From: Perkinsus chesapeaki
Lineage: Eukaryota > Perkinsozoa > Perkinsida > Perkinsidae
NCBI GenBank assembly: GCA_013115145.1
Contig: JAAPAO010000255.1
Coordinates: 1-46,348 of the forward strand
DNA length: 46,348 nucleotides
Direction of reading: 5' to 3'
The position numbers and the translations under genes were made by a program. Shown here piece after piece: positions 1 through 46,348 of this stretch. Under the pieces are notes generated by a model. That model was given only the letters and a program-made list of their open reading frames with translations, was not told the origin of the DNA and did no database searches. Position 1 is the first letter of the stretch. Each line of letters starts with the position of its first letter.

Positions 1-64
1 GACCTAATAGAAAGTAGGTTGGTTTGCGAGTGGGAAAGAATACTAAAAGATAAGCGTAAGTAAG

Positions 65-3000
65 ATGTCGGCGCCGCAGGCGCTGAGGCAGGTTGTTAGT
101 ATTTTAGGGGAAAAAGTGATTTTGGGGCGCCGGTAGCATTTTAGGGGCAGCAGGAAGCTTTTTCCCACACTGTTCTCGGTGTTTTCAAGTGCGATAATAC
201 TTGAAGCTTAGTTATACCGTACGCCAACATTAGGGGCGGAATTAGAAATTTGAGGGTGGATTAAGAGTTTTTGAGGGCGCGCGCAGAGATTTTGCGGGCG
301 GCGCGCAGCAAATGCGCACAGTCGTTCCACTTGGCGCGTGACATTTTCATCGATGTATTTTTGAGGATGTTAAAAAAGCGTCCTACAAGATTGAAGGTTG
401 AAAGCAAGGAAAGGTCTCGGGTAATTGTCTCTGTCATTGTGCTACGATAAAAGCTCGTGGGCTCGAACCCGGCACCTGTCATTTTGGAAAAGCTCCACAA
501 TACGACTCGTTCTGGCAATGTTAGTGCAGCTAGGAGATGAACAGGAAATATTTTTCTCAATTTTTGTGGCAAAATGCTTGCGGAACTCTACAGTGCATAC
601 CACAACATAGCCCATGTCGCATAGGTGACCTTCAGACTGAATGCTTCAGTATAGGTCCTATGATGCAGACTGCAGCCATAGCACCAATTATGTAACAGGT
701 CAAACCAACCACAACAGAATCGAATGATTCAGAGTTCAATCTGCAGGATTACCGTAAATCTGCAAGACTTGGTAGAGGAGGTCACGGTGTAGTTTACAAA
801 TACATCCATAGGTGAGATAATTCATTGACGATCTGTTCGATATGTAAAATAGGCGGACATCTGAGGCTGTTGCGGTGAAGATGTTATCCCTACCAAACTT
901 CGATGGTATCAGCAATACAGCAGGTACCATCGACTGCTGCTTGATCGAGAATGCGCTTCGTACATGCATATTTTGTTCGTACATGCTCGTTTCGTCCTCC
1001 ACGCCAATTTCAAGGACATGTCTAAAATACTGTGGTATGATACTCGTAATGTCATCACCAGCGAGCCTGCCTCATGCGAGTCTGCGTCTGGCAGTGGAGG
1101 GTTGTTGGCTTACACTCTACAGCCTCTGCCTTACTTGGTATGGAGGAATGCTTTGCTATGCCTTGAGGGACCTTTGGTATCATAATTGCAAGTCCTTCGA
1201 AGTATATGATCATATGCCATGGTCATACCGCTTCCATCTGTTATTATTTAGTTCCACTGTCCAATTCAACCTCGGATAATCAAGCCGCCAATGCATCATT
1301 CATAAAAGAAATTACTATATTGAAAAAGGTGAGGCACCAAAAAATTCAGTCAAGTTATTCAAGTTTGGTGAATCTTTATTTTCGCCTGTAGCATGTGATC
1401 GGGAGTAATTATTACGAGAAATGCGGCTAGTAATTTCGTGCCATTAGATGGCGCCATACTGAGAGGACCTTAGAAGAGGTTCCAATCGCCATAGCAGTGA
1501 GCGTTTCGGAGGAATACTCATATTTGTGAATTATGTTGGGGGGGGGCGGGAGAATCCACTGAGATGACAGTACATGGAGATAGTTCCATTGCGGTTGAAA
1601 CAGTGTAAACACTAGGACCAATGAGTCGGCTGAAGATCGTTCAATTATTGGTAGCCTTTTTGATAATTGTGGTTGAAGTAGCCCTTGTCGAACATATAAT
1701 CGATGAATCTCTGGGAAGTCCCCCTTTGTCTGAGGGTTGGGTAAAACCAGGTATAGAGCATGGAGTTACAGAAGTCTCGAGCCTATTGGTGGTCTTTGAC
1801 TCTTTCGCTGGGACTATTTTTCACGGGTGTCAAATCTTGTAGTAGTACCGACGTATTTCAATTTGTTCTGGTACATTCAGGCGGCTGTTGGTTGTGATAA
1901 TATCGTAACGATGCGGGGTGTTGGACATATAGATGGGAAAATGTGCATCGTTATGGAGCATATGGATAAGGGCAGTCTGTCAGATATTTTAGCATGTAAC
2001 CCGCACAGGTTCGTTCCTCGGTGGGAGCATTATTCAGGTCGTGGAGGGCGGCTTCCTGAAGATGTCCTTTTCAGCGTGGCCAAGGATTGCTGTGTTGGTC
2101 TCGATTATCTTCACAACACACTGAAGTTGATACATGGTGATTTGAAGCCGGCTAATATACTGATGAGCTCCAGCGGAGTACTAGGGAATATCTTGGCGCG
2201 CGGGAATTGAGGTTGTTGAGAAAATGCTGGGAGGACGTAAGACATAGTGCATGGCAAATGAGTGGGAGATATCTCATTTCCAATCAGGGAGTTGTAGAGG
2301 AACATCGGACGGTAGGCCCCTTAGGAAAGCATTTGACATTTCCTTTTTGAACTTGGAACCTATTCTATTGCGGGGTTTTCATCTCGACGAGTGTGGATTA
2401 AGCCGCCATGAATATTCATATTATAAATCCTCTTTGAGTTTTACTTTGTTACTTTTCACGAAGCTGAGCTCATTCAATCAACCTTTATGAACCTTTCCCA
2501 CTGGTGCTTGGTACCACTCGCTTAACAGATCAACATGTTTATAGTGTCGCTTGTTCTATTGCACTCTGCCTAGCCTCAGCCTCAGAATTTCATGGTTTTC
2601 GCTCCCCCAGCAGGTTGCAAAGATATCTGATTTTAGAGTATCTTCAGCTCAAGTTGCCGGCAGAAGGGAATGTCATGGTAACGATAGAGTTTCGTGGCGC
2701 GCAAGAAATGCTTAGGGACGTTGTTGTATATGTCCCCGGAGGAGCTGCGTGGTGAGGGTGGTTGTGGATATCTTTCGGATGTGTGGAGTCTTGGGTTAAC
2801 GTTGCTCGAATGCGCACTCGGAAGATTTCCGTAAGCGTATCTTCTGAAATTATGGTCGTATAGATTTTCAGGTATATGGCAGAAGTACCGAAGGATGACG
2901 ATAAACAAGTAGGCTTAATTATGTGGCGCGCGGTAATTGATTACACCAGATAAAGGAGAGAGTATTGGTGGACGAAGGATCGGTTTTAAGCATCGATGGT

Positions 3001-3323
3001 GAGATGTCGCGACCGAGGATCGAAGCTGTGGAATACCAGGGATCTCCTTGGCAGACGATTTGGACTTTTGGCAACTTATGGAGAAGATAGATAACCCTCC
3101 GAGTTTAACAGCTTTACAAAGGGAGTGTGGATTTAGCGACAAATTTTTGAACTTTGTAAAAATCCATTGCTGAGGATCGAACCGGGGACCCTTCGATTGC
3201 TAGATTGACAGCTGTCTACAAATCGACCCGACCAGACGGGATAGTACAACTGCTTTGCTGGCGAATAAGTGGTTTGATGAATTAAATGGCGCGCGGGAAA
3301 CGGTTATTGCATGGCTGGAATGA
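65..3323 (+). CDS. MAP2K/STE-like protein kinase, multi-exon
   Basis: Phase-consistent exons: 699-811, 853-905, 1252-1328, 1881-2177, 2611-2677, 2716-2830, 2872-2908, 2950-2998, 3040-3155, 3204-3323 (stop TGA). The spliced protein shows the glycine loop LGRGGHGVVYK, ATP lysine VAVKM, alpha-C helix SFIKEITILKK, catalytic loop LIHGDLKPANILM, a DFG-equivalent ISDFRVSS, activation-segment end TLLYMSPEEL, DVWSLGLTLLECALGRFP, and the C-lobe end CLQIDPTRR followed by LLANKWFDEL. This order and the SPEEL/GLTLLE signatures fit the STE/MAPKK family of cytosolic Ser/Thr/Tyr kinases. Oddities: HRD is HGD and DFG is DFR. Upstream, exon-like pieces from an ATG at 65 (65-91, 145-178) and open stretches near 290-412 and 493-595 may encode the N-terminus, but their junctions are unresolved. 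Introns are 38-48 nt except for long ones at 906-1251, 1329-1880 and 2178-2610. Confidence 0.85.
92..144 (+). repeat. Candidate 53-nt intron with GGGGCGCC motif (GCGC family)
   Basis: GT-AG segment between exon-like pieces MSAPQALRQ (65-91) and 145-178. It contains TTTTGGGGCGCCGGTAG, close to the GTGGCGCGCG motif of other short introns. The exons are too small to prove the junction. Confidence 0.4.
413..492 (+). repeat. Candidate intron with antisense tRNA-like sequence
   Basis: Between two open exon pieces (about 290-412 and 493-595) lies a GT...AG segment. Its complement carries the B-box-like GGGTTCGAGCCC followed by a TTTT run, as in the other tRNA-like introns. The 5' boundary is ambiguous: the splice site could be at 413 or 421. 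Confidence 0.45.
2678..2715 (+). repeat. 38-nt kinase intron carrying TTTCGTGGCGCGC
   Basis: Removing 2678-2715 joins the DFR exon to GTLLYMSPEEL exactly in phase. The intron is little more than GTAACG, the motif TTTCGTGGCGCGC and CTTAG. The kinase alignment across the junction makes it well supported. Confidence 0.85.
2909..2949 (+). repeat. 41-nt kinase intron carrying GTGGCGCGCGG
   Basis: GTAGGC...CCAG intron between exon ...PKDDDKQ and IKERVLVDEG, phase 0 on both sides. The core ATTATGTGGCGCGCGGTAAT resembles the segment at 2186-2205 inside the larger intron 2178-2610. Confidence 0.75.
3156..3203 (+). repeat. 48-nt kinase intron made of antisense tRNA-3'-half-like sequence
   Basis: Excising 3156-3203 joins GFSDKFLNF to IDSCLQIDPTRR, restoring the conserved end of the kinase C-lobe in phase. 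The intron starts GTAAAAAT and contains GGATCGAACC (3174-3183), the complement of a tRNA B-box. Read on the minus strand it is a tRNA-like T-arm followed by ATTTTTAC, meaning a T-run right after the pseudo-acceptor. Confidence 0.9.
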
Positions 3324-4549
3324 TAAGAGTGTAAGGTTTCATTAGCTGTAGTTTGTTTGTAATGAGGTCTGTGTTCAGTAGACAAGCTGTAAATAGGCAG
3401 TCGAGGGTTAGTGCTGAGAATCTGGTGGTAAGTGATGAAGTATAGGCTACAATGATAGCTGTGATGATAATGAATATAGTTTAAATTGATAATAATGGAA
3501 TATATGGAATATGGAAGTGATTCCACTAGTTATAATATACAACTTACTATATTTCACAGACGTTGGTACATAATTTTTACCTATTATTAAACTAAGCTAT
3601 TTGAGGGCTTGGAAATCTTTCTTACCATCTCAATAGAATCTATTACAGTATATTATTGGTTATTTATTTATCCACCACAGTGTTGTTATATATCACACTG
3701 TTGTTGTGTAGTTTTAAAATGAGTAATATAAATACAGAGTTATAGGTAACTGAATTTATATATTTTAGAAGTGGTGCACTAGGGGTCGATCTATAAGGGT
3801 ATGAATTGGTTGTAATATGAATTTAACACAGTTGGCGCGGCGGCGGCGGCAGCGCTATGACTCAGGTTAGTAGTTTTTTAGCTCTGTTTTAATGATACCG
3901 CTTCTTCGTATAAATAACGACCGCTGTTGGCGTCATCATCATTTGGTAATTTATCAATCGATAAGAGGATTTGGTAAGAAGTCAAAAAAAGGAGGACAAC
4001 AAGAAAAAGTAGAGGAGGAGGTGCCGTTGAAGGCTGTGGTAATAATAGAGGGCTTCGGTTCAACTCGTAGACTCGTATTAACATTCAGGAGGCATCGATG
4101 ATGCGCAAGAAAATAGTTTTTATGGACTGTACTTCTACACTTGGTGAAATTCCAGGACTTTTAAGATTTTCAATTTGGTAAATTGAAGTTCGGTCATGGT
4201 ATATACTTTTATGATAAAGCTAGGAGGAGGGCGGTGCTTTCTGAAGATGCGGCGGAGTAGATCTTTTCAGCATTTATGCGGTGAACAGCCTGTATGATCG
4301 ATCGGCGAAAACGTGTGGTGCCCTGTTACAAAGGTTTAGATATTCTCGACAGTGTTTAAAAATGATAGCGGTAGAGTACGCGAGTTGAAAAAAATGAGCT
4401 ACCGCTTTGTATACGGTTGGCATTTACCTGCTTTGGTGCCAAGGAATAGTCAGAGTACTGATAGCATATGTTTTGGTGCTGGGAAGCACTATTTCTGAAG
4501 CAGCGTTGTTTTTCATACCAAATTTCCTCCAAATCATCTCATATTTCAG
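3324..4549. other. Intergenic or unresolved exon region
   Basis: No confident gene. It is AT-rich from 3480 to 3780, with a GC-rich trinucleotide stretch (GGC repeats) at 3832-3850. An exon-like open stretch at about 3975-4092 reads KKGGQQEKVEEEVPLKAV and then VVIIEGFGSTRRLVL. It could belong to the 5' part of the following RAP gene or to a separate gene; I could not connect it by phase. Confidence 0.4.
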
Positions 4550-7500
4550 CGTCCAAGTCCCCCCGGTCCGGTGGCAAGATATGCTATAGATGGGAGTGAG
4601 CTGGGTGGCGGGGAAGTAACAGCGATTGAGGTGGGGAAGGTTATGGCGAAAGCAGTTAGTGATGCGACTCTTAAAGAGGTAAGTGGTAAGCTGGGAAGTT
4701 AGCGTTAGGGAGGTATCTTTGCGCACTGTGTAGATTTTATCTGAGGCGGCTAAGTATGGTAGAACGGATGATGATTTATTTAATGTTTTGAGGAGCGGAA
4801 ATGTCGACTGTAAGTGAGATGGTTGTTGAGAGCTAATCGTCCTGAATCAACCGATATACTTACTAATGGCATTTTTGTACTAGTTGCCGCAAATCATTTG
4901 CGCTATTATCGCGGAATAGCGGCGCACGCTCTATGGGCACCGTCAAGTGGCAAGTGAAGTGCTCTGGTGTGCATGCTTTACGTCATCAGTCCAGACAATT
5001 AGTGGAACTATTTCCCACATCAGGTCCAGTCTCGCTGAGATCATCACCTCTCACGCCATCAACAGCAATATCGATTCTGGAGGCATGCGCGGTCAAACGC
5101 GTCCGAAGTTTTCCGGACTTGGCGAAGATTTCAGCAATCTTGCTGCGGCCGGGGAACCCTAGGATGACCGCGGAGGAGGCGAAGACGCTGCTGAGGGTGT
5201 TCAGCTTTATGGGAGCAATAAACGAGCCTCTGGCGCTCGCGTGCGCGAATAGTGTCATACCGGAAATTTCTCAAATGTCGTGGCATGACGTAACGACGCT
5301 TGTTCGAGACGTGGCTCGACACAGGTAGTATTTGGACTGGGGAATCTTCCGCCGGATAATCGATCACGCGATCGATTTATCGAATACCTCTTTTCAGAGC
5401 GCGGCCGCGTGAACTATTTGAAGCTATTATCAGCCGAGCTGTTCCTGAGCTTGAAAGTATCCCATCTAAAGATATATTCTCGTTGTGGCACACTGTATGC
5501 TACCTGAGGATACCTTTGAAGGAAGAGGTCATAGGGGGTATCTTTCGCACTGGGAAGAATTTTAGGTTGGATAATTTGTTCTTAGTGAAATTGTGAGGAA
5601 AGTTGTGATGCGGTATTTAATAATCGACTATACGGCAGTTGTTATTGCGTCAATTCTTTCGAAATTTACCCGTCGGCCATGGAGGGCCGACGGGTAAATG
5701 TCATCAGATTTAGTTGTCATAATCGATCAAGTGATCGATTTAGGACTGCCGGCGTATCGCTGAGGAAATCGTTAAACGATCGGCTTCTGGTGAAGGTGGC
5801 TTGGATGATATTATCGATGCTGCGTATGCGTGCAGTATGATGTCATTGGGAGCTCTCAAGGAGGAGGGATATCAACATAGTGAGTTGGCGAAGGAGCGGT
5901 ATGGCTCTTAATTCATACGTATGGGATTGGATTTCATTCCGTCACTCGCGTATAATGCGCGGTGGGGGATGGGAGATGGAAGGACCCCTCGAACTAACCG
6001 TGCTATTGGGGGGATTTATAATCTACATTTTTATTTTTGAACTCAAATGAGAAGGCAGTGCCTCATGTATTAGTAATTTGGTTTTGCCCCTCCAATCTTT
6101 ATCACCGGTTCTCTTCCAGGCACATTAGGACCATTGGTGTGGGAGATAATTAAAAGGATTCAGGGAGGAGTTACTGATGAGTGGTTTATGGAGAATAAAT
6201 CTGCACATAGAAGGTTGCTTGTGGTTAGAGCACATTTGAGATACTGTCTGCGGGATGATTTGTAATAAAGAGGGGGCAATCGGAAGCGAGATATACCGTT
6301 ATTATCACACGATGTTAATTACTACTATACATCATATCTACATCTATGTCGTATTTTCATATCATAGCCATTATTATTATATGGAGCTCGATGTTCCTTT
6401 GGTACTAGTAACTGTTCATGGATTAGGCGGAGATGAAAGCGAGACGATTTTGCAGGACGTTTTATACGTTACCCGACGGGAGGGATGGAGAAGCTTGAAA
6501 GGCTATATAAATCTAGATTAAAAACCGTAAAAAGATGAAAAATGGGTCGTTGACAAATTGGCCGCCTTTAATTGGCGAGTTTTGGACTGTATTGATACGG
6601 ACCGATTAAACCTTCTACTATGCGTATACCTGCTATCAGATATCTGCCGCTCGGGGACGATGCCAAGTCTGCCTTGCGGAGAGTTCATCGAATTGATTTG
6701 AATGCTAACAGTATTGTGGAGCAATACCCGGATAATGCACATCCGGTCCGATTACCCAAGTTTATTATGCAGCTGAGCCAGATTTTACGTAGTAGAGGGA
6801 AGGTGGGTGGGTTTGGCGATGCGAGAATCCGTTCTCAGTAAAATCTTCCTATTTGAAAAGAGTACGAGTTATTCCACTTTCTCTCTTTTGCTCTCAAGAA
6901 GCGAGGTAGTTGAAGTCGTACTAACATCAAGGACTTCTTGTTGTGCCTTGGAATCGGCCGAAGGTCCCCTATCATTAGTAAACGCTCAACTATTTGTATA
7001 ATCAGATTTTTACAACTTTTTCAACCCATCAGCGAATCATTCTAAGAATCGGAATCGGGAAGATTTGGTGTTTTCTGGCAGAGGCGAGAAAAAATTGCCA
7101 TTAGGTAAACTTAAAGTAGCTCATTTCGTGAGAGCTCGTCGAGGTCCATTTACATTCGACATATTGGAGAGAGATAGGAAGCTGGTTTGGGAATGTAACC
7201 ATTTCGATAGATTTTACGGGTAAGCGGTGAAACAGGGGGATATCCTTCCGCCCGAAAGTTCCCTTATCTGTTTCTTGTCTCATCAAAGAGAGTCCTAGAG
7301 GGATTTCAGAATGTGGTGATGATATGCCAGGCCCAGCAGTGATTTTTTTGCTCTTTTTCTGAAAGTCCAACGTTCTCTATATCACTTTGGAAACACCCTG
7401 ATCCCAGGGGAGCGTCTATTCATGAGGTTAGATGGGTCCGGGGCCCGCTCGACTCCGGGTCGCAAATCGGTCCAATCGACAACGCTCCTCAATGTGGGTG

Positions 7501-7736
7501 GATCCGGGAAGAGTCGCAATTAAGGAGCATTCTGCAGTGGAAAATTTGCAAATTATCTAGGCTATATATTACCGAGAATTGGAAGCATTTGGTACAAATG
7601 ACGTAACGTGTTGAGTTTTAGATCATCTTTTGATAAGTTGGCGACACGGAGACTCGAGGAGAGGGTTATCAAAGCGATGGGATATCGTATAGTGCAGGTG
7701 AGAGGGGAGGAGGTCAAGTTCTCCGATACCTTTTGA
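4550..7736 (+). CDS. RAP-domain protein (putative organellar RNA-binding), multi-exon
   Basis: Supported exons: 4550-4678, 4746-4809, 4884 onward, one ending at 5324, 5398-about 5598, about 5744-5911, about 6136-6266, 6620-6802, 7047-7219, 7622-7736 (TGA). The last two give FDILERDRKLVWECNHFDRFYG joined to SSFDKLATRRLEERVIKAMGYRIVQV. That is the RAP signature: a charged strand with H-F, then a basic R-L-lys-A-x-GYxhhxV end. Internal exons (for example TAEEAKTLLRVFSFMGA and DDIIDAAYACSMM) look like helical repeats, as in FASTK/RAP proteins that bind organellar RNA. Internal stops at 5909-5911 and 6264-6266 show that some junctions are unresolved. It is also possible that 4550-4884 belongs to another gene. 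Introns at 5325-5397 and before about 5744 carry the ATCGATC palindrome. Confidence 0.7.
5325..5397 (+). repeat. 73-nt intron carrying the AATCGATC palindrome
   Basis: GTAGTA...TTTTCAG separates open exons ending VRDVARHR and starting ARPRELFEAI. The palindrome AATCGATCACGCGATCGATT lies at 5358-5377. Confidence 0.75.
5664..5699. repeat. Perfect 15-bp hairpin
   Basis: Arms ATTTACCCGTCGGCC and GGCCGACGGGTAAAT are separated by the 6-nt loop ATGGAG. It lies in a probable RAP-gene intron, just upstream of a palindrome copy at 5721-5740. There is no T-run typical of a bacterial terminator, so its role is unknown. Confidence 0.85.
5721..5740. repeat. AATCGATC palindrome copy near a candidate 3' splice site
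   Basis: AATCGATCAAGTGATCGATT, with 9-bp arms, is followed directly by TAG. The open frame downstream reads RIAEEIVKRSASGEGGLDD. It is probably the 3' end of an intron of the RAP gene. Confidence 0.7.
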
Positions 7737-7831
7737 GGTGGATACTTTCCCGTTCGGAAGAGCTGTTTTGTATTTCGTAATGATGGATTAAGATTTTATT
7801 GTCGATAGTCTCCGAAGGGGCACACTGCAGA

Positions 7832-8419
7832 CGAGGACGGCAGCAGCCGGTGGTCTTTTTGGAAGTGCTACGGGGGGAGGTATGTCGGCAATCACCATCA
7901 GGTGCCTTTCTGGCATTGGCGACGAGTGACGCTTAAATCGCGGAGAATTGATATGATAAGAATGAGCAGGTAACTGGTATAATCGATCACGTGATCGATT
8001 TGGATTACACCGTCAGGTTTATTGCATTGCGAGATTTCAGAGAGCGCCATATGGCTAAGGGAGAAGTGGATCAATACTCTGACCCCACAAAAGTAATAGG
8101 CGCAGGTTCGATCCCTGGTAGGGGTATTTTATCTTCATTTAGTTTAACGCTAGGGAATGTGCCTTGGACAGCAACTCCTTCCAATACATCGGGGAGAACT
8201 TCTTTAAGGCGCAGAAGCCGAGTAAAGCTTGGATGCTTTCTGGGGCAGGACTTAAGCTGCAAAAATTGCCGACGAGAATTACTATGTGATCGAATCGATC
8301 GCGCGATCGATTTGTGTTTGGCATGTTTATGACAAAGGTTTCTGCTATGTTGGGGTTCGGTGTTAGTTCGGATGGTATTTTTGGCAGGGCCGGAAGGGCT
8401 TGGAAGTATCTTAGGTTGA
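7832..8419 (+). CDS. Unknown small protein gene with repeat-family introns
   Basis: Phase-consistent exons: about 7832-7879, 7902-7969, 8017-8092, 8143-8285, 8338-8419 (TGA). The spliced product includes VVFLEVLRGEVPFWHWRRVT, then RFIALRDFRERHMAKGEVD, SDPTKFNARECALDSNSF, QYIGENFFKAQKPSKAWML, and a hydrophobic tail FLLCWGSVLVRMVFLAG that could be a membrane segment. I do not recognise the family. The start codon is not found: the frame is open upstream of 7832 but lacks an ATG, so a 5' exon is probably missing. Three of its four introns are copies of repeat families (palindrome, tRNA-like, palindrome), and the first would be only 22 nt. Confidence 0.6.
7970..8016 (+). repeat. 47-nt intron centred on a perfect 20-bp palindrome
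   Basis: GTAACTGG...CCGTCAG with AATCGATCACGTGATCGATT at 7981-8000. Splicing joins RRIDMIRMS to RFIALRDFRE; retention gives an immediate TAA, which supports excision. Confidence 0.75.
8093..8142 (+). repeat. 50-nt intron made of sense tRNA-3'-half-like sequence
   Basis: GTAATAGG...CATTTAG between SDPTK and FNARECALD, phase 0 on both sides. The core is GCAGGTTCGATCCCTGG (T-arm and B-box), then AGGGGTATTTTATC, where the T-run doubles as a polypyrimidine tract. Confidence 0.85.
8286..8337 (+). repeat. 52-nt intron with perfect 20-bp palindrome
   Basis: GTGATCG...GACAAAG with AATCGATCGCGCGATCGATT at 8293-8312. Exon phases 2/1 fit, giving PTRITM followed by FLLCWGS. The downstream frame choice is the weaker point. 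Confidence 0.6.
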
Positions 8420-8825
8420 AGCGCGTTTCATCGATCTTGATCCATTTTAGTGTTTACTTGTTAAAATGGCTTTGGTACCTGGAACAACAGAGTGGGAGGA
8501 TATACATGTAAGGATTATGTGAAAAAAGTCACTGCGCCACGAAATTGTAGACGTTACAAAACTTGCTGTTCCAGAAACGAGAATTGATTATGATTTCTGA
8601 TGTTTATGCTTATTCCTTATCGTGGTGATTCTCGTCGCCAGTTTTGAGCGTAGTTGAAAAATATAGGATAACTATATAGGGATGTTGGAGGATAGTTGAA
8701 GAATATTGTTGCGATACTTGATTGCAGAGCAGGAGAGGGTGATGGAGTGGCTCCACTCGCTTAGCTGATGGTCTGGAAGGTTTGCGAAGGGTGATGAGGA
8801 CTGGGAGCTGTACATTGTTGTACAC
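8420..8825. other. Intergenic, no gene seen
   Basis: No convincing exon. It contains one antisense copy of the GCGC intron motif, TCACTGCGCCACGAAATTG at 8529-8547. The same 19-mer recurs inside a proven intron at 28019-28061. Confidence 0.5.
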
Positions 8826-9106
8826 TTGTCAAGTTCGAAACCGGGCATACCAAACTCGGTGACCTCTCAAGTGAAGGCAGGAAATAAGCTCCCGAGCTAA
8901 TATTGTTATCGATCTTGGCGGCGCCCACATGAGCCAGACCGGATAGGATAATCCTTAGAACTTCTAAGGATTATCCTAAGGCCTTCCCGAGGACTTCTAA
9001 GTGACAATTCCTCGGGAAGGCCCTTCCCCCGGAGGCTCATGTTTATTTGGTTCGACATCAGACGACTTGGCATATCCGGACAATGAGTCAGTTGTAGAGT
9101 AAACAC
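8826..9106 (-). pseudogene. Decayed paralogue of the secreted-protein gene at 9473-9931
   Basis: Patches on the minus strand match the neighbouring gene. One corresponds to the GFELEP region (plus-strand GTTCGAAACCGGGCATACC versus GTTCAAAACCGGGTATACG). Another corresponds to the GFLRIIIIG region (AATCCTTAGAA). Between them the sequence is scrambled by two perfect inverted repeats, and no continuous frame remains. It looks like a tandem paralogue broken by inversion-type events. Confidence 0.5.
8944..9022. repeat. Two adjacent perfect inverted repeats
   Basis: First hairpin 8944-8978: arms TAGGATAATCCTTAGAA and its complement, with a 1-nt centre. Second hairpin: arms 8980-8993 (GGCCTTCCCGAGGA) and 9009-9022, with a 15-nt loop. 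One arm of each corresponds to sequence present once in the intact paralogue (around 9750-9780). Confidence 0.85.
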
Positions 9107-9472
9107 CCAGTTCGGGGTCAGAGTCCCTTGGGTGTCGTCAGGGGCGTCGTCTACTTGTTCGCTTTTGTGTGGGCAATGATAGACGGCTCGCCTCAGCAGC
9201 TGCAGGTTGGTGAAGGCGGCCCTGCTTCAGTGAAGGTTGGCTTTTCCTCTCACCGTTCGCCTAGCGCCTCAACTCTTAGCTGAGCCCATACTCAAGAGCT
9301 ACAAAGAGGCTCTGATAGAAAACGCAAAGCTAGATTTGATACTCGTAAAATAATTGCTGTTTTGTGAAGATTGCGAAATAGTCGGTATCAACCATCGAAC
9401 CTAGCAACCATTCTGAGCCTCTCCTGTAGAATAAGTGACTCAACAACATGAACTGCTGGTTCAATAATCCAC
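9107..9472. other. Intergenic, no gene seen
   Basis: Moderate GC sequence with no supported ORF, RNA gene or repeat. It is the 3' side of the minus-strand secreted-protein gene. Confidence 0.4.
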
Positions 9473-9931
9473 TCATTCAGCAGTGCAATAAGCCGCCGCT
9501 TGCGACTGGTACGGGGTAAGTATGAAAGGCCTCGCTAGACTTCCAGTAACTGGTAGAAATGTGCGGTAGTCATCTCCAACCTCTAGCACCCCTTGCAAGG
9601 ATTGAGGTTCTAGTTCAAAACCGGGTATACGAAGGTCGTTGACTTCTTGAATGAAGGCTTCACGAGCTCCTGCTCTCCACTGGAGTTGCAGAGTATTCTG
9701 TACTCTATGATAGGGGACATCTCGCCGAGCCCTCTGATCCAAACCGATTATGATAATCCTTAGAAATCCTTGGGAAGGGTCTTGTTCATCGGGCTTAATG
9801 ACCAATAAAGCTACACCGGCAAGGGTATCAGCTAGAGTAATCTGTTGGGTGTACACCTTTGGACCTTGGGCTTGTACCGAAGATAGCACCGCGGCAGCTG
9901 CGAACATAACGAATAGATATTGACGGTACAT
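9473..9931 (-). CDS. Small secreted protein, unknown function
   Basis: Intronless 152-aa ORF. Residues 1-21 (MYRQYLFVMFAAAAVLSSVQA) form a clear signal peptide with an AQA-type cleavage site, so the protein enters the secretory pathway. The mature part has beta-prone stretches (ITLADTLAGVALLVIKP, GFLRIIIIGLDQRARRD) and a single Cys near the C-terminus (AAAYCTAE). I recognise no domain. A decayed copy lies just downstream (8826-9106), so this belongs to a local, possibly species-specific family. The start was chosen because the signal peptide begins at this Met. Confidence 0.75.
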   Translation of the reverse strand: MYRQYLFVMFAAAAVLSSVQAQGPKVYTQQITLADTLAGVALLVIKPDEQDPSQGFLRIIIIGLDQRARRDVPYHRVQNTLQLQWRAGAREAFIQEVNDLRIPGFELEPQSLQGVLEVGDDYRTFLPVTGSLARPFILTPYQSQAAAYCTAE

Positions 9932-10367
9932 CGGGTAGAAGGTTATTAGTAAGCTCTGGGATGCTCCTTGAATGGGACAGAGAAAAAAACTGAGTTATAA
10001 CAAGGAGAATAAGAACACTAAACTCAAGACAAGCAAGAACCAAGATAGGGATATCAGTTTACCCTCTTTTAGCGATGAATAATGGGCGAGCCAAATTAAA
10101 AAGCTACGGTTGCTATGTACGAGGCTACGAAGACTGCGTGCTCGTGCAGCTGCCGAGCAACGAGTCAAATAGGGTATATCTCTCTTGCGAGTGGTGGCAT
10201 ACTGAAGATCACATACATAAGATGATCATCATCATCATCATCATCATCCTTGGGATTGATGCTTTCCTTGAGTAAACTGCTTCTGCTAACGTGGCAATGG
10301 TTGCTTTATACATTATGCATCGGCCAAAGTTATAGATTAGCCTTTGACGCCTCCCTCCGCGCTCGTG
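9932..10367. other. Intergenic, with ATC microsatellite
   Basis: No supported gene. Includes an (ATC)8 run at about 10224-10248; the short ORF across it is only the repeat. Confidence 0.5.
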
Positions 10368-10866
10368 GGAGGTGTTGCTTCAAGCAAGGGGATTCTTAGG
10401 TTACTGGGGGCATGAGAGATACCACCAATACAGCTGCTGCNNNNNNNNNNNNNNNNNNNNNNNNNNNNNNNNNNNNNNNNNNNNNNNNNNNNNNNNNNNN
10501 NNNNNNNNNNNNNNNNNNNNNNNNNNNNNNNNNNNNNNNNACAGAGCTTAAAACCTTCAGTTCGGTGGACTCATGTGGCTCTAGAACGGTTCTTCCCAGC
10601 AATATGATGAGGAGGTGTTGCTTCAAGCAAGGGGATTCTTAGGTTACTGGGGGCATGAGAGATACCACCAATACAGCTGCTGCTGCTGCTGCTGACGACG
10701 ACGAATGGCGAATACCGCCGAATAATAAGTCTGCTATGTGTTAGGTATGATCTAATAAAGCAAAGTGAGAATGCAAGATAACCAGTGCCCCAACACAGAG
10801 CTTAAAACCTTCAGTTCGGTGGACTCATGTGGCTCTAGAACGGTTCTTCCCAGCAATATGATGAGG
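10368..10866. repeat. Tandem duplication of about 250 bp spanning an assembly gap
   Basis: The sequence starting GAGGTGTTGCTTCAAGCAAG occurs at about 10368 and again at about 10610. The block starting ACAGAGCTTAAAACCTTC occurs at 10541 and again near 10794. In the first copy the middle is 100 N (10441-10540). In the second the equivalent stretch is about 110 nt beginning with a GCT/GAC trinucleotide repeat. The gap therefore falls exactly on the microsatellite of one copy. It may be a real duplication or unmerged haplotypes. Confidence 0.8.
10441..10540. other. Assembly gap (100 N)
   Basis: One hundred consecutive N, probably a placeholder length. No feature can be called across it. Confidence 1.
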
Positions 10867-11836
10867 AATGTAGTCATTCATTAGGGAATGATGAAGATGA
10901 TAATAACTAGCGATAATACCAATGAATAAGACCATTACGCTCAAACCACAACAGGGCCGTTCACGAGTTATCCCGCAGCTTGATGAGGGGTACGCGAACA
11001 CCGATCGATCGGAGCTAAGCGTCGCTTGCGACGCCCGCCAAACGGCGCGGCGCAAGGGGAAATATCTAGCGGCACTTCTACCAAAGGCCTAGGACGCGCA
11101 TTTTCCTAGGAAAGCCGGGCTCTCTTGGCAACCTTTGCTTCATGGGGAGGCATCACGGGCCTCCTCCAACGGGAGCTTGTTCACATGTTGGCCACAGTTG
11201 GCTTCCAGGGGAGCCTTAATCTCCGGCAAGAGGCCTCCGATAAACTTTGCAGAGACGGAAGGCAGGGGTAGGCTGACACTAGATACCCCTGAGAAGAGCA
11301 TCCATTCACTCTCAGCGAGAGCATAGAAATCATCTACTCTTTCGCCAGTCTGCTGGCGTAGGGCCTCTCAGTACTCGCTGGCCGCTTCACAAGTATCAGG
11401 CTTGAGAAATCGTGAGTCTAATTAACCCCATATGGCCTCTGGAGCTGGCGGTTAAGAAGTAATACCGGTGACACCAAACGCATGCTTTATATTAAAAGTA
11501 CTGTACCAAGTCGATCATTCCCGCCGTGGACTAACTACCCACCTCACCCTACCGAAGATTCACGAGGACGTTCCTCCACTACTTTCCGATCTGTATTATT
11601 CTGTGCCAAATCCTACTATGGCCGAGTTTAGTATTGCTGTTACTAAGTGAAGCTCGGACGCAACACTGGTGCCAACTCTGCATTCAAAAGTGTCGCTAAT
11701 AACCTCGTTCTTTGACCAGATGCGTATAGGGCGGCGAAAGCTCACTACGTGAGCTGTGAGCGTTCGCCCCAATGTGACAGATATTCCGACATTTTTCATC
11801 TTGCGAGAAGCCGTTGGCTCTTTTTCGTGTTGGAAA
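10867..11836. other. Intergenic, no gene seen
   Basis: ORFs here are short, overlap on both strands and show no recognisable motif. No RNA gene or clear repeat was found. Confidence 0.4.
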
Positions 11837-12783
11837 ATGACGAAATGTATGAGCCCAGATCGGTGGCACCCCAACGTTGGTCAGGTTCGGTTGGGCAACT
11901 TTGCTCCGCGACCGTTGGACCCCAGCGGTAACGAAATTCAAGATGCTGTTGATGAATGTGTCGATGAGGAGTTGGAAAAAATTAGAGCGAAACGGTTGCA
12001 AGATATGAAACGGACAGCACAAAAGGAAAGACAGGTAGGTTGGGATTGAAAAATGTCATTCGTAAAACGCTTCGCTCCGCTGCATGCTTGTATTACAGTA
12101 CGGTTTAATTAATGTGTAGCTTATGGAGAACGTAAAATTAGATTCCCTCACATTTCAGTCTTGAAAATTCAGAAGATTTTCGAAAATTTACGTATTTTCC
12201 CGGAAATTCTGGTATTTTTCCGGAAATTCTGGTATTTCCCCAACATTCTGGTATTTCCCCAACATACTTTGTTTCCTTTTAGATAGACACCGGAGGCAAA
12301 ATTAAAGATATTGCCCGGCAAGAATTCATGACCGAAGTCAACGAGAGCTCGAAAACTTCGGTTGTTGTCGTGCATTTGGCGAATTTGCACGACCCTATGT
12401 CGAGGCGGTTGGACGAATCTTTGTCGGTTTTGGCAAAGACAAGACGGACGGTGAAATTTGTCCGAGGATTTTATCAAGATTTGATTCTCGGATTTCCGTC
12501 GTTGCAGCTGCCAGCTGTGGTGGTCTATTCTGATGGAAAATGCGTAAAACAATTAATTGGGAAAGATGTATGGACGTCGAGGGTCGTCGAAAGTCCAACG
12601 CTGGTATGGAAAGCGTTAGGAATTAGCAAGCTTGAGCAAGATGACAGTAATGACATCTCATCAGTGTCTTCGGATGAGGGGCAACTGTCTTCGGAAAAAA
12701 AGCGATTTAAGATGAGTGTTAGGAGAGATGTTAATGATGGGATAAATAAAAGTAGGGGGGAAATCGGTATGAATTCACAGTAA
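11837..12783 (+). CDS. Phosducin-like protein (thioredoxin-fold)
   Basis: Exons 11837-12034 and 12283-12783, phase 0 at the junction. Exon 1 ends with the conserved helix ECVDEELEKIRAKRLQDMKR typical of phosducin-like proteins 2/3. Exon 2 begins IDTGGKIKDIARQEFMTEVN and continues as a thioredoxin-like domain (TSVVVVHLANLHDPMSRRL, FVRGFYQDLILGFPSLQLPA, VVVYSDGKCVKQLIGKDVW). In other eukaryotes this family assists CCT-mediated folding of actin, tubulin and G-protein beta. The C-terminus is acidic then basic (ISSVSSDEG, SEKKRFKMSVRRD). The start ATG at 11837 is the first Met giving a normal-sized N-terminus; Met codons exist upstream in frame. No CxxC motif is visible, as usual for the family. 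Confidence 0.82.
12035..12282 (+). repeat. Phosducin-like gene intron with two repeat families
   Basis: 248-nt GT-AG intron. At 12052-12081 it carries ATGTCATTCGTAAAACGCTT and then CGCTCCGCTGC. The related motif TTATTCGTGCAACGCTTCGC fills the 52-nt intron at 28288-28339, and the reverse-complement form lies at 42228. From about 12195 there are four short tandem copies based on GGAAATTCTGGTATTTCC. Confidence 0.7.
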
Positions 12784-13392
12784 AATACTACACTGCGATT
12801 TTCAAAACGTCTGTGGCGCATCACTGGTTCGTCAGAAGTTGCAGTGAATTGGGGAATAGATTGAGTTTCACGGTTATAGAGAGGCGGGCGAGTAGCGGTG
12901 AAATTTTACTCTTTCTTGATCTATTTTTTTGTTTTTGGTTGAGCTGGCCTTGAAGTGCACTGCTCACAGTTTCTGGGGTCCTCCTTTGTATTCCAAATGG
13001 TTTTCCCGTTCGAAGTTCAAGATTGCCGACCGATGTGAGCAAAACGTAGCAAAAAAGTAAAAGTGAAATGTGAAATTTAATTTATCATTTTCCGGGCGCG
13101 CGGTAGAGTTTGTTGGTCATATTTTTCTCTCAGGAATCGATCGACGTGAGAAGTCCTCCAGAAGTGAGGATGACATTTCCGACGACGACGACTCGAATGA
13201 GAAGGAATATTCCAATTTAAATTTGCAGAGGGTTTGGAGAGACTAGTGAATTTTGGGGCGCGCGAGAAAATGTGATTGGCGTTTCCTTGCGAGTGATTAT
13301 TATTAATTATTGCTGTTTCACGTAAAGTGTAGTCGAGTTGGATTTTTTTCTCATTTTTGGTTTTAGTTTTGTGGCGCGCGGTTTTTTTTAGA
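12784..13392. other. Upstream region of dolichyl-diphosphatase, with GCGC motifs
   Basis: No supported exon. Three copies of the GGCGCGCG motif (13093, 13257, 13373) lie here. The last is followed by a T-run and TTTTAGA just before the ATG, which looks like a splice or trans-splice acceptor. Confidence 0.45.
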
Positions 13393-14916
13393 ATGTCGAA
13401 TGTTACCACTTCCTTTGTAAATTCTACTTGTATTCCTGATGATTGGAGAGTCTTTTCTCTCACTTATGTGCCTTATCCAGCACAAGACGGAAAGGTAGGG
13501 AAACTACCAAATCGATCAAGTGGGCGAGCGCTTTTTACAGCGAAACTGGATTTGACCAAGTGCATCAATTTGCTACAGTGTGGGTCGCCAAGCTGCCGTG
13601 GGAAACGCACTCTTCACTGATGATGGGAAAATCCAACGAACAACTTGAAGTGTTAAAATTTTGTATTTACTAACGTATTCAGGCATCCTGGCACTATTGG
13701 CATCCATACTGATTGTTCTTCATATAGCTTTTAAAGAATAGATTGATTGGGATGAGTTGTTTCGTTGAGACTCGGAATTGATAGGTTGTGCGGATTGAGA
13801 TTTATTAAATCGATCGTGTGATCGATTTGTTTTTTCAGTTACTTGGTGCGATTTGGGGCCTATTGACTTTGTCGCCAATATTTGTTGCTTGGTCTGTTTT
13901 GACAATAGCATTAGTTCGTCAATCGGTAAGTTGAAAAATACCCTCGCCAGGGATCGAACCCGGGCATTTATTCCGGAGATTTCGAGCCTGTTGGAATACG
14001 TGCTTCAAGGTTTTCACAGTATCGTTGTCTCTCTGAGCTTGCCCTGCAGAATGACCGCAGTAGATGCTGCCCCCTTAATCCTCTGACCGTGTGAAAATAT
14101 GCCTGGAATTTCTCAGGGAAAATGCGTCCAGCCAAACATACGTGAATATATCTGTTCCATCTCTGGTGGTCTGGTAGCTCTCAGTAGTGGATTTGTCGGA
14201 GGTATTCACCGCAACTGCCTTTCGGAATCGATATAGTAGTAGCTGCGCAGTTTTCGTTTGTGTGCATGTGATGGCCCGTGTTTGATGGCGGTGGCAAGGA
14301 CGGGAAATTTCGGAGACCTGCAATCGATTTTTGCGTGTTCCTGTTCCAACGAAAATGACTCGTTCTCTTGACGAATCAATGAAGAAGAATGTGGAGGTTA
14401 ACTGAGGGAGGATAACACATGTCTTGTTCAGGTTCGCTGGTTTTTGCTTTTAATTGGTTTGATACTGTCAACCACAATAAATGAGATTCTTAAAGCGATA
14501 GTGGCAGAGCCGCGCCCAGAAGGAAGCTTCCGGGGAGGATACGGTATGCCGAGCGACCATTGCCAGTTTTATGGTTTTATTATTGCTTATGGGTAATCGA
14601 AAGGTCTCTGGTTCGAACCCCGGTGGAGGCATTTCTTGACAGGTTCTTGTTTGTTAAGCATCATGTTCAGACGCAACCATCTTGGATAAGATTCATTCCG
14701 CCTGTACTGGCCGTAGTTTTTATCTTTCTGCCTGTTGCGTAAGCATATCTTAAGGTCAAGCGTGCAAGATACGTGATAACTTAGATACTCGAGAGTTCAC
14801 CTTCTAGCACATACATGGGCGCAAGTTCGTGGAGGAGTGCTTGTTGGTCTGACCTTGGGATCAAGTTGGTTCTGGTTTGTTTATCAGACGCTTGAAGGTT
14901 ACGGGCTTTTATGCAG
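13393..14916 (+). CDS. DOLPP1: Dolichyl-diphosphatase (PAP2 superfamily), multi-exon
   Basis: Exons 13393-13494, 13839-13925, 14432-14592, 14643-about 14750, 14808-14916; the 3' end is not resolved. The protein starts MSNVTTSFVN, then DDWRVFSLTYVPYP, a membrane segment LLGAIWGLLTLSPIFVAWSV, another WFLLLIGLILSTTINEILK, motif 1 K-x6-RP (KAIVAEPRP), motif 2 GGYGMPSDHCQF (PSxH), a segment PVLAVVFIFLP, and motif 3 HTWAQVRGG with the catalytic His. In other eukaryotes this ER membrane enzyme dephosphorylates dolichyl pyrophosphate to recycle the carrier for N-glycosylation. Phases agree for exons 1 to 4; the junction around 14750-14808 does not close cleanly. Introns carry the palindrome (3' end of intron 1) and tRNA-like sequence (introns 2 and 3). 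Confidence 0.88.
13808..13827. repeat. AATCGATC palindrome at the 3' end of DOLPP1 intron 1
   Basis: AATCGATCGTGTGATCGATT followed by TGTTTTTTCAG ending at 13838, the acceptor of the exon LLGAIWGLL. The intron (13495-13838) also holds a half palindrome, AAATCGATCAAGTG, near 13510 at its 5' side. Confidence 0.85.
13926..14431 (+). repeat. DOLPP1 intron 2 beginning with antisense tRNA-like sequence
   Basis: 506-nt intron between ALVRQS and VRWFLLLIGL, phase 0. Its first 60 nt read GTAAGTTGAAAAATACCC followed by CAGGGATCGAACCCGGGC. That is the complement of a T-arm, pseudo-acceptor and T-run. Confidence 0.75.
14593..14642 (+). repeat. 50-nt DOLPP1 intron made of sense tRNA-3'-half-like sequence
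   Basis: Excision joins YGFIIAYG to FLFVKHHV, in register with known dolichyl-diphosphatases right after the PSxH motif. The intron is GTAATCGAAAGGTCTCTGG, then TTCGAACCCCGGTGGAGGCA, then TTTCTTGACAG. This matches anticodon-loop 3' side, variable loop, T-arm and acceptor of a tRNA followed by a T-rich trailer. Confidence 0.9.
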
Positions 14917-15575
14917 GTAACGGCTATCACCCTCTGGTCACCAAGATGACTTTCCACTGGGACTTTTTCCCGTAAATTTCCCGTTTTTTCTGTACATGTC
15001 TGTCGCTGAAATTTCCGTAAAATCTACAGCTTTTTTGGGGAATTTTTTCCGAAATTTTCTTTGGTGCTATAATCACCAAAGAAGGATTCTTGCCCTGTTC
15101 GGACCTGTTCGGAAATTTCAGTGATTGCTACGAGAATCTTTGCTCTTCTGCATTTTTTTATTTTCCGGAAATTATGACAAACCTCCGCTTCAGTAATGTT
15201 GAATGATGCCGGAAAAGTTCCTACTTTTGGTAATTCTCGGGAAAATTAATTTCTCTACTATTGTCATCAGATTGCAATCCTTTATCGATCTAATGATGAT
15301 GAACAATGTCCAGAAGCATCTTTGGGTCACCAGAATGTACAAGCGCGAGAGAACAAGTGTTCTTCATGGTACACCTACCAGCTCACCGTCCCCAACTGCT
15401 TCGTAACAATGATTTTGGGGCGCGCGGGAGGTATGTTCCTTCAGGTTGCCGGTTGATGGTGAGAAGAGCCGTAAGGTTGACTGAGCGTTTTAACGCGGGT
15501 AAAATCGTTACATTTACAGTGAATTCTTCATGTTGATTTAGTAGTGTTAATCATGCCGGGTTTTCCTTTACTGAT
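14917..15575. other. DOLPP1 3' side / unresolved exons
   Basis: It contains AT-rich CCGGAAATTT-type repeats (about 14955-15175), like those at 12195 and 25520. A possible short terminal exon ends KCSSWYTYQLTVPNCF, joined over 15403-15444 to VAG and a TGA at 15454-15456; its gene is unknown. Confidence 0.35.
15403..15444 (+). repeat. Candidate 42-nt intron with GGGGCGCGCGGG
   Basis: GTAACAATGATTTTGGGGCG, then CGCGGGAGG, then CCTTCAG. It has the size and motif of the proven GCGC-family introns, but the flanking exons are not recognised. Confidence 0.45.
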
Positions 15576-16421
15576 ATGCCGATGAGCGGCACGAAGCGTC
15601 CTCGATCGAATGACGATTGCCAAACTCCTCCGCAGACCCGCGCCAGAAAAGATTCCATTCTGGCAGCGGGACTCACTCCAAGGTCGAGCTGTAAGGTGCC
15701 ATTCTTGTCGACGGAAGATATCCTGTCACACGGAGCGGTTGTGAATGTGCAGAGCGTGAATTATCCTGACCTTGCCTGGGGGGTTGATAGGAATAAGAAG
15801 CAACTTAAAATAGTGTCGAGGGTTAAAAGCAAGAGCGTGCTAACTTTGAAGATTGTGAGGAGTTCGTCGAATCCCAGAGCAATTGCCTTCCGTCTGAGAA
15901 CCCAGTCGGATGTCTACGTTGCGGTTCACAAAGCGGAAGGGTATCTTACATTACGACGGCAACCGAACCCAAAGAATCTGACCTCGCAGTGTTGGTTTAT
16001 GGTGATGGCCCGAGCAGCTGGCGACCCTGGATATGTCTTGCAGTCGCTGGGAAGTAGCGGGGAGAGAGAGTTTGTTCGGCACTGTAATTACTGGTTGCAA
16101 TGTGATGCGCCCCCGGAGGTCAGCGCACCGTCGAGGGCGATCTACGAAGGCGACTCTGCATGGTTGTTCGTGAACGCGGAAAAGGCTGTGGATAGACTTG
16201 GTGATTTATGGGTGCACGTGGTGGCGCCGAAACCGTATGAAAGAATCGAGGCGCAAGTTGTTAAGTGTAGATCGGCACTTGGAGAGGATTCTGAGAAGGC
16301 TTGTAGGGAGCTGGAGAAGTTGGTGGACAGGTGTGATGTGGAGAACGAGTCCTATGAAGTTCAAGGTGAGCTAACTTGTGGAGAGGCGCGGCTTGTTCTG
16401 TACAGAACGAGGGCCTGTTGA
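15576..16421 (+). CDS. Unknown 281-aa protein, possible beta-trefoil-like core
   Basis: Single long ORF, intronless, unlike most neighbours. The N-terminus (residues 1-40) is basic and Ser/Pro-rich (GTKRPRSNDDC, QTRARKD), suggesting a nuclear or disordered tail. Residues about 50-150 alternate short strands with the pattern VVNVQSVNYPDLAWGV ... LRTQSDVYVAVHKAEGYLTL ... CWFMVM. This resembles beta-trefoil domains (fascin/ricin-B type), but no diagnostic QxW is visible. The C-terminus (LGEDSEKACRELEKLVDRCD) looks helical with several Cys. The first Met at 15576 is followed two codons later by another, so either may start translation. Confidence 0.6.
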   Translation: MPMSGTKRPRSNDDCQTPPQTRARKDSILAAGLTPRSSCKVPFLSTEDILSHGAVVNVQSVNYPDLAWGVDRNKKQLKIVSRVKSKSVLTLKIVRSSSNPRAIAFRLRTQSDVYVAVHKAEGYLTLRRQPNPKNLTSQCWFMVMARAAGDPGYVLQSLGSSGEREFVRHCNYWLQCDAPPEVSAPSRAIYEGDSAWLFVNAEKAVDRLGDLWVHVVAPKPYERIEAQVVKCRSALGEDSEKACRELEKLVDRCDVENESYEVQGELTCGEARLVLYRTRAC

Positions 16422-16903
16422 CGAACGTCATTTCTTGAGCTCTACCGGGACGCGTTCGCAATGTCTGCTTTCTAGGAACGTACTTTTCTCAGGAGACCTA
16501 TCATTGATAAGGAAAACTTCCATCATCCATTAGTAACACTTTTTGACCCACAAGAAACAGACTTCAGTGGGGTTATATTAACCCCTGTGAAGCCAGCAAG
16601 ACCCTCCTTCCCAGTTACTAGTGCTAAAAACAGATATTTTCGGAGTAACTTAATTTCGATCTCTTGTATGATCTCCGAGACTGTTCATAAATTATGGGTT
16701 TATTTGACATCTACAATAGCTAGTTCAAGACGCACGTGAAGTATATATATTGTATGCTCGCAGGTCGGCGACACGCCTTGTAGGGGAATAAGGTCGCGTA
16801 GTAGTACAACTTCATTTTCACCGTGCTTGAGTATCTCAACCCGAATTTGACGTTGAAATATAGCCGTAACTGAATTACATTGCAATTTACAGGTGCTGGT
16901 GGC

Positions 16904-17814
16904 ATGTCCGGCGTCGCTGGTATTATGTTTAAATCACCATTGTATGATGAGGAGCTAACAGAGGAATTGTTGGAGAGGATCGAAACAGCAGGGCCATTGA
17001 AGAGACGAGGAGGGATAAAGACGTTTAAAAGGATGGATGAGATAAATCCCGAAGCCGTAAGTGATGGGCTGTGCCGAGAATTGAACTCGGGACCTCTCGC
17101 ACCCTAAGCGAGAATCATACCACTAGACCACACAGCCGTTGATTATTTAAGGCTCCCTGTCAGATACCCTTCATCAGGGAAATTGACAAACGTGTAAGAC
17201 AATTACTGGGGGAAAGGAACTCCACCAACATTCGAAGAATGGGCCTTGCAAAAGAAGGGCTTTGGAGACAGAAGCTGAAACTAGGCTTTTTAGAATTCGT
17301 TTACATGCAAGCTGGATCGAAGGGGATGGCACGGTAAGCAACGATATCGGAGGGATGGGCGTTAAACAGCTGATGAAAAAGAAGCGATTAACAGTGTTAT
17401 AGAAAATTGATATAATTCAGAGTGAATTTTAGCTAGCTTTTATAGCTCCCTCGATAACTTACTATCGTATCGAAACGGAGCTGGTGAGCTTGAGGAGTAT
17501 TTACTTCCCTTCAGGCACAGAGATGGCGCAAATGACAGCGACTTTACGGCACTTTTCTGCATCACAGGGAGTGCCGAATGCACTATTGAGAATGAGAAAT
17601 TCGTTCTTAATGAGGGAGACATGTAAGATGATGTGTTTTATGTACCTTCTTTATTTTTTCATTTTAGGTATATTTTCGAACCACACAAGTACTTCCATTC
17701 GGTTGGGCCGCCAATGCACGGTACATGTCCGATAGATGCATGTTGTTGTTGAATGTTGGCTTTTCAGATAGAAGAAGAATTGCTGTTGCATGCCGATACT
17801 TTCTTGAGGAGTAA
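16904..17814 (+). CDS. 2OG-Fe(II) oxygenase-like protein, 5 exons
   Basis: Exons 16904-17056, 17164-17333, 17437-17622, 17668-17741, 17768-17814 (TAA), total 630 nt, all phases consistent (209 aa). The N-terminal half is helical and basic (MSGVAGIMFKSPLYDEELTE, IPFIREIDKRVRQLLGERN). The C-terminal half shows LLPFRHRDGANDSDF (HxD), ALFCITGSAECTIENEKF (jelly-roll strands), then PHKYFHSVGPPMHG (distal His) and YRRRIAVACRYFLEE (Arg that would bind the 2-oxoglutarate C5 carboxylate). That H-x-D...H...R spacing suggests a prolyl-hydroxylase-like dioxygenase; the substrate is unknown. An in-frame ATG at 16880 is an alternative start. Intron 1 contains an intact antisense tRNA-Pro gene, and the last intron is only 26 nt. 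Confidence 0.72.
17057..17163 (+). repeat. 107-nt intron containing a complete antisense tRNA-Pro
   Basis: GTAAGTGATG...CCCTGTCAG between exons ending DEINPEA and beginning IPFIREID. Seventy-two of its 107 nt are the tRNA. Confidence 0.85.
17066..17137 (-). tRNA. tRNA-Pro (AGG)
   Basis: The minus strand reads as a full cloverleaf. Acceptor GGCTGTG pairs with CACAGCC; the D-arm follows with GTCTAGTGGTATGA; the anticodon arm TCTCGCTTAGGGTGCGAGA has anticodon AGG; the T-arm is CGAGTTCAATTCTCG. The D-arm to anticodon sequence matches ordinary eukaryotic tRNA-Pro very closely. It lies inside a protein-gene intron, antisense to the host. No T-run follows the 3' end immediately; the nearest in tRNA sense is CCTTTTAAA in the upstream exon, about 35 nt away. 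Confidence 0.95.
17742..17767 (+). other. 26-nt candidate ultra-short intron
   Basis: GTTGTTGTTGAATG...TTTTCAG. Splicing gives ...GTCPIDA-YRRRIAVACRYF, which completes the oxygenase Arg motif; unspliced, the frame stops at TGA 17750-17752. Confidence 0.55.
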
Positions 17815-18889
17815 TTCTCACGCAATGAACTGGAATTATTTTTCCATGGCTGCCTTTGTGTTTTGGTTTGAGAGTTGCATGTCACCAAACCTACGCCGAA
17901 CGCGCCACACGGTAACGCTTTCAATTGCTAGATAAAAGGCTTCCTAGTAGCAGCGAAGATAAAAGTGCATCTTCGTGGTATACAGGAGCATTGTTGCTTG
18001 ATATTCGTTAATAATGATGAATATAAGGCGAGAAGGAAGTCAACAAAGGCTTCCTATTCTCACGTAACTCTCGCGAGGGCGGCAAGCATCTGTGTAGAAC
18101 GCGAGTAGAATGGAGCGGGCAGCGCACGATGAATAACAAGCACAAAACATCGATATCAAAAACTACTTCGTTTTGGTAGTTCTGCGCACTGGACTAGTGG
18201 CTCATATCTCCCAATCGTGCACTCTCTGGAGTGGACGACTGGCGGTGGGGAGCATTACCCGGTAATGATTACCGGTTAATTAGCTCCATCGTTGGATTCA
18301 ATGACAAGGCAGTGCATTGTCCATTCAAGAGTGAGCAAGCTTAAAGCGTCACTTCCCGAATATGGGACATGACGCGCCGCGGATCGCCTGGCGCACAGCT
18401 GTCGCTGGTTCCCATAATCGGAGTCCCATTGTTAAGGGCAGTCCGATTCTAATAAGTAGCAACTGACTGACATAGATAAGCTCACTATCCGTGTTTCTCT
18501 TTTTTTCACAAACTACAGCGTTGTCATGCACACAGTACCGCCGACTTCCTAACCATGTCTGAGGCGTGTCCAGCATCGCACAACGAATTGCACAGTGTGC
18601 GCCGCCTGCAAAACAAGTGATGTTTGTACGGAAATTTAAACATTCCTTCAATTTTCCATCCCATAAAATTCTTCTGGGGGCCCAGAATCATGTCAGTCGC
18701 TATAGATTCACTGCAAATTCGACAGTGTCAAATAGTGCAGGCTGATATCATACGCGCGTGCCACTCTGAGCCACGGGTTGTCGTCACTAGCACGCATGCA
18801 CGAAGCTTTGGGCTCGGAAGTTTCCGGCTGGACTTCCCGACTAGATTAAAATAATACTGCCAAGAGTTGGTAGCTTAGCATTCGTTAGC
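17815..18889. other. Intergenic, no gene seen
   Basis: Short overlapping ORFs only. One small palindrome, CCGGTAATGATTACCGG, near 18260. Confidence 0.45.
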
Positions 18890-19976
18890 ATGGTGTCACT
18901 CCTTGGCCTACTCACTGCTCTCCCGGTTGTAGCCAGTTGCACTTTCTACAAGGGAATACTTTACCCATGGGTTACAAAGGAAGATCCCATGTGCTTCGAC
19001 GTAGCAAAGGAGTGTCCTCCCCTCAACTACACCTGGGACGAGTATTTCAGCAACCTAACTCATCTTGGTTCAGCGAACTTCGTTCTTGGTGGATACCGAA
19101 TCATTAACAGTAAGATCATGACTCGTTTTCAAGACGATAAGCCATGGGATAAGAAGGCTTTCAAGAAGCTCCGAGTTATGGCTTCTGCAAAGAAAGGTTC
19201 TATTTTGGTCGACCTTGGAGTGTACTTTGAGTATAGTGCTCCCTTTGACGAGACGCTCTTCTTACCGAGTCTGGCTGAATTCCTGAGCAACTATAGTGTC
19301 GACGGCTTCGTGATTAGTTTATCACCCTACAGAGATCAGTTTAGTACTAACTTAGGCAAGGCTCTACATGCTATATCGACCAAAAGCGTAGCCGCGCTTA
19401 GGTAAGCCACTCCAGAAATAGCTACTGTACGTGAAATGGCATTCAGGTTTCAACCGTACAATTGGAAGGAAGTTAAAGAGGCGGGTTTGACAAAGTATAC
19501 AAAAATCAATTTCGTGCCATTGTGGCCAAATGACGATCCTGCTGTTAAGACCTTCAATACAGAAGATTTTGCCGACAAAGTGGTCCAGAATGCTTCTTCG
19601 GCCGGTGTAAGCAAGAGTTCGTTAGTTTTGGAAGTAAGTTGGGAAGTTCTCGAGTTGAATTGGGTATTGAATGCCTGCGCTGGTGCCTCTGTTGGCTGCA
19701 GCAGATTATGATTCGGAGCCGCTTGGATACTCTTGCATGGTATACGACTATCATGCAGATCCATATGGAGATGGTATTGTGGTGGTGGATGCCGAGAAAG
19801 GTTGGCATTACTATTTCATATCTCAAAAGCAAGCAGTTGAACGAGCCAAACTAAGTAAAGCACTTGGTTTACATGGAATTGCATTACAAGAAGATGTCCC
19901 CAATGACTATCGGACGGACATGTACCCGTGGGACGATAGATCCCTTTTTTACGGCTTAGCACATGAGTTTAGATAA
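18890..19976 (+). CDS. GH18/chitinase-like secreted protein, probably non-catalytic
   Basis: Exons 18890-19401, 19447-19633 and about 19700-19976 (TAA). It begins with a signal peptide (MVSLLGLLTALPVVASC), then CTFYKGILYPWVTKED. The fold-typical strands LGSANFVLGGYRII, KKGSILVDLGVYFEY, NYSVDGFVISLSPYRDQ, INFVPLWPNDDP, YSCMVYDYHADPYGDG and GLHGIALQEDVPNDYR follow the TIM-barrel order of GH18 proteins. The strand-4 catalytic motif DGxDxDxE is replaced by DGFVISLS, so hydrolytic activity is unlikely; carbohydrate binding is possible. Intron 1 (19402-19446, 45 nt) is in phase; the second junction around 19634-19702 has no clean acceptor, so the model there is uncertain. Confidence 0.62.
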
Positions 19977-20410
19977 TCTACAGTTACTGAGTGGCCATTG
20001 TGCAAGCTTTTTCCGCCACTGAATGCAGCACTGTTTGATCCATAGAATCAGCACCTTTGTAGTGCCAGTAGTACGTCTTCAACATTGGAGATATTCTACT
20101 TTATGTTTGGCTGTTAATACATCATGTGAAACACACGCTAACACCACCAACTTGGTTAAGCCGGACGTCTGGCATCCGGCGGGCCTCTATCGCCTGCGCT
20201 CTGAGTCAGAGACCCCGACGTTCGTCACCCAGGAGTGGATGAGAACTGTAATCATAGCCATCCTTACGGCCATCCTTTTGATCATACCGATAACGTTAAA
20301 AAGCCATGCGATCGTACGGCTCTGGCCAGCGGCAACCTACTACACCGTTATGATCGCGTCGTGCTTGTGACCTCTTACTCGCTCATTGGATGAATGCCAA
20401 ACTCCAGGAC

Positions 20411-20700
20411 CTACATGCTTATAACCGCCGGTTTAAGTTGGAGAGTGCCACAGCACGGGATCGGGTGGACATTACTACTTCGTGGTTCACACTGAGGAAG
20501 CGTTTGCTCATCCAGAGAGGGTTTTGACGGAGTCCCATCGGCCGCCACACGGTATCTCAGCTCGAAAAAGAGGACACGATATACGATTATACGAGGCAAT
20601 ATCGATGGCAGTGCCCGCCCTGCAGCGTGGCTTCGTCGGCGCGTTCGGCTGCAAGAAGCGGAAACTCTTCTCCAGATGTTGTCTGAGGCAGTTTTAGAAG
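20411..20700 (+). pseudogene. Open coding-like stretch broken by a stop, unknown
   Basis: A frame from about 20373 reads LLLAHWMNAKLQDLHAYNRR, then DRVDITTSWFTLRKRLLIQR. A TGA follows at 20526, then the same frame continues IGRHTVSQLEKEDTIYDYTR and YRWQCPPCSV. A different upstream frame (to 20370) contains a hydrophobic helix TVIIAILTAILLIIPITL. The pieces look protein-coding but do not join without a frameshift or unseen introns. The family is not recognised. Confidence 0.3.
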
Positions 20701-20704
20701 CCAA

Positions 20705-21544
20705 CCGCCGGGAATACCAGTCGAGAGGACTATCACCATCTCAGCCAAATCGACTTGGCATTCCGAAGAGTATTTCCATTAGCAGATGTATTCCTTTGTG
20801 TATCCTTTAGCCTTGTTATGAGGCAATGTATAAGAAGACTTAAACACATAACATTTTCCTCAGGTACTTGCTCTAAGCAGTATATCGTCAAGAATATACG
20901 ATTGGATATTATTAAGAAACCTGTGTGGTATTATTTCCTTATAGCCCACCTTGAGCATAAGTATTTTTTACGCACCCTGTATCGATAATGGGCTCGCCCA
21001 TCGCAAGCCCATATGCATAGCCATTTGGTTTGAAGCTGTGCCGTCAAGCCAGTCCATAGGGCTTGATGGGCTTGACTTTAATAAAAAATTGTACTTTGAA
21101 TTCTTCTCTTTCCCGACTTATCAAGCTGCTGAGAATATCAGCCACATTCCCCTCCTATAATAGTATCATTTTTGTAGCACAACAATGCAATCGTGCCTTT
21201 CTGGCAAAGTGGTGATAGTAGACTTAGCGGTTCACACTACACCTTACTACTAGATATTGAAATGGTGTAAACCTCATTCAGTCAAATTGACTTAGGGAAT
21301 CAGTAGTAGTGATTCACTACCACTGGTGCCATCATAGTGCATGATAACACATGTTGCATGTTGCCTTATCTACTGCGCAGGCTCCCCTCGGCAATTAGCT
21401 GATCCTTAATTATGGCTCACATCAGGACGAGGTTTCTTTATCAGTAAGAGCCCAGGAATTTATGAGACTAACTCGGAAGCTACTTCAAGGTGAAAAAACC
21501 TACCCCTTGATAATGTTAGAAATGATGCATCACTACAGCAGCAC
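20705..21544. other. Intergenic, no gene seen
   Basis: AT-rich, no supported ORF or RNA gene; the 3' flank of the minus-strand transporter. Confidence 0.45.
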
Positions 21545-22747
21545 TCATTCTCTATGTCCCACACTGGGCGGAGGTGTCGGAACGTTACTCCTCATCGCTG
21601 CCGGGGATCGAAGGTGTTCTTGCTTAGGCGGTATGATCGGGTAGTAGAATCCTGGCAGACGGATGATATCGGAGTAAATGGCTTGGCCAAATATTAGTAA
21701 TCCGAAACCGAATAGTTGCAACCATGACCAAAGGCTCCAGACTTCCCCAAAGGGCGAGTCTGGCGCGATGGCGTGAATAGCCAAATCAACCATCCAGATC
21801 ACAGCAGTCCTCGAGGCCTCCAGCATTGTACGGTGCACAGCTGAGAGAGCGTACGTTACGAGAATTCCGGACATGTTGTAAGTGAATACAGAAAATACAT
21901 ATAGTAGTATCAGCCATTGAAGCTCGGTGCTGTTCTGAATCATAGTGAACGTGTCGTAGGGATTCTCGGCACTACCAGCATCGTGGCCTGGAATTATGTA
22001 AACGATAGGGAATGCTACCAGAAACATGAGTAGTGTCCCCCAAACACCCTCCATACCGGTGATGAGAAAAGGGGCTATTGTGTGATGTCGGAGCAACCTT
22101 TCTTCGACCACAACTTGTAGAGCTTGAACGATTTGACCAAGAATGATCATAACCATACCGAAGGCTCTGAGGCCGGCCGTCTCATCTGTAGGAGAATTGT
22201 CGATCGCGGTGCTCCTCATGTTAGCAACACCAACCACGACAACTGCCACCACACAGAGGAAAACTCCGAACCAATGGAAGGCTTTGAGTTGCCTCTTCAA
22301 AAATGCAACCGAAAATACCGCGGAAAATATTATCATTGACCCTCTCAACATCTGATAAACCGATGCTGAGTTATATAGCAGCCCCAGGAAGCAGAATACT
22401 GTAGCGACCAAGTCCAAGGCGGCCGGGAATGCAATGAGCATTGATGCTTTGGTAAACGAGGTCGTCTCTACCGGCGGTGGGGCTCCTGCACGCAGTAGGG
22501 GCTGCTGCCGTGCGGCGGCTCTGGTGTTACGTTTACGTAGCTGGCTTACGCAGAGGCTTACGAAATGGATGACCAATACGATGCACATGCCTAGAAACAT
22601 GGTGAGAGTGTTGAACCAAGGCTTCTTGAAAAATTTGGGTTCGCCTTCAACACCAATAGAGATAATCTGAAATTGGACTTTACTCATAATGGTGTTGAGG
22701 CAACCGAATATGAGAAGGCCTAGTACGTAGAACGTGGTCGACTTCAT
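21545..22747 (-). CDS. SLC35F6-like drug/metabolite transporter
   Basis: Intronless 400-aa ORF with about ten hydrophobic helices: TTFYVLGLLIFGCLNTIMSK at the N-terminus, MFLGMCIVLVIHFVSLCVSQ, ALDLVATVFCFLGLLYN, SVYQMLRGSMIIFSAVFSVA, FHWFGVFLCVVAVVVVGVAN, ALQVVVEERLLRHH, GVWGTLLMFLVAFPIVYI, WLILLYVFSVFTYNMSGILV and WLQLFGFGLLIFGQAIYSDI. The order and the motifs SVYQMLRGS, Q..VEE and NMSG..VTYALSAVHR are typical of the SLC35F6 branch of the DMT superfamily, usually in endomembranes or lysosomes; the substrate is unknown. I chose the Met at 22747 because family members begin right before this first helix; an in-frame Met at 22807 would add 20 residues. The loop after helix 2 is Arg-rich (RKRNTRAAARQQ). 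Confidence 0.9.
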   Translation of the reverse strand: MKSTTFYVLGLLIFGCLNTIMSKVQFQIISIGVEGEPKFFKKPWFNTLTMFLGMCIVLVIHFVSLCVSQLRKRNTRAAARQQPLLRAGAPPPVETTSFTKASMLIAFPAALDLVATVFCFLGLLYNSASVYQMLRGSMIIFSAVFSVAFLKRQLKAFHWFGVFLCVVAVVVVGVANMRSTAIDNSPTDETAGLRAFGMVMIILGQIVQALQVVVEERLLRHHTIAPFLITGMEGVWGTLLMFLVAFPIVYIIPGHDAGSAENPYDTFTMIQNSTELQWLILLYVFSVFTYNMSGILVTYALSAVHRTMLEASRTAVIWMVDLAIHAIAPDSPFGEVWSLWSWLQLFGFGLLIFGQAIYSDIIRLPGFYYPIIPPKQEHLRSPAAMRSNVPTPPPSVGHRE

Positions 22748-23622
22748 GGTGATGTTATAACACCAAAAATAACTGTGCAGAGCCCAAGTCGAAGGGCTAA
22801 GGCCCATGATCGATTAGGAGCGACCATCTTGCGACGTAAAGTATTCAACCAATTAGTATTTTCGCTATTTCTGTGTTGAACGAGTACCCTAAATCTCGGA
22901 GTCGATATATCAATATATCTCTCAGAGTCAGTTATTGAGTCATGTTTGATAAACAACATTAAATATTTAATTAATGGAAGTTAGTATTTATTAAACGCTT
23001 TTGTATTCAATCAATTTACTGTCTAAACCCGAATGATATACGCCTAAATTCATCTGTTAAGTAACATTAAGGTAGCCGATGGTAATCGATTAATATCAAG
23101 TTGACGCCCGATAACCAAAGGAGGAGTTAGTTATGTTGAACTTCAGTTCCGGCCAATTGAGTTAGAAAACGGATAAATTTGTTAAATTGAGCTGCTGCGC
23201 ATAAAAATGCCAACACTAGGGATTGAACCTTCGTCCAAGTGATCAGTAAACCTCACTCTTAACCTCTGTACCATTTGAAACACCAAAATCTTCTTGCTGC
23301 ACTTTGTGACGCTTTTTTGCACGCGAGTTCTGAGTCTTTGAATGCGACTAAACTGTATAAAGAAGATAGTTGGGCATAAATTTATCCTTCTCAAGTTCCG
23401 ATGTACTTTACTCATCCGTAGCATCCAACACAGAGGATGTGCTTTCGATACTAATCCAGACGGTTCTTATAACTACGATATTATTTGTATATATTTTTAC
23501 ACTTGTAATCATGGGCGTAATACAACCCCCGTAACTCTTCAAGCAACAAGGGAGAAAAATCAAGTCTTCCCCCAAGAAACGTATTTAATGTTATTTCACT
23601 AGTTACTTCATACCTCCCTTTA
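22748..23622. other. AT-rich intergenic region with one tRNA-like sequence
   Basis: No supported gene besides the tRNA-like element at about 23205-23280. Confidence 0.45.
23205..23280 (-). repeat. Full-length degenerate tRNA-like element
   Basis: Read on the minus strand: ATGGTACAGAGGTTAAGAG (A-box-like D-arm), GTGA...TCAC pseudo-anticodon stem, GGTTCAATCCC (B-box), then GTTGGCATTTTTA (pseudo-acceptor and T-run). The acceptor strands do not pair, so it is not a working tRNA. It may be a tRNA pseudogene or the source form of the tRNA-like introns; no exon was shown on either side. Confidence 0.6.
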
Positions 23623-24507
23623 ATGTGTCGGCAGTCCACCACCACGACTACGAGGCAATCGGACAGCCCTTCTAAAAGGAAACCAAAGCAAGTTGTGGAG
23701 AGTGCTGAGGAGGATATACATAAAGCCCTTAAGAAGCACTTCGACTATGTCTCGCCCAAAGCAGGTAAAATGTGTTACGGGGATTAAGTCTAAGAAAATT
23801 CAGGTAGATTTTTGCCCTCGGCAGTGGAGAACGTGTTTGTGGGATTTTATAATGGACATAATATAGTTATTATTGATGTTAGTATTTGAATATATGTTTA
23901 TGATAGTGAATTCCTTACAACATATTATTATTCTGGGGGATATGAATCGATATGGGAGTATTATATTAATATTTCTGAATAATAGCAAATCCTTAGTGGG
24001 TGATTAAATAGTTTTTATAGGATAGTAGTCGTTGTGATGTAAGTCTGCTACTGCTGTATGATTTTACCTATTTCAGACTTAATATGGCATAGATCGACGG
24101 CTGTGGGCATATCATGCTTCCTCCTCCCGATGATAACCGGACCAGCATTTATTCTGCAGCACTGCTGGTTAGGTGCATTGGTTTGCCTTGTGGAATCTTT
24201 CGCAAGGTAAAATACCTGGGTCAACCTAAGATATTTTATACCTCAGTTTCGCTGCTGATTACGTCTTTATTGATGATCCTACCCACCCATCACAGCGAAT
24301 CGATCGCTACATGTGTATCGTATTTGTCATTGTCACTTGGTACGACTGTATAGTCGTCCTTGGATATTCGGTAGTAAAAGGAGGGAGCGGTATGGCAATA
24401 TAGGAATTTCCTCTTCAATATTCTTAACAGGAAGTGCTTTCCAACGTCGGGCTGCTTTCTCAGTTGCCTCTCCAAAATGTCATAGAAAATTCAATCTCGT
24501 AGGTTGA
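23623..24507 (+). CDS. Small multi-pass membrane protein, 4 exons, unknown
   Basis: Exons 23623-23764, 24077-24206, 24247-24389, 24431-24507 (TGA); total 492 nt, all phases consistent (163 aa). The N-terminus is Ser/Thr-rich and basic (MCRQSTTTTTRQSDSPSKRK, then ALKKHFDYVSP). It is followed by about three or four membrane helices (STAVGISCFLLPMITGPAFI, WLGALVCLVESFASFAADYV, YMCIVFVIVTWYDCIVVLGY) and a basic tail AFQRRAAFSVASPKCHRKFN. The charged segment IDDPTHPSQRIDRY sits between helices. I do not recognise the family. Introns of 40 and 41 nt are typical for the window and show none of the repeat motifs. Confidence 0.72.
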
Positions 24508-25103
24508 TGCTGGAATTGATCAGAACTCTTCCTTCTTTTGTCACTGGTATGGGAATATGGTGGGTCGTTCGTTTTGTAAATGTTTTATAGCGCCCAGTTA
24601 TCATATAAGGATGTCGCTATATCATAAGTAATGCCAAAGACGGCAGTTAATTATATATTAATACTTAAAGTTGAATTATATAACTACATTAAATATATAC
24701 CTTAATATTGTATATAGTTTAATATACAGAATATCATTAGATTTATTTATACTCATCAATATACTTATAATGAATATATATAGACAAATCTATGTAGATG
24801 TAATACTAATGATTATAAAGTATATTGGTGATAATTCATATAGATATAGCACCTTCTGCCATCTAGTGTTTCTGTATGGCTGCTTATAGCTTCTATTGTT
24901 AGGTTATCACGATGTGCCTTCTAATGATACCAATAATGTTATTATTACATTTATCAAGAGCTAGTACTACCAAGGAGCAATGGGTCAGAAGGCATGTAAT
25001 AATAAAATAGAAATTTGCTAAAGTCTTAGGCGTTGGTCTTTCGCTTGGTTATTATGAAAATGAGCCACAGCGACTTCGAGCGGTGCACAAGGTTGGGATT
25101 CCC

Positions 25104-25182
25104 GTTCGAAAACCCGAAACCCGTTCGAAAACCCGAAACCCGTTTGAAAACCCGAAACCCGTTTGAAAACCCGAAACCCGGA
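25104..25182. repeat. 19-bp tandem array, about 4 copies
   Basis: Unit GTTCGAAAACCCGAAACCC (or GTTTGAAAA variant). A short relative, AAACCCGAAACCCGAAC, sits at the very end of the window (46318-46334). Confidence 0.9.
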
Positions 25183-25856
25183 ATCCGGATGGGCAGATTT
25201 TGTTTTTGTTGTTACCTGTGATTTTAACATCTAAGCTCTAAGTAGTTACGACGGGCGTCTATCAGGGAGCTTTTCTGCGGATTTATCCCAGCGCCTTCTC
25301 CAGTGAACTCCATCTTGTCGAACGCATTTTGGAAATCAGCAATTTTCGCAAGAGCTCCGCCCTTGGGTTGAATTTGTAGGCGGCCTACTGGAGGCCGTGA
25401 GAATTGATGTCATCTCAGTTTATTTGGCATCTTCTTGGATCTGCAGGAGTGGCCATCACATTACTTTTGGGTACTCCAAGTTGGAGACATCCACACATCA
25501 GATTTATACCAGTAATATTGGGCAAAAATTTTACCGGAAATTTCGGGGAAAATTTCGGAAAAAAAGTTTCAGTGAAAATTATATTGAATATGATAAGTAA
25601 ATTTCCGGCAAAATAACGAAAAAGACTTCCGGTGCCATTCGTGGTTTGATTACGGTCGAGGCCGCGGGTCCGGGATAAATTATAGGAGCGTAGAAATGAG
25701 TAAGATTCTTTTTAGGACATCTCAGCATATCTCGGCTGAGTGTCGTTGAAGACTTTTGTTGTTGTTGAAGGGCCCATAGGGCCGGAATATACCGTTTCTT
25801 GAGATTGTGCAGTATTGGGTTGAGTAATGTTAGTGGCTGCGCACTGGGAATGTGAA

Positions 25857-26117
25857 TGCCTTTATTTGGTGTTCACGGTGAAATATATCGTTATTATTAA
25901 CTCCTGTGATTCATCAGGGGGGGGGGGGGGTTTATGGGCGTATCGAGACCCATCTGTGCGGCCCACCTGAGACTTGGCACAACAAGGATAATGTAGCATA
26001 CACTGGTGAAACAGCAATGGGTGGTGCATGTATTCACTGCTCTATTCACTTATTGCCTTCATTTGGTGTCAACGGTGAAATATATCGTTATTATTAACTT
26101 GTGTTATTAATCACTGG
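25857..26117. repeat. Direct repeat pair of about 62 bp, 196 bp apart
   Basis: Both copies share GGTGAAATATATCGTTATTA followed by TTAAC. Each is preceded by a GCCTT(T/C)ATTTGGTGT block and followed by a G-run (25857-25930 and 26053-26117). Confidence 0.8.
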
Positions 26118-26563
26118 GGGTTTGCTATTCTGATGTGAATAATTAAATTATATTATGTATCTCATATGTGTTTGTTACATATCCTTAAAGCTGGCTTCTT
26201 TGAGAGAATGGAGTAGCTAATGACCACAAGTGAGAGAGATATCTCTATCTATGTGGCTCATGTGAAGTTATGATTCGGAAATTATTCTGTTATATGTCGG
26301 GTATGAGTTTATCCTGCATCGAAGTTACAAATACATACAATCAATTATTGATAGACAAGAGTGTCTGGACAACAATGATGTTGGTAAGGACGCTATATAT
26401 ATGCGCTGGTGTGAGGGTTGAAGTATCTCATTCGTAAAGGGTTATAGCAATACTCAGTCTAATAGGACCCCCAAAGTGCCAGCTGTGAACCGGCCTAGGT
26501 TGTTATGAACTAGAAAAGACGCACAGGAAAAACACCGTCCACATTTTCTAGCAAATACCCAGT

Positions 26564-27226
26564 TTGAATGGGGAATTGGTTCACAAGCTTCACGAATGGA
26601 AGGAGTATAGTTTTGATTGTTTTCCATTGACTATGAACGAGAGCACGTCATGGTCGAGCTTGATTGATAACGAGTTGACTGCAGCGGTTAAACGCCAAGA
26701 GGAAAAATGTAAACAAATGGATGTCGACGGAGCGACGCAAGATGGGTTCCAATACGGCCTGTTCGAAAAGGCTTGCAGGAGTAAGCGTAATGTGGGGCCG
26801 GCGGGGAGCAGGTTGAAGCGACCGCGGATCAAGGATGACTCTATTTCACCGAAAAAGGGGAGGAAAAAACGGCGGAGCGAAGCAGAAATTACTGAAACTA
26901 GTTTGCTGGATAGACTTTGCGAGGATGAAAAACAAGCGGGTGATGTAGTGGTGTCGAAGAGGGCCGCGGAGCTGTTGGCTGAGGCGTGGGGAATGGAGGG
27001 GCACCTGGAGCAGCCGAGCGACGAGACGATCGAACGGTTGGAGGATGAGAGTGAGGGACAGCTGGATCGGCGATGTGTGGTGGGATTTTGGGAAAAGCAG
27101 AGGAAAAGGGAGAAAATAAAAAGTGGTGGAAAGGTGGATAAAGGAAAGGAGAGGAGCAAGCTGTTGAAGGTTAAGGTTATGAGGACAGATGTGGTAGGGA
27201 AGGGGGTGGGGGTGGGTAAATGTTAA
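26564..27226 (+). CDS. Basic, probably nuclear protein; unknown
   Basis: 220-aa ORF. The Met at 26564 or 26633 (MNESTSWSSLIDNELTAAVK) could be the start. It is Lys/Arg/Glu-rich, with nuclear-localisation-like clusters SRLKRPRIKDD and PKKGRKKRRSEAE, a helical middle ETSLLDRLCEDEKQ and WEKQRKREKIKSGGK. The tail ends in a low-complexity GKGVGVGKC that may really be intron, since GT sites occur there (for example at 27189). It precedes the PNUTS-like gene on the same strand and could be its 5' portion, but I could not join them. The serine-rich minus-strand ORF over the same bases is a shadow. Confidence 0.45.
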   Translation: MNGELVHKLHEWKEYSFDCFPLTMNESTSWSSLIDNELTAAVKRQEEKCKQMDVDGATQDGFQYGLFEKACRSKRNVGPAGSRLKRPRIKDDSISPKKGRKKRRSEAEITETSLLDRLCEDEKQAGDVVVSKRAAELLAEAWGMEGHLEQPSDETIERLEDESEGQLDRRCVVGFWEKQRKREKIKSGGKVDKGKERSKLLKVKVMRTDVVGKGVGVGKC

Positions 27227-27568
27227 TCGATTAATAAATGGTCAATGACAAATAAATTGATAAGTGAATTATCAAAACACATACATATTATGAATGATAA
27301 TATCTATGTGTTAATGTTTCGGTATCGCACGGTTCAATTTCTATCTTGGCGAGATGTATTATGTGAATCATATCGCTGATTCGGGATCATTATGTCGAAG
27401 TAGGCGGACTCGGAAAACGTGTGTCATATTTGAACCTTATTTACTTTGACGGACGATCGCTGGTGGCTGAGGAATGGCCGGGAATGGGACAAAGAAGCTC
27501 TCGAGAGTTTTGGGAATCCATTTCGCCGGATTGACATTTGGTTCACAGTATGGCCGAAAGTGGCTTAG

Positions 27569-28810
27569 TGTGATTGGACTCTATGTGTTTGTAAATGGGC
27601 GAGGTGGTTCTGCGATAGTATCGAGTTGATATCCGAGGTTGATTAGTGCACTTGATGTGCGGAAAGGATATGTTTGTGTCGAATAGGTTACTCGTAAATA
27701 CATGAAGGCGCTTGCGAAAGAAAGCAGTCCTATTGTGAGGCGAAAGGCGTTGTTGTCGATTTTTAACGATCCTTCAGAAGACGAGAAACCTGAGGTTTTA
27801 AAAAAGTACGTCACCAGGGATCGAACCAGGGACCTTTCGATTGGGAATGCTTTGTTGTCAGCTTTGTTAATCGTAAGGGTATCGAGCTGCTCGGTGAATG
27901 GCTCAGCAATTTGGTGAGCGATCGGAAGCCTAACGTTCCGCTGGCGGAGGCGTGTTTGGGTTTATTGGACGAGTTGGACATAACCGAAGGAACTCTGAGA
28001 AATACGGGAATAGGCCGAGTGGGCGGAATATTTTTGTCACTGCGCCACGAAATTGCCTTAGGTTGTTACTGCCGTGGTGAAACGGTTCGCTGGCGTATCT
28101 GAGGGGGTGGTGACGGGCGGTCGAGAATTGTTGGTAAAATGGAAGGATATGGTGACACGCTCGAGAAGGCCGTCGGCGGCGGCGGCGGCGGAGGAGCGAA
28201 CTGATGGAGAGTGAGCGCGGCAGAAACGGTGAAGTCGATCGCATTGTTTATTAATTTCAGGGGAGATGATTCGAAGAGCGAAGAGAAGTAGGCGGAAATG
28301 GAAAATGTTATTCGTGCAACGCTTCGCTCCGCTGTCTAGGTCCCGGAAAGATGGAGCTGGTCTTGAAGGGGTCTTGGAGGAGGATGAGATGAAAGGTTTG
28401 TGTGAGAGGATTTAGGGGACAGATATTGTGTGATTTTAGTTCCAACGGGGGAGGAGGTCGATTTGGATTCGTTGATGGATTTGATGGGAGAAGTGGATGA
28501 AGTGAAAGAGGATGCGCAGATTGGCAGGAATTTGAATGATCCATTGGATCCTTTAAGGTCGGCTTGGCTTAGTGGTTGAGCATCGAGGTCTCATGCGAGA
28601 GATCCTGGTTCGATCCTTGCATAGTATGTTTTTAGACTCATGGCACTTCCTGGGTCTGAGGACTTTGATGATGAAGAGCAGCCATCAACAGGTGTAGTAA
28701 TTCCCCCTGTTACTGAATACTGTCCCCGAATTCGATGGAAGGAGGATAGCGAGCTCGTATCGATGGTGCTGTTTCAGAAGAATGAGCCGCTCTGGGACAC
28801 AGTTGCGTAG
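27569..28810 (+). CDS. PNUTS-like PP1 regulatory subunit (TFIIS N-domain + RVxF), multi-exon
   Basis: Exons 27569-27637, 27687-27805, 27862-28018, 28062-28210, 28261-28287, 28340-28395, 28440-28557, 28636-28810 (TAG); all phases agree. Residues about 60-150 form a TFIIS N-terminal/LW domain: NFVNRKGIELLGEWLSNLVS, PNVPLAEACLGLLDELDI, TLRNTGIGRVVTAVVKRFAG, LLVKWKDMVTRS. An acidic linker (GDDSKSEEKSRKDG, GEEVDLDSLMDLMGEVDEV) leads to CPRIRWKEDSELVSMVLFQK, where RIRW fits the PP1-docking RVxF consensus. This domain order is that of PPP1R10/PNUTS, which targets PP1 to RNA polymerase II. IWS1 or MED26 are alternatives for the first domain, but the RVxF tail argues for PNUTS. The 5' start is missing. 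An exon at 29218-29309 may be a further 3' exon if the TAG is bypassed by splicing. Confidence 0.7.
27806..27861 (+). repeat. 56-nt intron made of antisense tRNA-3'-half-like sequence
   Basis: Excision joins PEVLKK to NFVNRKGIELL, in register with TFIIS N-domains. The intron contains CAGGGATCGAACCAGGGACC followed by TTTCGATTGGG. Its complement AATCGAAAGGTCCCTGGTTC is nearly identical to the sense intron at 14593-14642. Confidence 0.9.
28019..28061 (+). repeat. 43-nt intron with antisense GCGC-family motif
   Basis: Excision gives TGIGR-VVTAVVKRF, the conserved TFIIS N-domain end. The intron carries TCACTGCGCCACGAAATTG. Its complement contains TTTCGTGGCGC, identical to the kinase intron at 2678-2715. 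Confidence 0.88.
28288..28339 (+). repeat. 52-nt intron with CGCTTCGCTCCGCT motif
   Basis: GTAGGCGG...GCTGTCTAG in phase 2/1. The core ATGTTATTCGTGCAACGCTT and then CGCTCCGCTG recurs at 12052 and, reversed, at 42228. Confidence 0.8.
28558..28635 (+). repeat. 78-nt intron that is a full-length tRNA-like sequence
   Basis: Excision joins NDPLDPL-R to LMALPGSEDFDD in phase 2/1. The intron has an A-box TGGCTTAGTGG (28565-28575), a B-box GGTTCGATCC (28607-28616) at tRNA-like spacing, and ends TATGTTTTTAG. The T-run that would end Pol III transcription here serves as the polypyrimidine tract. The stems do not form a normal cloverleaf, so it is a tRNA relic or tRNA-derived element. Confidence 0.85.
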
Positions 28811-29217
28811 GAATAGCCGATCGTTGCGGTTAACGTTTGCTGGTGATAAAAGGATTTTAATAGTCATATTGTTGGAGGTTCGGAGAGCGATGTATACAGT
28901 AGAGATTGAAGATAGGTAGCTTTAACTGATTGCAGATGAATGAGATACAATGTATATCCTCTACTGTCAAGAATAGATATTGGCGTAGTAGAGCCGTGGA
29001 AACAAGAAAAACTGATAGCTTCGATTATCGAGAAGGCTGCGGTCCCCGAAAGCTCCCTTATTTGGTGAATAGTAGTGCTTCAATGATACCACTATTTTAT
29101 TTTTCTACCATATAAGCGATGACCATCGCTCCTGTATATCCAAGGGGCCTTCGGGTTCGAGCACTTGGGGTGTCATTTGTGATTGCAGGTTTGATTTTGG
29201 ATCCTGTCATTTCAGGG
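28811..29217. other. Unresolved 3' region of the PNUTS-like gene
   Basis: No strong exon; it may be an intron leading to the exon at 29218. Confidence 0.35.
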
Positions 29218-29309
29218 CGATCAGCAACGCTAGAGGGAAGCATGTAAAGTATGTCGAACATGGTCATACGAGCAAGTTTGTAGAGCAGCGGAGGAAGGAG
29301 GCTGCCATG
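29218..29309 (+). CDS. Isolated basic exon, possibly PNUTS-like 3' exon
   Basis: CATTTCAG acceptor at 29217, open frame ISNARGKHVKYVEHGHTSKF followed by VEQRRKEAAM, donor GTGAGTTGG. It is basic and helical. Position and strand fit a downstream exon of the PNUTS-like gene; continuity is not proven. Confidence 0.4.
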
Positions 29310-29869
29310 GTGAGTTGGAAGATATTACTGCCTCCTTCATCTTAGATATTGATGTTATTATATTTCACTAGTGCATTATAGATATTAATAATTATCATAA
29401 AGGTATTTCGAAAATCCGTGAGTACGTTCGGTCGAAAGTTGGTGGACCCGCGACGCTGATCTCTGCATGCTCTCTTCAAAATTTCGTGGAATTTTGTGGA
29501 GCTCGCATGCGAGGGTGAATAATTGATTCTTAAAAGTGTTCACGGAAGCTCACGTTTTCCGGCTTATCACCATTCATTACGTTATATACATTAATAGAGA
29601 TGTGACGATTCAAACTCTATTAGTAATTATTAACAGAATTGGATCCATCATTTATTCCATTATTAACCTTGCTACTTGGTACCCGACTGATTCTTTCTGA
29701 ACATCACCTACGAAAAGGGGATTTAGTTTTTGTTCGGCGTCGTCTGCTACTTGGTCGTCAGGGACGGGGCATCGGCAAATTTGACGAGTTTGCGATGATG
29801 ATGCCCTCGCGATGGCATGTGAATAAATTCTGCAACATAAATCGTTCATACCGCTCTGTTCTTATTTCT
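29310..29869. other. No clear gene; faint integrase-like patch
   Basis: An open stretch at 29696-29795 reads EHHLRKGDLVFVRRRLLLGR. It resembles the C-terminal SH3-like end of retroelement integrases (KGDLV-V-R) but is too short to classify. Confidence 0.25.
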
Positions 29870-30244
29870 AGGGCGGTTCTGGACTTGGTCAACGGCACGG
29901 CGAGACTCCTCGGGAAAACAGCAAATCTGAGGCGCGTGACTCTGTGACGCCATCAGTCATTTTTGATCCTGATGCGGTTCCCTATATCTGCGTACCTCCT
30001 GATTGTGCGGTGGATGATAAAACCCTAAGCTCGCGGAGTTACGAGCGTCAAGACTTGGCCGATCTCCACGGCATTCGGCCGGAGGAACTATACGATAAAA
30101 CTCGCATACCGAACTCGCCCGCGGAACCGGACGCGCATTCGGGCGTGCTTGGCTTGGTTAAGCATGACTCGACGATTCACATGCCGCTGAGGAACAGACA
30201 AAGAGATCGCTCACCTCCATCTAAACCAGAGGACCATAAAGCAG
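29870..30244 (+). CDS. Hydrophilic exon of an unknown gene
   Basis: TTTCTAG acceptor at 29869, then one open frame: GGSGLGQRHGETPRENSKSE, TPSVIFDPDAVPYICVPPDC, RQDLADLHGIRPEELYDK, LRNRQRDRSPPSKPEDHKA. It ends at donor GTAAATTGG (exon ends 30244). Composition is polar and disordered with a Cys-containing beta patch. No family is recognised and no flanking exons were joined. Confidence 0.5.
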
Positions 30245-32268
30245 GTAAATTGGAAGGCTTGAGGAGCTTCGGATTTTGTTACTGGTGAAGGAGAGACGAT
30301 ACCACATAGGTTGTACACTCCCGTGTGTGGTGGATCGATTGCGATCAATGATAGCCTATCATATAGAGATTATATATAATCGGATATATATCTGTAGATT
30401 GGAGTAGATCTATCTCTTATAGATCCAATAATATAATCTTTATATAGAGATTTACGAGAAGGCCCAACGCTAAGTTCAGAACGATGAAGGGGGTCAATTG
30501 TTGCGCCAATTGGATCATATCGAAATTTCCGTGATGCAGAGGTTTGGAGTGTGAACACAAAAGTGGTTGAAATCGGGTCCACTTCTTATCGTAATGCTAG
30601 AGCCAGCGAGCTGATAAGCTATTACTACCAGACTTACCAATCAGAACTCTCAAGCCGCTGGAGTGAAGTAGCGATTGAGGTGGGCGTCACAACCTATAGA
30701 CTTACTTCATCTGAACTGCTCCTCGAATGGATGTCATCCAGCAACACAATGAATGCTTGCCGGCGGAGGCCAGAATAGGGCCCTCCTTTTGGTGTTCTAT
30801 ATCACCACACATATATACCAACGTCTACCACTTAACCATTGGCCATCACTGTTGAAGTGCTCATTCTTAAATACAAACAGGCATGAAACGGTTGATCGAT
30901 TTACATATTCTTCCTCGATGTGTGTCCTAGTACTATCCTACTAAATCTTAGGGGCGTAAATTATAGGGGACTATGAATCATCCAGAAATGAAGTCTTGTA
31001 TTTCTTTTCTATTATTTTACACTGAAGCACTCTAAAATTGCGTGCGCTCATCGATGCTTTTTGCGCACGCCTTAGATCCTCCCACGGCGGGATACTAGCA
31101 GTAAGAATTATTAGAAGAAACACTATTGTCAGGATATTCGGATTCGCTCGGTGTGTACACTCCTTATTACGGTGGACCTGATTGCTCGGCAGCCGACCCG
31201 GCGCCACTACTGGATCAGCTCAGAATGGCGTACTTTGGAGTTAGTGATGATACTTATGTGAGAATTCCGAAGGGCGTGGGTTCGAATCCTGGCGAAGGTA
31301 TCTTTTCAGAAATCCTTATAGCGTTGGCGAGAGGCACCACTGAGTGAGATATAGGCATATTACACCGAGGAGTGCTTGGTGTCTCAGATAGATGAAGACC
31401 GCGCGCCGCTTAATTGCGTCTCTCGTTGGAGATTCTTCTGTAAAGTTATCTGATATTTATGTTTCATTCCTGCCCTACTCGGAGGTATTTGGTTGATGAG
31501 TGCTCGGACAGGCACATATTGCCGCTTGGAAACAGCTCAAGGCTACGAAATCTGAAAACTATAGAGTGGAAAAGCGGTTTAGACTGTCCACTCTGTTTAG
31601 TAACCATGGTGTGATTGTCACTGCGTTGTTCACCGAATGAGTAAGTGACCAGTATCGAGTACATCTGTGTGGTTCTGTCGGTTAATCTGTGTGGCGCGCA
31701 GGATTCCGGGAGCATTCTGCGGTGACCGCTCTTTCTTGATGGGACTAGCGGACAGAAATGGACCGGAAATTCGGATGGGAATTCCGAGAGTCGGATGGCG
31801 TCGTTTTCTCTTCGCCACTGTGAATGCTTCGTTAAACCGTGCTGGGACCATAATGATGATGATGCTGATGTTTTCATAGCTTTTGATACTCTAAACGAGG
31901 ACCACTCAATTCACTTCCCAAAAGAGAATGCGTAATGATATCATCTTACGCATTTCCTTATGTGCTCCAAAGGCAGTAAATTAACGAATTATAAGTTATA
32001 AATTATAACTTAGGTGGTAAATTGACATATTTAATATGAGTTAATTTACTGCCAGTTATTATTCACGTATTCAGTCCGCGAGGATGTACTAAATACTATG
32101 TACCAATTGATCTGAGTCATTTACCCGATCCTTCCGATCCTGGGGTCTATTAGATCCTAAGGCTCGTGCGGATTCGGAATCACCAGGTGGATCTTTAGGT
32201 TCTCTTATATCTTTCTGCGGTGTGTTGACGAGAAGTGAGTTTGATAATTAATAGGGTACATGTTTTAA
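30245..32268. other. Unresolved region with scattered exon-like pieces
   Basis: Open stretches exist at 30551-30775, 31130-31257 (SGYSDSLGVYTPYYGGPDCS, preceded by a TTGTCAG acceptor) and 31715-31850. I could not assemble a gene. The exon ending at 31257 is followed by the tRNA-like intron candidate 31258-31309. AT-rich filler at 30310-30450 and 31930-32060. Confidence 0.35.
31258..31309 (+). repeat. Candidate 52-nt intron with sense tRNA-3'-half-like sequence
   Basis: GTGAGAATTCCGAAGGGCG, then TGGGTTCGAATCCTGGCG, then AAGGTATCTTTTCAG. Same layout as the proven introns at 8093 and 14593. The upstream exon looks real; the downstream one is not confirmed. Confidence 0.6.
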
Positions 32269-35200
32269 ATGTCTGACCCGTTATATGTGCCAGATGAGGT
32301 ACCGAATGATACCATTACCGTTGTAGTCCCTGCTGAAGATGGCTATGTCAACGAGCAAGGTGAGCAGCATTCAGCCAAGTGTCAATTCAACTAGCATGAA
32401 AATAATCGCGGAAGTTCTCGGTATGAGTTTCGAGTCCAGCACTGACTGAATTTAGCTCAGAGTCTGAGCCTCAGACTCACCGGTGTTCTTGATTAACTTC
32501 TGGATGGCTTAGTCCAATATGAAGCTTTCATCTGAAGGCCGCACTATTACTCGGTACTAGCGGCTTTCTTAGATTTCTTCACGCCAACGGCTGGCTTTTA
32601 GGCACACACGCGATAGCGCTGGCCGCACTTGGTGTCCTTTAGAATGTATAATAGTGCATCCAGTCGGGTTCGATCTCAATCCGTTGATATTAATATTTTC
32701 CAATCAGATATCCTAACAACCCTCGATGATCCTGATAACATCATAATTAGCACCGCCCCCGATGCTGCGGAAATGTCGTATCCTTCGCCGATTGCCGAGG
32801 AAGGTGAGCTTATTCGAGCGGGAATGACATCATTTTATACAGCTTCAAACGCTATAGCATCGGCCTGGCAACACCAACGTACGGTGGAATCCCCGTCCGG
32901 TGTCTTCACTGGGGACCTATAACTTCCTTCCCAGGCTGCGTTCAAAGTACACTCTTCGATGCCTGAAGATGTGAATATGAAATGAACTCTACGAGATTTC
33001 CCGAAATTGCCATCTCTTGTCAACATACTCATCCGCCCACAACTAATTCTTAAGTGTTCGCACACCTTCGATCGGTGAAACTTTCACCGTGAAGGAATTT
33101 AATACCTGTATTTCGAATCTAACCCTGCCACAAGCATCGAATCCAAGAATTGACTCCTCCGACAGTTAGTTCCCAAGATCTGGACATGCCCCATTATGGG
33201 ACAAGGTTACGCCCACATAGATATCAAACGGGAGGGACAGTGCGATTCTCACTTAACGACTCTAATTAACGACTATTGGTGCTCAACAACCGGCTTAGAG
33301 CCGCGCACAAGCACGGCATGAGCGGAAACGGGTGAATACAAATCGCATGGGAGTCGGTGCTGCTAACTGAAGTTTCTGTCCTGTTAATCTCTCAACTTGA
33401 GAGCCTCAAGTTCGTGTTTTGAGTACCTAAGTTCAATTACGGCCTAGAGCGGTAAGACATCGTGGTAACCGTCGCGAAGTGAAAACCGCGTTTGTATTGA
33501 CTACAAAGTTTGCATACATTAATATTTCAACTACGTCATTCTGGGAGTGGTAATAAGTGAAAATCATATTCACTTTCCTCCCGATGGCTTACTAAGTGTT
33601 TCAGGACCCATCGTTCCTGACGTTTTGAGAGATATCGATCAGCCGATCGATTTGGGTGTGACGAATAAACGGTATCGTGAAGAGGCTGTTGAGGAGGGTA
33701 AGTAGCATTGAAAAAACCTGCCGACTATTATTCTGCGGGAATACTTCTACCAGACTTGCAGAAATATCTAAGAAGGCATTTTTGGGGTACTGTATCTTCT
33801 TGCTTTTTCTTGGTTTGCGCTCTATCAAATTTTCCCGAAGCTCGAGGGTGCGAAAGTGGCGCGAAACTCCGTGAAATGTCTTCGAAGTTAAAAAGTTGAA
33901 ACTACGTATCACATAAAAGATAGAAACTAAAGTCAATGTGAAGCGGCAATTTAGCTTTTTTGCATCTCATTCATTAATTTTCTCGCGGAAAGCGATTTAG
34001 TGAATAATCAATCGCTTTTGCATGATGATGTCATAGAGCGCCACAAAATTTTCCATCCGTCCGAATTTGCCTCATATCTCTGTATAGTGTGAGTTTCTGT
34101 GAAACTAGAGTACTTCCTGGAAGGGAATCTAGTGGTCGATAAGGGGAGCTATAGTATTATCCTGAAAGCCATCCTAACACTGCAGCATGGCGTTTGCTTC
34201 CTAACAGTGCAGAACCAACTTCCAGCGTTGGTAATATATTGATGATAAATCTGCTCAATAGTAGCTATTCTTACCCGTCGGCTAAAGTTAATCCAATTTC
34301 AGTCCAAAATGAAGATAATCTTCAGAAGATTGTATCGCACTCATTAAAGTGATGGGTGCACACATTCCCTACTACTAATAGCGTTTCTTCAGAACTGCTG
34401 GGTGTTCCCAAAAGACAACGGGTCGATGTGGGAGGCTTGGATGAACCTAAGATACTCTCTGAGATTCACGAGCCACCACCGGAGACTTTGCCCGCTGAAG
34501 AGTTGCCGATAGTAAGCAAGGCGGAAACTTGTTGATTTATACTAACGAACTGAAACTCATTTGAGCATTCAATTTCGTATCAATCGCAGATCCATGCGAC
34601 GTGCCAGTCGCAGGTTCATATAGTAATCTCGATAATAGTGCATATTAATATATTGCTAAGGAGTTCAGAAGAAATGCGTTGAAGGTTTATACCTTCATTC
34701 GTAACTCTTCAAGTGATGATAGCAACATCATCAACCCGCACTACGGCCACCTGTACATGTTGAGTATTAGTGGCTTGTTTAGGATCAGTCAATGGTGCCG
34801 CTGCCTGTCTATCGTAGCAAACGATCTATTTTCGAGTTTGGTAACTACGATCGATATTATAACTATCGCCATGAGACTCAGGTAAGAAGAGTCTTTGTCG
34901 GAAGGGAAAATCGCACGAGGAGTAAGACTTTTCCAGTGGTGAGAAATGTGCTATTTGGAGAGTAATCAGAGATGGAGGCTGCAACATGTACCTGTCCCGA
35001 GGTGGCGTGGCATAAGTACTCCTAATCTCCGAAGTTTACTTTATCAGAGGTGTAGTCAGTCATAAATTTTTCCCATCACGAGTCAGTCATAAATTTTTCT
35101 CACCCCCGGATGAGATGGGGGGAAAATAAACTCTCAAGAGGACCTGATTCTCAACATCAGCGAATACCCGCGAATGGCGAAATTGCGCTTAGAAGTCCGA

Positions 35201-38200
35201 TGATATTATTATCATGACGGACTCCCGTTGACTGTGTCATACTTAGGCGTTCGTGGATTCAAGACTGAGCGCAATAATGCAATATCTTGGCGGAGATAAG
35301 CTCGACTTTTTTCACGACAAGACGGTCCTGGATATCGGGTAGGAAATCTACGTAGATTATTACTATATATTATCATACAATTATAAATTGGAATTGGGAT
35401 TAAGTATTTCATTTGGAGGTTGGAGAATAATACAAATGGCATAGATATGAAACAGTATTTCCTACATTTTGGCAGAACTCTTTTTAAAGATGACAAGTTC
35501 GCTTGTCAATTATAAAGGATAAATTTCAAATTCACTTTGATGTATATTTTTCGGGATGGTCTCAGGGAGTCTTAGTGGAGCACCGAACGTGTTCAGAAGG
35601 GAAGCGATGTTTCTGTTAAACAGAAACTTTGCTCGATTGGGCAACGAAATAATATAGCCTCCATATGTTCGTATTGAGGGAGCATTTTTCGACCTTTGTG
35701 GAGCGCATTCCCGTGACGGTCGATGCCATCGACTAGATGGAAGTGGTGGTCTAGGATTTCTCTGTCACAATAGGTTCGTCATTTTCAGGTGTAATATCGG
35801 TTTTATAACATTCTATGTAGCTTATATTCTTGGTGCCCATAGAGTAGTTGGTATTGATATAGACCACACTCTTATCGACCAGGCGCTTAGGCAGCTTAGG
35901 AAATATAAACATGATGGATTTCCATTAAACGAGGTGAGCCCTTCACCAGTAGGACCGTGACGTGACGTATCTTTGCATTAGGTAGCTTCAAGCTCGCTAG
36001 CTGCACATAAATCACCGTCCCTTGGCCGACGGAAGGCCGCGGCGCTCGAGCCGACTTTCCCAATAGCGTTGACACGGCGGGCCGGAGTGCCGCCGATCAC
36101 TAATAAAGTATTGTGTGTTGCCGAAAAGCACGTGGAGGAATTCGTGAAACCATAGTAAGTCGGTCCATATGTGGGAATAGGCACGTCCCATTCGACTCGG
36201 ATCTATTACTGTGTATTTCTGTTGAATTCTTACGGATGTGGCGCGTGGAATGGGTGGTCTAACTAAACCATACTTTAAACTCGCACACACTGTGGATGAT
36301 TGTGTGTTCTTCGGAAAAGCTGTCAGCAAACACTCTCACTGGGAAGAGAGTTGTCTATCAATCATCGATATGTATTGAATATCATTATTACACCATTACT
36401 TAGAGACATTAGTAATTAGCTCGTATATCTAAATATAACTAAATACAGTATTATATGATAAATACTGTGATACTTGTATTGTAATTAATACAGTCTGGTC
36501 AAAAAAATTGTCCAGCGCCGATCTGAAAGTGATGTAGATCGAGTCTGAGGATGAAAATTGTAGCACTGGATCAGAAATTTGTTGCTCTTTCCATTGGTAT
36601 ACGATTCACCTGCGCACCGGCCCTATCCCCTGAGAGATTAGAATCTTAGAAAATTTCTGGCGGCCCAACGTAAATTATCGAACCTTAATCTCGCATTTCT
36701 CCGCAACCTGATCGAATCTGACATCATCCAAGACACCGTTGTAATCAGGATGGCATGCACTTTCGATTAGTGCTTGAACCTCCCGGAGTTGGTGAAGTTT
36801 CAAAAAATGCTGACCCTTTGGTTTTGTTCTCTCTTGGCGGGCGCCCAGCCAGGCATTTTTACTTGAAACAACTGAGCTGGTTGGTTCCGGACACCGAAGT
36901 CTAATGCGCTGCGCTTCATTTTGATTTTTTTTTATTTTTTTTGACCAGACTGTATATAAACTGTAGTTCATCACATCTGTTCTTAGTGGCAAAGAGAAGG
37001 TGTCCCAGATCAGCGACCGATTTCCATTTAATATCGAGTTTCGAACGGAGGACATCTCGGAAGATACCGTTGACATTGACGTTAATGATGGATCGACTAT
37101 GACGGTGGCAGCACCGTGTAGTTATGAAAAAGAAAAGTAAGAAGCTCTCTGAGTTTCATAAGTCACAATGGTTCTCATTATGAAATATAGATGATACTGT
37201 ATAAGGATAGATTGTCAGGCAAATGAGGTTACTACTTTTTTTCAGGTACGATGTTGTGTTGTTGTTATCCGTTATTAAATGGATTCAATATCACAAGGGG
37301 GATGACGGAGTAAAACACGTCTTCAAAAAGATCTACGATCTTCTCAAGTAAGATGTTACTCTCAAAGGATTAACCGGATGAATTTCATCCTGTCTCTGAT
37401 TGTATTTTTAAAACCGTAACATTTCCTTTTGTTTCCTTGAGATACAATTTCAAGTTTCATGAGAAATATCTTCGAGCGCGAAATGCAACATTAAATTTGT
37501 TTCTTACGTGCTTTTGTGGGCTCTAGCTGTTACTTCTACACAGTTGTAGTTGGATGAAATTCGGGGAAAAGTAGATGCTTGGTATGGATAATTGCAGATA
37601 GTGTGGATGACAGGGCTTGAATTTATTCACTCAGACCGGGCGGACTCTTTATATTTGAACCACAAGACTGGAAATCATACAGGAAGAAGCGCAACCTAAC
37701 TAGAGAGATACGGTAAGTATAAATGATACCATTTGGAGTACAGAAATTTGGCGAGTCTCGGGGTATTTCTGTCCGTCTGTCTTTACATGGCAAATTATAC
37801 GCAGTATTTTAAACACGTAAATCTGAGTCAAAAGATGGATCTTCATTTAGCTAAGGCGTAGAGGGTAATCCGGGTCTATGGGATTACTCCTTGCATTCCT
37901 TCCCATTTCATTCACTTCATCACCATTGGTGTTTCATCAATTTTATCAGGAACAACTACAACTCTATCAAACTGAGACCGGCGCAGTTCATTGATTACTT
38001 GGAGAAAGAAGTTGGCTTTCGTTTGGAATGTACATTGAAACCAAGTCAGGGTAAGTGGCTTGCAATATAGCTCGCAATTCGTGTATGTGCGGTAGCTACA
38101 CCGGCGTGTGATGTCCGAGGATTCGATCGGCCTTTGCATTTATTAAGGAAGCCGGCAGGCGAATGTGGTGATAAGAAGACCCCACCGACAGCGGAGGTCC

Positions 38201-38268
38201 GGAAAGTTGAACCTGATAGGTATCTTCATCCAACACTATTTTCCAATCAATCAGATGGTGGAGGTTGA
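32269..38268 (+). CDS. Bin3/MePCE-type RNA methyltransferase, 15 exons
   Basis: Exons 32269-32359, about 32642-32803, 33605-33697, 34393-34511, 34590-34622, 34661-34684, 34789-34881, 35247-35338, 35789-35933, 35982-36154, 36987-37136, 37246-37347, 37635-37712, 37950-38050, 38120-38268 (TGA). Phases agree from exon 3 to the end. After an acidic N-terminal extension (starts MSDPLYVPDEVPND), the Bin3 core appears in order: FEFGNYDRYYNYR, FFHDKTVLDIGCNIGFITF (SAM motif I), VVGIDIDHTLIDQALRQLRK, RFPFNIEFRTEDI, KYDVVLLLSVIKWIQYHKGD, KPGGLFIFEPQDWKSYRKKR, GFDRPLHLLRKP. Human MePCE methylates the 5' gamma-phosphate of 7SK snRNA; relatives cap U6 or other Pol III RNAs. The exon 1-2 junction is uncertain. 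One intron (36155-36986) holds a mariner-like element. Confidence 0.88.
36491..36952 (-). mobile_element. Mariner-like element, 462 bp, inside a Bin3-gene intron
   Basis: Terminal inverted repeats CAGTCTGGTCAAAAAAA (36491) and its complement TTTTTTTGACCAGACTG (ending 36952), flanked by TA on both sides as expected for Tc1/mariner target duplication. The minus strand holds a partial ORF (RLRCPEPTSSVVSSKNAW, FLKLHQLREVQALIESACH) beginning inside the right end. It may be a transposase N-terminus, but is far too short for an autonomous element, so this is a deleted or MITE-like copy. Confidence 0.75.
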
Positions 38269-38683
38269 ATCTATGGCTGTTGCGTTTGTGTTAAAACTAT
38301 TAACTTGACTAGAGAACGTCTTGTCCGCTTCTGTCCTGGACACTGCAGGATATATAGTCGTCATTCGGATATACTTGGAAGCTCTCAACCTGAATGCGAG
38401 AAATGTTCTTGACTGCTGATCTCATCGGTGCATCGCTGCTGTTCGTGTGTTCCAATGAAGTATTAATATGGACTGAATATATCTCAACTCCGTGTGTGAA
38501 CCACACAATGTGATATATATTCTGAATGCCAAAGAATGTCTATTCTGTCATTACCGCAGAGGAAGGACGCGATCTGTGATAGCTCGTAGGGAGAAAATCT
38601 TATAGTGCATTGTTGCCAGTTGAAACTTCTAACAATATGTTTCTCGTTATCTCGGTACAGCAAACTCGAAAATTTTAGGGACA
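38269..38683. other. Intergenic, no gene seen
   Basis: Between the Bin3 stop and the next ATG; no supported exon. ATTTTAG just before the ATG at 38684 could be an acceptor. Confidence 0.4.
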
Positions 38684-40128
38684 ATGTTTGAATCATCTTA
38701 TTATGTGTTCTTCGCCAAGAGGGTGATGAGGTCTAGCAAAGCTATAAGGATCCAGTCACTGCTAGAGACCAAGAAAGGCGCTAACGTTAATAATGTGAGT
38801 CGCTCGTAATGGACGACACTCGTGCTCCGGTACTGGGTTCACTTTCGGCATGCTCGGGACTCAAGCCTTAAGCTTTCGTAGGGCACGGCTATTCTCAGGT
38901 TACCACTGTCGGAATTTATCTGCATGGATTTCCTGATAGTGGGGTCCGACCAATCAAAAGCCGAGGGGAATTGCGGTTAACGGATGGCCTATTGCCGTAA
39001 GCCTGACTACGCGGCGTAGTCTACGCCATTCTTTCTCGGAGGAACTTTATTTTTTCTCTTGCCGTATAGGATAAAGAATTTGGTCAAATTCTTCAAGTAC
39101 GTGTATGTCGTTTCATATTCAAGGATTCTACTAACGGTCTTCTCAATGACCATGGCAGCAAGTTGCTGCCAGCAACAGTTGCTGAGCGACATCTATGTAT
39201 ATCGTTGGTTCTTGGTATTAACAGTAAACCTGGTCGCGGGTGGTACCGGCACCTGTGATGCCCATGTAGTGCAGCACTACGTAACCATCAACTTGTCCGG
39301 AGCCTTATGTTCTAATCGTGGATCTACTCGCTATGGTCAACACGTTCATGTTCGTATCGGATCCTGTTTTGACGAACCGCCAGGTCGGAACCGGCCTTGA
39401 CGATAAGTAGTAATCCTGCTTGGATCCCAAGTCTTTGGGTGGATTGTAACAACCCCGCTGCTCATGCATGCCCTCACACTCGATCACGTATTCCCTCACG
39501 CTCGATCGGGCATGCCTTCACGCTCGATCGGGCATGTCTTCACGCTCGATCGGACATGCCTTCACGCTCGATCGGGCATGCCTCCACGCTCGATCGGGCA
39601 TGCCTTCACGCTCGATCGGGCATGTCTTCACGCTCGATCGGGCATGTCTTCACGCTCGATCGGGCATGTCTTCACGCTCGAACATTCCATGGACGGTTCC
39701 TGATAAATTAAGAGACCGCTGGAAGCAGTGATGATAGTTCGAGTACCATTTCGGCTTTCTGACAGCCGCGCGGGCCACAGCGCAAGACACCGAAACCATT
39801 AGATACAGGTGAGGAAGCCATCGAAGTTGACGATAACTAATGATGTTGGCGAATTTTCTTGCCCTAAGGAAAATAACACTTTCAGACTGAAAGTTTCAGT
39901 GGATCTGTTAGTTCAAGCTAACGTCTTTAACCCCCAATGGTTATACTAAATCGGATGATATCTATCTGTGCGTGTACGTATAACATTCAATATCAGACTG
40001 ACGAGATCAACGAGGACATTGACAAGCCAACAGAATTGGTCCAACCAATGTGTGACAATTTGTCGAGGCTCGACCAATTTGATCGAGACCGCTATAATGA
40101 AAGAATCTCCCCAAACCTGGAAACATGA
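38684..40128 (+). CDS. Unknown gene, first and last exon candidates
   Basis: A first exon 38684-38794 reads MFESSYYVFFAKRVMRSSKA, then IRIQSLLETKKGANVNN, and ends at donor GTGAGTCG in phase 0. A last exon candidate begins after CAATATCAG at about 39996 and reads TDEINEDIDKPTELVQ, then NLSRLDQFDRDRYNERISPN, ending at TGA 40126-40128. Whether these belong together is unproven. Between them are an open stretch at 39059-39400 with a hydrophobic patch (YRWFLVLTVNLVAGG) and the minisatellite. No family is recognised. Confidence 0.4.
39477..39684. repeat. 22-bp minisatellite, about 9 copies
   Basis: Unit CACGCTCGATCGGGCATGYC plus TT, nearly perfect from 39499, with a diverged first copy. Because 22 is not a multiple of 3, all three forward frames stay open and give the same peptide repeat shifted. 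That is an effect of the repeat, not evidence of a gene. Confidence 0.95.
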
Positions 40129-40506
40129 TAGATATGATGGAGGTTGTCGTGAAAGTCCTTATTGTTGATGTTAGCATAATAAAGGTTGGAAGAGTTATGG
40201 CTCTCCACCTAATAAGATTCCCGGTATAATCATTTCTAGACTAGAAATTCTAGTATTCGGGTTGGTTGTTCAAAGTTGGCATGGGCCATTGCATTAAGTG
40301 AGACTCTCACCGTGAGAGGAAACCGACTTCCAAAAGAATCATCGGGGAAAAGCTGACTTCCAGTAATTCACTGGGAATTGAATCTTAATGGGTAAGAGTA
40401 TTTCCTTGCTGAGCAAGAAGAGTCTCTCCTCACTCGGCCTCCGTGAAGGCAGCATATGCCGCCTAGTTCCAAATTATATACAGTAGTCGCAAGTTAGTTC
40501 TCCCAG

Positions 40507-42371
40507 GTTGGTGGATGTGGAGTCGGCTAAGGTCGTCCATGGCAGTCGTATGAGCTCCAAGATGTCGGAAGCATTCCTTTCTAGCTCTGATGGAGATAAC
40601 CTCGCCTACTGTTCTTTCAACACGAATGGAGTTCCGAACTCTGAGTGAGACGAAACTTCTATTTCCCCCGTACTGGTTTGCTTAGTGGTGATTTCTATGA
40701 CAAAACTCTCATTAAAGACGTCGCTGATTTAGAGGCTGTTACCTCGTGGTTAAGGGAACACCTTCGGAGTCTCGAGCGGATATTCCTCATTGGCTTCAGC
40801 ACCGGTGAGTATTCATGTACGACTGGTTCCAGCTCCTCACTTGCTTGCTGAGACCACCCGACTCATCAGTGGACGATTTGGGTTCAATAACCAAATTTCG
40901 CTCGACTTAATTCGCGTTCGCTCCGGTACCTATTACAGTGGACACAGCGCTTTCACGCTACACGCGACACGCGCTCAGGTATTCAAGCCCAACTCAAACG
41001 CTTTCACGCGGCCCCTGAGACTGTGCAAAAACTGCATCTAGCAGATCTTGTTTCCACGCTAGCCTATTCATGGGCTGGGGAAAACCAATTCACTAATTCG
41101 TAGACTCCGAATGCAATTCACCGCCCATACAAATTTAGCCGGTAGCTTGTTCCAACCTGCCCTTTCAAGGTGCATTTCTGTCGGTTTGCGCTCCAGTGAT
41201 GACCAATGTCGTCTCCGAGAAGAGTCGTGCCTTGTTAAAAGGTGTCATTTCCATTGCGTGTCTGAGCGATCCCCATATTGGGGCCAAATTGGATTTCAAC
41301 CAGGAGCAGGTGAACTACTACTAGTACTCTACGAGAGCCTGATTTCCCGAAATATATACGCGGTTTATTATTGTAGCATTCCCAGCCACTCTCCGTCATC
41401 CGTAGCTCGCTCTACGGGCCTATGTGTGCGCCGTAGATAGTTTATTCGATTTGGTTATCTACATCATAACCCCACAACTCATAGCTCCAAGGCCAGAACG
41501 TTTCCTGCACATGGCAGAAGACTTTTGGAAGTTGTTCGCCGAACACTAATTTCGAGATGTTAATTTAATATTGTTGAACTCGGAGATGGGAAAATCTACT
41601 TCTACAGTGAGGGAAATTAGTTTCGAAAAATGACAGAGTACTTCGGCTGATGTCGACTATCAACCGAGACATTTTATGCCAGATAACTGCATGCCAAGAA
41701 ACAGGCGAGTGTCTGGTTAAATTCTGGCCTCTACTTGAAGTTGAGGTCAATGTGGGAACTGGTGAAGTTATGAACAACAAAGGAATCGAAGAGGCTTCTA
41801 AAGTAAATCGCAGCTAGAAGGATAAATCAGATATTCGGCTGCCTCAGCCTGAACCTGTTGAGTGGCGGTTGAGTCGAGCGTATTATGATAGCTATCTGGA
41901 CCTCCCAGCGAGAACCGAAATCACCAAACATTGGCCGGAAAAGCTGCCATTACTTTTGGTAAGGTTTATGCTCGAAGTGTCTCATTAGTTGGTAAATGAC
42001 AGGTCGTCCTTAGGTTCATGGTACAGGGGACGTGCTAGTTCCAAACGAGATGTCCGCTGAACTCCAGAAAGCCTTCCCAGTGGACACGACAGTCACCCGC
42101 ATTACGGTGGGACAGTTTCCCCTTAGCCTCTCCTAAAAAGCATTTGTTCTTTAATATTCGCTGGATGTCAACCAATATTTAAAAATGCACAGCTACGCGA
42201 ACATGCTGTATGATTAACCATAATCAGCGGAGCGAAGCGTTTCATGATTCATATTTGTAGGTGGCCGGCGCCAATCATTTCTTCTCGAGTCAGAAAGATA
42301 TGAAGAAGCTCCAGCTAGCAGTTAAAAACTTCTGCCACGATTTGAATGCTCAAACAACCAGCTCTTTGTGA
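40507..42371 (+). CDS. Alpha/beta hydrolase, multi-exon
   Basis: Exons 40507-40644, 40686-40804, 41170-41309, 41818-41958, 42014-42106, 42261-42371 (TGA), all in phase; the 5' start lies upstream and was not found. Landmarks in order: CSFNTNGVPNSDGDFYDK (oxyanion strand/loop region), FLIGFSTGAFLS (nucleophile elbow G-x-S-x-G), SIACLSDPH, SRAYYDSYLDLPARTEI, LPLLLVHGTGDVLVP (strand 7 and acid region), and VAGANHFFSSQ (catalytic His). This is a small serine hydrolase of the BAAT/CocE-related type seen in many protists; the substrate is unknown. The stop codon sits in TTTGTGAGCGGAGCG. If that GT were a donor for a 45-nt intron ending CCCCAG (42412), the end would change to ...SSFG and stop. Confidence 0.82.
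42107..42260 (+). repeat. Hydrolase intron with reversed CGCTTCGCTCCGCT motif
   Basis: GTGGGACAG...ATTTGTAG. At about 42228 it has CAGCGGAGCGAAGCGTTTCA, the complement of the motif at 12052 and 28303. A further relative, GAGCGGAGCGACGCAATATT, follows the stop codon at 42371. Confidence 0.8.
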
Positions 42372-42468
42372 GCGGAGCGACGCAATATTCATTTACTTCC
42401 TTAACACCCCAGCGGCTAGTGTCACATTGAAAGAGCCATTCTGCGCAGTTTGATAGAGTTTTTGTCAT

Positions 42469-45400
42469 ATGTCTCATGCCTGCGTTAACTGCGGCGGGTC
42501 CCATACCGATTCGATGGCCATATTATCTTGTTGCCATCGTCTTTGCTCATCTTGCTCCGAACTATGCCTAAAGTGCCCCCGCTGCCCTCTCGATCAAACG
42601 AATGACAAATTCCTGTTACCCCCGACCCCCGCCGATCCGTGCCAGATTTGCTTTTCCGAGGCCCCAGCCGGATATGACTGTCGATCCTGCATTGGGTCCG
42701 ACGGTCGGCCGACTGCCATGTGCGATGATTGCGCACGGCATCACGCGCGGGCTCGCGCGACGGCGACGCATGAGTTGTGTTCTCGGGTGAAGGCAGCTGA
42801 ATGTCCTTCGTGCTCGCGGCCAGTGGAATCGACGAAAGATATATATTTCTGCGCATCGTGCCAAATTGCAGTATGCTCCAACTGCTTGGAAAGGGCCCAC
42901 GAAGACCACAACTGTCGGCCAGTCACAGAGTCACTCGCCGCGAAATTGCGACATAGTCTGGCCGAAGGTGCCCCCAAAAAGTGCTCAGAGATAATCGGCC
43001 GAGGAGTAATCCAGTGCGACGCTATTTTGAACTTGGCGGACAAAACTTACCAAAATCAAGATGCAAGATTGACCGATCTCGAGAAGGAAATTCTGTCGGC
43101 GGTCGGGGAACGATTCAAAGAGTTGCGGAAACTTCTACGACTGCAAGATGAACAGGTTCGAAGTGACGTGAGTCTGGTGCGGGAGAAACTCTTATATGTG
43201 GTCGAGGCCGAGAGCTTACTCGAAACGGCGAGGGGGGATGTTGAAGGTTGGGGCCCGAGGGAAGTGACACTAGTATATGGTATGTTGAAAAAAAGAGAGA
43301 AAGAAGTTACGGAATTGACCGCAAATTGTGGTAAAAATGCCACAGATGGTGACCCGGTGAGTTAGCCTTGCAGGGAAGCTTTGCCGGACGATTAACGAAC
43401 GGAAACTCAGACAGTTCCTCAACCTTGACGGCATTCAAGAATTGCTCGACGGAATTACGCGCTTCGGTGGGACGCAGGAAGGTGGCGCAATTTAGGATAG
43501 CTGTGACAGGTTCGGTGTCCCCGTGGAAAAATATGATATTCCCAATCGATCTAAGTAGACCAGATGGACGAGACGGCATGACTGAGCGAGCAGTTGATGA
43601 AATCTGTAAGAACTCCTCCGGATTTTTCTTCCTGTTCATATGATACATGCCTCCCTTCTAGGTGGAGTTGCTCATTTTTATTTAGTCGCAAAATCTCAAG
43701 GAAAGGATAACATCGGGAACGCCAATATGCGCAAATCATATCGAAGGCATTGAACTTCCGTCGACCTCCTCTCCGTCAATTTGGAGTTCCTCAACTTCAA
43801 TTTCGATCGCCCGTCCACATTACTGTTTCCCGAATGCGATGTGGTCTTTTGGTACTTGACAGCGCTTCTTAAACTTTGTCGCGGAAGCACCGTCTCGGTT
43901 GTTGCTTCATAAGTACATCAAATTTTGTCAGAATATCAACTCGCTTATTAAATCTGAAACCACCTATGAAATCTGAGTAACACCTTTGCACAGTATCAAA
44001 CAAACTTGAGTTATTCATTGGTAATCATCTTCACTAGATACGACAACGGAGAGGTCACCAGCCTCCATCACTCGAAGCAATATCCTAAATTATGGGGGAC
44101 TTCACATCAGATCCGATAAAGATATCACAGCGGACGGCATTGGCCCCCTTACCGACCAAATCGGTATTCCAGTTTACTCGCAAATGAAAGAGGCTGCTGC
44201 TGCTGCTGCTCTTCAGGGGACTTCACTGGAGGATCTGGTCTCGGCCAATTCCGCTCACCATACAGTGTTTGCAATCATGCAGGAAAGATGTTCATCTCTG
44301 ATAGTCTGAACCATCGAGTAGGTTGTATTATGATTATAGCTCAGCCCCGAATTCTACACTTGATCCTTGATAAACTACAACTGTATCACTCCGTTTGGCT
44401 CCGCCATCTCGCCATATCAAATCTGCTGACTCTCGTAGCTGACTCTAATCTCGCTCGCCTCAACATAGTTCGTCAATAGCACCACGACTTCTACCATACA
44501 ATTCGTCCACGCGGCTGATGTACGCAAATTGTTGAAATAATCCATTTAATGCTATCACGTAAGTTGGACAGCGCAAATGAATTTTAACTTATTAATAAAA
44601 CAAAGGTCATACCGAAGCAGTATGATCGGTGGTGATAGGCTAACCGATCCTATTGGGCTTGGAACTCGCACACGTCAATTTACAGGTACAAGTATTCGAC
44701 ACCAACACGCTCGAACTGCAGTACACCATCGGTCAGCGCGGTGACGGTGAGGGAGAGTTTTGTGACCCGAGCGGCATAGGCGTCGATAAAAATGGAAGGA
44801 TCATCGTGGCCGAGTATGCGATGATGATGTTGGCAGCTGAACTCGGACCATTGCCGCAGATATGGAAATGATCGGATACAAATATTCGATAATGAAGGGA
44901 AGTTTCTGCAATGTTGCGGAAGTTTCGGATCTGGTCAAGGAGAATTCTATGGGCCATTTGGAGTCCACATTTGTCCAGCCACTCAAAACCTGTTAATAAC
45001 AGACTCGTGTAACCATCGTGTGCAGGTGAGATTATCGCAATTTAACCAGGTCTTACTGAACATAGTAAGGGCAATTTGAGGTATCTTTCACCACATTTGA
45101 ATAGCACAACTCTCAAGATGTAAAATAAAGTCTTGCTTTTCGTTATTGCTACTCATCTTATCACAGCAGTGTACTATCCAGTTCTGTCTTGTGCGGCTCC
45201 TCAGGTCTTGTCTCCGACTGGCAAGTTCCTGTTCGCTTTTGGTCGCAAGGGTTCCGCCCCCGGGGAGTTCCTCTATCCCGAAGGCATCGGTACGACAATC
45301 GATGGAAGTTTCATAATTGTGTCGGATAAAGACAATGGGCGTATACAAGTCTTCACACAAAAGGGAGAGTAGGGCGACTCCATTTTAGTTGAATACTCCT

Positions 45401-45575
45401 CGGAAGGTTCGTTCGGCAAATCACAACTGCTTCCGAGGCTTGTGGTGCTCTAAGTGGCCCGCTTGGTGTTGCCGCTGATGTGCAGGGAAGACTGTATTGT
45501 TGCGATTGTGGCAATTCCAGAATAGTCTGCATTGAAATAACCGGAGAAGTAGTTAATAACACAGTTCGCCAGTGA
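42469..45575 (+). CDS. TRIM-NHL-type protein (RING, B-boxes, coiled coil, NHL repeats)
   Basis: Exons 42469-43348, 43374-43481, 43510 onward, 44217-44317, 44686-44813, 44860-45025, 45205-45368, 45407-45575 (TGA); the part between about 43650 and 44216 is unresolved. Exon 1 starts with a RING-like finger (CVNCGGSHTDSMAILSCCHR, LCSSCSELCLKCPRC), a first B-box-like zinc site (CQICFSEAPAGYDCRSC), a B-box 2 (CASCQIAVCSNCLERAHEDH), then a long coiled coil (ARLTDLEKEILSAVGERFKE). The 3' exons give NHL repeats: GGSGLGQFRSPYSVCNHAGK, MFISDSLNHRVQVFD, GEGEFCDPSGIGVDKNGR, SGQGEFYGPFGVHICP, APGEFLYPEGIGTTIDG and ALSGPLGVAADVQGRLY. Animal relatives are ubiquitin ligases and RNA-binding repressors. Introns of 46 nt (44814-44859), 38 nt (45369-45406), 25 nt and 28 nt are inferred. 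Confidence 0.82.
43349..43373 (+). other. 25-nt candidate ultra-short intron
   Basis: GTGACCCGG...CCTTGCAG. Splicing gives TDG-KLCRTINERKLRQFLNLD in phase; unspliced, the frame ends at TAG 43363-43365. Confidence 0.45.
43482..43509 (+). other. 28-nt candidate ultra-short intron
   Basis: GTGGCGCAATTTAGG...GTGACAG, phase 1 on both sides, giving TRFGGTQEGSVSPWKN. It contains GTGGCGC, the core of the GCGC intron family. Confidence 0.45.
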
Positions 45576-46348
45576 CCGGTTACTTAGGTCCTTTGGTCCA
45601 GCGATTCATCGAACAAGAACGACAACGGTCGTCAGCAACAGCCTTACACTTTTCCGGCCCCAACAGGAGTTGTAAGATACCTCTAATCTTATTATACGAT
45701 CACCTTCTCAGTGTATCGATCCTTCTGGTACACTGTATGTCGTTTGCGATCATGCTGTAATGATTTTTGGTCGAGAAGCACGTCAAAGAGTTGGCTAGTT
45801 TCATATGAGCTCCTTATTGTGGTGTTGCACAACTTAAGTCAGAGATGGAGAACCTCTTTTGTGTAATCGAGCCAGTTCGACTAGCGCACATGTTGTTGTA
45901 CGTAGACCAATATCATTCCTAAAAACAGCCACATCCTTCCAATCGAGTCATGCAAATCTAGGGGCACTCCGATCCCAGCCGAGAGCAGGCCCACTGGGTC
46001 AAATCTCACACCGCTTGGCGACTTGCTCGAGGAGCAGACTCACTGTATTTTAGCTGCTAAGCCACAGGACGATCGATGGTCGCTGCCTCTCGGAAATATG
46101 ATTCAATTTATATTAACTTGGTATTGTCAAAAGTGTGCATGAGACGGGTCAAGGAAGGTAACAAGTAAAGGCGGGGTGAATCTTCGGCACCAACTCTCAC
46201 AGCGACATTCTAACCAGCAAACGTGAGACCGACCCCGGTGCTACTGCGTGAGTGACCGAGGTGCGTAATAGTCCTCGTAAAATCCCATCGAACACGGGAG
46301 TGCGGGAGGAATACTCAAACCCGAAACCCGAACACACTCCAAAAGTTG
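45576..46348. other. Downstream region, no gene seen
   Basis: Short ORFs without motifs. The last bases contain AAACCCGAAACCCGAAC, like the array at 25104. Confidence 0.45.

Follow-up and report, generated by a model that had tools for sequence, protein, structure and literature searches.

Perkinsus chesapeaki is a parasite of clams. The window, that is, the whole 46,348-nt stretch of its DNA analyzed here, carries a MEK-like kinase gene, a PAP2-family gene, a true tRNA-Pro gene (17066-17137, minus strand), and a series of short sequences resembling the 3′ end of a tRNA. A profile trained on 91 introns from other contigs, none of them from the window contig, and manually softened in its B-box columns, found 10 window sites of at least 16 bits, compared with 0.1 per shuffled window, and gave the tRNA-Pro gene 14.7 bits.

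The MEK-like gene contains a predicted 42-nt sense intron (1996-2037, plus strand; profile site 1996-2034, 23.2 bits); splicing it out yields a protein whose alignment to MEK1 spans the junction (E = 2.1e-12), with a one-residue gap nearby. The length of this intron is a multiple of 3 and it is free of stop codons, so it could also be read through. About 1 kb downstream of the MEK-like sequence, on the same strand, lies a predicted 48-nt intron (3156-3203, 32.0 bits; element on the minus strand, transcription on the plus strand) that holds an antisense element and ends in CGATTGCTAG; its spliced protein gave a Pkinase match at an E value of 0.0014, which falls short of the profile's cutoff, and matched PDB kinases at E values of ~0.1 only. 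In the PAP2-family gene, an antisense element (13934-13972, minus strand, 37.2 bits) lies at the 5′ end of a 506-nt intron (13926-14431), and a 50-nt sense intron (14593-14642, plus strand, 43.3 bits; GTAATCGAAAGGTC) belongs to a subfamily, described below, that starts at tRNA nucleotide (nt) 35. The PAP2 match of the spliced protein spans the junction of this sense intron (E = 3.7e-06, bit score equal to the curated cutoff) in a gapped alignment of 78 residues on 91 profile positions. Another 50-nt sense intron (8093-8142, plus strand, 37.4 bits) is element throughout and has the exact core GGTTCGATCCCTGG, and a 56-nt intron (27806-27861, 35.3 bits; element on the minus strand, transcription on the plus strand) holds an antisense element, its last ~18 nt being nonelement sequence. 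Both are predicted from the reading frame (open 141/144 nt and 119/238, respectively), and neither gave a Pfam match. A further candidate is a 52-nt GT..AG sense intron (31258-31309, plus strand, 42.8 bits).

The initial annotation had described 8093-8142 and 14593-14642 (sense) and 3156-3203 and 27806-27861 (antisense) as introns filled by tRNA-like sequence, and all four are present with GT..AG borders; it was also correct that 14593, set against the complementary strand of 27806, differs at one base over 20. It had also held all four to be fixed by coding homology or phase, which is so for 14593-14642 through the gapped PAP2 match, weakly so for 3156-3203 through Pkinase, and a matter of reading frame only for the other two. 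The two further candidates that it named, 31258-31309 and the start of 13926-14431, stand as candidates with 42.8 and 37.2 bits. The window also holds elements that it did not list: besides 1996-2037 (plus strand), there are a predicted 78-nt sense intron (28558-28635, plus strand, 24.0 bits) that is full-length tRNA-like, with an A box (TGGCTTAGTGG), a B box, and a T-run, and whose GT is tRNA-like nt 1-2 by the numbering used here, and two tRNA-3′-end-like elements, at 448-486 (plus strand, 30.2 bits, with GGCTCGAACCC and a T-run) and at 23203-23241 (minus strand, 25.6 bits).

Judged by their sequences, numerous small introns across the P. chesapeaki genome are degenerate tRNA-like pieces, chiefly from the 3′ part and in either orientation. 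The intron-shaped pattern GTARG..GGTTCGANNC..TTTNAG occurs 92 times, compared with 0 in a reversed control; of the 92, one probably represents a genuine tRNA-Thr gene, and inspection by eye suggests that two are chance matches. With true tRNA genes counted in, the exact core with up to one mismatch occurs 417 times (8 in the reversed control) and GGTTCGANNCC 1877 times (287 in the control), the latter being the dispersed high copy number expected of a tRNA-derived SINE. We rejected an extrapolation of copy number from the 37 matches that 88.8 kb of nonseed sequence gave (0.2 when shuffled), as these loci were selected for elements and some of the matches belong to the training set or represent a second seed (L051, L091, and L064); the GGTTCGANNCC counts imply a lower genome average. 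Among the 81 copies with an exact core, 48 have an intron score of at least 6 in either orientation, compared with 18.4% of 3240 random positions, and 33 score below 6.

The geometry of the elements is that of a tRNA. The T-run starts at nt 74, the exact position of the 3′ trailer, in 65/91 introns, in keeping with the earlier proposal that it can act as a polypyrimidine tract in sense copies; AGGTC stands at nt 44 to 48, and the spacing to the T-run is exactly tRNA-like. A seed lacking the B box recovered the B box at 22/22 and 19/20 loci. The 3′ tail word GAGGGYATTTTTAG used as a seed gave three matches, so the acceptor side is variable.

With a seed lacking the B box, we collected a subfamily of 46 loci, with both sense and antisense copies, in which similarity starts at nt 35, within the anticodon, and the sequence 5′ of nt 35 is unrelated between loci. 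An intron of 36 to 74 nt with GT..AG borders could be fitted around 40/46 of these elements at a score of at least 5 (22.1% of 1840 null positions) and around 29/46 at a score of at least 7 (7.4%). For the most part, sense nt-35 copies begin with the intron itself and continue to the T-run, with hardly any intron sequence, or none, left over. Similarity near both splice sites, a hallmark of introners, is found in these sense copies and in antisense copies ending in CGATTGYTAG, and not in antisense copies with longer nonelement ends; numerous antisense introns hold from several to ~18 nt of nonelement sequence. Other copies begin at about nt 41 to 44, and a few reach full tRNA length (78 to 94 nt). 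The earlier equation of the element with a tRNA 3′ half describes the nt-35 subfamily and not every copy. Where nt 37 to 48 were exact, nt 35-36 were GT in 14 copies, GC in 9, AC in 6, AT in 3, CC in 1, and TC in 1, in a tally that could search 10/16 dinucleotide pairs. GT, GC, AC, and AT are the pairs found in A34 (inosine) anticodons, those for Thr, Ala, Val, and Ile.

Protein homology supports predicted junctions with sense and with antisense elements, and similar introns lie at nonhomologous sites of unrelated genes from different protein families, as expected of introners. The view of the initial annotation that whole introns are made up of a dispersed family derived from tRNA, facing either way, is supported. 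Sense-element junctions are supported in MCM4 (ungapped, 46/46), in COPA (ungapped protein match), in a mitochondrial carrier gene, and in RPN2, where the intron is a 94-nt full-length tRNA-like sequence. The NCBI model of the carrier gene (FOL47_010601) is identical to the splice derived here (304/304 amino acids), which includes five further introns of 40 to 50 nt. In a kinase (L047) and a cNMP protein (L152), profile and query lengths are equal across the junction. The best-supported antisense-element junction is that of CFAP44 (E = 2.2e-30). Junctions are less firmly placed in PPTA (L042), where the best aligned stretch ends before the junction, in an antisense-element kinase (L043) with ~12 surplus residues somewhere, and in ADH (L059), with a 9-residue gap at the junction. 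L143, which we tentatively take to be KRI1, had no match in a PDB search. A DOLPP1-like fragment used as a protein query likewise gave no match, which may reflect the length limits of that search. A tandem paralog retains its intron with internal changes, and the downstream exon flank is identical.

We rejected the idea that the elements are functional tRNA genes on the basis of Rfam results and broken T-stems: Rfam recognized none of the window elements as a tRNA (E values up to 10) and found no tRNA in 20 element loci (E values up to 1), and nt 49 and 65 pair in 47% of elements compared with 100% of the compared tRNA genes. A G common at nt 65 is unpaired with a G common at nt 49. T-stem covariation is near the level of shuffled partners. 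Three long ARAGORN calls, with introns allowed, over elements L005, L089, and L095 were taken as false. Mean identity is 0.517 both among element introns and among tRNA genes; given this equal diversity, a single recent source tRNA was rejected. At equal sample sizes, the introns are nearer one another (0.713) than they are to tRNA genes (0.625). One or more members of the tRNA set used are introns that ARAGORN called falsely. An A box with at most one mismatch at the right distance occurs in 5/81 exact-core copies and, in a control stretch, in 6/81, and we did not file the family as a tRNA-derived SINE because A boxes are not enriched. The combination TGGCNNAGTGG..GGTTCGANNC has 39 matches, 7 of which are not tRNA genes, representing a few full-length copies; in one of them (C464, locus L086), the A-box word falls in an exon.

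The elements are repeated, keep tRNA geometry, and coincide with introns in both orientations, and we think it probable that they are an old dispersed tRNA-derived family behaving like an introner, in which copies landing in exons are removed as spliceosomal introns. A copy, presumably made through RNA, would insert into a coding exon, and the spliceosome would then remove it. In sense copies, the GT would lie within or adjoin the element (at nt 35-36 in one subfamily), the polymerase III T-run would act as the polypyrimidine tract, and the AG 3′ of the T-run would probably come from the target. In antisense copies, the GT would often lie within or adjoin sequence complementary to the trailer or to the 3′ end (GTAAAAAT and GTGAAAAA), and the AG would lie at, or some nucleotides past, the complement of nt 32 to 36 (CGATTGCTAG). 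The 5′ ends at nt 35 might arise from a reverse-transcription stop or from cleavage at wobble nt 34. A more specific version, which we advance tentatively and somewhat doubt, is that tRNA 3′ halves are themselves the mobile template, with a stop or cut at nt 34 of trailered transcripts yielding cDNA that starts at nt 35; because a GT in the anticodon could be used directly as a 5′ splice site and the trailer could act as a polypyrimidine tract, tRNA transcripts could then be a continual source of introns in either orientation.

It is also conceivable, if rather unlikely, that tRNA-derived sequence entered preexisting introns and that deletions, the genome being compact, later shortened these introns to 40 to 55 nt of mostly element. 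The five other carrier-gene introns are similarly short, numerous antisense introns keep nonelement sequence, and a palindrome family also occupies some short introns. Moreover, a target-site duplication is not general (flanking repeats of at least 7 nt at 2/26 loci, 0.35 expected; z ≤ 2.1 in an exon/intron register test), and no intronless copy was found with the joined flanks of 32/75 introns. Against trimming, sense nt-35 copies leave little or nothing between the first intron base and the T-run, and short introns fit nt-35 loci far more often than random positions. The scarcity of duplications would also suit the copying of tRNA gene fragments into breaks during repair, with no mobile element, as would copies as diverse as tRNA genes and the lack of A-box enrichment; we consider this improbable, as more than 1000 sites above control, the shared unpaired G's at nt 49 and 65, and the sharp nt-35 edge of one subfamily suggest copying from related sources.

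Two explanations dispense with insertion of tRNA-derived sequence or give it a function. GGTTCGA might serve Perkinsus introns as a branch site, or as a splicing signal of another kind, and have no tRNA ancestry; the first search words were picked for the B box, and the A of TTCGA may lie near the branch point position in sense introns. The exact tRNA spacing to the T-run, AGGTC at nt 44 to 48, the antisense copies, and the recovery of the B box with a seed lacking it make such convergence very improbable. Least credible is that the introns harbor functional tRNA-like RNAs maintained for processing or polymerase III function: the elements do carry a B box and a T-run, but the Rfam searches and the frequent loss of the nt 49-65 pair speak against it.

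The origin of new spliceosomal introns is a long-standing question. A tRNA-derived introner, if true, would link intron gain to polymerase III transcripts or tRNA fragments, which are present in all cells, and would offer a testable reason for splice-readiness both ways, namely, the anticodon GT, the T-run, and the complements of both. We found no earlier case in the open literature searched. tRNA-derived SINEs have a B box, a T-run, a degenerate tRNA fold, dispersed copies, and 5′ truncation, all of which the P. chesapeaki elements share, whereas the latter have no identified separate body or LINE tail and no A-box enrichment. The tailless tRNA retropseudogenes of mammals are likewise truncated copies of tRNAs or tRNA SINEs; however, they are 5′ fragments and are not known to form introns, whereas the P. 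chesapeaki elements are 3′ fragments. The main text of an introner survey (Gozashti et al. 2022, PMC9860276) contains no match for Perkinsus, SINE, or tRNA. Like the introners described there, which are common in aquatic hosts, the P. chesapeaki elements are similar whole introns in unrelated genes with similarity near splice sites, and pairs in the same and in opposite orientations are considered there too. Most families in that text are called consistent with DNA transposition, whereas the P. chesapeaki source is tRNA-like and without general duplications; target-site duplications (49/130 families) and terminal inverted repeats (72/177) are not universal in the survey either. Passages of the report on introner elements of Amoebophrya (PMC7789003), also an alveolate parasite with repeated introns, describe mostly noncanonical borders, inverted repeats, and direct repeats of 3 to 5 nt, whereas the introns of P. 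chesapeaki combine GT..AG borders with tRNA geometry.

We searched the Perkinsus chesapeaki assembly (35.4 Mb, 884 contigs) for the tRNA-3'-end-like elements that fill small introns in the window. One protein encoded in the window matches FOL47_004493 of this species at 99% identity over 90% of the query. All four introns that the initial annotation had named there (3156-3203, 8093-8142, 14593-14642 and 27806-27861) begin with GT and end with AG, and the bulk of each is tRNA nt ~35 to 73 plus a T-run, or the complement thereof, as had been described. We built a 39-column profile from 91 introns of other contigs, softening the B-box columns by hand; it found 10 sites of at least 16 bits in the window versus 0.1 per shuffled window. 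The true tRNA gene of the window, tRNA-Pro(AGG) at 17066-17137 on the minus strand (56.9 bits), had an element-profile score of 14.7.

Genome-wide, GGTTCGATCCCTGG with at most one mismatch gave 196 + 221 matches versus 4 + 4 for the reversed pattern, and GGTTCGANNCC gave 928 + 949 versus 149 + 138 in the control, true tRNA genes being included in both counts. The intron-shaped pattern GTARG-N{2,24}-GGTTCGANNC-N{10,30}-TTTNAG was found 44 + 48 times versus 0 + 0 in the control, a genome-wide excess (92 vs 0) that favours the proposed introner family. Two of these matches overlap, leaving 91; in 65 of them the first TTT begins at nt 74, immediately behind the tRNA body and 22 nt past the first G of GGTTCGA. 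The match at C1:302697 probably represents a genuine tRNA-Thr(AGT) gene in which GTAAGC occurs at the anticodon by coincidence, and those on contigs C42 and C556 look by eye like chance. Splice-like words do occur inside ordinary tRNA genes (locus L033 among them): GTAAGC from the anticodon of Thr(AGT) and GTAGGTC in the variable region of Ile(TAT) both resemble 5' splice sites.

Protein homology places eight junctions well. Five belong to sense introns, namely those of MCM4 (41 nt; ungapped across the junction, 46/46), COPA (44 nt; ungapped), a mitochondrial carrier (55 nt; continuous alignment at the junction), the window's MEK (42 nt; a gap of one residue) and RPN2 (a full-length tRNA-like intron of 94 nt; E 1.6e-24). 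The others are the antisense intron of CFAP44 (44 nt; E 2.2e-30) and those of a kinase (NIV^HRDIKP, 40 nt) and a cNMP protein (49 nt). Homology supports junctions in both orientations, as had been proposed. Less well placed are the junctions of a PPTA protein (L042; the best-matching stretch stops short of it), an antisense kinase intron (L043; 96 residues over 84 profile positions), Band_7 (L046; E 0.0012), ADH (L059; a 9-residue gap at the junction), PAP2 at window 14593, and window 3156. The whole carrier gene, spliced by eye, agrees in all 304 aa with the NCBI predicted gene model FOL47_010601; its P. olseni ortholog (91% identity) aligns there without a gap. Of 30 spliced fragments, 13 matched a Pfam family at E ≤0.01 (7, 3 and 3 per ten), several under the curated cut-off, and 17 had none. 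The protein around L143, an 80-nt antisense full-length element, may resemble KRI1, but a PDB search found no match.

A single rule scoring donor, acceptor tract and open joined frame was applied to all 81 copies with an unchanged core, with 3,240 random positions within the same loci as the null. A score of at least 6 in either orientation was reached by 48/81 copies (38 sense, 13 antisense, 3 of them both) versus 18.4% of random positions, and a score of at least 7 by 34/81 versus 9%. Approximately 33 of the 81 copies therefore stand above the null at score 6; the remainder are undecided or outside introns.

The elements are tRNA derived, structurally dead and mostly devoid of a recognizable 5' part, because tRNA bases are conserved, T-stem pairing is lost, Rfam recognizes no tRNA and the A box is rare. 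Outside the B box, C48 (88%), G46 (82% of 77) and the T-run are kept, as are G70, G71, Y72 and A73 in 69 to 95% of copies. Pairing of nt 49 with nt 65 occurs in 47% of copies, versus 38% with shuffled partners and 100% in the compared tRNA genes, and an Rfam search of the window's elements and of 20 element loci returned no tRNA. An A box at the right distance is present in 5/81 exact-core copies versus 6/81 in a control stretch, so full-length copies are the exception. The combination TGGCNNAGTGG..GGTTCGANNC had 39 genome matches (0 in the control), 32 of which read as tRNA genes; of the seven that do not, L086 has its A-box word within an exon, and the other six look from their sequence like whole introns of 78 to 94 nt (four sense, two antisense), two of them (L140, L141) with weak flanking reading frames. 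The idea of an origin in tRNA 3' halves does not extend to these full-length copies.

The further claim that copies start at the anticodon loop fits a subfamily of 46 loci beginning at nt 35, but not every copy. In the 91 introns the GT-to-T-arm distance ranges from 9 to 28 nt (7 to 29 permitted by the pattern), with peaks at 10-11 and 16-17. The seed GTAATCGAAAGGTC (nt 35-48), which excludes the B box, matched 71 places with at most one mismatch versus 14 in the control, and GCAATCGAAAGGTC matched 52 versus 4. Inspection of every exact GTAATC place (14) and of 8 out of 9 exact GCAATC places (19 of 22 newly fetched loci, together with L091, L156 and the window) showed a B box with 0 to 2 changes at all 22, as did that of 19 of 20 further loci (L187-L206, L206 excepted). 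Across the 46 loci, no base is strongly favoured at nt 27-34 (the commonest are T33, in 22, and A30, in 21), so similarity begins at nt 35. Antisense copies, which require no GT at that point, have the edge too, so it is a property of the element. Nt 35 is a purine in 43/46 and nt 36 a pyrimidine in 45/46, but the search words fixed or nearly fixed these bases; a fairer whole-genome count, with 10 of 16 pairs searchable, gave purine-pyrimidine in 32/34. Intron scores of at least 5 were reached by 40/46 loci (18 better sense, 22 better antisense) versus 22.1% of 1,840 random positions, and of at least 7 by 29/46 versus 7.4%.

Target-site duplication is not general: flanks of at least 7 nt are shared at 2 of 26 loci (L173, L175; 0.35 expected; one of the 26 is a true tRNA gene), and no register of the exon/intron edges exceeded z 2.1. 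The exon sequence flanking the introns is often AG|GT, a pattern that proto-splice sites or a very short duplication would leave. Joined flanks of 32 of 75 introns were searched, and no intronless copy was found. The L097 gene has a second copy, on contig C743, which retains the intron with several internal changes and has an identical downstream exon flank. Since the most alike introns reach 89% identity over 27 compared columns, activity looks old from the sequences. The family may have spread via insertion and RNA copying, and the nt-35 edge may stem from a reverse-transcription stop or cleavage at wobble nt 34.

Other repeats were seen. The 20-nt palindrome AATCGATCACGTGATCGATT has 294 genome sites at up to two mismatches (0 for the reversed pattern), including window 5358, 5721, 7981, 8293 and 13808; some copies lie inside short GT..AG stretches (window 7970-8016; L029 near 1539), and it is possibly a second intron-borne family. 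A multicopy repeat of several hundred nt with a T-arm-like stretch (L055, L063, L083, L099, L102, L103) has inverted ends like CAGGGTGGCCGGT / ACCGGCCACCCTG and no Rfam match, and looks like a MITE with internal tRNA-like sequence. Near-identical tRNA-Arg(TCT) genes cluster on contigs C328 and C440 (L012, L013, L015-L017, L025, L027), in both orientations on C440. The antisense elements L194 and L195, on separate contigs, share TTTTTCACCTGCTGT across and past the T-run.

We found no tRNA-derived introner in the open-access literature. A 2022 introner survey (PMC9860276), based on GenBank's annotated genomes as of April 2020 and on partial aquatic genomes, mentions neither Perkinsus nor SINE nor tRNA in its main text.
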